The notes under the pieces are model-generated. The model was not told the origin of the DNA. It ran no database searches and saw only the letters and a program-made list of their open reading frames with translations. A DNA stretch of 64,000 nucleotides from Actinomycetota bacterium (GTDB lineage Bacteria > Actinomycetota > Actinomycetes > Mycobacteriales > Mycobacteriaceae). The DNA is taken from the NCBI GenBank assembly GCA_018268465.1, contig JAFDWN010000002.1:446097-510096 (forward strand), in the 5' to 3' direction. The translations under genes were made by a program, and so were the position numbers. Below are positions 1-64,000 of this stretch, piece by piece (within the stretch, counting starts at the first letter, position 1; the number at the start of each line of letters is the position of its first letter).

Positions 1-440
1 CCTGGTCCGACCTTCGCGTCCTCGATGAGTGCACCGTACGGGGTGACGAACATCATCCAGACCGCTGCGGCCTCTGTGAAGGACAGTGACTTGGGTTGCC
101 GTACAACCGCATAGTCCGGAACAACAATCGATTCGCCGTACGTGGTGTACTCATTCATCGAGAAGGAGGGAATGACGTTGACGGCGTCACCGACGACGAA
201 ATCACCCACAACGTCATCGCCGATGGCATCGACGATGCCAGCTGCCTCGTAGCCCAGCCCGGCCGGAAACGCCACCGGCTCGATGTAGGCGTCGACTCGC
301 CACATGGCTTCGGCGCGGTTGATGCCGATGGCCTTTACGCTGATGCGGACCTCGTGCGGTCCGGGCGCTGGCGTCTCCGTCTCAACGAATTCGAGCACCT
401 CGGGAGAACCGGGCTTGGTGAACGTGACAGTACGCGTCAT
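1..440 (-). CDS. Quinone oxidoreductase-like MDR protein, N-terminal part (runs off the window)
   Basis: The N-terminal 146 residues of a medium-chain dehydrogenase/reductase are visible; the remainder lies left of base 1. The frame has the GroES-like opening of this superfamily (PGPHEVRISVKAIGINRAE), then GYEAAGIV and GDAV. The cysteines that bind catalytic zinc in alcohol dehydrogenases are absent, so a zinc-independent NAD(P)H quinone/enone reductase is most likely. The ATG at 440 follows an AAGGA eight bases upstream. It is 54 bp downstream of the Old Yellow Enzyme gene on the same strand, so the two may form a unit that reduces electrophilic enones or quinones. The NADPH-binding half is not visible, so the substrate cannot be inferred. 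Confidence 0.8.
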   Translation of the reverse strand, partial: MTRTVTFTKPGSPEVLEFVETETPAPGPHEVRISVKAIGINRAEAMWRVDAYIEPVAFPAGLGYEAAGIVDAIGDDVVGDFVVGDAVNVIPSFSMNEYTTYGESIVVPDYAVVRQPKSLSFTEAAAVWMMFVTPYGALIEDAKVGP

Positions 441-494
441 GATGCGTGTCCTTCTATGAGGTAATCGTTTTGGGGTCGACGTCGTGAGCCGGCA

Positions 495-1627
495 CTACGC
501 CGACGCCTGCTGTGGCTCCAGAGCTGCAAAGTCGGTGTAGCCGCGCTCGTTCCCGCCCCAGAATGCGGCGCGAACATACGGGGTCAGCGGCAACTTGTTC
601 TTCAGCCGGTATGGCAGATCTGGGTTGAGGTGAAGTGACGTCCAAATGCCACCAGGTCGGCAGTACCTTCCTCGACGATCGCTTCGGCGCCCTCGCGGGT
701 GAAACCGCCGGCGGCGATTATCGGCCCGGAGAAGAACGGCCGAAGGTACTTCGATGCCACCGGTTCGTGGCCCTCGTGCAGCGTCTCGTCACCTCTGATG
801 CGCGGCTCGATCACGTGCAGGTAGGCGATCTGATAGTCGTTGAGGACGGCGGCGACGTGGCTGAATGTCGCTTCCGGATCACTGTCGTAGACCCCGCCGT
901 ATTCACCCGACGGCGAGATACGCACGCCCACACGGTCGGCGCCCCACACTGAAATCAGAGCCTCGACATTCTCGCGCAGGAATCGGACACGGTTCTCGAT
1001 CGGTCCGCCATAGCCGTCGGCGCGACGGTTGGAGCCATCCTGGATGAACTGGTCGACGAGATAGCCGTTGGCGCCGTGAAGTTCGACGCCGTCGAAACCG
1101 GCATCTTTGGCACGCTGGGCGGCAACTCTGAATTCTTCAACGATTCCGTGGATTTCGTCGATCTCCAATGCTCGATGCGGCGAGACTGGTACCCACCCGT
1201 CTTGGGTGAGCACGATGCCGTCGAACGGAACGACCGACGGTGCAAGCGGGTCGATGCCTCCGGTCATGTCCCTATGGCTCTGCCGTCCGCCGTGAATCAG
1301 TTGCATGAACACCCGGCCGCCTTTGGCGTGGACGGCATCGGCGACCGCATTCCAGCCTTCGACCTGACCATCGTGGTAGAAGCTTGCAGCACCCAGATAC
1401 GACCGCGCCGGCACCGAAATGCTGGTTCCTTCAACGATTTCCAGCCCGCCGAGGGAGGCCCGCTGGCCGTAGAATTCTGCCATCATCGCGCTGGGAATCT
1501 CGCCAGGCGGCGTTGTCCGAAGCCTCGTCATGGGGGCAAGCACTACCCGGTGCGCGAGTTCGTATGCGCCGACCTTCAGCGGCGAGTACAGCTGCGGTCC
1601 GGTACTGGCGTTGATTGTCGTTGGCAC
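495..1627 (-). pseudogene. Old Yellow Enzyme-type alkene reductase with a C-terminal frameshift
   Basis: FMN-dependent NADPH:enone/N-ethylmaleimide reductase family. Family hallmarks are LYSPLKVGAYELAHRVV near the start, QLIHGGRQS, the HGANGYLVDQF active-site segment and RRADGYGGPIENRVRF. The GTG at 1627 is chosen because AAGGAG lies seven bases upstream; the open frame extends further, to 1774, but that start overlaps an operator-like palindrome. At about 626-628 the reading frame breaks after GRHF. Removing one base of phase restores a typical tail beginning NPDLPYRLKNKLPLT and ending EPQQASA at 495, whereas the literal frame stops at 602. A single-base deletion explains this, either as a real mutation or as an assembly error. 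The lost 44 residues include the conserved aromatic C-terminus, so the product is probably inactive if the shift is real. Confidence 0.75.
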
Positions 1628-1760
1628 GGTTGCACTCCTTGTCAGCGCGTCGAGCTGTGCCCGACGGGCATTCAGCCGAGCTGCGGATCCGTTGCGATCC
1701 ACGTGGTTGGACATAGGTTCCTGGCTCGCGCCCTCGCTCCACGCTGCGTTCGCGTTCGCC

Positions 1761-1785
1761 ACCGATTTAGACATATCGGTCTAAA
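1761..1785. promoter_or_regulatory. NemR-like palindromic operator upstream of the OYE gene
   Basis: Arms TTTAGAC (1766-1772) and GTCTAAA (1779-1785) form an inverted repeat. Overlapping it is a second pair, ACCGAT (1761-1766) and ATCGGT (1775-1780). The core TAGACATATCGGTCTA matches, except for one base, the TAGACC-N4-GGTCTA site I recall for E. coli NemR, a TetR regulator of an OYE-type reductase. It lies about 140 bp upstream of the OYE start. Confidence 0.55.
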
Positions 1786-1844
1786 CGACGCTAGGGACGA
1801 GCGTATTCCGCCGGGTCTGACGAGGAAAGAATGGACCTTTGGTC

Positions 1845-2186
1845 TCAGGCTGAGGGCTGCACACCGGCAGCCAGCAGAGCCGGCCGGGCCATGTTCTTGG
1901 CGGTCACTGCCGCTGAACGTGACGTCTTGTTCATCTGGGCGGTGGCGATGGCGCCGTCGTGCAGGACAATCGACTGGTCGGCGAGGGCAACAGGATCGTT
2001 GGCACCGGTCTGTGCCGCTAAGTCGTTGAAGAATTTGCGACCGAACGCAGCATCGACCACCGCGGTGGCCACTGCTCGCGATGTGTTGATCTTCGAGGGA
2101 TTTTGGTCGATCCACGCGGTGATCCCGGCGCCGTCGTGGAGCGCCACCAACTGCTCGGCCAACGCCTCCAGCTTTACTGTCTTCAA
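1845..2186 (-). pseudogene. TetR-family regulator C-terminal remnant, tail apparently duplicated
   Basis: This open frame of 113 codons has no DNA-binding HTH and starts only with TTG; an in-frame stop lies 48 bp further upstream. It contains two copies of a segment typical of the TetR ligand-domain end: LAEQLVALHDGAGITAW in the first half and LADQSIVLHDGAIATAQ in the second, each followed by an Ala-rich helix. This looks like two TetR tails joined in tandem after loss of the N-terminus. No HTH could be found in any frame between here and 2372. Its position next to an OYE gene with a NemR-like operator suggests a dead NemR-type repressor. The family assignment rests on the tail motif alone. 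Confidence 0.45.
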
Positions 2187-2372
2187 GGACGCCGACCTGC
2201 CTGACGCAGACAGGTCGTCACTGGAGTCTGGTCAACTCGAGGCAGACTGGTGAGGCTGGCGTAGCGCGCGTAGCAGTGCCGTCCGCAGAATGCGACCGTG
2301 CACCACACCCGTCAGGGGAGACCTGCGGATCCATCGAAAGTTGCTCACAACAAACGGCGTTCGCTCAGCTCA

Positions 2373-3164
2373 CTAAGCCGACGCGCCCATCGCCGCAAGC
2401 AAGCCACGCAGTCTGTCCCCGCTTCGTTCGAGCACTCCGAGGTTTACGTCCGCGGCGCCGGGCTCACCGTTGCGGTACTCGAATGGGTTGTCGAGGTCCC
2501 GAATCAACGCCAGCGCGTAGACGAGGAGAAAGCTGATCACGCCGACGACCAGTACCGTCGAGATGATCTCGCCGACCTCGGTGATCAGCAACAGCACGAG
2601 GATCACGACGGCCGTGCTCTCGGCGATGAGGTAACCCGCCGACACATACGACGTCCGGCGCATCGTATCCATCCGGATCACCAGCCTGCGCATAGCCGCC
2701 TGCTCGGCCTTCAATCGAGTCGTGAAGCCCGCCTGCACCCTCGGCGCAAACACCATGAACAACGGGTTCAGGGCGCGCAGGTGGGCCATCACCCCGTCCA
2801 AGCCCTGGTCCTGCAGCAGCCACCGATGCACCGACTCCTCGATCTCTACTAGCTGCGCCACACATTGCCGCGCCTCGGGCAGCTTGAGCTCGTCATCGAT
2901 GATCACGCACTCGTCTGCGATCGTCTCGAGGCTGGCGGCTAGTTCGCCGGGAAGGCGTTCGGCTTCTTTGAAGTCGACCGTTGTTCCGGCAAGCATGAAC
3001 CCCACGATGAACACCTCGGCCGCGATGACTCCGGTCAAGAGCGGACTGAGTTCCAGTTGTCTGGCCGAGCTGCCGTCGTATAGCCATTTCAGGAGGATCA
3101 CCCCGACCGCGACTGGCAGGGCCTGCAGCAGGAGGCGCGGGTTGCCGCGGAAGAATCGCGTCAC
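2373..3164 (-). CDS. Four-helix membrane protein, bestrophin/DUF4239-like
   Basis: A 263-residue membrane protein. Hydrophobic helices lie near residues 10-28, 42-62, 178-200 and 207-226, with a soluble segment between the second and third helices that is rich in charged and Leu residues. The segment ALIRDLDNPFEY after the last helix resembles the end of bestrophin-like/DUF4239 membrane proteins, but I do not regard the family as established. The GTG at 3164 is preferred because GAGAAG precedes it and the first helix begins soon after; an open extension to 3332 has no membrane or family features. It sits just outside the left repeat of the putative island. Confidence 0.65.
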   Translation of the reverse strand: MTRFFRGNPRLLLQALPVAVGVILLKWLYDGSSARQLELSPLLTGVIAAEVFIVGFMLAGTTVDFKEAERLPGELAASLETIADECVIIDDELKLPEARQCVAQLVEIEESVHRWLLQDQGLDGVMAHLRALNPLFMVFAPRVQAGFTTRLKAEQAAMRRLVIRMDTMRRTSYVSAGYLIAESTAVVILVLLLITEVGEIISTVLVVGVISFLLVYALALIRDLDNPFEYRNGEPGAADVNLGVLERSGDRLRGLLAAMGASA

Positions 3165-3372
3165 ACCACGTACTTCTCGTCGACGAAAGCAATCATGTGA
3201 GCCCCACGACACGGCCTGTCTCGATGGGTGCCAGCATGACACCGGACCTCGGTTGGCACGTTGTGAAATGACCAATTGGGTAAGGCACCGATACGGGCCA
3301 CCGCCGGACCCACCAGCCCCGCGCCGTGACACCTCAGGACTCCGGGTGACGGCCCATGAGGTGTCGCGAAAG

Positions 3373-3424
3373 AAGTGGAGCTAAGGGGAATCGAACCCCT
3401 GACCTACTCGATGCGAACGAGTCG
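3373..3424. repeat. Left 52-bp direct repeat: 3' fragment of tRNA-Ala(CGC), att-site candidate
   Basis: Perfectly identical, in the same orientation, to 19719-19770. Bases 3376-3424 reproduce the minus-strand tRNA-Ala 3' half from the discriminator base through the T arm to the anticodon stem; identity stops abruptly at 3425. With no D arm or 5' acceptor strand it cannot be a functional tRNA. This is the structure left by site-specific integration into a tRNA 3' end. Confidence 0.85.
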
Positions 3425-3706
3425 AACTGGGCGTTTACAGCCGAAAGCTGTGCGAGCGGCGCGAGGACATGCAGGTCACAGCGTTTGATTCCGCGAGCCG
3501 ATCGAAGCTGAGCGAGCTATGCTGCGGCCCCAAAGCGGCCCGGACCGACCGCAGCAAACAGCAGCGTCGACGGCGTGGCCGTTGAAATCCCCCAGGAGAC
3601 CCGCCGATACAAGGGACGTACGGGGCGGCTGTGTTCGCCGCTCTGCGTCGGCGCTCAGGGCCTCATTTCCAGCGCCAGCGCCTATCGTCGTTAAGCGGCT
3701 TGCCGG

Positions 3707-4150
3707 TCAGCGCTCCCAGCGCCAATACCGTGTGCCGTCGTAGAACGGGTTCCGCCCGCCGTCCATGTCGTCGCTGAAAACCTCGACCGAACCCGCCGAT
3801 TCCAGCGCGGCGTCCATCAGCCGCCGTCGTCGGCGTCGGCGCGGTAGATCTCCATCAGGCCGACCGGGCGGCCCAGCGGCGTCCAGCCAGCGATCATGTT
3901 CGGTCACCGTGGGCACATCCTCGCCCGGCAAGGTCACCACTTCCCGCTCGATGCCGACATAGCCCAATGGCAGTCGCACCGGCTGCTCGTCCTCGGTGCC
4001 GTCCAGCATCGCCCGCTCGGCCTCGGTCAGGTCGCCGTGGTCGTCGGTGACAGCGGGCCGGTCGAGATACGCGACCGGTGAGCGGCTGTCGTCATCGGCA
4101 CGGGCGACCGCCCCGAACCCGGAGGTCTCCTTACGAAGGCTTTCCAGCAT
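3707..4150 (-). pseudogene. Unrecognised hypothetical gene, probably frameshifted, plus a 36-codon ORF
   Basis: From ATG 4150 a frame with good codon usage reads MLESLRKETSGFGAVARADD, continuing to a VTEHDRWLDA stretch near 3885. The same frame then becomes improbable (a run of arginines), while the neighbouring frame gives a natural-looking end, LGRPVGLMEIYRADADDGG, stopping at 3817. A one-base indel near 3880 would join them. Overlapping that stop (TGATG) is a 36-codon ORF, 3817-3707, rich in Asp/Gly and ending RYWRWER. I recognise no family. It lies at the left edge of the island and may be debris. Confidence 0.35.
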
Positions 4151-4322
4151 GCCTCGGAGGGAAAGGTGGCGGACCAGGCCGGGGCGGCGGTTCCGGCAGC
4201 AGCCGTCGCTATTGACCGAGACAATTGTGGCATCAACGACGCAATGCAACCCGCCGCCCAGCGTTCCGAATTCTCCCCGCGGAGCGATCGTCCGGGTGGC
4301 AAAACCACGCTTCCGCGGTCAC

Positions 4323-4934
4323 CTACAACTCACCAAACATTGTGCGCACTCCGAGCCCGACGAGGGCGACACCGGCGCAGACGGTGAGTGCGGAGCGCAC
4401 TGCGGGCCGGTCCAGCACGACTGCGCTGCTGCCGAGAAACCAGATGAGCCCACCGAACCATAGCGTGTCCACGGCTGCCCAAATCACGGCGAGACCGACT
4501 TCGGTCGGCAACGGCGGAAATCCTTCGGGCACGAACTGAGGCAAGAAGGACAGCGAGAAGATCGCAGCCTTAGGGTTCGTCATGTTGGCGAGGAGGCCTG
4601 CCTGAAACGCCGCACGGTGGCTCGCGGACGGGGTGCTGCCCGGCGGTGTCGAGGTGAGTTTGCGCGCCGTCCATAGAGCCTGGGTGCCCAGCAGGACAAG
4701 AAGAGCCGCACAAACGACCCGCATCAACGTGAGGGCCGTGGGTGAGCTCGCGATGATAACCGCTAACCCCGCACCGGACGCGATGCCCCACAAGATCAAC
4801 GACAGTTCGTTGCCCACTAGGGTGAAGACTGCGCTGCGGCGGCCGTGCGCCAAAAGTTGACGGAGCACGATCATCGCGCCCGGGCCGGGCACCATCGCCA
4901 ACAGCAAACATGTCCCGATGAACAGCAGGATCAT
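4323..4934 (-). CDS. LysE/RhtB-family amino acid exporter
   Basis: A 203-residue inner-membrane protein with about six helices. It opens with the LysE/RhtB signature MVPGPGAMIVLRQ and has the later GLLANMTNPKAAIFSLSFLPQF segment typical of the family (NPKA plus aromatic residues). Such proteins export amino acids or their analogues by proton motive force. The ATG at 4934 lies 12 bp after the aldehyde dehydrogenase stop without a clear ribosome-binding site of its own, suggesting translational coupling as the last gene of a GMC-ALDH-LysE operon. Export of the amino-acid-like product, or of a by-product, of the two oxidation steps would fit but is inferred. Confidence 0.85.
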   Translation of the reverse strand: MILLFIGTCLLLAMVPGPGAMIVLRQLLAHGRRSAVFTLVGNELSLILWGIASGAGLAVIIASSPTALTLMRVVCAALLVLLGTQALWTARKLTSTPPGSTPSASHRAAFQAGLLANMTNPKAAIFSLSFLPQFVPEGFPPLPTEVGLAVIWAAVDTLWFGGLIWFLGSSAVVLDRPAVRSALTVCAGVALVGLGVRTMFGEL

Positions 4935-4946
4935 TGGCCAGCTGTC

Positions 4947-6371
4947 TTAGTACTGGATTGACTTGGTTTCGAGGAACTCCTCGAACCCGGCTTGGCCGAA
5001 CTCTCTGCCGATTCCCGACTGTTTGTAGCCGCCGAAGGGTGCCAGCAGGTTGTTGGCTGCGCCGTTGATGTCGACGCGTCCGGTGCGCAACCGACGAGCG
5101 GCGGCCGTCGCGTGCTCGACATCAGCGGAGAACACGGCGCCGTGCAGCCCAAAATCGGTGCTGTTGGCGATCCGAATGGCGTCGTCTTCGGAGTCATAGG
5201 GCATCAAGCACACGACCGGGCCGAAGATCTCTTCGCAGGCCACAGTCATTGAGGGTGTCACGTCGGACAACACCGTCCCCGAGACGAAGTAGCCACGCTC
5301 GGATTCAGGCGGCTGAGCGGCCCCGCCGGTCACCAGGTTTGCCCCTTGCGCGACGGCGCCGGCAATGTAGTCGCGAACTCTCTTCTGTTGATTGCGGGAT
5401 ACCAGAGGCCCCAGCGTGGTCGACGGGTCCATCGGATCGCCGAGCCGATACGATTCAGCGGTTGCCCGTGCGATGTCCTCGGCCTCCGCCAGTCGCCCCC
5501 GCGGGACAAGCAGACGGCTCCATGCAAAGCAGGCTTGGCCACTCGCGAAGAAAACTTGCCGCACACCGGCGTCGACGGCGGTGGCGAGATCGGCATCGGG
5601 TAGAACCAGGTTGGCGCTCTTGCCGCCGAGTTCGAGATTGACCTTCTTGACCGACGCCGCAGCAAGTTCATAAACGCGCTTACCGGCGCGCGTCGAACCG
5701 GTGAATGCCACCATGTCGACGTCGCGATGACGGACCAATTGTTCACCGATGTGCGGTCCGGTGCCAATCACCATGTTGTACACGCCGGCGGGAACACCCG
5801 CCGTGTCGAAGATTTCGGCGAGCAATAACGTGTTCAGCGGAGTCAGTTCGCTGGGCTTGTGAACGACCGTGCAACCGGCTGCCATTGCCGGGATGATCTT
5901 CGACATCGACAACAGCAGCGGATAGTTCCACGGCGAGATCGCCGCGACCACGCCAAACGGCTCGCGGAATACCCGCGAATTGGCCACGGTGCGGTAGCCG
6001 TCCTGGTCGTAGCCCTGCAGAATGTCGATATTCGTCTGCAGTAAGTGCTGGGCGAGGCCGACCTGCAGTTGGCGGGATTCCACCAGCGGCGTCCCGACTT
6101 CCGCGCAGATCACTTCTGCCATTTCGTCGGCGCGGCGATCAAGCTCGGCCCCGAGTGCCTCGAGAATCTCCCGCCGCTCCGCGGCGGGCGTCGCTGACCA
6201 GGGGTGAAACGCAACGCTTGCCGCGGTCACCGCGTCGTCGACATCCGACGGCGTGGACGAGCGCACGTGGGCGATGGTTTCTTCTGTGGCCGGGTTGTCG
6301 ATGCAGAATCGTTCAGGCCCGGCGACGTCGGTGAACTGTCCGTTGGTGTATTGGCGTGCGTAGGTGATCAC
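4947..6371 (-). CDS. NAD(P)-dependent aldehyde dehydrogenase
   Basis: A 474-residue aldehyde dehydrogenase of usual family length. It has the nucleotide-binding stretch FGVVAAISPWNYPL, FTGSTRAGKRVYE, the general-base Glu in NLELGGKSANLV and the catalytic Cys in FASGQACFAWSRL. It oxidises an aldehyde to the acid. The GTG start overlaps the GMC oxidoreductase stop (GTGA) and has AAAGGA at the right distance, so it is the second gene of the operon. An alcohol oxidase/dehydrogenase followed by an ALDH suggests an alcohol-to-acid pathway similar in layout to choline-to-betaine. The substrate cannot be read from sequence. Confidence 0.92.
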   Translation of the reverse strand: MITYARQYTNGQFTDVAGPERFCIDNPATEETIAHVRSSTPSDVDDAVTAASVAFHPWSATPAAERREILEALGAELDRRADEMAEVICAEVGTPLVESRQLQVGLAQHLLQTNIDILQGYDQDGYRTVANSRVFREPFGVVAAISPWNYPLLLSMSKIIPAMAAGCTVVHKPSELTPLNTLLLAEIFDTAGVPAGVYNMVIGTGPHIGEQLVRHRDVDMVAFTGSTRAGKRVYELAAASVKKVNLELGGKSANLVLPDADLATAVDAGVRQVFFASGQACFAWSRLLVPRGRLAEAEDIARATAESYRLGDPMDPSTTLGPLVSRNQQKRVRDYIAGAVAQGANLVTGGAAQPPESERGYFVSGTVLSDVTPSMTVACEEIFGPVVCLMPYDSEDDAIRIANSTDFGLHGAVFSADVEHATAAARRLRTGRVDINGAANNLLAPFGGYKQSGIGREFGQAGFEEFLETKSIQY

Positions 6372-7912
6372 AGCGAATCCTTTTGAGGTGAAGTGGTTTT
6401 AAAGGCGAGATTGGATGAGATGAGATCGGCGGCGCGCCAACCGATCATCATGGCGGCGAGATTGGTCGTGCCTCTCGGGAGGTGCGGCATGACGGAGGCA
6501 TCGGCGACGTACAGCCGATCGATGCCGTGCACACCGAGGTTCGGCCCGACGACCGCGTCGGCCCCGGCTCCCATCCGGCAGGTGCCGACCGGATGGTGAT
6601 AGGTCACTGCGCGCGAACGTAGCTCTGGCTCGGCGAGGGGATAGCTCCACCATGCGTCGTCGGGTACCTTCACCACCCCACGCGACGCCGCGGCGGCGAT
6701 CACCTCGCGTGCGTGGGCCAACAGCGCAGCGCCGGTCGTCAGATCGTTGGCGTGAGTGAAGTGGCCCAGGTGTACCTCAGCACGTCCATGTGCGTTGAGA
6801 ACCAGCCGGCCACGGCTGACAGGCGTCATCAGAGCGACCGTCACCGAAGCCTGCGACGGGCGGGCGCCCGGGTCGAAACATGCTGTCTGGTAGGCGAACA
6901 CGTGGCCGAGATGCTTCCCAGGCAGATCCGGTTCGAAGGTCAACAGCGAGCCGTGGGCGGCGCCACGCGGGTAGTGATCGCCCGCGTGGACGTCGACGAT
7001 CATCTGGAGGAATGGGTGGTCGGCGAGGTTACGGCCGACGGCGGGAAGATCGGCGACAACAGCGACGTCCGCGACGCGTAGGTCGTCGGCGTCGCCGATG
7101 CCTGAAGCAAACAGAATTTCTGGCGACCCGAACGTCCCGGCGGCCAGGACAATTGCGTCGCCGTCAACGATCTCCGGACCCCTGTCGCTCTCGACGAGGA
7201 CGCCGCACGCGGTTCCATTGGCTGTGACGACTCGGCGTACCAGGCTGGACGGCCGGATGGTGACGTTTGGCCTGGCGCGTAGATGCGGCAACAACTGCAG
7301 TAGGGTGCTGGCGCGGTCGCCGGAGACCCGGTTGGTGGGCCACGGCGCGTAACCGAAGGCGTCGGGTTCGTTGTGGTCCTCGATTGCGCGATGGCCGAGA
7401 GTTTCGAATACCCCGTTGAGTTCGGCGTCGAAATTGTCAGCCGGAAATCGTGTGATGGGGATGGGACCGGCGTCGCCGTGATACGGCAGATTGCCGAATT
7501 GCTGGTCACTTTCGAGGCCCACGAATGCTGGCAGGCAGTCCCGCCAGGTCCAGCCCGGCCCCCATGCGTCGAAACACCGGGGGTGACCACGCACTGCGGC
7601 CGCCGCGTTCGCTGCCGAGGTCCCGCCGAGGACCTTACCGCGCGGAAGAAATGTGCCGGTGTCGGCCGCGACGTAGTCCCAGTAGAACTCGTTCGGCAAT
7701 AACATGTGCCGGCGTAGCGAGAGGGGCACGAGGGGGCCAGGATCGACGCCGGCATCGAGGAGGATGACGTGAACTGCTGGGTCGGCGGATAGCCGCCAGG
7801 CGGCCATCATTCCCGCTGACCCTGCGCCGACGATGACGATTGTGCCCGCGTGCGCAGTCGGCGTCTGTTCCTCTGCGCCCTTTGCTGTCGTCGTATGGAT
7901 CGTCATGGACAT
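6368..7912 (-). CDS. GMC-family FAD-dependent alcohol oxidoreductase
   Basis: Glucose-methanol-choline family flavoprotein of 514 residues. The N-terminal FAD-binding Rossmann motif is TIVIVGAGSAGMMAAW. GGTSAANAAAAVRGHP matches the first GMC signature, GTFGSPEILFASGIG the second, and the C-terminal catalytic region has HHPVGTCRMG and PRGTTNLAAMMIGWRAAD. It oxidises an alcohol to an aldehyde for the ALDH encoded directly downstream. ATG codons at 7912 and 7906 are both possible; GGAAAGG is only one base from the first and seven from the second, so 7906 may be the true start. A 41-bp element shared with cstA lies about 45 bp upstream. Confidence 0.9.
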   Translation of the reverse strand: MSMTIHTTTAKGAEEQTPTAHAGTIVIVGAGSAGMMAAWRLSADPAVHVILLDAGVDPGPLVPLSLRRHMLLPNEFYWDYVAADTGTFLPRGKVLGGTSAANAAAAVRGHPRCFDAWGPGWTWRDCLPAFVGLESDQQFGNLPYHGDAGPIPITRFPADNFDAELNGVFETLGHRAIEDHNEPDAFGYAPWPTNRVSGDRASTLLQLLPHLRARPNVTIRPSSLVRRVVTANGTACGVLVESDRGPEIVDGDAIVLAAGTFGSPEILFASGIGDADDLRVADVAVVADLPAVGRNLADHPFLQMIVDVHAGDHYPRGAAHGSLLTFEPDLPGKHLGHVFAYQTACFDPGARPSQASVTVALMTPVSRGRLVLNAHGRAEVHLGHFTHANDLTTGAALLAHAREVIAAAASRGVVKVPDDAWWSYPLAEPELRSRAVTYHHPVGTCRMGAGADAVVGPNLGVHGIDRLYVADASVMPHLPRGTTNLAAMMIGWRAADLISSNLAFKTTSPQKDSL

Positions 7913-7955
7913 GCCTTTCCAGAGTTGGTGGACTGTTGAAGAATCCCGCGAACAT

Positions 7956-7996
7956 CTTTCGAACTTCTTGCCCGAGATTGGAAGAGCTTCTTAAGC
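7956..7996 (-). promoter_or_regulatory. 41-bp element upstream of the GMC-ALDH-LysE operon (copy 1)
   Basis: It matches 10558-10598, upstream of cstA, at 30 of 41 positions with no gaps. Both copies are on the strand of the gene they precede. The best conserved parts, read on the minus strand, are a leading GCTTA, then CGG-CAAG, two variable bases, and GTTCGAAAG. The distances to the start codons are similar (44 and 49 bp). It is likely a common promoter or regulator-binding region. Confidence 0.5.
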
Positions 7997-8098
7997 CGCA
8001 GAATGCTGGCCAGCGATTTCACGTCCAGTACTGCGACTTCGATCTGACGGCCGCAAAGTTTTATCCGACAACACATCTCGTGAACCTGTCGCACGGTG

Positions 8099-8290
8099 CT
8101 AACAGCAGCGGGGTGAGGGACTGCTGTCGATCGCATCGTGACGGGTGCGCCAGTAGTCGCGCTGCGACAGCACTGGCTCATCGGGATAACACCCGCCGCG
8201 GTGCTCGATATACCGTCTGTAATGGTTATCGCCCATCAACGTGGCCCAGTACCAACTGATTTGATGGGCGATTTCGCCAGCGCGTCCCAT
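8099..8290 (-). CDS. YbdD/DUF466-family small partner of CstA
   Basis: A 63-residue protein matching the short YbdD/YjiX family, which accompanies CstA transporters: LMGDNHYRRYIEHRGGCYPD, then LSQRDYWRTRHDAID and the family-typical Arg-Cys-Cys end. As written it starts at ATG 8290, inside the 3' end of cstA (55-bp overlap). An internal ATG at the LMGDN position is a less likely alternative because it would drop the N-terminal helix. Coupling to cstA supports a joint role in uptake. It is easily overlooked because of its size and overlap. Confidence 0.8.
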   Translation of the reverse strand: MGRAGEIAHQISWYWATLMGDNHYRRYIEHRGGCYPDEPVLSQRDYWRTRHDAIDSSPSPRCC

Positions 8291-10509
8291 TGCTCTTGCA
8301 CCTCCCGTTCTGCTCTTGTCGCGATGAGCCCGGAGGGCTCGAACAGTCGTGACGCCACAGCCTCGTTTTCGGGGAGAGGAGGACCTTGGCCGCGAATCGC
8401 GCGAAGGGCCACGATCACTCCAGCGACGAAGATGACGATCACTAGCGCCGCGAACACGATCGACAGCGATCCTTGAATGAAGGTGTTGCGGACGATCTTG
8501 TCGACTTCGGAAGGGGTCTTCGCCGTCAGGCACAGCCTGCCGGCCTCCTGGGCGGCCCGGCAGATGCCGTGCTGTTTCCAGTACCCGAGCTTCGGGTCGG
8601 CCGACAAGATCTTCTGCCAGGACGCCGTCATCGTCACGATGAGGTCCCAGAGCAGCGGAACCGCGGGTATCCACGCCCATTTCAGTAGCCCGCCTTTGAT
8701 CACCGCGACGGCGACGACGGTCAGCGCGATGGCTGCCAGCAGTTGGTTGGCGATACCGAACAACGGGAAGAGGGTGTTGATCCCGCCGAGCGGATCGGTG
8801 ACCCCCATCAGCAGGATCGCGCCCCATGCAGCGACGATGACGATGCTGCAGATCCACGCGCCGACGCGCCAACTGGGGTTTTTCAGCATGCGCAGCGGAC
8901 CGCCGAAGTTGCTCAACCCGTCTGACAGCATGAAACGCGCCACCCGCGTCCCCGCGTCAACCGTAGTGAGGATGAACAGCGCCTCGAACATGAGGGCGAA
9001 GTGGTACCAGAACGCTTGGAGCGCTTCGCCGCCGAACACCCGGTGCAGCACTTCGGACATGCCGATCGCCAGGGTGGGTGCGCCGCCGGTGCGCGAGACG
9101 ATCGACTCTTCACCGACGTTCTCGGCGATTCTGGCGAGTTGGTCGGGCGTTATCGGGGCGCCGGACAATCGAAGTCCGTTGACGTATTCGGCTGCCGTCG
9201 CGCCGGTGGCTCCGGTTTGGGCCGAAGATGCGTTGATGGCGAAATACAGGTGCTGGTTCAGGATTGCCGCGGTGATGAGCGCCATGATGCCGACAAAAGA
9301 CTCGGTGAGCATGCCGCCATAGCCGATCAACCGCATCTGGCCTTCTTTCTTGAGCAGTTTCGGTGTGGTGCCTGACGAGATCAGGGCGTGAAACCCCGAG
9401 AGGGCGCCGCACGCGATCGTGATGAACAGGAATGGAAATAGTGAGCCCGCGAAGACGGGTCCGTTGCCGGTACTCGCGAATTGCGAGATCGCGGGCGCTT
9501 CAATGTTGGGTCGAGCGAGCAGGATTCCAAGCGCCAACAGTGCGACGGTGCCAACCTTCATAAAAGTCGACAGGTAGTCGCGTGGCGCCAGCAGGAACCA
9601 CACCGGCAGCACCGAGGCCGCGAAGCCGTAAACGATGATGCACCACGACAGCGACACCTTCGACAGCGTGAACCAGTCTGCGCCCCAAGCTGTTCCGGAA
9701 ACATAGCCGCCCATGATCACGGCGAGCAGAAGCAGTGTAACGCCGATGAGCGAGACTTCGGACACTCGGCCGGGACGGAAAAACCTCAGATACAGGCCCA
9801 TGAATATGGCGATGGGGATAGTCATCGCTATGGAAAAGACACCCCACGGGCTTTCGGCAAGCGCGCCTACCACAACCAGGGCCAGCACCGCGAGCAGGAT
9901 CACCATGATGACGAGGACGCCCACGATAGCCGCGGCGCCGCCTATCACCCCGAGTTCGTCCCGAGCCATCTGGCCGAGGGAGCGCCCGCGCCTACGCGTG
10001 GAAATCCACAGCACCAGATAGTCCTGAACACAGCCGGCGAACACTGCGCCGACGATGATCCATATCGTGCCCGGCAGATAGCCCATCTGCATGGCCAGCA
10101 CTGGGCCGATCAACGGGCCCGCACCTGCGATCGCCGCGAAGTGATGGCCGAACAGCACGCGCCGATCGGTCGGCATGTAGTCGACGGCGTTCTCGAAACG
10201 TTCTGCGGGCGTTGCATTGTCGTCGCGCGGACAGACAATCTTCATCTCGATCAGCCGCGCATAGAACCGGAATCCGATCACGTAGGTGCAGATTGCGGCG
10301 ATCACGAACCAGACGGCGTTTACGGTCTCACCGCGCAAGAATGCGATGACCGCCCACGCAATGGCGCCAAGAACTGCGATGATCCCGAAGACGATCTTGT
10401 GGCGGGCGGTGATCGGGGATCGATCGATGACGGCGACCGGCGGCATATCCTCGTCGGTACGGATGTAAGTGACGTTGCCGTGGGTCACTGACGCGACAGA
10501 CCGGGGCAT
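8236..10509 (-). CDS. cstA: CstA-family carbon-starvation transporter
   Basis: A large polytopic membrane protein of 757 residues with many helices, in family length range. The diagnostic N-terminal portion is present: FRFYARLIEMKIV, then the conserved VLFGHHFAAIAGAGPLIGPV, and LSGFHALISSGTTPKLL in the centre. The family is known for peptide or pyruvate uptake under carbon limitation. ATG 10509 is preferred over an in-frame GTG at 10524 because GGAAGG precedes it by seven bases and the GTG lies inside that site. It is followed by the overlapping YbdD-like gene and preceded by the shared 41-bp element. Confidence 0.93.
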   Translation of the reverse strand: MPRSVASVTHGNVTYIRTDEDMPPVAVIDRSPITARHKIVFGIIAVLGAIAWAVIAFLRGETVNAVWFVIAAICTYVIGFRFYARLIEMKIVCPRDDNATPAERFENAVDYMPTDRRVLFGHHFAAIAGAGPLIGPVLAMQMGYLPGTIWIIVGAVFAGCVQDYLVLWISTRRRGRSLGQMARDELGVIGGAAAIVGVLVIMVILLAVLALVVVGALAESPWGVFSIAMTIPIAIFMGLYLRFFRPGRVSEVSLIGVTLLLLAVIMGGYVSGTAWGADWFTLSKVSLSWCIIVYGFAASVLPVWFLLAPRDYLSTFMKVGTVALLALGILLARPNIEAPAISQFASTGNGPVFAGSLFPFLFITIACGALSGFHALISSGTTPKLLKKEGQMRLIGYGGMLTESFVGIMALITAAILNQHLYFAINASSAQTGATGATAAEYVNGLRLSGAPITPDQLARIAENVGEESIVSRTGGAPTLAIGMSEVLHRVFGGEALQAFWYHFALMFEALFILTTVDAGTRVARFMLSDGLSNFGGPLRMLKNPSWRVGAWICSIVIVAAWGAILLMGVTDPLGGINTLFPLFGIANQLLAAIALTVVAVAVIKGGLLKWAWIPAVPLLWDLIVTMTASWQKILSADPKLGYWKQHGICRAAQEAGRLCLTAKTPSEVDKIVRNTFIQGSLSIVFAALVIVIFVAGVIVALRAIRGQGPPLPENEAVASRLFEPSGLIATRAEREVQEQWDALAKSPIKSVGTGPR

Positions 10510-10557
10510 AAGGATTCCTTCCACGCGTTATGGACTCCACGAGCATCGCGTGGGCGC

Positions 10558-10598
10558 CTTTCGAACGACTTGTCCGCGTCTGAAAGGTTTTCGTAAGC
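10558..10598 (-). promoter_or_regulatory. 41-bp element upstream of cstA (copy 2)
   Basis: Counterpart of 7956-7996, with 30 of 41 bases identical. It lies in the 112-bp gap between cstA and the divergent methyltransferase gene, so a factor bound here could affect both. It ends 49 bp before the cstA start. Confidence 0.5.
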
Positions 10599-10621
10599 GC
10601 CACGATCTCCAATCGGCGATT

Positions 10622-11434
10622 GTGAAAGACACCATCTACACGCTCGGACACTCACGGGAAGAAACCAGCCGCATCGTTCGCCAAGCCGCGGTACTGCGAC
10701 CCATAACTCAACGTCTATTGGACAGCGCCGGAATCGGCCGCGGCATGCGCGTGCTGGACGTCGGCTGCGGCCCGGGCGACGTGACACTTCTCGTCGCCGA
10801 CGCGGTCGGCCCGACCGGCCATGTCACGGGCATCGACCCCGGCGGTGATGCCATCAGATTCGCACGCAGTCGAGCCGATGCAAGTCGCTACACCAATGCC
10901 GAATTCATCACCAGCAGTCTCGAGGACTTCCCCGCGTCGGAGCGATTCGACGCCGTCATCTTTCGGTACGTCCTCATCCACCAAAGCGACCCGCGGGGCT
11001 TCATCAGGTCGGCTTCGCAATTCGTCCGCAGCGGAGGCGTGCTCGCGATGCATGAGATGGATATCACCCGGGGCATGCACTCGTCTCCACGGCTTGGCGC
11101 TCTCCATGAGGCCGAACAGTGGGCGATGAGCGCGCTCTTCAATGTGGGAGCGGCCATTGGCGTCGGCGGCAGGCTCGTCTCGCTCTTCGCCGAAGCGGAC
11201 TTACCTACACCACAGCTGTTTTCAGAAACCATCGTGGAACGGGCGGGAGACGGGTTGATCTGCGGATGGATCGTCGACATCGTCCGATCGCTGATGCCTG
11301 AGCTCCGCAGAGCCGATCTCGTCCCACGCGACCTCGATATCGACGAGTTCGAAGGAAGGCTGGCTGCTGCGGCCGCACACCCACCCTGCCAAGTCGAGTT
11401 CGTCCCGCAAATGTGCGCGTGGGTGGCGCTATGA
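10622..11434 (+). CDS. Class I SAM-dependent methyltransferase
   Basis: A 270-residue methyltransferase of the UbiE/Methyltransf_11 type. The SAM-binding motif I is MRVLDVGCGPGDVTLLVAD, followed by the acidic residue of motif II in VTGIDPGG and an FDAVIFRYVLIHQSDP motif IV. The GTG at 10622 is the likely start, giving KDTIYTLGHSREETSRI, although no strong ribosome-binding site precedes it. It is divergent from cstA and convergent with the SARP regulator, whose stop overlaps its own. The substrate is unknown; a small-molecule target is more likely than protein or nucleic acid. Confidence 0.85.
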   Translation: MKDTIYTLGHSREETSRIVRQAAVLRPITQRLLDSAGIGRGMRVLDVGCGPGDVTLLVADAVGPTGHVTGIDPGGDAIRFARSRADASRYTNAEFITSSLEDFPASERFDAVIFRYVLIHQSDPRGFIRSASQFVRSGGVLAMHEMDITRGMHSSPRLGALHEAEQWAMSALFNVGAAIGVGGRLVSLFAEADLPTPQLFSETIVERAGDGLICGWIVDIVRSLMPELRRADLVPRDLDIDEFEGRLAAAAAHPPCQVEFVPQMCAWVAL

Positions 11435-13519
11435 ATCACGAGTCGCAGCAGCCTGCAGTGCGTCTCGTTCCCGTTCTACCCGCGTAGCTGCCGGAAGTAA
11501 GTCATAGGCATCGAGCGCCGCGCGCCACCATCGCCGGGCAGACTCCCGACTGCCTTGCCGCTCGGCCTGCTCGGCGGCGAGTCGACAGGCTTTGACAACC
11601 GCGATTGGGTCTACCGCCGGAAGCGCGGAGATCAAATGCTGAGCCCTGCGCGCCACCGCGTCATCTGCTCCTGAGTCGGACAGTGCCGCCGCGATCCCGG
11701 CATGCAGTCGCTGCACCTGCATCGCTGGCATGCTGGCGATGATTTCTTCGCGGAGGAGACTGTGCACGAAGGTGAACTCTTCATGGCAATACGCAGCGGT
11801 GAGAATTTGTTCGCGGACCGCCACATCCAAACACCGTGCGAGCTCGTCTAGGTCTTGACCCGTGCTGCGGGCGAGCAGGACGGTGTCGACGGTGTCGCCA
11901 ACCACCGCAGCGCTGCGCAGCATGTCCAGCGCGGTAGGCTCCATTCCGACTATTCGCCGCTTCAGCAGCGTTCTCACCGCCAGTGGAATCATCGCCTTCC
12001 ACTCCCGGCGAGGAAGACGCGCATATTCCAGAACGAAGAACGGATTGCCTCCGGTGCGCATCGTCAGTTCCGCGGCATCGTCCTCGGTGAGGGGGTCGGT
12101 GCAGACCTGGCTGGCCAGCGCACGAACCTCTGGCGCAGCTAGCGGCCCCACGGTGATACGCCGGTTGCCGTTGGCGCGGACAGCCGCCGACATCAACAGC
12201 TCGACGCCGTCGGTGTGCTGGCCGTCGCGCACGGTGGCCACGAACAGCAACGGCGCATTTCTCACGGCGCCAGCCAGATACGCCAGGCAGGCCATCGATG
12301 TCGCGTCGGCCCACTGGATATCGTCGATGACTATCGTCGTCGGCTGCAGGTGAGCCTCGAACAGTAGGTGCAGACGCTCATAGATGTGAAATCGCACGAT
12401 GGCGGGATCCTCGTCGCGGTGGGTAAACAACTCGTCGGTATCGGCACCCAGGGCGCGCGCTATTTGACGCATGGTCCACCAGGGGGGCGTGCTGCGCTCG
12501 TCCGGGCACGTCACCCAAACCGACGCTGCACCTGTAGACGCCGCCTTGGCAATCGATTCTTCGGCCAAGCGGGTCTTTCCGATTCCCGGTAGACCGGTCA
12601 GCACCAGCCACCTGGTCGCCCGCGTGGCGACATCGCCGAGAAGATCTGTGATGGCGGTTATTTCGCGGTGACGGCCAACCAGCTGGATACGCCGCACGAG
12701 GGAAACCGCCCTGGCAGAGCCGGGCTCGGCGGGTGCAGCCGGTGCCGGAACGTGCGGCCATCGAGCCAGTTCAGGCGCGTGGTGCAGAATCGCCGATTGC
12801 AACTCGCGCAGATCCTGGCCGGGATCTAAGCCGAGGTCATCAGACAGCTGCCTGGAGCATGCGGCGAAGGCGTCAAGCGCCTCGGGGCCGCGCCCGGCGC
12901 GATACAGCGCCATCATGTGTAACCAGCACCCGCGCTCGCGGTATGGGTCGGCGACGCGTAGCTGCGCAGCCTCGTTCAGCGCTTCCCCGAAGCGGTCAAA
13001 GGCCAACAGCGCCGTGACGTGATTCGCACTATTCTCGTTATTTAGCTCGTTGATCCGCGCGGCCTCGCCGCGGAACCACTCCGCCTCACCCAGGTCTTCG
13101 AGAAGCGGACCGCGCCAGAGCCGCAGCGCGGCTTCAGAGGCCGCGAGGGCGTCATGCCAACGCCCGACGTCGACGGCCGACCGCGCCGCCGAACTCTCGT
13201 TCTCGAACGCAGTGAGATCGATGTGCTCGGGATCAACGTCGAGAACATAACCGGGTGGGCGGCGCATGATCGGCCACGCACAGCCGGGCTGACCGCCCAG
13301 CACCTTACGCAACGAGGACACATGCACGTGTAGACCGGAGGTAGACCGGTCTGGCGCGTGAAGACCCCAAGCCGCCTCGACCAGCCGATCAGCGGATACG
13401 ACCCGCCCGCGAGCTAACAGCAGCGCGGCCAGCACAGCCCGCCGCTTGGGCGGACCGACGTCGATCCGTCCCGATTCGCTTTCGACTTCCAGCGGACCGA
13501 GTAACCGATACCGCACCAT
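11429..13519 (-). CDS. SARP/AfsR-like transcriptional regulator with AAA ATPase domain
   Basis: A 696-residue regulator. Residues 1-90 form an OmpR-type winged helix (RYRLLGPLEVE, PPKRRAVLAALLLARGRVV), followed to about residue 250 by a bacterial transcriptional activation (BTAD) domain. From about 285 there is a P-loop ATPase with Walker A LVLTGLPGIGKTRLAEE and Walker B-like TTIVIDDIQWAD. The C-terminus lacks the long TPR/LuxR part seen in larger relatives. ATG 13519 has AAGGG eight bases upstream; an ATG-less extension to 13558 is unlikely. It is the only obvious activator in the island, so control of cstA and the GMC operon through the shared 41-bp element is possible but only inferred from proximity. 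Confidence 0.85.
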   Translation of the reverse strand: MVRYRLLGPLEVESESGRIDVGPPKRRAVLAALLLARGRVVSADRLVEAAWGLHAPDRSTSGLHVHVSSLRKVLGGQPGCAWPIMRRPPGYVLDVDPEHIDLTAFENESSAARSAVDVGRWHDALAASEAALRLWRGPLLEDLGEAEWFRGEAARINELNNENSANHVTALLAFDRFGEALNEAAQLRVADPYRERGCWLHMMALYRAGRGPEALDAFAACSRQLSDDLGLDPGQDLRELQSAILHHAPELARWPHVPAPAAPAEPGSARAVSLVRRIQLVGRHREITAITDLLGDVATRATRWLVLTGLPGIGKTRLAEESIAKAASTGAASVWVTCPDERSTPPWWTMRQIARALGADTDELFTHRDEDPAIVRFHIYERLHLLFEAHLQPTTIVIDDIQWADATSMACLAYLAGAVRNAPLLFVATVRDGQHTDGVELLMSAAVRANGNRRITVGPLAAPEVRALASQVCTDPLTEDDAAELTMRTGGNPFFVLEYARLPRREWKAMIPLAVRTLLKRRIVGMEPTALDMLRSAAVVGDTVDTVLLARSTGQDLDELARCLDVAVREQILTAAYCHEEFTFVHSLLREEIIASMPAMQVQRLHAGIAAALSDSGADDAVARRAQHLISALPAVDPIAVVKACRLAAEQAERQGSRESARRWWRAALDAYDLLPAATRVERERDALQAAATRDS

Positions 13520-13669
13520 GCAACCAACCCTTGTCACAGCACCCACGCAGTCCGACACCGTCGGCGGAACATCGGGCAGCTACCCAATCAGGCACAGAGG
13601 CCATCAGACGCATAAATAGTGTGCGGGACTACACCGACCGTTACGCGATAACCCGGAAATCTTCGTCGC

Positions 13670-14020
13670 TTGTCGGCGCGGGCGGCGATGGGGTCGGACC
13701 ACGCCACCGCGCTACGCGACGCATTCCTGCGGCTCGGCGTCGACCACGAACCCAGCGCAGGCCGCCGCTGGACACGCATCGCCCCACAGCACCGCGGCAC
13801 GCGCCGAACTGCAACCATCGCCGCGGTCGCCTACTACTGCGAAGAAGACACCGTGCGCGCCGGCTCGGCGCTCGGCGACGCCGTAGTCGCCACCGACGAC
13901 AGCGTGTTACCTGGATTCGCCGAAATCATCTACACCGCCCTAAAACCAGGAATGCCGCCATCGCGCATCCGCTCGGTCATCCCCAACCGCACTGCTCCGA
14001 TACCGGGCACCACGCTCTAG
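13670..14020 (+). pseudogene. DUF4192-like C-terminal fragment
   Basis: The 116-codon frame resembles the end of actinobacterial DUF4192 proteins: ATIAAVAYYCEEDTVRAG, then LPGFAEIIYTALKPGMPPSR. Full-length members are much longer, so the N-terminal part is missing. Its TAG stop sits exactly on the TA dinucleotide where the IS630 element inserted; because the base after the target is also G, the stop is unchanged by the insertion. The first residues have no ribosome-binding site. The family call is from pattern only. Confidence 0.45.
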
Positions 14021-15117
14021 TGTCCTGAGTCATTAATTCGGGTGCAGTAGTTGCCGATGCTGGTCAGGATTTGGTCGGCGGTCTTGGTCCAGACGTAGGG
14101 GCGTGGGTTGTCGTTCCACGTGTCGATCCAGTTGCGGATGTCGGTGTTGAGTTGGCGGACCGAGGTGTGGGTGCCGCGGCGCAGTTTCTTGGTGGTCAGC
14201 TCGGAGAACCAGCGTTCGACGAGGTTGAGCCAGGAGGAACTGGTCGGGGTGAAGTGCAGGACGAAGCGGGGATGGTGTGTCAGCCAGCGCTTTACTGCCG
14301 GGGTCTTGTGGGTGGAGGCGTTGTCGAGCACGACGTGGCAGTCCAGATCGGCGGGGACGTTGGCGTCGATCTTCTTGAGGAACGCCAGGAATTCCTGGGA
14401 GCGGTGTCGGGCGTGCAGGGAGCCGATAACCTGGCCGGTGGCCAGGTCGAGGGCCGCGTACAGGCTCGAGGTGCCGTGGCGGACGTAGTCGTGGCTGGCC
14501 CGCGCCGCAGTGCCGGGCAGCATCGGGAACACCGGCTGCGTTCGGTTGAGGGCGTGGATCTGGGTTTTCTCGTCGACGCAGAGCACCACGGCCCGTTCCG
14601 GTGGGTCCAGGTAGAGGCCGACGACGTCGCGGACCTTCTCCACGAACAACGGATCCTTGGACAGCGTCCACGAATCCTGTATGTGCGGTGCCAGTCCGAA
14701 GGCCCGCCAGACGCGGGAGACCATCGACTGGCTCAACCCGAGATGATCGGCCATCGACCGGGTCGACCAGTGCGTGGCATCCGGCGGGGTGGTCTCCAGC
14801 GTCGCGGTGATCAAGTCTTTGATCTTCTCGTCGCCGACCACCCGGGGCCGGCCCGGACGGGGCTCATCGAGCAGTCCGTCGAGGCGCTCGACGACGAACC
14901 GATTACGCCAGCGGCGCACCGTCGTGATCGACAACTCCAGCCGATCAGCCAACTCCGTATTGGAGCCACCGTCAGCTGCTGCCAACACAATTCGCGCTCT
15001 CATCGCCAAGCCGGCCGCGCTGGTCCGTCGCCGGGCCCAGCCCTCCAACTCGGCCCGCTCGTCAGGGGTCAACACAATCTCGGCAGCACGAGGAGTCGGC
15101 ACGACCCAGTTTAACAA
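14017..15117 (-). CDS. IS630-family DDE transposase
   Basis: A 366-residue transposase. The N-terminal helix-turn-helix segment (residues 15-90) carries LTPDERAELEGWARRRTSA, and a second HTH follows near 120-145. The DDE catalytic triad is readable as D182 (VDEKTQ), D265 (VVLDNASTHKT) and E301 (WLNLVERWFS); the 35-residue spacing between the last two is typical of the family. The frame begins with TTG at 15117; GTG at 15102 is an alternative. The stop codon TAG is completed outside the element by the TA target duplication and preceding C, so another insertion site could change the C-terminus. Confidence 0.93.
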   Translation of the reverse strand: MLNWVVPTPRAAEIVLTPDERAELEGWARRRTSAAGLAMRARIVLAAADGGSNTELADRLELSITTVRRWRNRFVVERLDGLLDEPRPGRPRVVGDEKIKDLITATLETTPPDATHWSTRSMADHLGLSQSMVSRVWRAFGLAPHIQDSWTLSKDPLFVEKVRDVVGLYLDPPERAVVLCVDEKTQIHALNRTQPVFPMLPGTAARASHDYVRHGTSSLYAALDLATGQVIGSLHARHRSQEFLAFLKKIDANVPADLDCHVVLDNASTHKTPAVKRWLTHHPRFVLHFTPTSSSWLNLVERWFSELTTKKLRRGTHTSVRQLNTDIRNWIDTWNDNPRPYVWTKTADQILTSIGNYCTRINDSGH

Positions 15118-15145
15118 CTAGATTGCAATTAATGACTCAGGACAC
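14020..15145. mobile_element. Complete IS630-family insertion sequence (1,126 bp)
   Basis: The element is bounded by perfect 19-bp terminal inverted repeats, GTGTCCTGAGTCATTAATT at 14020-14038 and its reverse complement at 15127-15145. A TA dinucleotide flanks each end (14018-14019 and 15146-15147), the duplicated TA target characteristic of IS630/Tc1-mariner elements. The single transposase frame is intact, so the copy could be recent and active. Confidence 0.93.
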
Positions 15146-15148
15146 TAG

Positions 15149-15738
15149 CAGATCTTCACGAGCCGGCCAGGTGCCCTACCAATGGCCCGGCCGGCATACC
15201 TGTATCGCGGCCTACCACTCGACGATTGCGGTGCCGGTGCCAAATCCCACACGTGCACGTTGGCAAGCCAAGCGACACGACCTAGCTGGACGAAGAGCGC
15301 CGCCGACGCCAACTCGATCTTCACCATCACACTCTCCAACATCCCTATTGCATCAATCCTTCGATCCCCACTCACGACGCCACGCCACCCAACTCCTCAC
15401 CCACCGCCCCATTGCCCAACACCATCAACCTCCTCCCGACCAAAAACCGCACGGGCACATTGGCACAGGGGGTGCAATGCTGATTGCGGCTGCCGCGACG
15501 AAACACTTTCGGCAGCAGTCGGATTAGCATTGAAGGCTGCGCCCCCGTCCGCATGCCTCGGCGGTTATGTGTTGGCCGATCAGACCCACGCATGGAATGC
15601 TTCGCGTGCCTTTTCTCGTCCTGAGGAGGCTCAGGACCAGTACTCATCCCAACGCGCTGACGGCTCGGCGCGTTCCTAGACCTGCCGCAGACTGTGTCCG
15701 CGGCACGTGAATTCTGACCCCGGCGCGCCGCCAGGGGG
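15149..15738. other. 590-bp stretch without a convincing gene
   Basis: Between the IS630 right end and the DUF4062 gene only short frames occur on both strands (under 100 codons), with uneven codon usage and no recognisable motifs or good ribosome-binding sites. The base composition is patchier than in the flanking genes (C-rich, A-rich runs). It probably represents decayed sequence. Confidence 0.5.
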
Positions 15739-16389
15739 TCAATTTTCAGCCGCCGCCGACAGACTGGGCGCGTTCGTCACGCCGGTACCCAGCACGTGGA
15801 ATTCGAGCACCGGCGCGGATACCCAGGCCGACACGGTGCGGTTGCGCCCGCCGACGAACCGGCTTGCCGGAATTGTGGCCGCAGAAAGCTCGACCTCGCT
15901 CAACCACGGCACCGTCACAGGTTCCTGCGGTGTTGTGCGCGGAATCGGACCCCGTTCTGCGTCAAGTGCTTTCAGCGCTTCACCGACCGCCTGATTGCAA
16001 CTGGCCGGGTCGGTGAACGAGCGCCACAGGCGCCCGTTTACGTAGTGGCCGACCTCCCGCTTGAAATCAGCCTGGGCCGGTTCGTCTTCCTCATCAACAA
16101 GCTTGTTGAACACCAGGATGGGGATGCCACGTTGACGAGCGCGCCGGAACTCCTCCGCCGTCGGCGACAGACCGGTATCGGGAAACGGTGTCCCATAACG
16201 CGGGCCAAGCAACAGGACGTATACATCGGCCGCCTCGACTCCAGCCGGGCATGCCTCCCGGCTCGACCGGTCCTGAGCTTCGAAGTCCTCGAACCTCAGC
16301 GGCTCGTGATCGAACAACCTCAGGAACGGTGGGAGGCCCCTGCGCTCCTCCTTGAGCAGGTGCGTGACCGAGGAGATGAAGACCTTCAT
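15739..16389 (-). CDS. DUF4062-domain protein (TIR/SLOG-like, defence-associated family)
   Basis: A 216-residue protein. It begins MKVFISSVTHLLKEERRGL, the DUF4062 hallmark (KVFISS followed by an EER helix), and continues with ADVYVLLLGPRYG and GIPILVFNKL, the alternating strand-helix pattern of this TIR/nucleoside-deoxyribosyltransferase-like fold, to about residue 130. The remaining part is unassigned. ATG 16389 has AGAGGAG five bases upstream. DUF4062 domains are often the N-terminal sensor of larger NTPases near defence genes; here no NTPase domain follows, so the protein is either a short form or truncated. It is divergent from the adjacent toxin-antitoxin operon. Confidence 0.7.
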   Translation of the reverse strand: MKVFISSVTHLLKEERRGLPPFLRLFDHEPLRFEDFEAQDRSSREACPAGVEAADVYVLLLGPRYGTPFPDTGLSPTAEEFRRARQRGIPILVFNKLVDEEDEPAQADFKREVGHYVNGRLWRSFTDPASCNQAVGEALKALDAERGPIPRTTPQEPVTVPWLSEVELSAATIPASRFVGGRNRTVSAWVSAPVLEFHVLGTGVTNAPSLSAAAEN

Positions 16390-16449
16390 GCCGCTCCTCT
16401 GCAGTAGTCGATCGATCAGCGGATCCGTTATGGCACACGGGCGCGGTTG

Positions 16450-16487
16450 AAAGTGTATTGCACTTTCCGGAAATTGTCATACACTTT
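16450..16487. promoter_or_regulatory. Palindromic operator of the toxin-antitoxin operon
   Basis: AAAGTGTAT (16450-16458) and ATACACTTT (16479-16487) are perfect inverted repeats. A third half-site, CACTTT (16461-16466), pairs with the first at closer spacing. The array sits 5-42 bp before the toxin start, in the divergent gap to the DUF4062 gene. This suits autoregulation by the ribbon-helix-helix antitoxin. Confidence 0.65.
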
Positions 16488-16491
16488 ACGG

Positions 16492-16788
16492 GTGCAGATC
16501 GTGATCCGATCCAGCGCGCGCGCACACCTCATCACCGATGAAGAAGCGAGGACCGTGATCGCATATCCCGCGTTGCGCGTCGGGCTTGCTCCCCGGCGAG
16601 CGAACACGGCGCCCGTGCTGTTCATCGGGCCAGCCGCCGCCAACCAGCCGTGGATCGAGGTCATCGCCGACCTCACCGACCCCAACGTCGCCGAGGTATT
16701 CCACGCAATGATGCTGCGCTCCGGCCTCATCACCCGCCTCGGCCTCGACTCGCTGGTAGATCCCGACTACGGCCCTCAGCGGGCCTGA
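16492..16788 (+). CDS. Putative toxin of a toxin-antitoxin pair
   Basis: A 98-residue protein with the layout of small actinobacterial toxins encoded before RHH antitoxins: VIRSSARAHLITDEEARTV at the start, a central LFIGPAA strand with WIEVIADL, and VFHAMMLR near the end, equivalent to the V-I-H-A-M-x-x-R motif of that group (related to the BrnT/DUF4258-like fold). GTG 16492 or 16501 may be used; neither has a strong ribosome-binding site, and the promoter palindrome is immediately upstream. The gene order toxin then antitoxin, 21 bp apart, supports the role. The activity (probably RNase-like) is inferred. Confidence 0.6.
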   Translation: MQIVIRSSARAHLITDEEARTVIAYPALRVGLAPRRANTAPVLFIGPAAANQPWIEVIADLTDPNVAEVFHAMMLRSGLITRLGLDSLVDPDYGPQRA

Positions 16789-16809
16789 TCATTGAAAGGA
16801 ATCATCGAC

Positions 16810-17292
16810 ATGGGCAAGTCCAGAATCACTGACGACGAATACGCCGCGATGGCCGCCGACTACGAGGCCAATCCACCAACGGCAGCCGAAGTCACCTCGG
16901 TCGAGCTAAATCCCGCCTACTTGCCGACGGGGCGCCCGAACAAGGGGACTCGGACAACAGGCAAGACACCGGTTCTAGCGATCCGTCTTCCCGAAACACT
17001 TCGCAACGAATTGGTGCACAGCGCCAACGTCCAGGGAGCAACGCCCTCGGAAATGGTCCGCCGCGCCGTGGTCGACAGCGTGGCGTTCTACGTGCTGTGG
17101 GAGCAGACGTTCGACGGTGACGAGTGGCAATGGGTCCGCTTCGACAAAGCACTGACACCACAAGACGCCGAAGAGATGTTCAAACACTTCTCACGCCTCG
17201 CGCCGACCCATGGCTACCGCCGCGTCCAGATCCGCCACGGCCGCGACGAAGTCATCAAAGAGTGGACAGCACCGATACGCGAAAAAACCTGA
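16810..17292 (+). CDS. RHH-type antitoxin with an extra C-terminal domain
   Basis: A 160-residue protein. After an N-terminal segment with ITDDEYAAMAADYEANPPT, a ribbon-helix-helix DNA-binding region occurs at about residues 55-90 (TPVLAIRLPETLRNELVHSA, then TPSEMVRRAVVDS). Ordinary relatives end here; this one continues for about 70 residues with many aromatics (YVLWEQTFDGDEWQWVRFD) that I cannot assign. The extension reads like a separate small protein joined in frame. ATG 16810 is preceded by AAAGGA. The next recognisable coding sequence, 15 bp on, is a broken JetB end, so this gene may have acquired its tail when the Wadjet locus was rearranged. Confidence 0.65.
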   Translation: MGKSRITDDEYAAMAADYEANPPTAAEVTSVELNPAYLPTGRPNKGTRTTGKTPVLAIRLPETLRNELVHSANVQGATPSEMVRRAVVDSVAFYVLWEQTFDGDEWQWVRFDKALTPQDAEEMFKHFSRLAPTHGYRRVQIRHGRDEVIKEWTAPIREKT

Positions 17293-17306
17293 ACTCAGCA
17301 TCGCTC

Positions 17307-17447
17307 GTGTCTCCTGCCGACAGTCCCGCCCGGTTCGAAGTGTCGCCGGTCCTGCGGCAGTTGTTCGACGCCGACGAGGTGGCCCTGGTCGAAGCCGAAT
17401 ACCGCCGACTCCTGGAAATCCACGCGGACGGGAACGGCGATGGGTGA
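17307..17447 (+). pseudogene. jetB: Wadjet JetB (MksE-like) C-terminal fragment
   Basis: Only the last 46 codons remain, with RFEVSPVLRQLFDADEVALV and EAEYRRLLEI, matching the end of JetB/MksE kleisin-associated subunits. The fragment overlaps the next start (ATGGGTGAGG) by eight bases, as jetB and jetC normally do. No JetA and no upstream part of JetB is present: the DNA before it belongs to the antitoxin gene. Family identification is from the C-terminal motif together with the JetC and JetD remains next to it. Confidence 0.6.
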
Positions 17448-18735
17448 GGACGTGCTGCGGCCCGGCCAGCACCGGCTGGCCCGTGTTCAGCTGTTCAACT
17501 GGGGCACCTATGACGGCTACCACGACTTGCCCGTAGCTCGTCGTGGCTTCCTGATCACCGGCCCCTCGGGATCGGGCAAGTCCACCCTGCTCGACGCGAT
17601 CTCCGCGGTGCTGGTAAACGCCGCCGCGCAGGGCCGCGGCCGCACCGTGGCGTCCTACATCCGCGGTGCTTACGCCCGGGGTTCCGATACCGAGACCCGC
17701 GAGCTGCGGGCCCGCTACCTGCGCGAGGGCGCCACCTGGAGTGCGGTCGGGCTCACCATGCGCACCGCGGGCGACGACGGCGACACGGTCACCACCTTGA
17801 TCGTGCTGTTCCATCTCAAACGAGGCAGCAACGACGTCGGCGAGTCGGGCCGCGCCTTCCTGTTGTTCGAACACGACCTCGATATCACCGAATTACGGCA
17901 CTGGTGACCGATGGCATCGACGTCCGCGCGCTCAAGAAGCGCTGGCCGGAACTGCTCTACAACAAGAGCTACCCACAGTTCGGGCAACGGTTACGAGGCC
18001 GACTGGGCATCGCCGACGAGAACGCACAGCTGCTGTTGCACCGCGCCATGTCGGCCAAAGGGCTCGACAGCCTCGACCGATTGTTCCGCGACTACATGCT
18101 CGACGAACCCGACACCTTCGGTGAGGCGCGCCGCGCGGTGGAGTTCTTCGCCGACCTGGACGAGGCGCACCGCAAGGTCGTGCAGACACGCGAACAGATC
18201 ACTGCGCTCGAACCGCTCGAGTCGTTGACCGCGACCCGCGACCGAGCCGAGCAGGAGACGCGGGCACTCGGCGAGGAGCTGGACGCCCTGGCAGCGCGCT
18301 TCGAACTCGACCTGGCTCAGGGTTGGCGCACCGATGCCGAGGCCGGGCACGCCCACGCGATCACCCGGGAGGAACAGGCCCACGCGGCTCGGCAGGCCAC
18401 CGCGACCGCGCTCAAGGAGGCCGAACGCGCCCGAGACGGGAATCAGTCGCTGCGCGAACTCCCTGACGCTCTCGACCACGCCGACGAACGCGTTCGATGG
18501 GTGTCCAGCTGGCGCCCTGGGGTGCGGCGGTACCCGACACCGCCGAGGAGTTCGCCACCTTCCGATCCCAGATCAGCAGGGAGGCAGCGGAATTGGCGGA
18601 CAGCGCCGCCGAACACGATGCCGCTCACGGCGCACTGATGCTCGCCTCGGCACGCGCCGACGACCTTGTCTCCGAGCTGAAACAACAGATCGCTTCACTC
18701 GCGCGCGAGAAATCGAACATCGATCACAAGCTGCT
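17440..18735 (+). pseudogene. jetC: Wadjet JetC (SMC-like ATPase) relic with two frameshifts and lost C-terminus
   Basis: The N-terminus is clear: RLARVQLFNWGTYDGYHDLP then Walker A FLITGPSGSGKSTLLDAIS. The first frame stops at 17907 after ITELRHW; the neighbouring frame resumes at 17904 with VTDGIDVRALKKRWPELLYN and continues into coiled-coil sequence; a second shift near 18500 leads into a third frame (FRSQISREAAELADSAAEHD). JetC proteins usually exceed 1,000 residues, but here the sequence ends in the coiled coil at about 18735 (KSNIDHKLLE). The ABC signature and Walker B, located in the missing C-terminal head, are gone, so no ATPase can form. Confidence 0.75.
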
Positions 18736-19474
18736 GGAACACGGCACTATCCACTGCCTTCCGCTATTGGAACACATTGGCGGACAACGATTTCGACTGA
18801 TCGCCGTCCTAGCGTGGCTGCGCCAGAATCCCGCCTCGGGACTACTGATTCGTCAGTTGCCGGTCCCCGGCGTTGATACCAAGTGGGTTGGCACCCATCG
18901 TGTCACGGTGACATCACTTGCGGTTCCGCTCGGCGTACCCGAACATCTGGGGCTGCGGGAACGTGAACTTCTGCGGGCTGTCGCGATCCTCGATCCTGCG
19001 CATCGGCGAGGTCTTCCGCGCCTGTTTGCAGCCTCGGACAGTGACCTCGCGACCCTCGAGATGAGGCCGCCACAGGTTCTTGTGGTGGAAAACCTCCAGA
19101 CGTTGGAAGCTCTGCGTGACGTACCGGACACCGTCGCCGTGTTCGGATGGGGTGGCCATGCGATGGCGGTCGCCGAGTTCCCCTGGGTGCGTGACGCACC
19201 ACGCGTGCGCTACTGGGGCGATCTGGACGCCGACGGCTTCGCCATACTGGCTCGCTTCCGCGCGAAGCGCTCCTGCGAAAGCCTGCTGATGGACGTCGCC
19301 ACGATAGAAGGCTGGCGTGACCTCGCGGTGCAGCACCCCGCGACCGAACCCGTCGACGCCAGTCAGTTGACGGTCGACAAACTCGCAGCTCTGGAACTAC
19401 TGCGCCGTGACGGTCTCCGGCTGGAGCAGGAACGGATTCCGATAAATATCGCCATGGGCATGATTCGAGGCTGA
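18736..19474 (+). pseudogene. jetD: Wadjet JetD (TOPRIM nuclease) C-terminal part fused to the JetC relic
   Basis: This part continues in frame with the JetC coiled coil, so one open frame spans both genes (18497-19474). JetD features: LIAVLAWLRQNPASG, LPVPGVDTKWVGTHR, then a TOPRIM domain with the Glu in VLVVENLQTLEAL and the DxD motif in RYWGDLDADGFAI. About 245 residues remain of a family protein near 400; the N-terminal DNA-binding part has been deleted along with the end of JetC. The catalytic acidic residues are intact, but without JetA, JetB and JetC it cannot act as Wadjet. It lies 248 bp from the tRNA att site. Confidence 0.75.
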
Positions 19475-19718
19475 CCATCACGAGCGCGATCATCCGAGGG
19501 TTGTGAAACCTCCACCAACCTGCCATCGGGTTCGGATAGGAGAAACCCGACGCCAGCAGCCCTTATCGACGGATGGGTCTAAGTGGCCAGAAGCTTCTGG
19601 CCGCTTGGCCAGCCCGAACAAGGTGGTTGAACGATTGCGCCATCGATGATTCGGGCCGAGAACGGATCCATAAGAGAGCAGATACGAAGGTTCGGGTAAG
19701 GACACTAAGGTGTCCGAA

Positions 19719-19770
19719 AAGTGGAGCTAAGGGGAATCGAACCCCTGACCTACTCGATGCGAACGAGTCG
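19719..19770. repeat. Right 52-bp direct repeat within tRNA-Ala, att-site candidate
   Basis: Identical to 3373-3424. It covers the tRNA 3' half plus three bases beyond the discriminator; identity between the copies ends in the D-loop side of the anticodon stem. An incoming element sharing this sequence would have rebuilt a complete tRNA at this end. Confidence 0.85.
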
Positions 19771-19794
19771 CGCTACCAACTGCGCCATAGCCCC
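19722..19794 (-). tRNA. tRNA-Ala (anticodon CGC)
   Basis: The minus strand folds as a 73-nt tRNA: acceptor strands GGGGCTA and TAGCTCC plus discriminator A, a D arm with GCGCAGTTGGTAGCGC, an anticodon stem ACTCG/CGAGT enclosing the loop TTCGCAT (anticodon CGC), and a T arm AGGGG-TTCGATT-CCCCT. CCA is not encoded. It reads GCG codons and is the integration target of the island on its 3' side. Confidence 0.95.
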
Positions 19795-19848
19795 TGATAC
19801 CGGTAGCACAGGCTACCAGCCGCGCCGCAAGAGTCGAAACCCGCAGGT

Positions 19849-20898
19849 CTACTGCCCTGCGGCGCGCGGAAGATCGAACTCGCGCGCGAACGGCACATCG
19901 TCGAGATGCTCGAAGATCGGGTCTTCGTCGTCGATCTCGAGCACCACCGAACCGGGCCTGCGCAGTCGCGACGGCACCACGTCGAGCTCTTCGTCCTCGG
20001 AACTCTCGACACCCAGCCGCGACCGCATCATCCGCTGCGCCCGGCGGCGCCGCAGCCGCTCCTCGATGCGGGTCTGACGCCGCAGATAGGCGAGATAGAG
20101 CACGGTGACCGTACCGACCGACCCGCACACCCACCACAGCGTCGGCGAGAGCAGGAACGCGGCCAGCGCCGACACCAGCATCATCAGCGACATCACCGAC
20201 AACGTCCGCATGCGGAACCGGTACTTGCGGGCACTGACCGCCGCGGCGGTCGTGGACTCGCGGCGGCGCCGGCGCGCCGCGCTCATCGAGTCCGCGAGCT
20301 TGAGGTCGGTGTCCGACGGCGCTTCCAGCCCCGAGGAATCCTCGACGTACTCGTATTCGTCCGCGGTGCCGTCGGGCTCGGGCGCCGGCGCTGAACCGTC
20401 TGCGACGTCGTCTGCTTCGGCAGCGTCAGCCAGGGGTGTGGCGATGTCGCCGGACTCCTCCGGCGCCGACGCCTCGTCGGCGAGATCGTCCTGTTCGGCC
20501 ACGTACTCTGCGGGTTCGGCGGCGTCCTGCGCGGCGTCGGTGGACACACCGATCGGCAATGCTCCCGAGTCCTCCTCGACGATGTCGACGTCGAGGTAAT
20601 CGGGTTCGGTGCGCTCGTCGGCCTCGGCGAGGACCACGGACCGTCCCGGCTCGGGGTCGTCGACGTCGTCGATGTCGTCCTCGGACGGCCGCCACTTCGG
20701 GTCGCTGCGATGTCCCGCGGCAGGTCCGGTGCGCCGGATCAGTCGTGCACCGCGGCCCGTGTTCAGCACACGCGTCGCCAGTGCCACGTCGCTGGTGCGG
20801 CGCACGGCGTCCCGTTTGCTGATCAACATCGGTACCAGTACGAACAACCACAGCACGACGAGTGAGATCCACAGGAGGGATTGGGGGATGCTTGGCAT
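19849..20898 (-). CDS. glpR: GlpR/SepX, membrane receptor for the gephyrin-like divisome protein
   Basis: A 349-residue protein. One N-terminal helix (SLLWISLVVLWLFVLVPMLI, about residues 7-26) is followed by RRTSDVALATRVLNTG, a long acidic low-complexity segment (about 60-205), two further helices near 230-275 and a charged C-terminal part. This architecture and the conserved start correspond to Rv0996/GlpR (SepX in Streptomyces), a divisome membrane protein that partners the MoeA-like Glp. The gene glp lies two genes away, as expected. ATG 20898 has AAAGGAG at suitable distance. The acidic linker length varies between species, so divergence there is expected. Confidence 0.85.
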   Translation of the reverse strand: MPSIPQSLLWISLVVLWLFVLVPMLISKRDAVRRTSDVALATRVLNTGRGARLIRRTGPAAGHRSDPKWRPSEDDIDDVDDPEPGRSVVLAEADERTEPDYLDVDIVEEDSGALPIGVSTDAAQDAAEPAEYVAEQDDLADEASAPEESGDIATPLADAAEADDVADGSAPAPEPDGTADEYEYVEDSSGLEAPSDTDLKLADSMSAARRRRRESTTAAAVSARKYRFRMRTLSVMSLMMLVSALAAFLLSPTLWWVCGSVGTVTVLYLAYLRRQTRIEERLRRRRAQRMMRSRLGVESSEDEELDVVPSRLRRPGSVVLEIDDEDPIFEHLDDVPFAREFDLPRAAGQ

Positions 20899-20966
20899 GT
20901 CGCCTGCTCCTTTCCCCTTCAGGCTAGGTCTGTGACCAGCGCATCTGGGGGCGACGCGCCGAGGTC

Positions 20967-20996
20967 AATTACACACCTGTAATTCTTGCCTGACAA
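20967..20996 (-). promoter_or_regulatory. Candidate promoter of glpR with overlapping inverted repeat
   Basis: On the minus strand, TTGTCA (20996-20991) and TGTAAT (20973-20968) are separated by 17 bp, a sigma70-like arrangement about 70 bp upstream of the glpR start. An inverted repeat AATTACA/TGTAATT (20967-20973 and 20978-20984) covers the -10 region, so a repressor site is possible. Confidence 0.45.
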
Positions 20997-20998
20997 GC

Positions 20999-21269
20999 AC
21001 CAATAGTCACATCAGTCACATTTGTCACAGTGACGGTTGGGCCGGGCGCGGGTCTCGTCGGATTTTGCGTGACGGTCGTCGCCCGTGCGCGACCGCGATT
21101 CCCGAGTCGGACGATGTCCACGCCGTGGCAGTAAGTCGACGTACCATCTAATTCCTGCCACGCACCGGTCAATCCCTGCCACCTGGAATCAACACCCTGA
21201 CCAGCCGGTTTAACCCATCAGACCGGCACGAAACCCTCGGAGCCGATAACGACACCAGGAGTGATCGAC
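20999..21269. other. Intergenic region with short direct repeats
   Basis: No gene was found. It carries three GTCACA units in quick succession (about 21006-21034), upstream of the glpR promoter, and a repeated CCTGCCAC (in the TTCCTGCCAC and TCCCTGCCAC contexts, about 21151-21182) upstream of the small secreted protein gene. These are candidate binding sites only. Confidence 0.4.
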
Positions 21270-21479
21270 ATGAAGAACCTCACCATCACCACCATCGCCG
21301 CCGCCGCACTCACCGCAGGCCTGTTCGGCCTGGCCGCCCCCGCCAACGCCGCCACCCCCGGCCTGGACCCCTCGGTCACCATCTCCGCCGACATCGACCA
21401 CCACGGCTGGATCCAGGACATCCAACAGCAGGTCAACGTCCCCAAGGTCGACACCACCGTGCGCCACAGCGGCCGCTAA
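21270..21479 (+). CDS. Small secreted protein of unknown function
   Basis: A 69-residue protein with a signal peptide: MKNLTITTIAAAALTAGLFG followed by LAAPANA, cleaved before ATPGLD. The mature part is about 44 residues, acidic with histidines (ISADIDHHGWIQDIQQQVNV) and no cysteine. ATG 21270 follows AGGAG by eight bases. It has its own strong terminator. Mycobacteria encode several short exported proteins of this kind; I recognise no specific function. It interrupts the glpR-rimJ neighbourhood on the opposite strand. Confidence 0.75.
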   Translation: MKNLTITTIAAAALTAGLFGLAAPANAATPGLDPSVTISADIDHHGWIQDIQQQVNVPKVDTTVRHSGR

Positions 21480-21493
21480 CCACACCATGACCA

Positions 21494-21519
21494 ACGGGCA
21501 CCCCACCAGGGGTGCCCGT
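21494..21519 (+). terminator. Rho-independent-type terminator
   Basis: A perfect 11-bp stem (ACGGGCACCCC/GGGGTGCCCGT) with loop ACCA, followed by TTCTC, lies 15 bp after the small secreted protein stop. It may also serve the convergent rimJ on the other strand. Confidence 0.8.
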
Positions 21520-21566
21520 TTCTCATACCCACACCAAACTGGGGGCGCACGCCGGGTAAACCCGCA

Positions 21567-22220
21567 TCACGCCCAGCTGGCGTGCCCTCCGCGCACCAGT
21601 GCCGAGGCCGCGGAACCGTTGAGTTCCTCGATCGTGATCGCGACCAGCAGATGATCGCGCCAGGCGCCGTCGACCTCGAGGTAGCGCCTTAGCAGGCCCT
21701 CCTCCCGGAACCCCGCCTTGCGCAGCACCGCCCTGCTGGCGACATTCTCCGGCCGCACGGTGGCCTCCAACCGGTGCAGCATGACCGGGCCGAACGCATG
21801 GTCGATACCGAGCGCCACCGCCGCGGTCGCGATACCGCCCCCGGTCACGCTGCGGGCCACCCAGTAGCCGATCCACGCCGATCGCAACGCCCCGTGGGTG
21901 ACGTTGCCGATGGTCAGCTGGCCGGCGAACTGCCCGTCCAGTTCGATGACCAACGGCAGCATCCGCCCCCGACGAGCCTCGCCCCGCAGCCCCGAACAGA
22001 CCGCGGGCCACGACGACAACGCATGACGGGTCTCCCAGTCCACCCCGGTGGTCGGTTCCCACGGCTCAAGGTGCGCACGGTCGGCCAGCCGGATGCGGCT
22101 CCACTGCGCGGCATCGCGCAGCCGCACCGGCCGCAGCCGCACCACCCCGGCGGTCACCCGCAACGGTCCGACCGGAACCGGCCAGCCGGGATGCAAAGCG
22201 CTGGTACGCCACAGATTCAC
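21567..22220 (-). CDS. rimJ: RimJ-like GNAT N-acetyltransferase
   Basis: A 217-residue GNAT protein of the RimJ/RimL type: VRLRPVRLRDAAQWSRIRLA opening, IGYWVARSVTGGGIATAAVA acetyl-CoA-binding segment (the V-x-x-x-x-G-G-G-I-A loop), and LEATVRPENVASRAVLRKAG, the family's Asn-x-x-S-x-x-V-L-x-K-x-G motif. It acetylates N-termini of ribosomal or other proteins. It lies between glp and glpR, as Rv0995 does, reading in the same direction. The substrate is assigned by name only. Confidence 0.85.
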   Translation of the reverse strand: MNLWRTSALHPGWPVPVGPLRVTAGVVRLRPVRLRDAAQWSRIRLADRAHLEPWEPTTGVDWETRHALSSWPAVCSGLRGEARRGRMLPLVIELDGQFAGQLTIGNVTHGALRSAWIGYWVARSVTGGGIATAAVALGIDHAFGPVMLHRLEATVRPENVASRAVLRKAGFREEGLLRRYLEVDGAWRDHLLVAITIEELNGSAASALVRGGHASWA

Positions 22221-22238
22221 GTCGGCCGGCCGGGGCGT

Positions 22239-23504
22239 TCAGCCGCGCTGGGCCAAGAACGCGACGTCGACGGACTCGCCGGTGCGGAGCTCGTCGACCT
22301 CGGTCGGCACGACCACCAGACAGTTCGCCTCGGCCAGCGTCGCCAGCAGGTGCGACGACGCGCCCGGCGCCCCACCCAGCGCCTGCACCAGGTAGTCACC
22401 GGTGTCCTGGTCACGCATCAACTGCCCGCGCAGGAATCCCTTGCGCCCCGGCACGGATGTGATCGGCGACAGGGTGCGGGCCTGCACGATCCGGCGCATC
22501 GGCTGACGCTTACCCAGCGACATCCGGATCAGCGGCCGCACCATCACTTCGAATACCACCAGGGCGCTGACCGGGTTGGCGGGCAGCAGGAACACCGGCA
22601 CCCCCTCCCGGCCCAACTGCCCGAAACCCTGCACCGACCCGGGGTGCATCGCGATGCGGGCGACCTCCATATCGCCGAGTTCGCCGAGCACCGTGCGGAC
22701 CGCTTCGGCGGCCGCCCCGCCGACCGCTCCGGCGATCACCACCGCTTCGGCCCGATTCAGCTGTCCTTCAACGACTTCCCGTAATTTCGCGGCGTCGGTG
22801 TCGACGATCCCGACCCGGTTGACCTCGGCGCCGGCATCGCGGCCCGCGGCGGCCAGCGCATAGGAGTTGACGTCATAGACCTGGCCGTTACCCGGTGTCC
22901 TGGAGATGTCTACGAGCTCGCCGCCCACCGACATCACCGACAACCGCGGCCGGGGGTGCACCAGCACCCGTTCCCTGCCGACGGCGGCCAGCAGACCCAC
23001 CTGGGCCGCGCCGATGATCGTGCCCGCCCGCACCGCCACGTCACCGGGCTGAACGTCGTCGCCGGTGCGGCGCACGTACGCCCCCGAGCGCACACCGCGC
23101 AGGATCCGCACCCGATTCTCACCGCCGTCGGTCCACCGCAGCGGCAAGACGGCATCGGCAAGCGTCGGCATCGGCGCGCCGGTCTGCACCCGCGCAGCCT
23201 GCCTCGGCTGCAGGCGGCTGGGCGTGCGGGCGCCCGCCTCGATGGAGCCCATCACCGGCAGGCTCAGCTCGCCACCGTCGCCGCCGGCCTCGTCGTCATC
23301 GTCGGCCGGCCCGGAGCCGCGCACATCGACGCTGCGCACGGCGTACCCGTCGATGGCCGCCTGGTCGAACCCGGGCATGGGCCGCTCGGTGACGACCTCC
23401 TCGGCACACATCAGTCCTTGCGCTTCGGCAATGGCCACCCGGACCGGCCTGGGCGCCACCGCGGCGGCGGCTATCCGAGCCTGCTGCTCCTCGACCGAAC
23501 GCAC
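22239..23504 (-). CDS. glp: Gephyrin-like molybdotransferase Glp (MoeA1-type)
   Basis: A 421-residue MoeA/gephyrin-family protein. N-terminal MoeA domain motifs: PMPGFDQAAIDGYAVRS and VQTGAPMPTLADAVLPL; the molybdopterin-binding domain has PRLSVMSVGGELVDI and VVIAGAVGGAAAEAV; a C-terminal domain (RKGFLRGQLM) follows. GTG 23504 is preferred (GGAGAAAGG just upstream, length near 426 in relatives); the frame stays open to 23669. In actinobacteria the copy linked to glpR was shown to work in cell division with FtsZ rather than mainly in molybdenum cofactor insertion. In the putative catalytic loop GAVGGAAAEA the usual GG-S/T-S element is changed, which fits loss of the enzymatic role. Confidence 0.88.
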   Translation of the reverse strand: MRSVEEQQARIAAAAVAPRPVRVAIAEAQGLMCAEEVVTERPMPGFDQAAIDGYAVRSVDVRGSGPADDDDEAGGDGGELSLPVMGSIEAGARTPSRLQPRQAARVQTGAPMPTLADAVLPLRWTDGGENRVRILRGVRSGAYVRRTGDDVQPGDVAVRAGTIIGAAQVGLLAAVGRERVLVHPRPRLSVMSVGGELVDISRTPGNGQVYDVNSYALAAAGRDAGAEVNRVGIVDTDAAKLREVVEGQLNRAEAVVIAGAVGGAAAEAVRTVLGELGDMEVARIAMHPGSVQGFGQLGREGVPVFLLPANPVSALVVFEVMVRPLIRMSLGKRQPMRRIVQARTLSPITSVPGRKGFLRGQLMRDQDTGDYLVQALGGAPGASSHLLATLAEANCLVVVPTEVDELRTGESVDVAFLAQRG

Positions 23505-23586
23505 AGCACGCCTTTCTCCTCTGTCCCGGGTCTCCGTTGGGGCCGCGGCAACAGCGGCCGATGCCGCCGTCCGGCTGCGTTGCGGT

Positions 23587-24492
23587 CTAGCGTTCGGCCA
23601 GACCCAACCGCTCCACCAACCACCGTCGCAACTCAGGGCCGTAGTCGTCGCGTTCCAACGCAAAGTCAACCGCAGCCTTGAGGTAGCCGCCGGGATTTCC
23701 CAGGTCGTGTCGGGAGCCCCGGTGAACGACCACGTGCACGGGATGCCCCTCCTCGATCAGCAGGGCGATCGCGTCGGTCAGCTGGATCTCGCCACCGGCC
23801 CCGCGCTGCACCCGGCGCAGCGCGTCGAATACGGCGCGATCCAGCACGTAGCGGCCCGCCGCGGCATAGTGCGACGGCGCTTCCTCGGCCCTGGGCTTCT
23901 CGACCATGCCCTTGACCCGCAGCACGTTCGGATTGTCCGCGTCGGGCAACACCTCCACGTCGAACACGCCGTACGCGCTGATGTCGTCACCTGGCACCTC
24001 GATCGCACACAACACCGACCCGCCCCGTTTGGCGCGCACCTTGGACATCGTCTCCAGCACACCGGTCGGCAACACCAGATCGTCGGGCAACAGCACGGCC
24101 ACGGCATCGTCGTCGGGCGCCAGGCTGGCCTCCACACAACTGACCGCATGCCCCAGACCCAACGGCTCGGCCTGCACCACGGACTCGACCTTGATCAGCG
24201 CCGGCGCGCGGCGGACTTTCTCCAGCATCGTCTTCTTACCGCGCGCCTCCAGCGTGCCCTCCAGCACCAGGTCCTGGACGAAATGCGCGACGACACCATC
24301 CTTACCTTCGGATGTGATGATGACCAGCCGTTCGGCGCCGGCTTCGGCGGCCTCGGCGGCCACCAGCTCGATGCCTGGCGTATCGACCACCGGCAGCAGT
24401 TCCTTGGGCACCGTCTTGGTGGCCGGCAGGAACCGCGTTCCCAAACCGGCAGCCGGAACGATCGCGGTGCGGGGGACCCCAGGGACTGTCAT
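23587..24492 (-). CDS. galU: UTP-glucose-1-phosphate uridylyltransferase
   Basis: A 301-residue GalU, forming UDP-glucose from UTP and glucose 1-phosphate for envelope polysaccharide and trehalose synthesis. The nucleotide-binding motif TAIVPAAGLGTRFLPATK is at the N-terminus, followed by KELLPVVDTPGIE, QAEPLGLGHAVSCVE, LLPDDLVL and a VEKPRAEEAPSH segment that carries the sugar-phosphate residues. The length matches relatives. ATG 24492 is divergent from the 5-formyl-THF cyclo-ligase gene, with an 85-bp gap; the glp gene follows 82 bp downstream. Confidence 0.95.
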   Translation of the reverse strand: MTVPGVPRTAIVPAAGLGTRFLPATKTVPKELLPVVDTPGIELVAAEAAEAGAERLVIITSEGKDGVVAHFVQDLVLEGTLEARGKKTMLEKVRRAPALIKVESVVQAEPLGLGHAVSCVEASLAPDDDAVAVLLPDDLVLPTGVLETMSKVRAKRGGSVLCAIEVPGDDISAYGVFDVEVLPDADNPNVLRVKGMVEKPRAEEAPSHYAAAGRYVLDRAVFDALRRVQRGAGGEIQLTDAIALLIEEGHPVHVVVHRGSRHDLGNPGGYLKAAVDFALERDDYGPELRRWLVERLGLAER

Positions 24493-24577
24493 CGTTCACA
24501 CGATAAACCCTCGGCAACGCGGTGAAGCCGCTCGACCGGCAGGCCGCGGCGAGGCAGGGAATGGCAGGGTTGACGCC

Positions 24578-25180
24578 ATGGAGCCCGGCGGCAAGACCGC
24601 GTTACGCAGCGCCATCCTGGCGGCGCGGCGCGCCGTGCCGCAGCGCTCCCGCGATATCGAAGCCGCGGCCCTGCGCAAGCATGCGTCCATGCTGGCGCGC
24701 AGCGGTCAAACCGTATGCGCCTACGTGCCCGTCGGCACCGAACCGGGGTCCCTGACCCTCGTCGATGCGCTGCTCGAATCCGGGGCGCGGGTGCTGCTGC
24801 CCATCGCCCGCCACGACGAGACCGGCCGGCCGCAGCCTCTGAGCTGGGCCGACTATCGACCCGGCAGCCTGGTAACGGCACCGTTCGGGTTACGCGAACC
24901 CACACCGCCGTGGCTGCCGCCCGGCGCGCTCGCGGCGGCGGCGCTGGTGCTCGTGCCGGCGCTCGCGGTGGACCGCCGCGGTACCCGGCTGGGGCGGGGT
25001 GCGGGGTTCTACGACCGGACGCTCGGACTGGCCGATCCGGCTGCAGCGCTGGTCACGGTCGTCCGCGACGACGAACTGGTCGACCATCTACCGGCCGAGC
25101 CGCACGACGTCCCGATGACGCATGCGCTGACGCCGACGGCCGGACTGTTGCCGCTCACCGGGGAACGGCCCGGGGAATGA
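24578..25180 (+). CDS. 5-formyltetrahydrofolate cyclo-ligase
   Basis: A 200-residue enzyme of the 5-FCL/MTHFS family converting 5-formyl-THF to 5,10-methenyl-THF with ATP. KTALRSAILAARRAV gives the N-terminal basic helix, TVCAYVPVGTEPGSL the family turn, and LVPALAVDRRGTRLGRGAGF plus FYDRTLG the conserved C-terminal ATP/folate-binding region. ATG 24578 with an upstream AGGGT is the likely start; longer extensions run into the galU promoter. Homologous to Rv0992c by position. Confidence 0.9.
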   Translation: MEPGGKTALRSAILAARRAVPQRSRDIEAAALRKHASMLARSGQTVCAYVPVGTEPGSLTLVDALLESGARVLLPIARHDETGRPQPLSWADYRPGSLVTAPFGLREPTPPWLPPGALAAAALVLVPALAVDRRGTRLGRGAGFYDRTLGLADPAAALVTVVRDDELVDHLPAEPHDVPMTHALTPTAGLLPLTGERPGE

Positions 25181-25199
25181 CATTGCCCACATAGCGGTT

Positions 25200-25226
25200 C
25201 TAGCACTTGAGCTTGTAGAGTGCTAA
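25200..25226. promoter_or_regulatory. CIRCE element (HrcA operator) upstream of ruc
   Basis: CTAGCACTT (25200-25208) and GAGTGCTAA (25218-25226) are separated by exactly nine bases. This matches TTAGCACTC-N9-GAGTGCTAA in geometry and in 16 of 18 arm bases, and ends 26 bp before the ruc start. HrcA repression, released on heat shock, is therefore expected. Confidence 0.88.
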
Positions 25227-25252
25227 GTCAGTTCACCATCACGGAGGTTCTC

Positions 25253-25582
25253 GTGCCCACCTACTCCTATGCGTGCACCGAGTGCGACAACCGGTTCGAC
25301 GCGGTGCAGGCCTTCAGCGACGACGCGCTGACCACGTGCCCCCAGTGCTCCGGGCGGCTGCGCAAACTCTTCGGTTCGGTCGGTGTGGTCTTCAAGGGCA
25401 GCGGGTTCTACCGCAACGACAGCCGCGACTCCTCGAAGAGTTCGATCAACGGTTCGTCGAAGGGTTCGGAGACGACCACGACGACCTCCTCATCGGAGAC
25501 GTCCAAGTCCACGTCCAGCGAGTCGAGTTCGAGTTCGAGTTCGACCAGTTCGTCGGCACCGGCCGCCGCGGCGTCCAGCTGA
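25253..25582 (+). CDS. ruc: Ruc-like zinc-ribbon chaperone (FmdB family)
   Basis: A 109-residue protein. The N-terminal FmdB zinc ribbon has two CxxC pairs (YACTECDNRF and TTCPQCSGRLRKLFG, about residues 7-42), then VVFKGSGFYRND. The rest is a low-complexity serine/threonine-rich tail, presumably disordered. This is the architecture of Rv0991c/Ruc, a redox-regulated chaperone with zinc cysteines and disordered tail. GTG 25253 follows GGAGG by five bases; the open frame to 25220 overlaps the CIRCE element. The upstream CIRCE box matches reported HrcA control in M. tuberculosis. Confidence 0.88.
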   Translation: MPTYSYACTECDNRFDAVQAFSDDALTTCPQCSGRLRKLFGSVGVVFKGSGFYRNDSRDSSKSSINGSSKGSETTTTTSSSETSKSTSSESSSSSSSTSSSAPAAAASS

Positions 25583-25625
25583 TCATCCCGCGGTCGCTCC
25601 CCGGCGACCGTTGACGTAGTTATCC

Positions 25626-25652
25626 ACAGGCACGGAATTCGTCCGTGCCTGT
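25626..25652 (+). terminator. Terminator after ruc
   Basis: An 11-bp perfect stem (ACAGGCACGGA/TCCGTGCCTGT), five-base loop ATTCG, followed by TTTG, lies 43 bp after the ruc stop. A consensus-like DnaA box (TTATCCACA, 25620-25628) overlaps its left foot, probably by chance. Confidence 0.75.
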
Positions 25653-25680
25653 TTTGTCATGTCCTGCATAGCGTGGCTCT

Positions 25681-26343
25681 ATGCCCGGACCGTTGGACCC
25701 CGCACCGCTGAGCCGCCTTGGCGCGATCCTGCGACCGGACTGGCTGCGCACACCGACGGCCCGCCGGATCGCCGCGGGCGCCCTGGTGGTGCTGGCCGCG
25801 ATCGCGGCGCTGCGTGCGGACCCGCAGCGCGACCACGTCGACGTCGTGGTGGCCGCGCGCGATCTCGTGCCGGGCACCCGGCTCGGCGCGGCGGATGTCG
25901 AGCTTCGCAGACTCCCGGCCTCCGCCGCGCCCGACGGATCGCAAGACGATCCCGCCACCGTTTCGGGCGCCATGCTCGCCGGACCGGCACGCCGAGGGGA
26001 GGTGCTCACCGACGTACGCCTGTTGGGGCCGCGACTGGCCGAGACGACGGCAGGCCCGGATGCACGGCTGGTGCCGCTGCGTCTGGCCGATCCCGCGCTG
26101 TTGGACCTGATCCGCCCCGGCGACGTCGTGGACGTGCTCGCGGGGGAATCCACCGTGATCGGTTCGGAGACAGCGGGATCCGGGCCACGGGTGTTGGCCA
26201 CCCGGGCCATCGTGGTCCTGGTGTCGAACCCACCCGACACTCGCAATGCCGATCGGGTGGTACTCGTCGCGCTTCCCGCCGGCGCGGCCAACGAGGTGGC
26301 GGGCGTGGCGCTGACGCAGGCCATTACTCTGACGTTTCGTTGA
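25681..26343 (+). CDS. SAF-domain membrane-anchored protein (CpaB/RcpC-like)
   Basis: A 220-residue protein. One membrane helix (residues 30-46, AAGALVVLAAIAALRA) precedes a SAF domain: VDVVVAARDLVPGTRLGAAD, MLAGPARRGEVLTDVRL, and VPLRLADPALLDLIRPGDVVDV near residues 60-160. CpaB/RcpC proteins with this layout act in Flp pilus secretion, but no pilus genes occur nearby, so an independent periplasmic role is more likely. Positional counterpart of Rv0990c. ATG 25681 gives the shortest N-terminus before the helix. Confidence 0.75.
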   Translation: MPGPLDPAPLSRLGAILRPDWLRTPTARRIAAGALVVLAAIAALRADPQRDHVDVVVAARDLVPGTRLGAADVELRRLPASAAPDGSQDDPATVSGAMLAGPARRGEVLTDVRLLGPRLAETTAGPDARLVPLRLADPALLDLIRPGDVVDVLAGESTVIGSETAGSGPRVLATRAIVVLVSNPPDTRNADRVVLVALPAGAANEVAGVALTQAITLTFR

Positions 26344-26349
26344 CGTCCG

Positions 26350-26577
26350 TCAGGCCGGCGGCGTGGGCGGGACGGTGGTCGCCGGGGGTGCCGGCGACTC
26401 GCTCTCGATGGCATCCATGACCATGTCCGTCAACTCGTCGGTGCTCGACGTCGCAGGCACGCTGGGCACCGGCTCGGTAGGTTGCGCGCCGGCAGGCGAC
26501 GCGCACACCAACAGCGACAGGCCGATCAGCAGTCCCCCGACCACCACGGCGATGCCCCGGTTGGCCCGTCTGCTCAT
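26350..26577 (-). CDS. Small exported or membrane-anchored hypothetical protein
   Basis: A 75-residue protein. MSRRANRGIAVVVGG and LLIGLSLLVCASPAGAQP form a typical signal peptide with A-x-A cleavage near residue 32. The mature part is Pro/Thr/Glu-rich and low complexity. ATG 26577 is preceded by GAGGGGAAGAG; an open extension to 26598 is less likely. It is convergent with the SAF gene, six bp between stops. The function is unknown. Confidence 0.65.
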   Translation of the reverse strand: MSRRANRGIAVVVGGLLIGLSLLVCASPAGAQPTEPVPSVPATSSTDELTDMVMDAIESESPAPPATTVPPTPPA

Positions 26578-26720
26578 GACTCTTCCCCTCGTATCCATTC
26601 GCGTCGTGCCCGTCGCGACTCCCCGCGAAAGCTAACACCTCAGATCACGCGCCGCAGGGCGCACCCCGACTAACGTTTGCCTTCTGTCAGGCCACACACC
26701 ATTGCAGGAAGGCTCATCGC

Positions 26721-27158
26721 ATGTTGAAGGGATTCAGGGAGTTCATCGCGCGGGGCAATGTCATCGATCTGGCCACTGCGGTCATCATCGGCGCCGCGTT
26801 CACCGGTTTGGTGACGGCATTCACCGACAACGTCGTCCAACCACTCATCAGCCGCATCGGCGCGACCCCAGATTCGGACTACGGCTTCCTGAGGATCCCC
26901 CTGGGCGACAACATCTATGTCGACCTCAATGCCGTCGTCACGGCGGCGATCAACTTCCTGATCATCGCCGCGGTCGTCTACTTCGTCATCGTCGTGCCGT
27001 ACAAGAAGCTCAAGGAACTCGACAAGAAGGTGGAGGAGTCGGAGACCGAGCTGACGCTGCTCACCGAGATCCGCGACCTGCTCTCGGCCAACGGTTCGGC
27101 CGGCAAGCACCTGACCGGTCCCGGTGCCAGCGGGCCGACCGCCACCGACAAGGAGTAG
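26721..27158 (+). CDS. mscL: Large-conductance mechanosensitive channel
   Basis: A 145-residue MscL. It begins MLKGFREFIARGNVIDLATA, the N-terminal amphipathic helix and start of TM1, followed by VIIGAAFTGLVTAFTDN; TM2 is VVTAAINFLIIAAVVYFVIV with the VPYKKLKELDKK end and a charged C-terminal bundle. It forms the homopentameric tension-gated pore that releases solutes on hypo-osmotic shock. ATG 26721 follows AGGAAGG. A bidirectional terminator separates it from the convergent porin gene. Confidence 0.97.
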   Translation: MLKGFREFIARGNVIDLATAVIIGAAFTGLVTAFTDNVVQPLISRIGATPDSDYGFLRIPLGDNIYVDLNAVVTAAINFLIIAAVVYFVIVVPYKKLKELDKKVEESETELTLLTEIRDLLSANGSAGKHLTGPGASGPTATDKE

Positions 27159-27173
27159 GGCAACTCGTTCACG

Positions 27174-27210
27174 AAACAGCCCCCGGATCGCGGCGATCCG
27201 GGGGCTGTTT
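27174..27210. terminator. Bidirectional terminator between mscL and the porin gene
   Basis: A 17-bp perfect stem with loop CGG. The left arm ends in CCCCCGGATCG, and the outer parts AAA/TTT give a T tract on either strand. It lies 15 bp after each convergent stop. Confidence 0.9.
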
Positions 27211-27225
27211 CGTATGTCAGATGAG

Positions 27226-27861
27226 CTAGTTCATGTTCCAGGGCTCGCCGTAGGTGGTGACGCTGTCACCGGCCGAGGAGATCAGACGAGCGAACGGACG
27301 CAGCAGCACACCACCGGCAGCACCGGTCACCGTGCCATGAGCGTTGGACACCGCCACACCACCAGCAGCACCGGAAACATCGACCGAGAACGTCGCAACT
27401 TCCTGGATACCGGGGCCGTTGCCCAGGTCAGCGCTGATGGACACACCCGGGAACAGGTTCGGGGTGATCACCGAGTCGAAACCGAACGGAGGGCCCGTCA
27501 GGTCACCATCGTCGATCAGGATGTTGGGGGTGGTGTAGCTGAAGTTGATGCCAACACCCAGCGACCAGGGGAAACCGATCTGGTAACCCAGCTCCAACGT
27601 GCCCTCGAACTCATCGGCGCCCGGACCGGCCACGATGTACTTCGCCCGACCCGAGTGGAACCACTCACGAGTCAGCCGGTTGCGGTCCAGCGGAAACACA
27701 CCATTGAGGAAGGTGTCCCACTGCTGAACGGTCAGGGTGCGGTCCTTGCCGTCAACGAGACTCAGCTCGTTGTCCAGACCGGCGTGAGAGGTGCCAGTGC
27801 TCGTGAAAAGAGCCGCGATGGCCGCAACCATCGCGATCAGCACCCGACTGATTGCCTTCAT
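27226..27861 (-). CDS. mspA: MspA-family outer-membrane porin
   Basis: A 211-residue precursor. The signal peptide (MKAISRVLIAMVAAIAALFT then STGTSHA) precedes a mature protein of 184 residues starting GLDNELSLVDG, nearly identical to M. smegmatis MspA. The constriction-zone aspartates are in NILIDDGD, and the sequence ends in the C-terminal strand TTYGEPWNMN. Eight subunits form the hydrophilic pore of the mycomembrane. A few substitutions occur at the tip (LTGPPFGFDS where MspA has a related sequence). ATG 27861 follows AGGGAGA. Found in fast growers, not in M. tuberculosis, and thus a useful marker for the organism. Confidence 0.97.
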   Translation of the reverse strand: MKAISRVLIAMVAAIAALFTSTGTSHAGLDNELSLVDGKDRTLTVQQWDTFLNGVFPLDRNRLTREWFHSGRAKYIVAGPGADEFEGTLELGYQIGFPWSLGVGINFSYTTPNILIDDGDLTGPPFGFDSVITPNLFPGVSISADLGNGPGIQEVATFSVDVSGAAGGVAVSNAHGTVTGAAGGVLLRPFARLISSAGDSVTTYGEPWNMN

Positions 27862-28249
27862 GATCTCCCTAGCTGTGTCGCCGGCGGTCCATCGGATCAC
27901 CGGATGGTTGTGGGTGCCTGGTGTTACCGCTACACCACACACCCGGCAAGACCTTCATGTGAGCGGAATTAGAAACCTCACATGTTGCTCTTACGCTTCG
28001 CTCATCGTTGACACGAGGAACATAACGGTGAGGCAACCGTGCGGCAACGCGTGCACATCCAGCCTGTATGCCGCGTCACGCGATCCTGAGGGTTTGCTGG
28101 ATCAGCGCGGACGTCGGCACGCGCGCATCGCTTGCCGCGCGACACCGGCGGCGGCCATGACTTCACCCGACGTCACCGTGCACACGGGCACACAAAATTG
28201 ACAGCCGTTCAAGATCGACTGTTTCCAGCGCTTAACGCGAAATAACAGC
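27862..28249. other. Porin gene upstream region (388 bp)
   Basis: No coding sequence is recognised. It is relatively AT-rich in parts. Literature on mspA of M. smegmatis (recalled) places the promoter far upstream with a long leader, so this stretch is probably untranslated leader or regulatory DNA for the porin. Confidence 0.5.
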
Positions 28250-28405
28250 TCAGTCGTGGTGCGGGGGGATGTTTTCCCGCAACCATCGCTCGTGCTGTGC
28301 GGCATCATCGGGCGAGGCGATATCGCGCTCATCCGGCGAGATCTCGGGCAGGTGATCACCGAAGACCTTGTTAACTGCGTCCTGCGACGGAGGTGTGTTG
28401 CACAT
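28250..28405 (-). CDS. 51-residue hypothetical protein upstream of the porin gene
   Basis: The frame begins at ATG 28405 and reads MCNTPPSQDAVNKVFGDHLP, then EISPDERDIASPDDAAQHER and WLRENIPPHHD. Codon usage is good (G/C third positions throughout) and the composition is acidic and soluble, with no signal or membrane segment. It lacks a strong ribosome-binding site (GAGA only). It resembles short mycobacterial conserved hypothetical proteins with an SPDERDIA-like motif, but I cannot name it. It lies in the leader region between mspA and moaB2 on the porin strand; a role as a leader ORF for the porin cannot be excluded. Confidence 0.65.
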   Translation of the reverse strand: MCNTPPSQDAVNKVFGDHLPEISPDERDIASPDDAAQHERWLRENIPPHHD

Positions 28406-28510
28406 CACAATCTCGTATCAGAGTGACTAAGATCACATTTCGATCGGGAAGTTTCGTTCATCCCGTATTCACCGAGCGTAGAAGCGATGAGACACCCAAA
28501 TGAAACGCCA

Positions 28511-28543
28511 GTACCACCGCCGCCGGTCTCGGCGCGGTGGTAC
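28511..28543 (-). terminator. Terminator downstream of moaB2
   Basis: Arms GTACCACCGC and GCGGTGGTAC (28511-28520, 28534-28543) enclose an inner GCCG-GTCT-CGGC hairpin. On the minus strand a T-rich tail (GTTTCATTTG) follows. It lies 22 bp after the moaB2 stop. Confidence 0.75.
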
Positions 28544-28565
28544 GAAGCGATGGGGGGTGGGGTCG

Positions 28566-29120
28566 TTAGATCTCCAAGCTTGATAGCTGACCGATGATCT
28601 GAACCGCCAACGGGCTCAGGGTGGCCATCCCGTCGCGCACGGCGGCACGCGACCCGGCCAGATTGACCACCAACGTGCTCCCTGAGATTCCGGCCAGGCC
28701 CCGGGAGACGCCCGCGTCGACGATGCCGGCCGACAAGCCGGAGGCACGCAGCGCCTCGGAGATACCGAGCAGTTCACGATCGAGGATGTCGAGGGTGGCT
28801 TCGGGGGTCACATCGCGCGGGGTGACCCCCGTGCCCCCGACAGACACCACGAGGTCTACGCCGCCTATGACGGCCGTGTTCAGCGCGTTGCGGATTTCGA
28901 CCTCGTCCGAGGAGACCACGACGACGCCGTCGACGACGAATCCCGTCTCACCGAGCAACTCGGTGACCAACGGGCCGCTGTGGTCCTGTTCACCGTGGGC
29001 CGTGCGGTCGTCGACAACCACGACGAGCGCACGGCCGACCAACTCCCCTGGCTGTTCCATGACTGCCACCGTATATCCGGGGGCGGACAGTGGCGCGGCC
29101 GGATGGGAACCCGTCATCAC
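28566..29120 (-). CDS. moaB2: MoaB2/MogA-like molybdopterin-binding protein
   Basis: A 184-residue protein of the MoaB/Mog fold, linked to adenylylation of molybdopterin or to a regulatory role. The fold motifs are ALVVVVDDRTAHG, VDLVVSVGGTGVTPRDVTPE (the MPT-binding G-G-T-G loop) and GLAGISGSTLVVNLAGS. The ATG at 29120 overlaps the pepD stop (TGATG). The mprA-mprB-pepD-moaB2 order is the one in M. tuberculosis, where the four genes are linked to the envelope stress response. About 17 residues before EQPGELVG are poorly conserved, so an internal start at the following Met is possible. Confidence 0.9.
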   Translation of the reverse strand: MMTGSHPAAPLSAPGYTVAVMEQPGELVGRALVVVVDDRTAHGEQDHSGPLVTELLGETGFVVDGVVVVSSDEVEIRNALNTAVIGGVDLVVSVGGTGVTPRDVTPEATLDILDRELLGISEALRASGLSAGIVDAGVSRGLAGISGSTLVVNLAGSRAAVRDGMATLSPLAVQIIGQLSSLEI

Positions 29121-30499
29121 TGCTGGGCCTTGCCGAGTGTGACCTGCACGGTCTGCGGCTTACCCGAGGAATCCACATACGTCAGCGTCACCTTGTCGCC
29201 GGGAGCCTTCGACCGCACGGCCGCCACCAGGGCGTCGGCACTGGCGATGACCCGGTCGTCGAGCTTGGTCACGACGACGCCGCTCGGCAGGCCCGCACTG
29301 GCCGCCGCACCGCCCGCGGTGACATCGACGATCTTGGCGCCGTTGGCCGACGTGTCGTTGCTGACCTGGACACCCAGCGACGCGTGCGAGGCGGTGCCGG
29401 TCTGGATCAGCTCGTCGGCGATCCGCTTGGCCTGGTCGATGGGGATCGCGAAGCCAAGCCCGATCGATCCGCTCTGCGAGGCACCGCTGGCACCGCCACC
29501 GAGTGTGGCGATGGCCGAGTTGATGCCGACGAGTTCACCGTTCATGTTGACCAGGGCGCCGCCCGAGTTACCCGGGTTGATCGCCGCGTCGGTCTGGATG
29601 GCGTCGAGCACCGTGTTCTGGTTCTTGGCATCCCCGCCCGCGGCGACGGGCCGGTTCAGGGCGCTGATGATCCCGGTGGTCACGGTGCCCTCGAGGCCTA
29701 GCGGAGATCCGACAGCCACCACGTCCTGGCCCACGCGCAGGCTCGCCGACGAACCCAGGGTGATCGGCGTCAGATCCGACACACCCTTGGCGCGCACCAC
29801 GGCGATGTCGCTGGCCGGGTCGGTCCCGACCACCGTGAAGGGCGCCGTGCTGCCATCGGCGAACGTGACCATCGTGCGCGTCGGTCCGGACGCGTCGGGG
29901 CCGTCGGGGCTCACCGGACCGTCGGAGCCCTCAGAGCCGTCGTTGGCGACGGCGACGACGTGGTTGTTGGTGAGGATCAGGCCGTCGGAGGTCAGGATGA
30001 TGCCCGACCCCTCTTCCGAGGCCCGGCCCATATCGGTCTGCAATTTGACGACACTCGGCACCACCTTGGCGGCGACCTGCTCGACCGAACCCGCGGGCAC
30101 GCTGGCGGCCGGAACCGTGGGTGCCACACCGATGGCCGGCGAACTGGCGACGGGTTGATCGGGCCGCACCAGCATCGCGACGCCACCCCCGACGCCTGCC
30201 GAGACGAGAGCTACCGCGAGCGCGCCAACGGTCAGCGCCCCCGCGCGTGACCGCTTCGGCGGCGCAGCGGGCACCGTTTCGACCGGTGGCCGCGGCGGCA
30301 CCTGAGCGCCCCGATAGGGGTCATAGGGCGTGCGGAAGTGCTGCGGCTGCTGCTGCGTGGCATAGCGCCAGTCGTAGGACTGCTGCGGGTAGGACTCCGG
30401 CCGTTGCGCACCCGGGTAACCGGGGGCCGCCGGCTCGGTGCCGCCGGGACGCCGTCCCGGCTGCTGCGGCGGCGGGGTGTACCTCGGGTGGTTGGTCAT
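29117..30499 (-). CDS. pepD: HtrA-like serine protease PepD
   Basis: A 460-residue membrane-anchored protease. A Pro/Gln/Tyr-rich cytoplasmic N-terminus (1-80) leads to one helix (about 87-111), a trypsin-like domain with triad H180 (LTNNHVV), D231 (PASDIAVV) and S312 (INPGNSGGAL), then a PDZ domain (about 370-455). It degrades or refolds misfolded periplasmic proteins and modulates the MprAB and SigE response. ATG 30499 gives the usual length (464 in M. tuberculosis). The 143-bp gap to mprB could hold its own promoter; TTCTC-type half sites related to those before mprA occur there. A short acidic Gly/Ser/Pro insertion (about 187-206) is longer than I recall for relatives. Confidence 0.95.
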   Translation of the reverse strand: MTNHPRYTPPPQQPGRRPGGTEPAAPGYPGAQRPESYPQQSYDWRYATQQQPQHFRTPYDPYRGAQVPPRPPVETVPAAPPKRSRAGALTVGALAVALVSAGVGGGVAMLVRPDQPVASSPAIGVAPTVPAASVPAGSVEQVAAKVVPSVVKLQTDMGRASEEGSGIILTSDGLILTNNHVVAVANDGSEGSDGPVSPDGPDASGPTRTMVTFADGSTAPFTVVGTDPASDIAVVRAKGVSDLTPITLGSSASLRVGQDVVAVGSPLGLEGTVTTGIISALNRPVAAGGDAKNQNTVLDAIQTDAAINPGNSGGALVNMNGELVGINSAIATLGGGASGASQSGSIGLGFAIPIDQAKRIADELIQTGTASHASLGVQVSNDTSANGAKIVDVTAGGAAASAGLPSGVVVTKLDDRVIASADALVAAVRSKAPGDKVTLTYVDSSGKPQTVQVTLGKAQQ

Positions 30500-30642
30500 G
30501 GGCCTGCGTTGCTCTTTCTCGAAAAGTGGGTGTCTATAGCTGCTAACGAAGTTCGCAGGCCAACAGTGCCCGCCCGGGCTGAGAATCGACTTAGAGAACA
30601 TTCGGGACAGACCGAGACTTCGTCCGCCACGATGCATGTCAT

Positions 30643-32124
30643 CTATTGATTGTCGGCGCCGACCACACGTTCGGCGACGTCATGCAACTCGCGTGTCGCG
30701 GAAATGGCTCGTCCGGGCAGCACCACGTGAATGGCGGTCCCGGGTGGCTCCGCGCCCGGCACGGCGTCCTCCACCCGCAACGCGCCACCGTGTTTGAGCA
30801 CAACCTGTTTGACGATCGCCAGGCCCAGCCCGGAACCGGGCATGGCGCGGGCGGCGGTCGACCGGTAGAACCGTTCGAACACCAACCGGCGTTCCTGCGG
30901 CGCGATCCCCGGGCCGCCGTCGGACACCACCAGTTCGGCATGCACGGGATCGATCTGGGTCAGCCGGACGCCCACCCGGCCCCCCGGCGGGCTCCATTTC
31001 GCCGCATTGTCAAGGAGATTCAGCACAGCGCGGGACAGACCGGCGGAATCGCCGTAGACCTGCCAGGGCGCCATCTCGATGTGGAACTCGATATCGTTGC
31101 GGCGCCGCCGAACTCGCTCCAGGCAGCGCTCCACGACATCGGTCATGTCGACCGGCTCGTGGATCACGCCGCCGGCGTCGTCGCGGGAGAGATCGACCAG
31201 GTCGCCGACCAGTGTCGAGAGTTCCTCGATCTGGGCGATGACATCGCCACGCAGCCCGGCCATTTCGTCCTCGGGCAGCCGCGGCGCCCCCGGTGCCATC
31301 GAGGCCATCAGCAGTTCGACGTTGGTGCGCAGCGACGTCAGCGGGGTGCGCAACTCGTGTCCGGCGTCGGTCACCAATCGCGCCTGCCGCTCCCGCGACT
31401 CCGCCAACGCCCGCAACATCATGTTGAACGCCTCGGTGAGGCGGGCGAGTTCGTCGCTGCCGTAGACGGGTATCGGCCGCAGGTCGTCGGTGCGGGCCAC
31501 CCGTTCGGCGGCCTGGGTGAGGCGGCCCACCGGCCGCAGGCCGGCACGCGCCACCATGCCGCCCGCGATGGCAGCGACCGCCACGCCGATACCACCGACG
31601 AGCAGCAGCACGGTCCCCAACCGCCGCAGCACCTGACCCGTGGGCGCCAGGCTCTTGGAGATCAACAGCGAGCTGTCGTTGGCCAGGTGAATGGCCAGCA
31701 CCCGCTGATGGTTCACGGTGCGCAACGACATCAGCAGCTCACCGGAGATGACGTCCTTCTCGGGCTGGCCCAGCGGCAGCGTCTGACCTTGCTGGTTGGC
31801 GGTGTAGATGGCCCGGCCCGGCATCACCAGCATCGCGTTGACGTCCGAATAGGCGGTGCCCTCGATCGCCTTACTGGGGTCGGCGGCCAGCGACCCACTC
31901 TCGATGAGCAACCGGGCCCTGCTGTGCAGCTGATTGTCGATGTCGTCGTAGAGCGCCCTGGACACCACGGCATACACCGCGACCGCCATCAACACCACGA
32001 CCATGGCCACCATCGAGATGGCCAGCAGCATCACCCGCCAGCGCAGCGACAACGAACTCGCGGTGGGCAATGACGGATGCCGCCCGAATTCGGTGGGGCG
32101 AAACGGTGGCGGGATGGAAACCAT
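30643..32124 (-). CDS. mprB: Sensor histidine kinase MprB
   Basis: A 493-residue kinase. TM1 (about 31-52) and TM2 (about 161-181) flank a roughly 110-residue extracytoplasmic sensor, followed by HAMP, HisKA with phosphoacceptor H246 (TDAGHELRTPLTS), and HATPase with N (LNLLDNAAKWSPPGGRVGV), DGGPGIAPQ and GSGLGLAIVKQ. It senses envelope stress and phosphorylates MprA. The ATG overlaps the mprA stop (TGATG). The length and gene order agree with the M. tuberculosis orthologue. Confidence 0.96.
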   Translation of the reverse strand: MVSIPPPFRPTEFGRHPSLPTASSLSLRWRVMLLAISMVAMVVVLMAVAVYAVVSRALYDDIDNQLHSRARLLIESGSLAADPSKAIEGTAYSDVNAMLVMPGRAIYTANQQGQTLPLGQPEKDVISGELLMSLRTVNHQRVLAIHLANDSSLLISKSLAPTGQVLRRLGTVLLLVGGIGVAVAAIAGGMVARAGLRPVGRLTQAAERVARTDDLRPIPVYGSDELARLTEAFNMMLRALAESRERQARLVTDAGHELRTPLTSLRTNVELLMASMAPGAPRLPEDEMAGLRGDVIAQIEELSTLVGDLVDLSRDDAGGVIHEPVDMTDVVERCLERVRRRRNDIEFHIEMAPWQVYGDSAGLSRAVLNLLDNAAKWSPPGGRVGVRLTQIDPVHAELVVSDGGPGIAPQERRLVFERFYRSTAARAMPGSGLGLAIVKQVVLKHGGALRVEDAVPGAEPPGTAIHVVLPGRAISATRELHDVAERVVGADNQ

Positions 32125-32816
32125 CAGGGCGGGGTCTCACGCAGCACGTAGCCCACCCCGCGGACGGTGTGGATCAGCCGCGGCTCACCTTGCGCTTCGG
32201 TCTTGCGTCGCAGGTATCCGATGTACACCTCGAGGGCGTTGCCCGAGGTCGGGAAGTCGAAACCCCACACCTCTTCGAGGATGCGGCTCCGGGTCAGCAC
32301 CCGCCGCGGGTTGGCGATGAGCATCTCCAGCAGCGAGAACTCGGTGCGGGTGAGGCTGATCGGCCGTTGCCCGCGGGTGACCTCGCGGGTCACCGGGTCG
32401 AGGCTGAGATCGGAAAAAGTCATCGCCTCCGACTCGGCGGCATCGTCCGGGGAGGTGCGCCGCAACAACGCCCGCATGCGGGCCAGCAACTCCTCCAGAG
32501 CGAAGGGTTTGGGCAGGTAGTCGTCGGCACCGGCGTCCAGACCCGCCACCCGTTCGGACACCGAATCCCGCGCGGTCAGCACCAGGATCGGCAGATCGTC
32601 GCCGGTGCTGCGGAGCTGACGGCAGACTTCCAGGCCGTCCAGCCGGGGCATCATCACGTCGAGCACCACGGCGTCGGGACGGTCGTTGGCGATCAGATCG
32701 AGCGCCTCGACACCGTCCTGCGCGAGTTCCACGGAGTACCCGTTGAAGGAGAGAGACCGGCGCAGCGATTCCCGAACCGCACGATCGTCGTCGACGACAA
32801 GAATGCGCACAGCCAC
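32124..32816 (-). CDS. mprA: Response regulator MprA
   Basis: A 230-residue OmpR-family regulator. Receiver domain: acidic pocket [10 protein letters not shown], phosphoacceptor Asp in [11 protein letters not shown] (residue 53 here), Thr in VLTARDS, Lys in LPKPF. Winged-helix domain: [20 protein letters not shown] and [20 protein letters not shown] with GVGYVL. It controls sigE, sigB, pepD and its own gene. GTG 32816 is used; a second GTG six bases on is possible. Tandem octamers just upstream suggest autoregulation. Confidence 0.97.
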
Positions 32817-32831
32817 AGTCTCAACCTATCG

Positions 32832-32850
32832 CCTGAGAGCGGCCTGAGAG
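32832..32850 (-). promoter_or_regulatory. Candidate MprA box (tandem octamers)
   Basis: CTCTCAGG occurs twice, 11 bp apart (32843-32850 and 32832-32839), 15 bp before the mprA start. MprA is known to bind loosely conserved 8-bp direct repeats and to autoregulate; this repeat has that geometry. Confidence 0.55.
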
Positions 32851-32912
32851 GCGCACCGTACGCCGCGCCGCGGCGTCGTGTCCGGATCCGCGGCGGCCCC
32901 GCTGGGGATGCC

Positions 32913-33086
32913 TCAGCGGCGGTCGAGGTCGATCAGACCCAGCCGCGCAGCCTTGAGCAGGCGCCGCGGCACCTTGTGCTGCTGACCGGCGACGGTCACC
33001 CCGACGAGTTCGGTGCGGGTGGCCTTCCACTGCGCGCGCCGGCTACGGGTGTTCGCGCGCGACATCCTGCGCTTGGGCACAGCCAT
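32913..33086 (-). CDS. rpmF: 50S ribosomal protein L32, cysteine-free form
   Basis: A 57-residue basic protein, [20 protein letters not shown] then [20 protein letters not shown] and [17 protein letters not shown]. This is L32. The zinc-ribbon cysteines present in many L32 proteins are absent, giving the zinc-independent type common in mycobacteria. ATG 33086 is preceded by AAGGAG nine bases upstream. Located just upstream of mprA on the same strand, as in M. tuberculosis (Rv0979A next to mprA), with a 96-bp gap containing the candidate MprA box. Confidence 0.95.
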
Positions 33087-33280
33087 GATCGAGCTCTCCT
33101 TGTATTGCGGGTTCGCCGCGCACGCATGAAGAAGACAGCGGGCGACAGTTGCCCCTCAGGATAGCCGGTGGCCTAAGTGGACTCCAAAACGCGGCGATAC
33201 AGGCCAGGCCAAACGACCATCTTGCCTGCCCCCGCGGGATTAGCGTCTCAGCCAACAGCGGCTCAACGACGGGATTCTCC

Positions 33281-33649
33281 ATGAAGCACCTGGTCATCGC
33301 AGCACTAGTGATCCTTGCGCTCGCCGGCTGCGGCCAAAGCGCACCGGCCGGCGAAGACACCGCGGCGGCGGCGGCCAGCTCGGCTCCGGACACCGCGACC
33401 TTGACACCGGACGCCGCCCCGACTGCGGCGGCCGCCGGCTGCACGGCCGGTGGGCTGGACGCCATGACGGCACTCTCGGATTTCCAGCTGGAGATGGATG
33501 ACGCGCAGAAGGCCGGGAAGATCTCGCAGGACCAGCTGCTCACCGCGCGGGACACGCTCTACAACCAGACGCAGGCCGCCTACGAGAAGAGCGACTGGGC
33601 GGGCTACTGCAAGGCGATCGACGATATGCGCACCGAGCTGGGTCTCTGA
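33281..33649 (+). CDS. Small putative lipoprotein
   Basis: A 122-residue protein with a lipoprotein signal peptide: MKHLVIAALVILALAGCGQS, lipobox LAGC with Cys at residue 17. An Ala/Pro/Thr-rich linker (to about 55) is followed by a helical domain with two Cys (AAGCTAGGLDAMTALSDFQL and WAGYCKAIDDMRTELGL), which could form a disulfide. It should be anchored to the outer face of the plasma membrane. ATG 33281. The function is unknown. Confidence 0.75.
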   Translation: MKHLVIAALVILALAGCGQSAPAGEDTAAAAASSAPDTATLTPDAAPTAAAAGCTAGGLDAMTALSDFQLEMDDAQKAGKISQDQLLTARDTLYNQTQAAYEKSDWAGYCKAIDDMRTELGL

Positions 33650-33754
33650 GCGGTTTCGCGGCGCTCACCGACGGTGAGCGCACGCAATACCGCCGCAGTC
33701 GCTCGAGCACGCGCTAACCTACCGGTTGGTTGGGTTTGCGACGGGAGTGATCAG

Positions 33755-35449
33755 GTGGAGTCGGTCCGCATCGGCAACTGCTCCGGGTTCTACGGGGATC
33801 GGCTGGCGGCCATGCACGACATGCTCACCGGCGGTGACCTGGACTTTCTGACCGGCGACTACCTCGCCGAACTGACCATGCTCATCCTGGCCCGTGACCG
33901 GGCCAAGGATCCGGACCGCGGATACGCCAAGACATTCCTGCGCCAGCTCGAAGACTGCCTGGGCCTGGCGCTGGATCGCGGCGTGCGCATCGTCACCAAT
34001 GCCGGCGGCCTCAATCCCGCCGGACTGGCCGCCGCGGTGCGCTCACTGGCCGAGCGGCTCGGCCTGGCGGTCACGGTGGCCCACGTCGAGGGTGACGACC
34101 TGCTCGCCCGCGCCGGCGAGTTCGGATTCGGCTCACCGCTCGCGGCCAACGCCTACCTCGGCGCGTGGGGCATCGTCGACTGCCTCGCCGGCGGCGCCGA
34201 CGTCGTCGTCACCGGCCGCGTCACCGACGCGTCGGTGGTGGTGGGGCCGGCCGCAGCGCATTTCGGCTGGCAGCGCACCGACTACGACCGGATCGCCGGC
34301 GCGATCGCCGCCGGTCACGTCATCGAATGCGGCGCGCAGGCCACCGGCGGCAACTACGCCTTCTTCACCGAGATCGCCGACCCCGCCCACCCCGGTTTCC
34401 CGCTGGCCGAGATTCACGCCGACGGATCCTCGGTGATCACCAAACACCCGGGCACCGGCGGTGCGGTCACCGTCGGGACGGTGACCGCACAGCTGCTCTA
34501 CGAAATCACCGGGGCCCGGTATGCCAATCCGGATGCCACATTGCGGATGGACACCGTCGAACTGTCCGGCGACGGCCCCGACCGGATACGGATCAGCGGC
34601 GCAAAAGGTGAACCGCCACCGCCCACGCTGAAAGTCTCGCTGAACACCCTCGGCGGATTCCGCAACGAGATGACCTTCGTGCTGACCGGGTTGGACATCG
34701 AGGCGAAGGCCGACCTGATCCGCCGGCAACTCGGCACCGGCCTGCCCGTCGGGCCGGCCGAAATGCAGTGGACCCTGGCCCGCACCGACCATGCCGACGC
34801 CGCCACCGAGGAGACGGCCAGCGCCCTGCTGCACTGCGTGGTCCGCGACCCCGATCCGGCCCGGGTGGACCGTCGATTCTCTTCGGCGGCAGTCGAATTG
34901 GCCCTCGCGAGCTATCCTGGATTCACCACCACCGCACCGCCGGGTGACGGGCAGGTGTACGGGGTGTTCACCGCGGGCTTCGTACCGGCCGACGAGGTCG
35001 CCCACGTCGCGGTGCGCGCCGACGGCAGCCGGATACCCATCCCCCCGGCGCCACGGACCCTGGAACTGGCGCCGGTCCCGCCGTTCGCGCTGCCCGAGCC
35101 GCTGCCGTTCGGAGAAACCCGGCGGGTGCCGTTGGGGGTGATCGCGGGTGCCCGCAGCGGCGACAAGGGCGGCTCGGCGAACGTCGGACTGTGGGTGCGC
35201 ACCGCGGAGCACTGGCGTTGGCTCACCCACGCGCTGACCGTCGACGCGCTGCGCGAACTGTTGCCCGAGACAGCGGATCTCCCCGTCACGCGGCACCTGC
35301 TGCCGAACCTGTGGGCGGTCAACTTCGTCATCGACGGCATCCTCGGACAGGGTGTGGCCTACCAGGCACGGTTCGACCCGCAAGCCAAGGGTCTGGGTGA
35401 ATGGCTGCGCAGCCGCTATGTCGACATCCCGGAGGGAATCCTCGCGTGA
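33755..35449 (+). CDS. AtuA-family protein (DUF1446, acyclic terpene utilization)
   Basis: A 564-residue protein with the AtuA/DUF1446 domain (about 1-440): SVRIGNCSGFYGDRLAAMHD, TNAGGLNPAGLAAAVRSLAE, GGADVVVTGRVTDASVVVGP and CGAQATGGNYAFF. A C-terminal AtuA-like ferredoxin-fold domain has VIAGARSGDKGGSANVGLWV. AtuA is essential for citronellol/geraniol catabolism in pseudomonads, though its reaction is not known to me. GTG 33755 follows GGGAG by eight bases; the longer frame to 33674 is rejected. It overlaps the FadE gene by four bases (GTGA), as first gene of the acyl-CoA operon. Confidence 0.88.
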   Translation: MESVRIGNCSGFYGDRLAAMHDMLTGGDLDFLTGDYLAELTMLILARDRAKDPDRGYAKTFLRQLEDCLGLALDRGVRIVTNAGGLNPAGLAAAVRSLAERLGLAVTVAHVEGDDLLARAGEFGFGSPLAANAYLGAWGIVDCLAGGADVVVTGRVTDASVVVGPAAAHFGWQRTDYDRIAGAIAAGHVIECGAQATGGNYAFFTEIADPAHPGFPLAEIHADGSSVITKHPGTGGAVTVGTVTAQLLYEITGARYANPDATLRMDTVELSGDGPDRIRISGAKGEPPPPTLKVSLNTLGGFRNEMTFVLTGLDIEAKADLIRRQLGTGLPVGPAEMQWTLARTDHADAATEETASALLHCVVRDPDPARVDRRFSSAAVELALASYPGFTTTAPPGDGQVYGVFTAGFVPADEVAHVAVRADGSRIPIPPAPRTLELAPVPPFALPEPLPFGETRRVPLGVIAGARSGDKGGSANVGLWVRTAEHWRWLTHALTVDALRELLPETADLPVTRHLLPNLWAVNFVIDGILGQGVAYQARFDPQAKGLGEWLRSRYVDIPEGILA

Positions 35450-36621
35450 ACGACATCTGGTCCACGACCGAACGCGAGTCGCTGCGAAAGACGGTGCGCG
35501 CGTTCACCGAACGTGAGATCCTGCCGCACGCCGGCGAATGGGAGGCGAGCGGCGAGTTGCCCAGGCAGCTGCATCGCAGGGCCGGGCAGGCAGGCCTGCT
35601 CGGCGCGGGCCTGCCGGAAGAGGTCGGTGGCGGCGGAGGCGACGCCGCCGACGCCGTGGTGATCTGCGAGGAGATGCACTACGCCGGAACCCCCGGCGGC
35701 GTATTCGCCTCGCTGTTCACCTGCGGTATCGCCGTACCCCATATGGTCGCCTCCGGTGACGGCCACCTCATCGACACGTATGTGCGACCGACGCTGCACG
35801 GTGATCTGATCGGCGCTCTGGCCATCACCGAGCCCGGCGGCGGCTCCGACGTGGGACATCTGACCACCCGCGCGATCCGCGACGCTGAGCACTATGTCGT
35901 CAACGGCGCCAAGACCTTCATCACCTCCGGGGTCCGCGCGGACTACGTGGTCACCGCGGTGCGCACCGGCGGGCCGGGTGCGGGTGGGGTGTCGCTGCTC
36001 GTCGTCGACACGGACACCCCGGGTTTCGAGGTGACCCGCAAACTGGACAAGATGGGCTGGCGCTCGTCGGACACCGCCGAGCTGTCCTACACCGATGTAC
36101 GCGTCCCGGCGGCGAACCTGATCGGCGATGAGAACACAGGTTTCGCGCAGATCGCCGGGGCGTTCGTCGCCGAGCGAGTCGGGCTCGCCGTTCAGGCCTA
36201 CGCGAGTGCGCAACGGTGCGTGGACCTGACGGTGCGCTGGTGCCGCGACCGGGAAACATTCGGCAGACCGCTGATCGCCCGCCAACAGGTGCAGAACACC
36301 CTCGCCGAGATGACGCGTCGCGTCGACGTCGCGCGGGTCTACACCCGCCACGTGGTCGAGCGACAGCTCGCGGGCGACGACCCGGCGGCGCCGGGCGCCG
36401 AGACGAATCTGATCGCCGCGGTGTGCTTCGCCAAGAACACCGCCGTCGAATCCGGTGAATGGGTCGCGAACCAGGCGGTCCAGCTGTTCGGCGGCATGGG
36501 CTACATGGCCGAGTCGGAAGTCGAACGCCAGTACCGCGATATGCGCATCCTCGGCATCGGGGGCGGGACGACGGAGATCCTCACCGCGCTGGCCGCCAAG
36601 ACGCTGGGCTTGCGCTCATGA
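35446..36621 (+). CDS. fadE13: Acyl-CoA dehydrogenase (FadE13-like)
   Basis: A 391-residue FAD enzyme. N-terminal helical domain (TTERESLRKTVRAFTEREIL), FAD-binding ALAITEPGGGSDVGHLTTRA, GAKTFITSGVRADYVV, and C-terminal NQAVQLFGGMGYMAESEVER plus YRDMRILGIGGGTTEIL, where the base residue of the family is expected. The GTG start overlaps the AtuA-like stop, and its own stop overlaps the accD2 start (ATGA). It introduces the alpha,beta double bond into an acyl-CoA, possibly citronellyl-CoA-like or another branched substrate given the AtuA context. The orthologue name is inferred from gene order in M. tuberculosis (Rv0975c). Confidence 0.88.
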   Translation: MNDIWSTTERESLRKTVRAFTEREILPHAGEWEASGELPRQLHRRAGQAGLLGAGLPEEVGGGGGDAADAVVICEEMHYAGTPGGVFASLFTCGIAVPHMVASGDGHLIDTYVRPTLHGDLIGALAITEPGGGSDVGHLTTRAIRDAEHYVVNGAKTFITSGVRADYVVTAVRTGGPGAGGVSLLVVDTDTPGFEVTRKLDKMGWRSSDTAELSYTDVRVPAANLIGDENTGFAQIAGAFVAERVGLAVQAYASAQRCVDLTVRWCRDRETFGRPLIARQQVQNTLAEMTRRVDVARVYTRHVVERQLAGDDPAAPGAETNLIAAVCFAKNTAVESGEWVANQAVQLFGGMGYMAESEVERQYRDMRILGIGGGTTEILTALAAKTLGLRS

Positions 36622-38210
36622 CGCTGACCTCGTCGCTGGACACCAGCTCACCGACCTACGTCGAAGCCGCGGCGGCGATGACCGCCAAACTCGCCGAAAT
36701 CGACGCCGAGCACGCCAAGGCGCTGGCGGGCGGCGGCCCGAAGTACGTCGACCGCCACCACACCCGGGGGAAACTCACGGCGCGCGAACGCATCGAACTG
36801 CTCATCGACCCCGACTCCCCGTTCCTCGAGTTGAGCCCACTAGCGGCGTGGGGCAGCGACTTTCAGGTCGGCGCGAGCGTCGTCGCCGGTATCGGCGCCG
36901 TTAGCGGCGTGGAATGCCTGTTGGTGGCCAACGACCCGACCGTCAAGGGCGGCACCAGCAACCCGTGGACACTGCGGAAGATGCTGCGCGCCAACCAGAT
37001 CGCCCTGGAGAATCGGCTGCCGCTGATCTCGCTGGTGGAATCCGGCGGGGCCGACCTGCCCACTCAGAAGGAAGTCTTCATCCCCGGCGGTCAGGGCTTC
37101 CGTGACCTGACCCGGCTCTCGGCGGCGGGCATTCCCACGATCGCGCTGGTCTTCGGCAACTCCACCGCGGGCGGCGCGTACATCCCCGGAATGTCCGACC
37201 ACGTGGTGATGATCAAGGAACGCTCGAAGGTGTTCCTGGCCGGCCCGCCCCTGGTCAAGATGGCCACCGGTGAGGAGTCCGACGACGAATCCCTCGGCGG
37301 GGCCGAAATGCACGCCCGCACCTCGGGTTTGGCCGACTACTTCGCCGCCGACGAGCGCGACGCCATCCGGATCGGCCGACGCATCGTGGCCCGGCTCAAC
37401 TGGCGCAAACAGGGGCCGGCGCCGCAGACCGTGGTCGAACCGCTGTTCGGCGCCGAGGATCTGCTCGGCATCGTCCCGCCCGATCTGCGCATCCCGTTCG
37501 ACCCCCGCGAACTGATCGCCAGGATCGTCGACGGCTCCGAATTCGACGAGTTCAAGGCGTTGTACGGCGCGTCGCTGGTGACGGGCTGGGCGCGACTGCA
37601 CGGCTATCCGATCGGCATCCTGGCCAATGCCCGCGGGGTGTTGTTCAGCGAGGAATCGCAGAAGGCCACCCAGTTCATCCAGCTGGCCAACCGTTCGGAT
37701 ACGCCACTGTTGTTCCTGCACAACACCACCGGCTACATGGTCGGCAAGTCCTACGAAGAACGCGGGATGATCAAACACGGCTCGATGATGATCAACGCCG
37801 TGTCGAATTCGACGGTGCCCCACATCTCGCTGCTCGTCGGAGCCTCCTATGGTGCGGGCCACTACGGCATGTGCGGACGGGCCTACGATCCGCGCTTCCT
37901 GTTCGCCTGGCCGAGCGCCAAGTCGGCGGTGATGGGCGGCGCGCAACTGGCCGGGGTCATCTCCATCGTCAGCCGCGCGGCCGCGGAGGCGCGCGGGCAG
38001 GCGTTCGACGAGACCGCCGACGCCGCGCTGCGGGCCGCCATCGAAGCGCAGATCGAGGCCGAATCGCTGCCGGTGTTCCTCTCGGGACGGCTCTACGACG
38101 ACGGTGTGATCGATCCGCGGGACACCCGGACCGTCCTGGGGATGTGCCTGTCGGCCATCGCCAGCGCCCCGATCAAGGGGACGTCGAACTTCGGCGTCTT
38201 CCGGATGTGA
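36618..38210 (+). CDS. accD2: Acyl-CoA carboxylase carboxyltransferase beta subunit
   Basis: A 530-residue carboxyltransferase, similar to methylcrotonyl/geranyl-CoA carboxylase beta subunits rather than to propionyl-CoA type. The glycine-rich oxyanion loops are FGNSTAGGAYIPGMSDHVVM and LLVGASYGAGHYGMCGRAYD; SGGADLPTQKEVFI and FLHNTTGYMVG are typical of the MCC/GCC branch. It transfers the carboxyl group from biotin to an enoyl-CoA. ATG 36618 overlaps the preceding stop; the much longer open frame is spurious. AccA2 follows after 39 bp. Confidence 0.92.
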   Translation: MTLTSSLDTSSPTYVEAAAAMTAKLAEIDAEHAKALAGGGPKYVDRHHTRGKLTARERIELLIDPDSPFLELSPLAAWGSDFQVGASVVAGIGAVSGVECLLVANDPTVKGGTSNPWTLRKMLRANQIALENRLPLISLVESGGADLPTQKEVFIPGGQGFRDLTRLSAAGIPTIALVFGNSTAGGAYIPGMSDHVVMIKERSKVFLAGPPLVKMATGEESDDESLGGAEMHARTSGLADYFAADERDAIRIGRRIVARLNWRKQGPAPQTVVEPLFGAEDLLGIVPPDLRIPFDPRELIARIVDGSEFDEFKALYGASLVTGWARLHGYPIGILANARGVLFSEESQKATQFIQLANRSDTPLLFLHNTTGYMVGKSYEERGMIKHGSMMINAVSNSTVPHISLLVGASYGAGHYGMCGRAYDPRFLFAWPSAKSAVMGGAQLAGVISIVSRAAAEARGQAFDETADAALRAAIEAQIEAESLPVFLSGRLYDDGVIDPRDTRTVLGMCLSAIASAPIKGTSNFGVFRM

Positions 38211-38249
38211 TCGCGATGAACGCCCACGAGGAGAGGCGATGACCACCCG

Positions 38250-40223
38250 ATGATCAGCAAGGTCCTGGTCGCCAACCGCGGCGAGATCGCCCGCCGCGTC
38301 TTCGCCACCTGCCGCCGTCTCGGCATCGGCACCGTGGCGGTCTACACCGATCCCGATGCCCGGTCCCCTCATGTGGCTGAGGCCGACACCCGGGTGCGTC
38401 TGCGCGGCGACACCGCCTACCTCGACCGGGATCAGCTCATCACCGCGGCCCGCGCCTCCGGTGCCGACGCCATCCACCCGGGTTATGGATTCCTCTCCGA
38501 GAACGCCGAATTCGCCGCGGCGGTACTGGATGCCGGCCTGGCCTGGATCGGACCGCCCCCCGCGTCGGTGGCCGCGATGGGATCGAAGATCGAGGCGAAG
38601 AAGATCATGGCTGCCGCCGGTGTGCCCGTGCTGGACGAACTCGACCCCGACAGCGTCACCGCCGACCGGCTGCCGGTACTGATCAAGGCGTCGGCCGGCG
38701 GCGGCGGGCGCGGGATGCGGGTGGTCCGCGAGCTGGCCGAGCTACCCGCCGTGCTCGCCGCGGCGCGCCGAGAGGCCCAGTCCGCGTTCGGTGATCCGAC
38801 GGTGTTCTGCGAACGCTACGTGACCGCCGGTCATCACGTGGAGGTCCAGGTCCTCGCCGACGGGCACGGCACGGTCTGGGCGGTGGGCGAACGGGAATGC
38901 TCGATTCAGCGGCGCCACCAGAAGATCATCGAAGAGGCCCCTTCGCCGCTGGTGGAACGCGTCGAGGGGATGCGCGCCAGGCTTTTCGAGGCGGCACGGC
39001 TGGCGGCACAGGCGATCGGCTACACCGGCGCCGGCACCGTCGAGTTCATGGCCGACGACGCGGGCGAGTTCTTCTTCCTGGAGATGAACACCCGGCTGCA
39101 GGTCGAACACCCGGTCACCGAAGCCACGACCGGGCTGGATCTCGTCGAGCTGCAGCTGTCGGTGGCCGACGGCGCCCGGCTGCCCGAGCGCCCACCGCTG
39201 CCCCGCGGCTGCTCCATCGAGGCCAGGCTCTACGCCGAGGATCCCGCGCACGGCTGGCAACCGCAGGCCGGGGCCGTCCACCGGTTCGACGTACCAACCG
39301 CATCAACATATTTCGGCCCTCTCGACCGGCCGGGCGTGCGGGTGGACAGCGGTATCGCGGACGGATCAACCGTGTCGATCTTCTACGACCCGATGTTGGC
39401 GAAGGTGATCTCATATGCCCCCGAGCGGGCGCGGGCGGCGGCGATGCTCGCCGACGCACTCGCCCGGACCCGCATCCACGGGGTGAGCACCAACCGGGAC
39501 CTGCTGGTGCGGGTGCTACGCCATCACGATTTCCTCACAGGCCGCACCGACACCGCGTTCTTCGACCGGATCGGACTGTCCGAACTGGCCGCGCCGCTGG
39601 CCCACGACGACGCCGTCGAGGTGTCGGCACTGGCTGCTGCACTGGCCGATTCCGCGCTCAATCGCAGCCGGGCAACAGTTTTCGCGTCTGCCCCGTCCGG
39701 CTGGCGGAATCTGGCGTCGGGATTCCAGACGAAGCGCTACCGCGATGCCGGCGGCGTCGAGCACGAGGTGGCGTACCGCTTCACCCGCGACGGTGTGCTG
39801 GTCCGCGACCGCGACGACATCGGGGTCGTGTCGGTGCAACCCGACCGGGTGGTGCTGACAGTCGGCGCACACCGCGCCGAACAGCCCCTGGAGGTGGCGC
39901 GCTACGGCCACGACGTATTCGTCGACTCCCCACTGGGGCCCGTGCGTTTGGCGGCGATGCCGCGCTTCCCCGACCCGGACGACACCGTCGCGCACGGATC
40001 GTTGCTGGCCCCGATGCCGGGATCGGTGGTGCGGGTCGGCGCCGCGGTGGGTGACCGGGTGGCGGCCGGACAGCCGCTGGTGTGGCTGGAGGCGATGAAG
40101 ATGGAGCACACCGTGGCCGCCCCCGCCGAGGGTGTGCTCGCCGAACTGAACGTGCAACCCGGCCAGCAGGTCGAGGTCGGAACGGTACTCGCACGGGTCG
40201 ACGACGATCGAGGAGAAAAATGA
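38250..40223 (+). CDS. accA2: Acyl-CoA carboxylase alpha subunit (biotin carboxylase + BCCP)
   Basis: A 657-residue biotin-dependent subunit. Biotin carboxylase domain (1-450): ISKVLVANRGEIARRVFATC, ATP-grasp KASAGGGGRGMRVV, and FLEMNTRLQVEHPVTEATTG. After a linker, the C-terminal biotinyl domain has Lys617 in WLEAMKMEHTV. It carboxylates biotin with bicarbonate and ATP for the AccD2 reaction. ATG 38250 lies after AGGAGAGG. The stop overlaps the next gene's start (ATGA). The name follows Rv0973c by gene order. Confidence 0.93.
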   Translation: MISKVLVANRGEIARRVFATCRRLGIGTVAVYTDPDARSPHVAEADTRVRLRGDTAYLDRDQLITAARASGADAIHPGYGFLSENAEFAAAVLDAGLAWIGPPPASVAAMGSKIEAKKIMAAAGVPVLDELDPDSVTADRLPVLIKASAGGGGRGMRVVRELAELPAVLAAARREAQSAFGDPTVFCERYVTAGHHVEVQVLADGHGTVWAVGERECSIQRRHQKIIEEAPSPLVERVEGMRARLFEAARLAAQAIGYTGAGTVEFMADDAGEFFFLEMNTRLQVEHPVTEATTGLDLVELQLSVADGARLPERPPLPRGCSIEARLYAEDPAHGWQPQAGAVHRFDVPTASTYFGPLDRPGVRVDSGIADGSTVSIFYDPMLAKVISYAPERARAAAMLADALARTRIHGVSTNRDLLVRVLRHHDFLTGRTDTAFFDRIGLSELAAPLAHDDAVEVSALAAALADSALNRSRATVFASAPSGWRNLASGFQTKRYRDAGGVEHEVAYRFTRDGVLVRDRDDIGVVSVQPDRVVLTVGAHRAEQPLEVARYGHDVFVDSPLGPVRLAAMPRFPDPDDTVAHGSLLAPMPGSVVRVGAAVGDRVAAGQPLVWLEAMKMEHTVAAPAEGVLAELNVQPGQQVEVGTVLARVDDDRGEK

Positions 40224-41407
40224 CTGGCAACCACGTTCCAGCGGGCTTCGTCGAGACGGCGGAACAGCGGGAACTCCGCAACGCCGTCGCGGCCATGTCG
40301 GCGAACTACGGCCAGGACTACTACCTGGAGAAGGCGCGCGCGGGTCAGCACACCGACGAATTGTGGTCGGAGGCAGGAAAACTCGGATTCATCGGGGTGA
40401 ACCTCCCCGAAGAGTACGGCGGGGGCGGCGCGGGTATGTACGAGCTCTCACTGGTCATGGAGGAGATGGCTGCCGCCGGGTCGGCGCTGCTGATGATGGT
40501 GGTATCGCCCGCGATCAACGGCACGATCATCGCCCGCTACGGCACCGAGGAGCAGAAGAGGCGCTGGCTACCCGGCATCGCCGACGGTTCCATCACCATG
40601 GCGTTCGCGATCACCGAACCCGATGCGGGCTCGAATTCCCACCGCATCACCACCACCGCACGGCGGGATGGCAGCGACTGGATCCTCAAGGGCCAGAAGG
40701 TGTTCATCTCCGGGATCGACCAGGCGCAGGCGGTGCTCGTCGTGAGCCGGGCCGTCACCTCGGACTCGCAGGCGCCGGAATCCCTGCGCCCGGCACTGTT
40801 CATCGTGCCGACGGACAGCCCGGGACTGACGTGGACGAAGATCGACATGGAACTGGTCAGCCCCGAGAGCCAGTTCCAGGTCTTCATCGACGACGTCCGC
40901 CTGCCCGCCGACGCGCTGGTCGGTTCGGCGGACGCCGCGATCGCGCAGTTGTTCGCGGGTCTGAACCCCGAGCGGATCATGGGCGCGGCCAGCGCGGTGG
41001 GGATGGGCCGGTTCGCGATCGCCAAAGCGGTGGACTACGTGACGCACCGCCGAGTCTGGAAGACGCCGATCGGCGCGCACCAGGGGCTGTCGCACCCGCT
41101 GGCGCAGAACCACATCGAGGTCGAACTCGCCAAGTTGATGATGCAGAAGGCCGCGGCCCTCTATGACAGCGGCGATGACGCGGGCGCGGCGGAGGCCGCG
41201 AACATGGCGAAGTACGCGGCCGGGGAGGCGTCGGTGCGGGCGGTCGACCAGGCGGTGCAGTCGATGGGTGGAAACGGGCTGACGAAGGAGTACGGGATCG
41301 CCGCGGCCGTCACCGCGTCGAAGCTCGCGCGGATCGCCCCGGTGAGCCGGGAGATGATCCTGAATTTCGTCGCGCAGACCTCGCTGGGTCTGCCCCGGTC
41401 GTACTGA
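40220..41407 (+). CDS. fadE12: Acyl-CoA dehydrogenase (FadE12-like)
   Basis: A 395-residue acyl-CoA dehydrogenase. MAFAITEPDAGSNSHRITTT supplies the flavin site, FISGIDQAQAVLVVSR the next strand, and VQSMGGNGLTKEYGIAAAV the C-terminal helix region. The sequence diverges from FadE13 (roughly a paralogous pair within one operon), suggesting two sequential or chain-length-specific oxidation steps. ATG 40220 overlaps the accA2 stop and has AGGAG five bases upstream. Confidence 0.9.
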   Translation: MTGNHVPAGFVETAEQRELRNAVAAMSANYGQDYYLEKARAGQHTDELWSEAGKLGFIGVNLPEEYGGGGAGMYELSLVMEEMAAAGSALLMMVVSPAINGTIIARYGTEEQKRRWLPGIADGSITMAFAITEPDAGSNSHRITTTARRDGSDWILKGQKVFISGIDQAQAVLVVSRAVTSDSQAPESLRPALFIVPTDSPGLTWTKIDMELVSPESQFQVFIDDVRLPADALVGSADAAIAQLFAGLNPERIMGAASAVGMGRFAIAKAVDYVTHRRVWKTPIGAHQGLSHPLAQNHIEVELAKLMMQKAAALYDSGDDAGAAEAANMAKYAAGEASVRAVDQAVQSMGGNGLTKEYGIAAAVTASKLARIAPVSREMILNFVAQTSLGLPRSY

Positions 41408-41471
41408 TGAGCGCTTGCGCGAAGAAGCGAAAATCCGGATGAGCGCTTCGCGGGGAGACGAGACGGACCAG

Positions 41472-42239
41472 ATGAGCTCACCGGTGCGTTACGCCGTCGA
41501 CGGCGGGGTGGCGCGGCTGACGCTGGATTCGCCGCACAATCGCAACGCCTTGTCGACCATGCTCGTCGCGCAGCTGCATCGGGGTTTCGACGCGGCCGCG
41601 GCCGATCCGGGTGTTCGCTCGGTGGTGCTGGGGCACACCGGTGGAACGTTCTGCGCGGGTGCGGATCTGGCTGAGGCGACGGCGTCGGATCCCAGCGAGG
41701 CGGCCGTGGGCCGGGCCCGCGAGCTGACGACGCTGCTGCGGGCGATCCTCGAGCTGCCCAAGCCGGTGATCGCCGCCGTCGACGGTCATGTCCGTGCGGG
41801 CGGGCTGGGGCTGATCGGCGCCTGCGACATCGTGGTCGCCGGCCCGGCCAGCACGTTCGCGCTGACGGAGGCCCGCATCGGGGTGGCGCCGTCGATCATC
41901 TCGCTGACGCTGCTGCCGAGGATGACGGCCCGGGCGGCGGGACGCTATTTCCTCACCGGGGAGACGTTCGGCGCGCAGCACGCCGCCGAGATCGGTCTCG
42001 TCACGGTCGCGGCCGACGATGTGGCGCCGACGGTGACGGCGCTGACCACCGAGATCGCCAAGGCGTCACCGCAGGGCCTGGCGGCCTCCAAGGCGCTGAC
42101 GACGGCGGCCGCGCTGGAGGGTTTCGACCGCCATGCCGAGGCGTTGACCGAACAGTCGGCGCGCCTGTTCGTCTCCGCTGAGGCCCGCGAGGGCATGCTG
42201 GCATTTCTGGCGAAGCGGTCGCCGTCCTGGAGGAGTTGA
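41472..42239 (+). CDS. echA7: Enoyl-CoA hydratase/isomerase family protein
   Basis: A 255-residue crotonase-fold protein. The oxyanion-hole motifs are GTFCAGADLAEAT and ELPKPVIAAVDGHVRAGGLG, with IGACDIVVAGPASTFALTEA following. The catalytic Glu positions of classical hydratases are partly altered (VRAGGLGLIGACDI), so hydratase versus lyase activity is open; in the Atu pathway the equivalent is the isohexenylglutaconyl-CoA hydratase. ATG 41472 matches the family length; ATG 41439 is an alternative. A 65-bp gap to fadE12 repeats ATGAGCGCTT twice. Confidence 0.85.
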   Translation: MSSPVRYAVDGGVARLTLDSPHNRNALSTMLVAQLHRGFDAAAADPGVRSVVLGHTGGTFCAGADLAEATASDPSEAAVGRARELTTLLRAILELPKPVIAAVDGHVRAGGLGLIGACDIVVAGPASTFALTEARIGVAPSIISLTLLPRMTARAAGRYFLTGETFGAQHAAEIGLVTVAADDVAPTVTALTTEIAKASPQGLAASKALTTAAALEGFDRHAEALTEQSARLFVSAEAREGMLAFLAKRSPSWRS

Positions 42240-42390
42240 CGCAGGTCAGCAGACGCCGGGAGCGACGCGCTCGTTGCTTTCGCAGGGACCGCGTGCGGAG
42301 AACGGGCAATCCCGTCACAGCCCGCGCACCGCGGCCTACGGTTCATCCGCGGACGTTCTCTGCCGCAGGAAGATATCGAAAGGCCCGACC

Positions 42391-42831
42391 ATGGCCGAAG
42401 ATCAGAACAAGAACATCGCCCGGCGCCTCTGGGAGACATTCCAGTCCGGCGATCTCGACGATATCGACAGCTTTGTGGCCGCCGATGCGGTACTCCACAG
42501 CACCCAGGACCCGTACGCACACCTGCGCGGCCCCGAACGCGTGAAGAAGGTCATCGAGATGTACCGGGCTGCCTTCTCGAACCTGGGTTTCACCATCAGA
42601 ATGCAGCTCGCCGAGGGTGATTGCGTGTGCACCCTGCTGGAGACCAGCGGTGACAACACCGGCGAGTTCATGGGCATGCCCGCCAGCGGCAGGCATGGGT
42701 CGGTGCTGCTGACACAGGTCGACCGCATCGTCGACGGCAAGATCGCCGAATCGTGGTCGACGTGGGACTCGTTGAGCCTGCTGCAACAACTCGGTATGGC
42801 CCCGGCGGGCGCGCATCCGGCCACGACCTGA
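42391..42831 (+). CDS. SnoaL-like/ester cyclase family protein
   Basis: A 146-residue cystatin-like (NTF2 superfamily) protein: NIARRLWETFQSGDLDDIDS, then FVAADAVLH, VKKVIEMYRAAFSNL, GEFMGMPASGRHGSV and KIAESWSTWDSLSLLQQLGM. This matches SnoaL-type ester cyclases (the G-x-P-A-T/S-G-R motif and the W-x-x-x-D end). No specific substrate is evident. ATG 42391 with AAGG upstream. It stands alone between the acyl-CoA operon and the DUF1707 gene and may be transcribed with the former. Confidence 0.8.
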   Translation: MAEDQNKNIARRLWETFQSGDLDDIDSFVAADAVLHSTQDPYAHLRGPERVKKVIEMYRAAFSNLGFTIRMQLAEGDCVCTLLETSGDNTGEFMGMPASGRHGSVLLTQVDRIVDGKIAESWSTWDSLSLLQQLGMAPAGAHPATT

Positions 42832-42996
42832 CACCGCCCGACACCGTCGCGCCGGTCGCGAGCAATTCCGCGGCCGGCGCCTCGGTGCCGAACCGGATCA
42901 GATTTAGTCCGGCTATCGGCTTCGCTGGCGCCGGCGCAGCGCAGAGTTCCGTCAATGGTCTTGCAACTGTGGGTGTTCGTCGTAGGCTCGTCATTG

Positions 42997-43593
42997 ATGA
43001 GCACTTCAGCGTCGCCCAATGATTCGATGCGTGCTGCTGACACCGATCGGATCAAGATGGCGCAGTTGCTGACCGAGGCCGCGGCCCAGGGCAGGCTCGG
43101 AATGACGGAGTACGAGGACCGCCTGACCAGGGCGTACGCCGCGCAGACGTTCGATGACCTCGCGGTGTTGAGTGCCGACCTTCCCGGTGCGGTCACTTCA
43201 CCGAGCAGCGCGGGCCCGTGCCGCCCGGCGCCGTCGACGCTGTTGTTGGCGATCATGAGCGGATACGAACGCCGCGGCCGCTGGAACGTGCCGAAGCGTA
43301 TGACGACCGTGGCGTTCCTCGGTGGCGGCGTGGTGGACATGCGCTACGCCGACTTCACCTGCCCCGAGGTGGACATCCGGTCGTACTCGATTTTCGGGGG
43401 GCAGACGATCCTCATCCCGCCCGAGGTCAACGTGGATCTCCGCGGCGTCGGCGTGATGGGTGCGTTCGACCGCAGTATCACCGGTGCGGGCACTCCTGGT
43501 GCTCCGCACGTGCGTATCCGCGGCTTCTCGCTCTGGGGCAGTGTCGCGGTGAAGCGCAAGAAGCGGCGCAATCGGCCGGACCAGCAGACTTGA
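42997..43593 (+). CDS. DUF1707 SHOCT-like domain protein
   Basis: A 198-residue protein. Residues 9-65 form a DUF1707 domain (MRAADTDRIKMAQLLTEAAA, GRLGMTEYEDRLTRAYAAQT), whose relatives bind partners or membranes. The C-terminal half (from MSGYERRGRW) is a beta-rich cell-wall-active-antibiotic-response-like domain (LiaF C-terminal type): YADFTCPEVDIRSYSIFGGQ, ILIPPEVNVDLRGVGVMGAF. No membrane segment. Counterpart of Rv0966c by order and length. ATG 42997 is preferred to an open GTG/TTG extension. Confidence 0.82.
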   Translation: MSTSASPNDSMRAADTDRIKMAQLLTEAAAQGRLGMTEYEDRLTRAYAAQTFDDLAVLSADLPGAVTSPSSAGPCRPAPSTLLLAIMSGYERRGRWNVPKRMTTVAFLGGGVVDMRYADFTCPEVDIRSYSIFGGQTILIPPEVNVDLRGVGVMGAFDRSITGAGTPGAPHVRIRGFSLWGSVAVKRKKRRNRPDQQT

Positions 43594-43600
43594 GTGAAAC

Positions 43601-43630
43601 GATCGGGCGGCCCGCACGGGCCGCCCGATC
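43601..43630 (+). terminator. Terminator after the DUF1707 gene
   Basis: A 13-bp perfect stem, GATCGGGCGGCCC/GGGCCGCCCGATC, with four-base loop GCAC, followed by CTTGTTGT; it lies seven bp after the stop. Confidence 0.85.
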
Positions 43631-43644
43631 CTTGTTGTAGATGC

Positions 43645-43678
43645 ACATCGGCCCCCTCCGCAGGGAGGGGGCCGATGT
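43645..43678 (-). terminator. Terminator after the secreted repeat protein gene
   Basis: A 15-bp perfect stem, ACATCGGCCCCCTCC/GGAGGGGGCCGATGT, loop GCAG. It lies 31 bp past the convergent gene's stop on the minus strand. With the previous hairpin it forms a back-to-back terminator pair. Confidence 0.85.
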
Positions 43679-43709
43679 GTTTACGGGTGCGGGTGCTTGG
43701 CAGCGAATG

Positions 43710-44969
43710 TCACTCGCTGTCGCCGCCTTCGCTCGAGGATTCGCCCTTGCCGCCACCGAAGGCATCCTTGAGCTGCTTGACGAACTTCTTGCCGTTCCAC
43801 TCCTTGTCGGCACCGCCGCCGCCGGCGAACGGAAGGATCACGTCGCCGCCGCCGGGGGTGAACTTGAGGCTGTCGCGGACGAGCGGCTTCTGCTCACCCT
43901 TGTCGGTCTTCTCCACCAGCTTGGTGATGGTCGGCTCCGGCAGGTCGATCGGCCCGGGGAGCTCGGGTGCGGCGGGGGCCTTCTCGACGAGCGGGCTGAA
44001 CTTCGGCAGCTTGGGCTCCCACTTGGGCAGACCCGACTTGGTTCCCGGGTCCGTCGTCTCGGTCTCGCCACCGGCCACCTTCATGAGCGTTTCTTCTTCC
44101 GGCTCCTCGGGCACCGGGTTCCCGAGGATGTTGTCGACGACGAATTGCGTGGCGCCGAGGAGTCCGTTGGGACCCTCGTTGGGGTAGCCGACGACGTATG
44201 CCGCAGTGAGGGTGTTCGCGGGGATCACGGCCGCCGCCACACCGCCGAGTCCGCCGAGCACATAGGCGTTGGCGAGCGGGCTCTCAAAGTCACCGCCGAC
44301 CGCGGTCAGCTCGTCCAAGACACCGATCAGTCCATTGGGAGTATCACCACCCGTGGGGCCGCCGTTGACATAGGCATTGAGCAGATCGCTGTTCTGCACG
44401 ACCGGCAGCGCACCGACGACGCCGACGACGCCGCCGTTGAGGTAGACACTCGCGAGCGTGTTCTCGGGAATGACCTCGTTGGCCAGGCCGACGAGGCCGC
44501 CCAGGACGTATGCATTCGCGAACTGATCGCCCTGGGTCAGCTCGTCCAGAACGCCGATGAGACCGTTGGGCGAGTCAGCCGTCGGGCCGCCGTTGATGTA
44601 GGCGTCCAGCAAGGGACTGCCTGCGACGACGGGCAGCCCGCCGACCACACCCAGCAATCCGCCGGTGATGTAGGTGTTCGCCAACGGCAAGTCGGGGAAG
44701 TCCTCTCCGCCCGTCAGCAGCTGCAGTACCCCCAGCAGACCGTTGTTGTCCAGCTTGGCCGGGTCAAGCGGATTGTCGTTGACGACCAGCCCGGTGAGGT
44801 ACGCGTCGAGAATCTGCTGCAGCTGGGTCGCGGCCAGGGTGACCTGGGTGTCCGCGACGACCTTGATGTCCTTCTGGGTCAGGGGCGCGACGACTGTGGG
44901 CGCGGTGGCAATAAGCAGACCGGCGCTTGCAAGCGCGATGCCTGTGGTGACCAATGGGCGGACTGCCAT
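43710..44969 (-). CDS. Secreted or surface protein with internal NGLxGVL/NAYVLGGL repeats
   Basis: A 419-residue protein. A signal peptide (MAVRPLVTTGIALASAGLLI then ATAPTVVA) is followed by about 230 residues of imperfect repeats. Units contain an Asn/Asp-Gly-Leu-Ile/Leu-Gly-Val-Leu element (NGLIGVLDELTQGDQFANAY, NGLIGVLDELTAVGGDFESP), then NAYVLGGL and GVVGALPVV; full modules occur about twice, with half modules at both ends. A Pro/Lys/Glu-rich region and a Gly/Ser-rich tail follow. The glycine- and Asn-rich repeats resemble mycobacterial surface-protein style but not PE or PPE. ATG 44969 with AGGGGG upstream. I know no function. Confidence 0.75.
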   Translation of the reverse strand: MAVRPLVTTGIALASAGLLIATAPTVVAPLTQKDIKVVADTQVTLAATQLQQILDAYLTGLVVNDNPLDPAKLDNNGLLGVLQLLTGGEDFPDLPLANTYITGGLLGVVGGLPVVAGSPLLDAYINGGPTADSPNGLIGVLDELTQGDQFANAYVLGGLVGLANEVIPENTLASVYLNGGVVGVVGALPVVQNSDLLNAYVNGGPTGGDTPNGLIGVLDELTAVGGDFESPLANAYVLGGLGGVAAAVIPANTLTAAYVVGYPNEGPNGLLGATQFVVDNILGNPVPEEPEEETLMKVAGGETETTDPGTKSGLPKWEPKLPKFSPLVEKAPAAPELPGPIDLPEPTITKLVEKTDKGEQKPLVRDSLKFTPGGGDVILPFAGGGGADKEWNGKKFVKQLKDAFGGGKGESSSEGGDSE

Positions 44970-45463
44970 GTGCGTGATGCCCCCTGTATGCGATGGGTCG
45001 AACTGGATGGTGAAGAACTTACGCCGAACTAACACGGATCTTAGAAGAACCTGAGAAATATTAAATCGCAGTTTGCCAAACGGCAACAGCTACGGCGCGA
45101 TGAGAATTAGCTAAAGGCGAAGTCCCAGGCGCCCCACAGATCACAGCAAGCACACTGGTCAATATCGGGTTCAACTCAATCTGATCAAGATTGCCGACTA
45201 GCAGGCCAACTGCGGTTTCTTTGGTTGCCTACGCAATCACGACGACCACAGGTCCCGTGACCTTCCCAACCCGAAATCGCTGGTTGCAGGCATGCGAGGC
45301 GGCCGACCGGTTGGTTGTTTGCTAAGCGGAACCGGTTGCTCACCGGCACCCAGATTGGCGTGGAGCCTTCGCTGGCCTTCGACGGGCAGAGCAGCGCATC
45401 CGTCGCTAAACCTACCGTGCCATGCGCAAAACCGCGCTTCGTCCCCCGCGCGGCACGGTCCGG
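44970..45463. other. 494-bp intergenic region upstream of the repeat protein
   Basis: It should contain the promoter of the repeat-protein gene (minus strand), with an AT-richer part at 44995-45115. No convincing ORF, RNA or terminator was found in the remaining part, which ends at the PE-PPE gene stop. Confidence 0.5.
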
Positions 45464-46891
45464 TCAGCCGGCCGCGGCCTCGGTCGCGGTGTCGGCCCCG
45501 CCCTGCCCCGCAGACTCGGCGGAGGCGCCGCCGTCGCGACGAAAGCGGGTGGAGATGGTTTCGACCAAACGCATCGCGGTGCGGGCGAGTGGCGCGGGCC
45601 GGTCGCGCCGCCCAGCCGTGCCGGCGGACCGCCCCGGGGTGAAGTCCATGCTGTGCCTGATCACGGGGCGCGGCACCCGGCCGGCGGCACCCGCGGTGGC
45701 AGCGCTGACGGACGTAGACACATCGTCGCCGACGACGGCGCCCGCATCCGTCCGCCGCACCGACGTCGCCGCCGGGTCGTCGAGTGTGGCCACCCCCGCC
45801 ACGACGCCGTCGGCGAAATCCCGGACGAAGCGCCGGGTCTCTGGCACGGTCGGGATGAGGCGCGCCGGGACGTAGGTGTCCGGGTTGGCCAGCGGGTCGT
45901 TGTCGGGGTAGCCGTAGCGCACCACGGCCTCCAGGGCCGGCTCGGTCAGGTCCGCCAGCCGCTGACCCGGCTCACCGAGCAGTCGCAGCGGAGCCACGAG
46001 GGGAAGGCCGTCGGACTTGTACGCGACGTAGGTGGTGTCGCCGACCACCTCTACGTACCCGGAATCGCCACCCTCGGTGGTGAATTCGTAACGATCCTGC
46101 TCGACCCTGGTGAAGTCGACCCGGCCGTCGCGGGCAGTGGTCACCGAACACGACTCCGCACAGTCCGCGGGCACCAGGGACGTGCCGTCCTCATCCACAG
46201 GGAGCACGAGATCCTGCTGGTTGAGCCGCCGCTGGAAGTAGGCGATCAGCGAATTCGCCATCGCGGGACCGTTGAGCACGTACGCCGGGATGTTGGAGTT
46301 GATGTCGTACTCGTAGACCACATTGACCACACGCACCCCGGGTGCGGACGGGGTCGGCAGCGGATTGACGCCGAGCAGCGCGAACCACGGCAGCCGCGTC
46401 CCGTAGCCGCCGTTGGGGCTGGCCACGTTGTTGTCTAAGACGTAGAGCCGAGGGCCGGTGAGTACCGGATCCTGCGAACCGGTGGCCGCCAGATACGTCA
46501 GCAGCAGACTCGTGTTGGCCGCGCCCCACCCCGAGGACAACACCACGGTGTCGTCGGCCGGGCCCTCGTCGAGCACCCGGTAGAGACCCAGCGGACCACC
46601 GAAGAAATCGACGGTGACGACGTCGCTGTCGGGGCGGTCGAACTTGCCACGGTAGAAGTCGCGGACACCGTCCCCGGTCGGATTCGTCGAACTGCCCACC
46701 ACGACGAGGGCCGACAACTCCACCGGCATGGCCGCCACCGAACCCGGCACGGTCGCGGCGACACCGCCGAGTGTCACGATCATCGCGGTGGCCGCCCCGC
46801 AGACCATCGCACCCGGCAAAGTCCGCGCGGGGCGGCCCGCCCGCGACCGGACGGGCGTGCGCCGGGAGGATATGGCCCGGTGTCTGCCCAT
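45464..46891 (-). CDS. PE-PPE domain (PF08237-like) exported protein
   Basis: A 475-residue protein. A basic N-terminus and a hydrophobic segment (about 30-55, AMVCGAATAMIVTLGGVAAT) act as signal or anchor. The alpha/beta-hydrolase-like PE-PPE domain extends over about 60-300: ALVVVGSSTNPTGDGVRDFY, VVTVDFFGGP, and TVVLSSGWGAANTSLLLTYL in the nucleophile-elbow position. The normal GxSxG/S motif is not kept (the local sequence is LSSGW), so hydrolase activity is doubtful. The C-terminus is Ala/Arg-rich and disordered. ATG 46891 has GAGGGGGA upstream. It lies downstream of the VWA-MoxR pair. Confidence 0.75.
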   Translation of the reverse strand: MGRHRAISSRRTPVRSRAGRPARTLPGAMVCGAATAMIVTLGGVAATVPGSVAAMPVELSALVVVGSSTNPTGDGVRDFYRGKFDRPDSDVVTVDFFGGPLGLYRVLDEGPADDTVVLSSGWGAANTSLLLTYLAATGSQDPVLTGPRLYVLDNNVASPNGGYGTRLPWFALLGVNPLPTPSAPGVRVVNVVYEYDINSNIPAYVLNGPAMANSLIAYFQRRLNQQDLVLPVDEDGTSLVPADCAESCSVTTARDGRVDFTRVEQDRYEFTTEGGDSGYVEVVGDTTYVAYKSDGLPLVAPLRLLGEPGQRLADLTEPALEAVVRYGYPDNDPLANPDTYVPARLIPTVPETRRFVRDFADGVVAGVATLDDPAATSVRRTDAGAVVGDDVSTSVSAATAGAAGRVPRPVIRHSMDFTPGRSAGTAGRRDRPAPLARTAMRLVETISTRFRRDGGASAESAGQGGADTATEAAAG

Positions 46892-47013
46892 CCACTCCCC
46901 CTCGGCCGCCGTCGACTGAGCAGAAGCTACCCCACACGAGTGCAATTTGAGCGAACACCGGAATCGCCGTCACCGAGTTAGTTGCGTTCGCAAGCAACGG
47001 TCGGGAACGGGAT

Positions 47014-48990
47014 TCAGCGGCGACGCGACCGCAGGTAGTCGCCCACCACGGCGGCGCCCAGCCCGTCCAGGTCGGGCACGACCACCCTGCCCCCGACGCG
47101 ACGCGCCATCTGATCGATGAACCGGGCCAGCCCCGGGTCGCTACCCAGCCGGAAGATCGTGACCTGGGCGCCCAAGCGGGACACCTCGTCGAAGCCGCGG
47201 ACGGTGTGGGCGATGGTCCGCGGATGCGGCGGGTAGTCGAAGAACACCGACGACCCGTCGCCGTCCCCGAAGTCCTCGAGGTGCGCGGTCGGCTCACCGT
47301 CGGTGACAACCAGCACGACGGGCTGCGCATTGGGATGTCTGCGCAGATGCCGGACTGCCAGCGCCAGCGCATGGTGCAGGTTGGTGCCCTGCTCGTAGAC
47401 GCCCTCCAAACCGGTCAGTTCGGCGGCCGTGACGGTGCGCGCGTACCGGCCGAACGCGATGATCTGCAACGCATCCGAGCGGAACCGGGTGCTGACGAGA
47501 TGGTTGAGCGCCAGCGCGGTGCGCTTCATCGGTAGCCACCGGTTCTCCATGACCATCGAGAACGAGGTATCCACCAGCAGCGCCACCACCGCCTGGGTGC
47601 GCGTCTCGGTCTCGGACACCTCCACGTCGTCGACGGTGATCCGCAACGGGCGTTGCGGCGAGGCGGCCTGGCGCAGCACGGCGTTGGTGAGCGTGCGCGT
47701 GACGTTCCAGGGCTCGGTGTCACCGAACTGCCAGGCCCGGGTGGCGCCCGTCAGTTCCCCCGCGGCGCCGGCACGGCGGGTGTCGCGCTGCCCGTGGCGG
47801 CCCGAAAGCTGATGCGCGACATCGCGAAGCGCGGTCTGGCCCAGCTGACGCATGGCCTTGGGCGACAACCGCCACTGCCCGTCGGAGCCGCGGTCGAGGA
47901 ACCCCTGATTGAGCAGCGCCCGTTCGAGTTCGGCCAGCGTCCTGGCGTCGACGGCGGCGTCGTCCCCGAGCTGTCTGGCCAGCGCATCGAGGTCGACGTC
48001 GTCCATGGACGCCCCCGCGTAGCTCTGCGACAGCGCGTCGGCGAGCTGCTCGAGTTCGGCGATGTCGGCCAGCGCCGCGGCACCCTCACCCATGCCCATC
48101 GGATTGTCCCCCGAGAACCGCTGCGAGCCCGTCCAGTCCTCACCGGGCCGGGCCGCCTGCAGATGCGCGTCGAGCCGGCCGAGCGCCTGCTGCAGTGCCG
48201 GTGAGCCGAACGCCTGCTGTGCCAGCGCATCCAGTTCGGCCCGCTGCTCGGCGGACAGGCTGTTGCGGAACCGCTGGGCCGCCGCGGCGCGTTTGGCCAG
48301 TGAGTCGAGCAGTTCCTCGGTGTTGCGCGGATTGTCCGGGAAGAACTCCCCATGCTTGGCCATGAACTGCTCGAAATCGTCCTGCGTGTCCTCGCCGCGA
48401 GAATGCTTGTCCAGCAACTCGTTCAGATCCTCGAGCATGTCGGTGACCCGCTGGCGGTCCGCGTCGGTGGCCCCCTCCAGTGCCTGCTTCATACCCGCGA
48501 AGCGCTGGTCGAGCATCTCGCGGCCGAGCAGATCCTTGATCTGCTCGAACTTCTCGCGGGCCTCGCCGCTGCGCCATTCGTAGTCGGACAGTTCCTGCAC
48601 GGCCTTGGCCGGTGACGGCGACAAGGCGTCGAGCTGCAGTTCGCCGAACCGTGCGTCGTCGTCGAGCGCGCGCGCCAACTCCTTGCGCTCGGCCAACACC
48701 GCCTCGTCGAGCAGACGTTTGATGTCCTGCAGTGTGCCGTCGAGGTTGTTGCGGGACAACAGTTCTCGTCGACGACGGTTGGCCTCCGCGGCCAACCGGT
48801 CGGTGCCGCGCATGTTACCGCCGCCCCGGCGCAGCAGCTCGGAAAGCGCACGCCGCGGGGAGCTGCCCTCCATGACGTCGCGTCCGATCTGTTCGAGCGC
48901 ATCACGCAGATCGACCGGCGGCGCCAGCGGATCCGGGCCGCCGGTGTAGCTGGAGTACCGGGAGGTGTGCCGGGAGTGGCGGCTAGCCAT
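47014..48990 (-). CDS. VWA-domain protein paired with a MoxR-type ATPase
   Basis: A 658-residue protein. The N-terminal 450 residues are helical and charged (RDALEQIGRDVMEGSSPRRA, LLSRNNLDGTLQDIKRLLDE); the C-terminal von Willebrand A domain has the metal-site motif VALLVDTSFSMVMENRW (DxSxS), TNLHHALALAVRHLRRHPNA and VVLVVTDGEPTAHLEDFGDG. Its ATG overlaps the upstream ATPase stop by eight bp, the usual ATPase-VWA gene pair that couples an AAA motor to a metal-dependent adaptor. Counterpart of Rv0959. Activity in assembly or remodelling is inferred from the family. Confidence 0.88.
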   Translation of the reverse strand: MASRHSRHTSRYSSYTGGPDPLAPPVDLRDALEQIGRDVMEGSSPRRALSELLRRGGGNMRGTDRLAAEANRRRRELLSRNNLDGTLQDIKRLLDEAVLAERKELARALDDDARFGELQLDALSPSPAKAVQELSDYEWRSGEAREKFEQIKDLLGREMLDQRFAGMKQALEGATDADRQRVTDMLEDLNELLDKHSRGEDTQDDFEQFMAKHGEFFPDNPRNTEELLDSLAKRAAAAQRFRNSLSAEQRAELDALAQQAFGSPALQQALGRLDAHLQAARPGEDWTGSQRFSGDNPMGMGEGAAALADIAELEQLADALSQSYAGASMDDVDLDALARQLGDDAAVDARTLAELERALLNQGFLDRGSDGQWRLSPKAMRQLGQTALRDVAHQLSGRHGQRDTRRAGAAGELTGATRAWQFGDTEPWNVTRTLTNAVLRQAASPQRPLRITVDDVEVSETETRTQAVVALLVDTSFSMVMENRWLPMKRTALALNHLVSTRFRSDALQIIAFGRYARTVTAAELTGLEGVYEQGTNLHHALALAVRHLRRHPNAQPVVLVVTDGEPTAHLEDFGDGDGSSVFFDYPPHPRTIAHTVRGFDEVSRLGAQVTIFRLGSDPGLARFIDQMARRVGGRVVVPDLDGLGAAVVGDYLRSRRR

Positions 48991-50386
48991 ACACCGTCTC
49001 GCCCTCGCCGGACACCTTGTCGATTCTCTTGGCCAGATAGAGCGCCTCCAGGGCCAGCTCGACGGCCGCGGCACGCTGACCGTCGGACTGGGCGCCCAGC
49101 CGCGTGGCGACGGCGTCGATGACGGGCAGGTCGGGCAGCGCGGCGAGCACGTCCTTGGCCGAGACCCGCTCACCGGTCGTCACCGCGGCGCCGTCCTCGA
49201 CGGCCGCCACCAGCGGGCCGACGTCGATGCCGCCGAGCAGACGCTGCGCGGTGTCGGCGGTGGCGCGACGCAGCAGGTGCTCCAGCACCGCCTGTTCGCG
49301 CCCCTCCTCACCGGTTTCGAATTCCAGCTTGCCGCGCAGGACGTCGATGACCGTGCCCAGATCGACCACCCTGGCCACCGGGTCCTGCTCGCCGAGCACC
49401 GCCGACCGGTGCCGCGCCGCGGCGGCCACGGTCTCGGCCGCGGCGATGGCGAATCGCGCCGACACCCCGGAGCGCTGATCGACGGAATGGGATTCCCGCA
49501 GATTGCGCGCGAACCTGGCGAGGATCTGCACGAGATACTCCGGCACCTCCGCGGCCAGGTGCGCCTCCTGGGTGATGACACCCACCTCGGCCTCGATCTC
49601 GCGCGGGTAGTGGGTGCGGATCTCGGCGCCGAACCGGTCCTTGAGCGGCGTGATGATCCGGCCCCGGTTGGTGTAGTCCTCGGGGTTGGCGCTGGCCACC
49701 ACCACGACGTCGAGCGGCAGCCGCAGCGTGTAACCGCGGACCTGGATGTCGCGTTCCTCCATCACGTTGAGCATCGATACCTGGATGCGTTCGGCCAGGT
49801 CGGGGAGTTCGTTGACCGCGACGATGCCGCGGTGGGCCCGCGGGACCAGGCCGTAGGCGATGGTCTCGGGGTCGCCGAGGCTGCGGCCCTCGGCGACCTT
49901 GATCGGGTCGATGTCGCCGACCAGGTCGGCCACGCTGGTGTCGGGGGTGGCGAGCTTCTCGGTGTAACGCTCGCTGCGATGCCGCCACGCGACCGGCAGG
50001 TCGTCGCCCAGTTCGGCGGCGCGCCGGATGGATTCTGGGGTGATCGGACGGTAGGGGTGCTCACCCAGTTCGGCACCCGCGATGACGGGGGTCCACTCGT
50101 CGAGCAGGCCGGTCAGCGCGCGCAGCAATCGCGTCTTGCCCTGACCGCGTTCACCCAGCAACACCACGTCGTGGCCGGCGATCAGTGCCCGCTCAAGCTG
50201 CGGAATCACGGTGTCCTCGAAACCCAGGATGCCCGGCCACACGTCGGCGCCACGGGCCAGCGCGGCCAGCAGATTCTCCCGGATCTCCACTTTGACACCC
50301 CGCTCGCGGTGGCCGGAGGCTTTGAGCTCGCCGACGGTGCGGGGCAGATCGGCGGGCCACCGACCGTCATCGTTGGGTTGCGTCAC
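48983..50386 (-). CDS. Magnesium-chelatase-like (MoxR-type) AAA+ ATPase
   Basis: A 467-residue AAA+ ATPase of the Mg-chelatase ChlI/MoxR clade. Walker A VLLGERGQGKTRLLRAL, Walker B GIVAVNELPDL (Asn-Glu), sensor 1 VVVASANPEDYTNRG, arginine-finger candidate IITPLKDRFGAEIRTHYPRE. The C-terminal lid region lies at about 320-460. GTG 50386 gives the family length (Rv0958 is about 459); codons further upstream are compositionally odd. It is translationally coupled to the VWA gene. It is not part of bacteriochlorophyll synthesis; the name only denotes the fold. Confidence 0.88.
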   Translation of the reverse strand: MTQPNDDGRWPADLPRTVGELKASGHRERGVKVEIRENLLAALARGADVWPGILGFEDTVIPQLERALIAGHDVVLLGERGQGKTRLLRALTGLLDEWTPVIAGAELGEHPYRPITPESIRRAAELGDDLPVAWRHRSERYTEKLATPDTSVADLVGDIDPIKVAEGRSLGDPETIAYGLVPRAHRGIVAVNELPDLAERIQVSMLNVMEERDIQVRGYTLRLPLDVVVVASANPEDYTNRGRIITPLKDRFGAEIRTHYPREIEAEVGVITQEAHLAAEVPEYLVQILARFARNLRESHSVDQRSGVSARFAIAAAETVAAAARHRSAVLGEQDPVARVVDLGTVIDVLRGKLEFETGEEGREQAVLEHLLRRATADTAQRLLGGIDVGPLVAAVEDGAAVTTGERVSAKDVLAALPDLPVIDAVATRLGAQSDGQRAAAVELALEALYLAKRIDKVSGEGETVYG

Positions 50387-50824
50387 CACTCCACGGTACG
50401 ACTGCTGTCGAACCGTGGCAGGGTCAGCCGCGGCCCCGACCGTGCGAAGGCCGCGGCGTCGTTTGCCATGGGCACGGTGGCGCCCCCGGCGGTGGGCGCG
50501 GAAACCGTGCCCGGGTCGCCCCGAATCCGGCGCCGGCCCGGGCAATCGGCCATCCCGCCGCCCGCGCGGCGGCGGGAGGTGCGACGCCACCGGCCACCAC
50601 GTGGGCATACGGCGTGGCGACGCGCGCCCGCCCGCCGAGCACATCCGTTGCGAACGCAAAGGTCGGGTGCGGGCGCCGGGGCTCCCGACCACCTCGAACC
50701 GGGCGGTGCGAAACCCGCGCGCTGCAGCGCGGTTGCGTGGCTTGCTAGCCTCGGCGGTACGGAGTCACTCGATCGGGCTGCGGTCACGGGCGAAGAGCAG
50801 GGCCGAGCGTCACGTGGGAGCCAT
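50387..50824. other. 438-bp divergent promoter region
   Basis: It lies between the MoxR-type ATPase gene (minus) and the GGDEF protein gene (plus). It is very GC-rich, with open frames on both strands explained by composition (Pro/Arg/Ala-rich), none with a family motif or ribosome-binding site. It presumably holds both promoters; no clear -10/-35 pair was identified. Confidence 0.5.
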
Positions 50825-51943
50825 ATGACATTTTCGCTGCGCGACTGGTTTCGCCAACCCGATCACTACTACTGGCTGACCGCGTTCCTCGCCGCCCGCG
50901 GGGCGCAGGCACGCACGTGCCGATTCATCGCGGCATCGCTGGTGGGCTTCGCCCTCGTGCTCGTCCTGTCGATGGGAAGTCCCGCGGGCCCCCACGGCCT
51001 GCCCGAACAGGTGATCGCAGTCGGCATCGCGGTGATCTGCCTGGCATTGGGGGTGGCCTGGCTGCGGCCGGGATGGCCGACGCGGACCCGCTCGACGTTT
51101 TTCGTGGTGATCGCCGCGCTGTGCGTCGCGGGAGCGAGCCTGGTCCAGTCCAGCCCGCTGTACGGGATGCTGGTCGGCGCCTGCTTCGCCGCGCTCAGCG
51201 GGTACATCGCGTTCTTCCACACCCCGCGGCTGATGTCGCTGAACATCGCGCTCGCGGGTGCCACCGCCGTCGCGCTCGCGATCCGGCTCGCCCAGACCGG
51301 CGATGTCGCCCTGGCCGTCTCCGCCCTGCTGTTTCTCATCGTGGTCAACTTCGCCACACCGCTGACCTGCCAGGCCCTGGTGCACCTCCTGGGCATCAAC
51401 GTGCTCAACACCGACATCGACCCCCTCACCGGCCTGTTCAACCGGGAGGCGTTCCTGCGGGCCGCGTCGGCGTTCATCGCCGCCCGCAATCGCGACGACG
51501 ACCGCTATCTGGTCATCGTGGTGGTCGACCTGGACAACTTCTCGCTGCTCACCCAGACGGACGGCCGCACCTCCGGTGAACGTGCCCGTGTCGCCGTCGG
51601 GCAGACCTTGCGCGAGACGACACGACACAACGCCGTCATCGCGCACGTCCCCGACTCGGAGTTCCTCATCGCCGACAGCTTCCCCACCACGGACAGCTCA
51701 GCGCTCGTCGAGCGGGTGCGCAGCGCGATCCGGACCACTCCCCCCAAGACGTCGGCCAGCATCGGCGTCGTCAGCACACCGCTGCGCGGGCTGGCCGAGC
51801 ATCCGCCCGAAGACGTCCTGGAGGAGCTGATCGACCTCGCCCGATCGGCGATGCGTCACGCCCGGCGGGCCGGAGGCAACCAGGCGCACTACATCATCGG
51901 GCCCTCGCTCGGAGCGCTCGACGGCGACGAGCCGCAGCACTGA
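50825..51943 (+). CDS. Membrane protein with degenerate GGDEF domain
   Basis: A 372-residue protein. Six hydrophobic helices (about 33-190) are followed by a GGDEF-like fold: LNTDIDPLTGLFNREAFLRA (the D-P-L-T-G-L-x-N-R-x-x-F entry motif), VIVVVDLDNFSLLTQ, then HVPDSEFLIAD where the GGDEF motif should be. The signature is reduced to P-D-S-E-F, so diguanylate cyclase activity is unlikely; it may bind c-di-GMP or act as a scaffold. ATG 50825 with GGGAG five bases upstream. It is convergent with purH, 29 bp between stops. Confidence 0.82.
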   Translation: MTFSLRDWFRQPDHYYWLTAFLAARGAQARTCRFIAASLVGFALVLVLSMGSPAGPHGLPEQVIAVGIAVICLALGVAWLRPGWPTRTRSTFFVVIAALCVAGASLVQSSPLYGMLVGACFAALSGYIAFFHTPRLMSLNIALAGATAVALAIRLAQTGDVALAVSALLFLIVVNFATPLTCQALVHLLGINVLNTDIDPLTGLFNREAFLRAASAFIAARNRDDDRYLVIVVVDLDNFSLLTQTDGRTSGERARVAVGQTLRETTRHNAVIAHVPDSEFLIADSFPTTDSSALVERVRSAIRTTPPKTSASIGVVSTPLRGLAEHPPEDVLEELIDLARSAMRHARRAGGNQAHYIIGPSLGALDGDEPQH

Positions 51944-51952
51944 CACCGCGCA

Positions 51953-51971
51953 CGTCCGGCCGTGCCGGACG
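51953..51971. terminator. Possible hairpin between the GGDEF gene and purH
   Basis: An 8-bp stem CGTCCGGC/GCCGGACG with loop CGT in the short convergent gap, extendable by flanking GCGCA/TGCGC; there is no T tract, so function as a terminator is tentative. Confidence 0.4.
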
Positions 51972-51972
51972 G

Positions 51973-53559
51973 TCAGTGCGCGAAGTGGCGGGCCCCGGTG
52001 AGGTACAACGCGATCCCGGCTTTCTCGGCGGCCTCGGTGACGAGGTCGTCGCGCATCGATCCGCCCGGATGGACGATCGCGGTCACCCCGGCCTGGGTGA
52101 GCACCTCCAGACCGTCGGGGAACGGGAAGAACGCATCCGAGGCGGCGACGGCCCCGCGAACCCGCTCACCGGCGCGCTGAACCGCCAACCGGGCGGCATC
52201 GACCCTGTTCACCTGCCCCATCCCGACGCCGACGGTGGCGCCGTCGGATGCGACGACGATGGCGTTGGACTTGACCGCGCGGCACGTCCGCCAGGCGAAC
52301 GCCAGATCGGCGAGCGTCGCCGGGTCGGCGGGTGTCCCGGTGGCCAGGGTCCAGGCGGCCGGATCGTCGCCCGGCGCGTCGAGGGTGTCGCGCTGCTGCA
52401 GCAGCAGCCCGCCGCCCACCTGGCGGATCTCGACTCCATCGGTCGCCGGTTCGGACGCCACCAGGATGCGGATGTTCTTCTTGCGGGCCAGGATCTCCAC
52501 GGCGCCCGGCTCGTAGGCGGGCGCGATGATGACCTCGGTGAAGATGTCGGCCACCGTCTCGGCCATCTCGACGCTCACCGTGGTGTTGGCGGCGATCACC
52601 CCGCCGAACGCCGACAGCGGATCGCATTCGTGGGCCTTGCGGTGCGCGTCGGCGACGGACACCGAGGAGATGGCGATCCCGCACGGGTTGGCGTGTTTGA
52701 TGATGGCCACACACGTCTGCTGGTGGTCGAACGCGGCCCGCCACGCCGCGTCGGCATCGGTGTAGTTGTTGTAGGACATCTCTTTTCCGTGCAGCTGCTC
52801 GGCCTGGGCCAGACCGGGCCATGCCGAGTCGTCGCTGTACAGCGCCGCCCGCTGGTGCGGGTTCTCGCCGTAGCGCAGCACCGCGCTGCGCCGCCAGGTG
52901 CCCGCGAACCAGGCAGGCAGTTCGCCGGTCTCACCCTCGCGCGGGACCAGCGTCTCGCCCATCCAGGTCGCCACCGCCACGTCGTACTCGGCGGTGTGCC
53001 GAAATGCCAACGACGCCAGCTTTTTTCGTTCGGCAAGCGTGAACCCACCGGTCCGCACGGCGGCGAGCACGCCGTCGTATCCCAACGGGTCGACCACGAC
53101 CGCGACGCTGGGGTGGTTCTTGGCGGCCGCGCGCACCATCGACGGTCCGCCGATGTCGATCTGCTCCACACATTCGTCGACCGACGCACCGGATGCCACG
53201 GTTTCGCTGAACGGGTAGAGGTTGACCACCACGAGATCGAAGGGTTCGATGCCGAATTCGGCGAGGGCGGCGAGGTGTTCGGGTTTGCGGGTGTCGGCGA
53301 GCAGACCACCGTGCACGTGCGGGTGCAGCGTCTTGACGCGGCCGTCGAGTATCTCGGGGAAGCCGGTGACAGCGTCCACCGGGGTGACCGGAATACCGGT
53401 TTCGGCAATGGTTTTCGCCGTGGAGCCGGTGGAGACGATGACCACCCCGGCGTCGTGCAGACCTTGGGCGAGCCCGATCAGTCCGGTCTTGTCGTACACA
53501 CTGATCAACGCGCGGCGGATCGCCTTCTTCGCGTTCGGGTGCCCTTGGGGGCTGCTCAT
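51973..53559 (-). CDS. purH: Bifunctional AICAR transformylase/IMP cyclohydrolase
   Basis: A 528-residue enzyme for the last two steps of de novo IMP synthesis. N-terminal cyclohydrolase domain: [50 protein letters not shown]-terminal transformylase: [35 protein letters not shown] (the KHANPCG active-site loop), [20 protein letters not shown] and the terminal [20 protein letters not shown]. The ATG overlaps the purN stop (ATGA), so the two purine genes are coupled. Confidence 0.96.
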
Positions 53560-54185
53560 CCTATGGTCGCCTTTCGTCCAGTCCAGGTCACGCCGCGCGT
53601 CGCGAGCGCGGCCACGACATCCACCAGTAGTCGCCGCTCGACGACTTTGATCCGTTCGTGCAGGGCCGCCTCGTCGTCACCGTCGAGCACCGCCACCGCC
53701 TGCTGGGCCAGGATTGGTCCGGTGTCCATGCCCGCGTCGACCAGATGCACCGTGCAGCCGGTCACGCGGACACCGTAGGCCAGTGCCTCGGCGACCCCGT
53801 GGGTGCCGGGAAAGGCGGGTAACAGCGCCGGGTGGGTATTGACGACCCGGCCCGCGAAACGGGACAGAAACTGCGATCCGAGTATCTTCATGAAGCCCGC
53901 GGAGACCACCAGGTCGGGCTGGTGCGCCGCGGTCGCCTCGGTCAGCGCCACGTCCCAGGCCCGCCGGTCGGGGTGGTCCCCCAGACGTACCGTGAATCCC
54001 GGCAGCGCGGCGTCCGCGGCGATTCCGAGTGCGGCGCACTCGCGATCGGCACCCACTGCGACCACCCGGGCGGGATAGTCGCCGACGGCGGCATCCAGTA
54101 GCGAAGACAGCAACGAACCGGTGCCCGAGGCCAGAACCACCAGCCGCGCAGGCGCGCTCGGCGGTACGTGAAGGGGTTGCTGCAC
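53556..54185 (-). CDS. purN: Phosphoribosylglycinamide formyltransferase
   Basis: A 209-residue GAR transformylase using 10-formyl-THF. [20 protein letters not shown] gives the phosphate-binding loop; active-site residues Asn, His and Asp are in [18 protein letters not shown] and [23 protein letters not shown] 54185 gives [11 protein letters not shown], matching the conserved start of mycobacterial PurN; the open frame upstream is discarded because it enters perM. It is 10 bp downstream of perM and overlaps purH, so perM-purN-purH likely form one transcript. Confidence 0.95.
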
Positions 54186-54195
54186 TCGCAGCAGC

Positions 54196-55704
54196 CTAGT
54201 CGGCCGTTCCGCGGGGCCGATCGGCGGACGGGCCGGGCGCCGCGTCGTCCCGGTCGGCGGCGTCGACGAAGTAGTGCTCCTCGGGATCGTCTCCGGGGTG
54301 CAGGGGTTGCGCGGCCTCACGCGCCGGCGCCGCCGCGGCCGACCGCGGCACGCCGGCGTCGGGGCCGGGGTGCGGCTCCAGTTCGGCGTCGAGGACGTCG
54401 ACGTCCCCGGGTTCGGGCTGAGGTTCGGGGTCGGCATCCGGGTCGGGGTCGGGCTCGGGGTCCGGCTCGGGGTCGGGGTCCGCCGGGATCGACACCGCGG
54501 TGGGTTCCTGGTTCTGCTCCGGTTCCGGTTCGGCGGCTTCCGGCGGCGGCTCGGCCGGGTGTGATACCCGTGCGGGTCGCCGGGCGATGCCGCCCGTCAT
54601 CGCGACGGTGAGGCCGCCGATGCCGGCGAACCACAGGAACACGGCGGGACCGAAGGTGGTGTGGTCGACGCCGACGTCGCCGAAGTTGCCCAGCCGGCCG
54701 CCACCCGCGACACCGAGCAGCGCCATCGTCGCCGCGGCCAGCAGCGATGCGACCAGCAGTTTGGCTATCGCGGCGGGTAGCGGCAGCGGGCGGCGTGCGC
54801 TCTGCTGCCCGACCGCCACCGCGGCGACCGCGGCGATGATCAGCAGCGCCACCCACACCGGCCCCAGCGGCGGAGTCGGCACCGCGGCGAGCACCGGCAG
54901 CGCCGGAACGTCGCCGCCCAACACCGTGAAGGAACTGAACGTCGCCAGTCCGACGTGTGCGCTGGATCCGACGGCCACCGCGGAGGTGCCGACGATCACG
55001 TTGGGTGCGTAGAGCGCCGACAACACGGTCAGGCTGAACTGCCCGAACACCGAGTCGGTGATGGCGTACAGGTCGTGCATCGTGCCCCAGTGCACCATCA
55101 GCGACCCGGCCGTCACCGCACCGGACAGACCCACCAGCGCGAGCACACCCGCAGCGGCGGCCCGGAACGCATCCGGCAGCCAGCCGGGCAGCGGTGTGGC
55201 GCGCACCGTGCGCCGACCCACGCGCATCCCGACGCCGATCGCCGCACCGACGGCATGCACCGCCAGGACTCCGCCGAACGCCCGCAGCGCGTTGGGGGTC
55301 TGCAGTTCGGTGAGCACCGAAGCCGCGTCGTGGATCACCGCGAGCGCGATGGCGGCGATGAGCAGCGGGCCGCCCAGCGCGGAGGCGACGACCCATCGGA
55401 TGACGAACCATGACGCGCGCGGCGACGTCGCGGCGGCGGTGGTGCGTGCCGTCCCCCACACCATCGCCAGCACCGGCAGGAGCGGCATCACGCCCAGTTC
55501 GCGGCCCCCGATGGAGACGGGCACCTGATGGACGCCGAGCCACATGCTGGCGATGGCGCCGAACGCGCCGGTCATATCGCTGTTGGCGATGAGCAGCTGC
55601 AGCAGCACCACCGCGGCGATGACGACCAGCGCGACGATCGACGGCCCGAACGCAACCCGAAGCAGCTCACGCGCCTGACGTGTGCCGACTGGCCGGTTGC
55701 TCAC
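54196..55704 (-). CDS. perM: PerM-like integral membrane protein (DUF6350)
   Basis: A 502-residue protein. About ten hydrophobic helices lie between residues 15 and 380, followed by a long acidic, Pro/Glu/Asp-rich cytoplasmic tail ([18 protein letters not shown] type, about 395-460). This is the Rv0955/PerM architecture and location. PerM supports cell division under acidic and low-magnesium stress through FtsB in M. tuberculosis. GTG 55704 follows AGGAG by 11 bases. The tail length is probably species-specific. Confidence 0.85.
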
Positions 55705-55818
55705 GTGCTGGGCCGCTCCTCGCGCAGGCTGCGACGCGACCGTTGCTCGTCGCGTCCGCGGTAGGACATCTGCTCGCCGTGCACGGGGCTGGTACCCCTC
55801 ACGCACGCGCGGCCCAGC

Positions 55819-56751
55819 TTACGACGAGGACGGCCCGGATTGCTGTGAGGACTGCGACGACGGTGACGGCGGTTGCGGTTGCTGGGGCGGCTGGCTCGGC
55901 ACCTGGGTGGTCGGCGCCGAACTGGCCGACTGCTGGCGCTGGGGCTGGCCGTAGGTCGGGAAACCGGTCGGAGGTGTCGGTGGGCCGCTGTGCGATCCGA
56001 GCGCGGGGAAGCCGCCGGTGGTGGGACCCGACGAGTACCCGCCCCCGTACTGCGACGGGTAGCCGGACCGCTGCGGCGGCGCGGCGGAATGCTGGGGGCC
56101 CTGGTGCTGCGGCGGCGGGGGCGGCTGCGGCGCCTGATGCTGGGGCTGGCCGGGGTGCGGCTGGCCGTAGTACGACCCAGGTCCCCCGTACTGGCCGTAC
56201 TGCTGCGGAGGCTGCTGCTCGTAACTGGGGCGCGGCGCCGGCGCGGAGAGCACACCGGCGTCGAAGAGCAACGCGGCCACCGCCGTCGCCACCTGCAGCA
56301 GGGTGAACGCGATCACGAGATAGAGGCCCCAGCCGATGCCGGCTTCGCCGGGCTTGCTGATGACGTCCCCGATCACCAGCAGGAACGCCACCGTCGAAAT
56401 CGCCGCGACGACCGCGTAGAAGCCCTTCTGCTTGGGCAGCACGCTCATCCCGGCCAGCGCGCCCGCCAGGATCGACGCCACCACAGCGAGGCCGAGACCC
56501 AGGGTGGTCCCGCTGGTGGCGCCGACGGGGAAGTCCGTGCTGGGGACGGTGAACATGGGCCCGAAGGACGCCAGGTAGACCAGCAACCCGAGCACCGCGG
56601 TGGCGACGGTGAGGTAGAAGGGCAGCTTGCCGGGGCCGTCCTCGGCGGGCGCCGCTTCCGGCGCCTTTCCGAAGCGCTGGGCGGGCGCGGCGAACTGGGT
56701 GGTCGGCTGCTGACCGGGCGGATATCCGGGGCTACCGGGCGAGTAGGTCAT
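55819..56751 (-). CDS. DUF5336 membrane protein (34-kDa antigen homologue)
   Basis: A 310-residue protein. A short Pro/Gly-rich N-terminus is followed by four helices (about 44-67, 83-105, 112-132, 143-165), then a long Pro/Gln/Tyr/Gly-rich disordered tail with repeated P-x-Q and YGG units. It corresponds to Rv0954 and the M. avium paratuberculosis 34-kDa antigen; the function is unknown, although its position next to perM is conserved. ATG 56751 has GGAGAGG upstream. Simple-sequence DNA in the tail (GCTGC-rich) creates open frames on the other strand. Confidence 0.85.
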   Translation of the reverse strand: MTYSPGSPGYPPGQQPTTQFAAPAQRFGKAPEAAPAEDGPGKLPFYLTVATAVLGLLVYLASFGPMFTVPSTDFPVGATSGTTLGLGLAVVASILAGALAGMSVLPKQKGFYAVVAAISTVAFLLVIGDVISKPGEAGIGWGLYLVIAFTLLQVATAVAALLFDAGVLSAPAPRPSYEQQPPQQYGQYGGPGSYYGQPHPGQPQHQAPQPPPPPQHQGPQHSAAPPQRSGYPSQYGGGYSSGPTTGGFPALGSHSGPPTPPTGFPTYGQPQRQQSASSAPTTQVPSQPPQQPQPPSPSSQSSQQSGPSSS

Positions 56752-56899
56752 GACCTCTCCTGTGCTGGTCGGGCGTTCGGATCGCGGGCACACCAGGGCA
56801 TGCTCACTCCGAGCGCCTGAGCGGTTCGACCACCCACGCTAGCGCACGCGCGCACACCCACGGCGAGCGACGAGCGGGCTAGATCTGACCGTGACCTTC

Positions 56900-58030
56900 T
56901 CAGGCCGACACCAGCACCGGGGTATCCGCCGAATCCCGTTCGGCTTCCTCGATTTCGCGTACCAGCGGCAGCACCTTGGCGCCGAAGTACTCGATTTCCT
57001 CCTGGAAGTGCAGGAAGCCGCCCAGGATCAGGTCGACACCCCGTTTGCGGTACGCCGCAACACGTTCCGCGATCTGCTCCGGCGTCCCGATCAGCTGGGT
57101 ACGGAAACCGTCGTTGTACTGCACAAGGTCCTCGAACGTCGAGTCCGCCCACATTCCCCTGCGGTCGCGGGTGGCGTTGCCGGCCTGTTGCACGGCGTCG
57201 CGGAACCCCTCGACCGCGGGCCGGTTGGCCTTCGCCACGATCTCACGCAGGGTGTCTTTCGCCTCTTTCTCCGTGTCGCGGGCGATGATGAAGCCGTTGA
57301 GGCCGAATCTGACCTCCCGCCCCGCGTTCCTGGCGTGGTCGCGGACCTCGACGACCTGCTCGGTGACGCCGTCGAAGTCCTTTCCGTTGGAGAAGTACCA
57401 GTCGGCGTAGTAGCCGCCGTTGCGACGTGCGGCCGTGGAGTTTCCACCCTGGAAGAGTTCCGGGTTGGGCCGTTCGGCGGTGTTGAGCGGTTTGGGTTTG
57501 AGGGTGAAGTCGTGGATCCGGTAGAAGTCACCCCGGAAATCGACGTTGTCGTTCGTCCAGATTTTGCGCAGGACCTGCAGGAACTCCGCGCTCCGGCGGT
57601 AACGCTCGTCGTGTTCGAGCCACGGTTCGCCCAGATGGGTGAACTCGTCCTTGAACCACCCCGACACCACGTTGACCGCGAACCGGCCGCCGGACAGGTG
57701 GTCGGCGGTCGCGCCGAGTTTGGCGAGGACCGCGGGTTGCCACAGTCCGGGATGGACCGCGGCGATGACTTTGAGCCGTTGCGTGGCCAGCAGCAGCGCA
57801 AGGCTGAAGCTGGTGGATTCGTGCTGGTACTCCGCGCCGTAGCTGGCTTCGTACCGAACCTGTGACAGGGCGTATTCGAAGCCGTTGTTCTCCGCGGTCC
57901 TGGCCAGCCTGACGTTGTAGTCGTAGCTCCAGTCCGTGCGCTGCTCGATGTCGCTGGTCACCAGGCCGCCGCTGACGTTGGGCACCCAGTACGCGAACTT
58001 GACGTGGTCGGCGATGCGTTCGGTCGTCAT
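56900..58030 (-). CDS. sfnG: FMNH2-dependent dimethylsulfone monooxygenase
   Basis: A 376-residue class C flavin monooxygenase (luciferase-like fold). The start FAYWVPNVSGGLVTSDIEQR and later ASYGAEYQHESTSFSLALLL, VIAAVHPGLWQPAVLAKLGA and RFAVNVVSGWFKDEFTHLGE match SfnG, which converts dimethylsulfone to methanesulfinate. It requires a separate flavin reductase (none nearby). ATG 58030 (MTTERIADHV) is the likely start. It follows a membrane protein gene on the same strand, with 57 bp between them. A role in sulfur scavenging is expected under sulfate limitation. Confidence 0.9.
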   Translation of the reverse strand: MTTERIADHVKFAYWVPNVSGGLVTSDIEQRTDWSYDYNVRLARTAENNGFEYALSQVRYEASYGAEYQHESTSFSLALLLATQRLKVIAAVHPGLWQPAVLAKLGATADHLSGGRFAVNVVSGWFKDEFTHLGEPWLEHDERYRRSAEFLQVLRKIWTNDNVDFRGDFYRIHDFTLKPKPLNTAERPNPELFQGGNSTAARRNGGYYADWYFSNGKDFDGVTEQVVEVRDHARNAGREVRFGLNGFIIARDTEKEAKDTLREIVAKANRPAVEGFRDAVQQAGNATRDRRGMWADSTFEDLVQYNDGFRTQLIGTPEQIAERVAAYRKRGVDLILGGFLHFQEEIEYFGAKVLPLVREIEEAERDSADTPVLVSA

Positions 58031-58087
58031 GGAGTGCCATGACAGCACCCGCACCGGCGACCGTCGCGGGTAACGCTCGCGCTGAAC

Positions 58088-58636
58088 TTATCCCGTCCCG
58101 GTGGCGGGCACCGCCTCGGCGGCGATGTCGCCGATGGCGCCGCCGGCGACATGGCGCGCGCCGGGCCGGATCGCCAGGAATCGGCGGAACTTCTCGTAGC
58201 TGAGGATGGTGCAGACGTAGAAGACGATGTCGGCGACGAATCCCCCGACCACCCATCCGAGCAGGACGTGATTGAGGTACACCGGGCCGGCGTAGATGAG
58301 TGCCGGCCGGACGATGAGGCTGTCGATCGCCTCGGCGGGGCCGAACTCGAGGGCGAGGCTGCGCAGGGCGAGCAGGTGGGACATCCCGGCACGTACCAGT
58401 CGCGACAGGTGCTCCTGCCCGGGGGCCGACCAGCGCACCGCGTTCACATAGGCCGGGGCGTAGTAACCCACCGAGGAGCCGATCGTCGCGGCGACCGCTG
58501 CCGCCGCGAGCGAGTCCGTCCACAAGTAGACAACTGCCGCAGCGCCGAGTTCACCGATCCACCCGGCGATCTCCAACGGCAGATACCGCCGCAGCCACTC
58601 GGTGGCCTTGGCGCGATATGAACGGGTCGCCTCCAT
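58088..58636 (-). CDS. Membrane protein of unknown function
   Basis: A 182-residue protein with three or four hydrophobic segments (about 22-40, 42-65, 107-130, 130-147) and basic flanks: EIAGWIGELGAAAVVYLWTD, SSVGYYAPAYVNAVRWSAPG, GPVYLNHVLLGWVVGGFVAD. I recognise no family. It is directly upstream of sfnG and could be cotranscribed. ATG 58636 is unsupported by a strong ribosome-binding site. Confidence 0.6.
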   Translation of the reverse strand: MEATRSYRAKATEWLRRYLPLEIAGWIGELGAAAVVYLWTDSLAAAAVAATIGSSVGYYAPAYVNAVRWSAPGQEHLSRLVRAGMSHLLALRSLALEFGPAEAIDSLIVRPALIYAGPVYLNHVLLGWVVGGFVADIVFYVCTILSYEKFRRFLAIRPGARHVAGGAIGDIAAEAVPATGTG

Positions 58637-58784
58637 GACGCGACTGTCGTCGCCCGCGCGGACGCCGTCGCGCGTAGCGCGCTACCCGAAACGGCGCGGG
58701 TCGACTACGTGGCGGCGACGCGGGGCGCAGGCGAATGACCGCCCACCCTTGCCCGTCAGACTGGAACACGTTCTAATTCTTGGC

Positions 58785-59633
58785 ATGGATTACGGGCTCG
58801 TTCTGTTCACCAGCGACCGCGGCATCACCCCGGCCGCGGCGGCCGCGCTCGCCGACGCGCACGGGTTCACCACCTTCTACGTGCCCGAACACACCCACAT
58901 CCCGGTGAAACGACAGGCCGCCCACCCGACGACTGGCGACGAGACATTGCCCGACGACCGGTACATGCGCACGCTCGACCCCTGGGTGGCGCTGGGGACC
59001 GCCTGCGCGGTGACCTCGCGCGTGCGCTTGTCGACGGCGGTGGCGCTGCCCGTGGAGCACGACCCGATCACGCTGGCCAAGTCGATCGCCACCCTGGATC
59101 ACCTGTCCGGAGGCCGGGTCAGTCTGGGTGTCGGATTCGGCTGGAACACCGACGAACTCACCGACCACGGGGTGCCGCCCGGACGGCGGCGCACCATGTT
59201 GCGCGAGTATCTCGAAGCGATGCGGGCGCTGTGGACCGAGGAGGAAGCCTCCTACGAAGGGGAATTCGTGAATTTCGGGCCGTCCTGGGCCTGGCCGAAG
59301 CCCGTGCAGCAGCACATCCCCGTGCTGGTCGGTGCGGCAGGCACGGAGAAGAACTTCCGGTGGATCGCCAAATCCGCCGACGGGTGGATCACCACACCGC
59401 GCGACGTCGACATCGACACGCCCGTCAAGATCCTGCAGGACACCTGGGCCGCCGCGGGCCGAGACGGCGCACCGCAGATCGTGGCCCTGGACATCAGACC
59501 CGATCCCGACAAGCTGGCGCGGTGGGCCGACGCCGGGGTGACCGAGGTGCTGTTCGGGCTTCCGGACCGCTCCGCCGACGAGGTCGCGGCCTACGTGGAA
59601 CGTCTGGCGGGGAAACTCTCCGCGACGGTGTAG
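58785..59633 (+). CDS. LLM-class F420-dependent oxidoreductase
   Basis: A 282-residue luciferase-like protein. DYGLVLFTSDRGITPAAAAA, GFTTFYVPEHTHIPVKRQAA, LDHLSGGRVSLGVGFGWNTD and VQQHIPVLVGAAGTEKNFRW identify a TIGR03619-like F420 family. Such enzymes transfer hydride between coenzyme F420 and a small substrate, typically in mycobacterial detoxification or secondary metabolism. Counterpart of Rv0953c. ATG 58785 is preferred; a longer frame (to 58602) opposes the neighbouring membrane gene. Divergent from that gene. Confidence 0.85.
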   Translation: MDYGLVLFTSDRGITPAAAAALADAHGFTTFYVPEHTHIPVKRQAAHPTTGDETLPDDRYMRTLDPWVALGTACAVTSRVRLSTAVALPVEHDPITLAKSIATLDHLSGGRVSLGVGFGWNTDELTDHGVPPGRRRTMLREYLEAMRALWTEEEASYEGEFVNFGPSWAWPKPVQQHIPVLVGAAGTEKNFRWIAKSADGWITTPRDVDIDTPVKILQDTWAAAGRDGAPQIVALDIRPDPDKLARWADAGVTEVLFGLPDRSADEVAAYVERLAGKLSATV

Positions 59634-59660
59634 GCGGCGCTGCCCGCGCCGGCGGACCCG

Positions 59661-61184
59661 TCAGGCCGGCGAGGCGCGGTTGACGCGGTCGTCCGACCGG
59701 ACGACGATCGGCGCGCCGAGCGGGTCGCCGTCACTCATCAGGGCGACGAGGTCGTCGTCGGTGGTGACGGCCAGGAATCGGCGGTCATCCGAATCGAGCC
59801 GTCCGACAATCACTCCGGTGCGTGCCTCCCAGTCGTAACGCACCGAGTATGTCTCGATCGTGGCGGCACCGTCGGCCGCTCGCACGTGCGGCACCGTGGG
59901 CAGTGCGGCGACGTCGTCCCGCAGCGCGGCGCTGCGGTCGGGTGACCATTCGGCCGGCAGCGCCGAGTACACGCCGGCCGAATACTTGCTCAGGATGCCG
60001 CCGTTGGCGCCGACGAGACCGAAACTTCCTGGCTTATCCCTCATTTCGCCGACCACCTCGGCGATGGCATGCATCGAGTAGTTGTTACCCGGGCCACCGA
60101 AGTAGGGCAGCCCGCCGGTGAGGGTGAGTCCCCGCGGATCGCCGGTGGACAGTCCCAGCGCGTCACAGACCGCGAACACCGCGATCGGAAAGCAGCTGTA
60201 GAGGTCGAGGACCTCGAGGTCGTCCATGCCGATCCCCGCGACTCGCAGTGCCTCGCGGATCGCCAGGGCCGCCGCGGGATTCGCACCGAGGTCGGCGCGC
60301 TGCAGCAGGGGCTGCTCCACCGCATCGGCATGGCCGTGTAGGTAAACCCACTTCTCGTCGGCCACGCCGAGCCGACGTGCTGCGGCGACGGACATCACCA
60401 GCACGGCCGCGCCCTGGTTCACCTGGTCACGCGCGACGAGAAGCCGGGGATAGGGATCACAGATCATCCGGTTGTCGGCGGTGATCGTCACCAGTTCGTC
60501 GACATCGCGTTGCACCGGCGAGGACGAAAACGGGTTCTTGGCGGCGACTTTGGTGAACGGTGCGAACAGTTCGCCCATCGCGCGGCGGTACCCGGCGACG
60601 TCGAGGCCCAGCCGCCGGCGGCGGGCGTTCTCCAGCGCCCCGTACTGCGCGGGCGCGCCGAGCAGACCGTGCCTGACCGCGTACTCGTCGATGAAGGTCT
60701 CGAAGCCGTAGCCGCGGTCCTCCAGTTGCCCGTCGACGGTTTCGGTGAAGTCGGGCTTGTCGGCGCGCCCGGCGAAGAACTTCTCGGTGGACCCGGTCTC
60801 CGAGCCGAACAGCAGCGCGACGTCGAGCTCACCGCGTGCGATCGCGCCCGCGAACTCCGTGACGATCTTCTGCGGTCCTTGTCCCCCAACGGGTTCCAGT
60901 ACCGCCCTGGCAGGTTGCGCCCCCAGCCTGCGAGCCACCGAGCGCGGATAGTTCGACGACGCCCCCAACGGAGGTGTGCCGGGGCCGGAGATCTCGAACG
61001 GCCGGATACCGACGACGACGTCGACCGTCTCGGCCGCGCGCGACGCGCCGCTGTCCGCGAGTGCGGAGCGCGCCGCCGCGGTGGCGACGTCCACCGCAGA
61101 CATGCCCCGGTACCCGGATTCGTCGATGCGTTCCGTGAACTGTCCGACGCCGACGATGACCGGGGTACGCGGGTCGACCGCCAC
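59661..61184 (-). CDS. Thiolase-like protein (SCP-x/lipid-transfer type)
   Basis: A 507-residue thiolase-superfamily protein: RTPVIVGVGQFTERIDESGY at the start, then a central insertion, LEVLDLYSCFPIAVFAVCDA, and LTGGLPYFGGPGNNYSMHAI containing the conserved His region. The usual nucleophilic Cys segment near residue 90 is replaced by VLEPVGGQGPQKIVTEFAGA, lacking Cys, so it is not a classical thiolase; it could be a non-catalytic or aldolase-type partner. ATG 61184 is divergent from the TetR gene across twin palindromes, so it is a likely target of that repressor. Confidence 0.82.
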   Translation of the reverse strand: MAVDPRTPVIVGVGQFTERIDESGYRGMSAVDVATAAARSALADSGASRAAETVDVVVGIRPFEISGPGTPPLGASSNYPRSVARRLGAQPARAVLEPVGGQGPQKIVTEFAGAIARGELDVALLFGSETGSTEKFFAGRADKPDFTETVDGQLEDRGYGFETFIDEYAVRHGLLGAPAQYGALENARRRRLGLDVAGYRRAMGELFAPFTKVAAKNPFSSSPVQRDVDELVTITADNRMICDPYPRLLVARDQVNQGAAVLVMSVAAARRLGVADEKWVYLHGHADAVEQPLLQRADLGANPAAALAIREALRVAGIGMDDLEVLDLYSCFPIAVFAVCDALGLSTGDPRGLTLTGGLPYFGGPGNNYSMHAIAEVVGEMRDKPGSFGLVGANGGILSKYSAGVYSALPAEWSPDRSAALRDDVAALPTVPHVRAADGAATIETYSVRYDWEARTGVIVGRLDSDDRRFLAVTTDDDLVALMSDGDPLGAPIVVRSDDRVNRASPA

Positions 61185-61299
61185 GGGCTACCTCCTGACA
61201 GGTGTTAATTGGCCAGGCTAATGGATCAGGACCGGGGGCCGGGGAGCAGGTGCCGGGAGCCGACCGGGCGGTGGCGCCCCCGGTCGCCCTTGACGGGCA

Positions 61300-61338
61300 T
61301 GTCACTTAGTGACAGTCTGGCCTTGTCACTAAGTGACA
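61300..61338. promoter_or_regulatory. Twin palindromic operator between thiolase-like and tetR genes
   Basis: TGTCACTTAGTGACA (61300-61314) and TGTCACTAAGTGACA (61324-61338) are two 15-bp palindromes with centres 24 bp apart, each the reverse complement of the other. TTGACG (61290-61295) next to the first could be a -35 box. They lie just before the TetR start and 116-154 bp from the thiolase-like start, a suitable position for control of both. Confidence 0.75.
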
Positions 61339-61346
61339 GAGAGGGG

Positions 61347-61997
61347 GTGGATTCCCGAATCGACGTGCTCAACGAGAAGTCCGCCCGGGCGCGGCTGACC
61401 GTGTCCCGGCTCGCCGCGGCCTTGTTCTGGGAGCGCGGTGTCGCCGCGGCGAGCGGGGACGACATCGCTGCTGCGGCGGGGCTTTCGACGCGGACGATCT
61501 GGCGTTACTTCCGGACCAAGGAGAGTTGTGTCGAGCCCTTGCTCGCGAAGTCGGCCGACCGCTTCCTGGCCTCGATGTGCCGCTGGCCGCCCGAGCTGTC
61601 CCTCGCGGAACACCTTGCGGTAGACATCATCCGGCATCCACTGAGCCCGCAGGACATCGAGGACGAGCTCAGCGCGATGCGGATCGCCACCATGACGGGG
61701 TCGGAACCCGCATTGCGCACCGCCTACCTGATGGTCCACGACCGGATGGAAGCCGGCCTCATCCCGGTGATCGCCGGCCGGCTGGGCCTGCCCGACGGCG
61801 ACCTCACAGTGCGCCTGTGCGCCGCCGCAGTGACCGGAGCCTTCCGTGTCATCGACGAGGACGTCAGCAAGGCGGTGATCATCGACGGCAAGTCCGTGAG
61901 CCAGTCGGAGGCGTTGGCGCTGATGGACCGCGCCATCCGGGAAGCCACCAACGGCCGCCTGGGCGGTCCGGTGCCGGGGATCACCGAACATCCCTGA
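61347..61997 (+). CDS. TetR-family transcriptional regulator
   Basis: A 216-residue regulator. N-terminal HTH: RLTVSRLAAALFWERGVAAA, SGDDIAAAAGLSTRTIWRYF, then RTKESCVEPLL; the C-terminal ligand domain follows. GTG 61347 is preferred because a longer frame from ATG 61299 would translate through the twin palindromes (MSLSDSLALSLSDRE); GTG 61365 is also possible. The operator immediately upstream argues for autorepression and control of the divergent thiolase-like gene. The ligand is probably an acyl-CoA or related lipid, by context only. Confidence 0.85.
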   Translation: MDSRIDVLNEKSARARLTVSRLAAALFWERGVAAASGDDIAAAAGLSTRTIWRYFRTKESCVEPLLAKSADRFLASMCRWPPELSLAEHLAVDIIRHPLSPQDIEDELSAMRIATMTGSEPALRTAYLMVHDRMEAGLIPVIAGRLGLPDGDLTVRLCAAAVTGAFRVIDEDVSKAVIIDGKSVSQSEALALMDRAIREATNGRLGGPVPGITEHP

Positions 61998-62082
61998 CCA
62001 CAACACAATACGCATGACGAGCCCCCACCCCCGGAGGCCCGGGAGGCACGTTCGTGCCGAACACGACCCGAAAGGACGCGCT

Positions 62083-63963
<1,881 letters not shown>

Positions 63964-64000
63964 GGTCCCTTTTCCGGCGCGAGCAGACGCAAAGGTGCCC

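Follow-up and report, generated by a model that had tools for sequence, protein, structure and literature searches.

The tRNA-alaV gene (anticodon CGC) is the target of mycobacteriophage Ms6 in BCG, and the Ms6 attachment core is a 26-bp stretch in the T-loop (PMC1762012). Ms6-based vectors in BCG use this gene (PMC1762012), so its natural occupancy is of practical interest. Candidate mycobacterial PICIs and prophages carry a tyrosine integrase at tRNA genes, and some of them have capsid genes (PMC10654092). Successive integrations can also be stacked at one tRNA attachment site, as in tandem prophages (PMC9934374). A literature search for mycobacterial islands or hot spots at tRNA-Ala, with coverage mostly outside subscription journals, returned no title on the present hot spot among the matches listed.

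Here we analyse a window of 64,000 nucleotides from a member of the Mycobacteriaceae, in which a preliminary description had recognised an island between two copies of a tRNA-derived repeat. The locus is, in our view, probably what remains of a composite island, decayed and situated at an integration hot spot used across the genus.

Attachment core and conserved arm

The two copies of the 52-bp direct repeat are identical at 52 of 52 positions and spaced by 16,346, while the runner-up direct repeat in positions 1–26000 has 44 nt at 73% identity. ARAGORN calls a single tRNA in the window, tRNA-Ala(CGC), and nothing at 3373. The repeat extends from position 25 of the tRNA to its 3' end, plus two bases. 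An intact tRNA thus stands at one end, its 3' part alone at the other, and the island lies downstream of the tRNA 3' end (Table 1). On these points the preliminary description was right, both in its account of the perfect repeat and in proposing site-specific integration into the tRNA 3' part with a fitting orientation. Chance repetition is ruled out by the 52/52 match, the derivation from a tRNA and the conserved arm that follows the core. The left copy represents a fossil attachment site.

The arm adjoining the left core is also present in elements that carry a tyrosine integrase of ~394 aa, here called family A (our own label), which lies beside tRNA-Ala(CGC) in other mycobacteria, Gordonia and Williamsia. 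Scoring with a matrix of 16 arms taken from other genomes (L207 excluded for an insertion, L060 trimmed by 10 nt, L103 shifted by 1 nt) placed position 3425 first of 247,496 positions, with a score of 27.9 against 10.0 for the runner-up. When each arm was left out in turn, L059 scored poorly (-15.3) and L114 (19.5) and L200 (24.5) weakly. The spacing of the two motifs in the window's arm is one base shorter than in the other arms' consensus, which counts against our preferred explanation. The far end nevertheless has the order expected of this family, tRNA-Ala(CGC) core and then arm. The tRNA side holds neither an integrase gene nor the opposite arm, which in family-A elements is often TGACCTGC-like, as judged by eye, and ~10–20 bp from the core. 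It is very improbable that the left copy arose through copying or duplication of a tRNA 3' part with no integrase involved; no integrase remains, as such an origin would have it, but the integrase-family arm directly after the copy would then need to be chance.

The two-copy arrangement beside tRNA-Ala(CGC) was verified in at least 8 of 97 other genomes of the genus, a floor given that up to five candidates were scored per genome. Three of these eight (G046, G021 and G056) have an intact family-A integrase 31–37 bp from the core, and G019 has one ~1.8 kb away; the gene is a fragment in G063 and G010, and none was seen in G068 and G009. Among named genomes, 10 of the 12 integrases with at least 53% identity are located by tRNA-Ala(CGC), one of the others by tRNA-Pro and one by no tRNA. 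An integrase with only 46% identity (L214) nevertheless has a core-like sequence nearby, so the core alone is not proof of family A. With the conserved arm, remnants that have lost their integrase can be recognised and assigned to an integrase family; a tRNA repeat by itself does not permit this.

Loss of the integrase

The expected integrase gene inside the island, next to the tRNA, is missing. All 32 candidates for PF00589 in the genome were scored, and none of the 26 matches is on the window's contig (C22), which bears out the preliminary description and leads us to class the locus as a remnant rather than a working element. Elsewhere in the genome the family-A integrase has no close relative (the best is 40% identical over 229 aa), and a search of 19475–19718 for an integrase remnant gave zero matches at E up to 10.

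Gene content

Table 1. Coordinates of features in the window.
Feature	Position	Strand	Remarks
Left flank, accessory DNA too	1–3372	.	low GC; not the genes at relatives' tRNA-distal backbone
Distal 52-bp repeat copy	3373–3424	+	attachment-site core; tRNA-Ala(CGC) 3' part without 5' part
Conserved attP arm	3425–3478	+	CTGGGCGTTT directly after core (3427–3436), GCAGGTCA at 3471–3478
Interior between repeat copies	3425–19718	.	16,294 bp
LysE-type exporter	4323–4934	-	PF01810
Aldehyde dehydrogenase	4947–6371	-	PF00171; betaine-aldehyde dehydrogenase models below cut-offs
GMC oxidoreductase	6368–7912	-	PF05199/PF00732; MftG, BetA models below cut-off
CstA family protein	8236–10524	-	PF02554; pyruvate/proton symporter CstA model below cut-off
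SAM-dependent methyltransferase	10469–11434	+	PF13847
BTAD/AAA transcriptional regulator	11429–13558	-	PF03704, PF13191
IS630-family insertion sequence	14017–15148	-	perfect 22-bp terminal inverted repeats
Short piece	15693–15763	.	94–96% match in two other genus genomes, where DUF4062 gene breaks off
Truncated DUF4062 gene	15739–16389	-	216 aa versus 391 aa in G291
Small protein	16792–17292	+	no Pfam match; 90% identical in G291
Broken Wadjet type I remnant	17440–19474	+	JetC and JetD profiles
30-bp tRNA trailer with hairpin	19689–19718	-	common to tRNA-Ala(GGC) islands of G314, G291
Proximal 52-bp repeat copy	19719–19770	+	within intact tRNA gene
Intact tRNA-Ala(CGC)	19721–19794	-	ARAGORN

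The cargo of metabolic and defence genes named in the preliminary description is present, but its defence part is a broken Wadjet remnant. Of the 1112 positions in the JetC profile, this remnant covers 8–461, split over three ORF pieces, and it is fused to a JetD that starts at position 105. A PADLOC scan of five proteins gave no match to JetA or JetB, so that in place of intact jetA, jetB, jetC and jetD there are parts of JetC and JetD only. The short piece at the break of the DUF4062 gene is, at a guess, an IS-end remnant, and the small protein looks ribbon-helix-helix-like by eye only. None of the 19 island ORFs scanned matched a phage-type Pfam family, and the combination of integrase with head or packaging genes that marks a PICI or phage satellite is lacking.

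We also looked for the same island elsewhere. The GMC oxidoreductase protein had no relative in a genome-contig collection from which its own record was possibly excluded. When the entire interior served as a DNA query against 98 genus genomes (three candidates scored per genome), the matches listed were cstA, the IS and individual pieces of gene size, among them the aldehyde dehydrogenase, the BTAD regulator and jetC/jetD. The interior without the repeat in relatives, which would have spoken against the preliminary description, was never seen whole; pieces of it were. Positions 1–20000 matched phages and plasmids only in the tRNA core, cstA, the IS and the left flavin oxidoreductase, among the matches listed (1 phage and 7 plasmid records fell outside the listing).

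A right part shared with tRNA-Ala(GGC) islands

The right part of the island, consisting of the DUF4062 gene, the Wadjet remnant and the 30-bp trailer, recurs piecewise next to tRNA-Ala(GGC) in two further species. In G314 and G291 the trailer occurs together with cargo pieces, and the islands of these two genomes also have a small HTH gene in common. Neither an integrase nor a far end of this second island type was found, which counts against our preferred explanation, and the trailer pattern was absent from the viral contigs searched and, with one mismatch allowed, from 92 other genus genomes. Instead of marking an element end, the trailer may be an old terminator of the tRNA, but it has no T run, and a promoter and terminator scan of 19475–19830 found none.

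Tentatively, a second island family with Wadjet or DUF4062 modules may move among mycobacterial tRNA-Ala(CGC) and (GGC) genes and bring the hairpin trailer with it; here it would have landed inside the family-A site, giving at least two integration layers. Conceivable but less likely than not is that the right part was no second integration: homologous recombination could have exchanged it from one tRNA-Ala locus to another, or a single family-A island could have acquired it through ordinary decay and insertion. The two tRNA genes share 29–30 of the 3' 30 bases, which makes recombination between isoacceptor loci possible, and no second-type integrase was found. In contrast, the joint occurrence of trailer and cargo pieces in both genomes, with the common HTH gene, is as for a travelling unit.

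Flanks and hot spot

To the right of the tRNA, profiles identify SepX/GlpR, Glp and, below cut-off, a RimJ-like protein, and a query of the tRNA plus its neighbour matched in all 98 genus genomes, the one studied here among them, in agreement with the preliminary description of a conserved backbone on that side. The left side is different. The description had backbone abutting at 3372, but the next conserved gene leftward, pat, is 38,206 bp from the tRNA, and the left accessory DNA extends to ~18.5 kb left of the window. GC is 0.617–0.627 in 1–3000, 0.615–0.660 in 3001–19000 and mostly 0.66–0.72 right of 20000, so low GC does not start at 3373. Backbone outside the repeat was thus found on the right only. 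In the 60 kb beyond the left end of the window, no sequence agrees with the core at more than 28/52 positions, and hence we see no second att fossil bounding the left accessory block.

Across 72 genomes the distance from pat to the tRNA ranges from 0.4 to 198 kb with a median of 11.9 kb (from 98 genomes, 23 without a match or with the two on different contigs; 3 of the remaining 75, with gaps >450 kb and likely rearranged, are omitted). The tRNA-Ala(CGC) site is a genus-wide integration hot spot. The adjacent DNA seems to be acquired as well, so the repeat records a single layer in a larger hot spot that has been heavily reused and does not give exact island edges. In such a setting a repeat-bounded interval can mislead as an edge, with 21.9 of the 38.2 kb between tRNA and pat, over half, lying outside it.

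A search with the left junction in 396 genomes (two candidates scored per genome) matched 10, own included: five others in core and arm only, and four in the left-flank gene at 2385–3163. The stretches fetched around this gene in G041 and G373 contain no tRNA, and in G144 it is on a different contig from the tRNA locus. No close relative was present among the 364 genomes scored of 397, the best having ~82% identity in a conserved gene; there is consequently no base-exact empty site for comparison, which counts against our preferred explanation. An assembly artefact or foreign contig is highly improbable: the genome was scored 5.86% contaminated and is in 72 contigs, but this contig runs to 570,844 bases, and genes conserved in the genus flank the locus, with pat to its left and sepX and glp to its right.

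Taken together, our results favour a composite history. A family-A element would have recombined its attP core with the tRNA-Ala(CGC) 3' part, an event whose outcome is preserved in the sequence; the tRNA would have stayed whole, and the far end would have received a tRNA 3' part joined to the arm of the element (3373–3478). The element's own right end, its integrase and other mobile genes would later have been lost. The right part, judging by the shared pieces, derives from a different type of tRNA-Ala-associated island and may have arrived as a second integration. The metabolic genes and the IS630 lie between the left att and this right part, and further accessory DNA lies between the repeat and pat. 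The preliminary description instead saw a single 16.3-kb island cleanly inserted into backbone at tRNA-Ala(CGC), its integrase lost later. We regard this as unlikely. The perfect repeat, the orientation and the conserved arm at the left copy suit it, and 52/52 identity would also be expected from a single recent event. However, accessory DNA goes on for 21.9 kb left of the repeat without a change in GC there, and cargo of the right end is found again in other genomes at tRNA-Ala(GGC), where it has its own trailer. What stands of the earlier interpretation is integration, orientation, integrase loss and the right backbone; the backbone edge at 3372 and the one 16.4-kb island delimited to the base do not.

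Comparison with known systems

As a decayed tRNA-Ala island, the locus is ordinary in kind, though well documented. Its target tRNA is that of Ms6, but the Ms6 core is 26 bp in the T-loop (PMC1762012), versus 52 bp reaching past the anticodon in the window. In Gordonia phage BetterKatz and the M. abscessus prophage prophiGD11-3, a tyrosine integrase is accompanied by 37–38 bp of this tRNA core. Their core match ends earlier, and among the matches listed they show no further similarity to the window. In the tandem prophages, core copies between and around the prophages persist (PMC9934374), whereas the window keeps one far core only. With Wadjet type I (JetABCD) the locus shares JetC and JetD profile matches, but its copy is broken, with most of JetC and the start of JetD missing. 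Family-A elements are like the PICI candidates (PMC10654092) in having a tyrosine integrase at a tRNA; those of M. xanthum (L200) and Gordonia sihwensis (L204) have major head protein genes, while the scanned island ORFs of the window matched no capsid, replication or integrase family.

Attachment site at tRNA-Ala(CGC)

The window corresponds to G000:C22:446097-510096 of the host genome. The preliminary description had claimed an exact 52-bp direct repeat, here termed the core, and this is borne out, the right copy lying within tRNA-Ala(CGC), the sole tRNA gene that the window contains. Because this gene is on the minus strand, the island is downstream of the tRNA 3′ end, in agreement with the orientation described for an element that enters the 3′ part of a tRNA and restores the gene. 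A second core near tRNA-Ala(CGC) is present in at least 8 of 97 other genomes of the genus (at most five candidates scored per genome), and in the sequences fetched from these eight the two cores are 3.2-11.6 kb apart. Most of these loci share an arm beyond the far core, with CTGGGCGTTT or a close variant immediately and GCAGGTCA about 45 bp further, and the window carries both motifs. Utilizing a weight matrix of 16 arms from other genomes, window excluded, we scanned the window together with the adjoining 60 kb on its left side, both strands included; position 3425 ranks first of 247,496, with 27.9 bits versus 10.0 for the next. The core plus arm pattern, at up to three mismatches, matches 9 of 396 genomes, including the host genome, while its reversed control gave no match in the same genome search. 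Judged from these sequence features, the left core copy is an attachment site.

Features of the island and its surroundings (window coordinates unless a contig is named)
Feature	Position	Remarks
pat	G000:C22:426506-427609	NF058543; next conserved gene, 38,206 bp from tRNA
Left core copy	3373-3424	
Conserved arm	3425-3478	
CTGGGCGTTT-type motif	3427-3436	
GCAGGTCA	3471-3478	
GMC oxidoreductase	6368-7912	
cstA	8236-10524	
IS630	14017-15148	
Wadjet remnant		three ORFs covering JetC positions 8-461 of 1112, followed by JetD from 105
DUF4062 and small protein	15760-17274	
Trailer	19689-19718	30 bp after tRNA 3′ end
Right core copy	19719-19770	
tRNA-Ala(CGC)	19721-19794	minus strand
Second cstA	G000:C23:125072-127453	77% identity to island cstA

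Related integrases and their loss from the window

Tyrosine integrases of about 394 aa that sit beside tRNA-Ala(CGC) are called family A here, together with their elements. An intact integrase is 31-37 bp from the core in G046, G021, and G056 (81-83% mutual identity). In G019 an intact one is about 1.8 kb from the core, in G063 and G010 it is reduced to C-terminal fragments, and none was seen at the two-core loci of G068 and G009. Among named genomes, tRNA-Ala(CGC) adjoins ten of the twelve integrases of at least 53% identity; three of these integrases are the same loci as the two-core genomes or G313. A second core falls within the examined stretch of six of the ten (L199, L200, L201, L202, L204, L207) and is absent from that of the other four (L203, L206, L209, L210). 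A 57%-identical relative of the family-A integrase in Gordonia amarae (L208) adjoins tRNA-Pro(CGG), which may mean that the target has changed. Ten of 68 less similar integrases were scanned for tRNAs: none has a tRNA-Ala gene beside it, three adjoin tRNA-Arg(CCT), two a tRNA-Phe/Asp/Glu cluster and one tRNA-Ser, and for four no tRNA was found in the sequence scanned. One of these four, a 46%-identical integrase of Mycolicibacillus koreensis (L214, 10001-11415), nevertheless ends near a core-like sequence (44/50). In L103 (G208), an ARAGORN tRNA-Cys call at 18455-18553 covers both the far core and the arm that belong to a further family-A remnant; this call is likely false, built from a tRNA 3′ part.

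The G056 element encodes an excisionase-like HTH protein, a repressor-like protein, and an AAA_25/helicase-like ATPase, and major head protein genes occur in L200 and L204, the latter also with a portal gene. These companions indicate that family A spans plasmid-like and satellite-like elements. The window contains neither a family-A integrase nor the opposite arm; in many loci elsewhere, this arm shows by eye a TGACCTGC-like motif near the tRNA. No family-A integrase was found elsewhere in the host genome, where the best match is 40% over 229 aa. Taken together, these absences support the earlier suggestion that the island is frozen.

Left edge of the island

Backbone had been proposed to continue up to 3372, which is not supported, as accessory DNA separates pat, the next conserved gene, from the left repeat. 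From pat to the left repeat there are 21.9 kb of it (universal stress protein, ABC-2 transporter, flavin oxidoreductase), with no further core copy (best 28/52). On average, GC content is reduced starting about 9 kb to the left of the window, with no step at 3373. By eye, the accessory block at L005:1416-20000, left of the window, includes Acg-like nitroreductases, an AMP-ligase, and a pair of universal stress proteins. The ABC-2 transporter and one of the two stress proteins are its only confirmed members, and its apparent content is reminiscent of a dormancy-type gene set.

The gap was compared across 72 genomes of the genus, the host included, that carry pat and the tRNA on a single contig, oriented as expected and less than 200 kb apart. 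Its extremes are 383 bp and 198 kb and its median is 11.9 kb; it is below 10 kb in 31 genomes, at least 20 kb in 20, and larger than that of the host in 8. G095 is nearly empty, with a gap of 659 bp and one core in the 10 kb examined. The smallest gap, 383 bp, is that of G083, while as many as 64 PF00589 matches occur in this genome; several of them are alike in score and spacing, suggestive of repeated multi-recombinase cassettes. No close relative of the host was found among the 364 of 397 genomes scored, with a single candidate each; the best has about 82% identity in a conserved gene. The earlier interpretation is retained in part, for a site-specific attachment repeat without integrase but not for backbone directly left of it.

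Cargo and the right part of the interior

The interior encodes a LysE exporter, aldehyde dehydrogenase, GMC oxidoreductase, CstA, a methyltransferase, and a BTAD regulator, a predicted set for small-molecule oxidation and uptake. Choline or betaine use is possible, but the specific models score below their cut-offs. For the GMC oxidoreductase the top-scoring model is the mycofactocin dehydrogenase MftG, below cut-off. The host has a second cstA, and in many sampled genus genomes the best matches to the interior are cstA-like (72-80% identity). The two Wadjet-matching halves are 2.3 kb apart in G096 versus 20 bp in the window, from which we infer an internal deletion. The DUF4062 protein is shortened, with 216 aa versus 391 aa in G291.

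From sequence comparison, the right part looks to be of other origin than the family-A element. Its DUF4062 and small-protein stretch is 87% identical to one about 3 kb from tRNA-Ala(GGC) in G291, and a JetD remnant in G314 likewise ends beside tRNA-Ala(GGC). In both genomes, picked for cargo matches and not for the trailer, the 30 bp after the tRNA match the window trailer. The motif TTAC[CT]CGAAC follows tRNA-Ala-type 3′ ends in 4 of 76 distinct sequences from the loci fetched up to that point, namely the window, G314, G291, and G002. G002 has the motif but not the fuller trailer pattern, which, with one mismatch allowed, occurs in the host only among 93 genomes that include G002 and not G314 or G291. 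Alternatively, the trailer may be merely old inherited sequence. It folds in tRNA sense into a hairpin (-9.7 kcal/mol, z -2.8) and may therefore act as a terminator; it has no T run, and a terminator scan found none. A small HTH gene common to the G314 and G291 islands is absent from the window, and none of nine other fetched loci with jet-gene relatives contains a tRNA-Ala within the 13.9-19.5 kb covered. No second core follows tRNA-Ala(GGC) within 11 kb in G291 or 18 kb in G314, arguing against a simple intact island there.

Comparison with known elements

In BCG, mycobacteriophage Ms6 integrates at tRNA-alaV (CGC) (PMC1762012). Other reports describe mycobacterial tRNA genes occupied by phages and candidate PICIs (PMC10654092, PMC8092301), prophages stacked at one tRNA (PMC9934374), and a mycobacterial ICE that is not close to the window island (PMC7478629). 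A 37-38 bp portion of the core also lies beside an integrase in Gordonia phage BetterKatz and in prophiGD11-3. Because phages, candidate PICIs, and stacked prophages are known at tRNA genes, the island belongs to a known kind and is a decayed case of already described tRNA-integrating elements.
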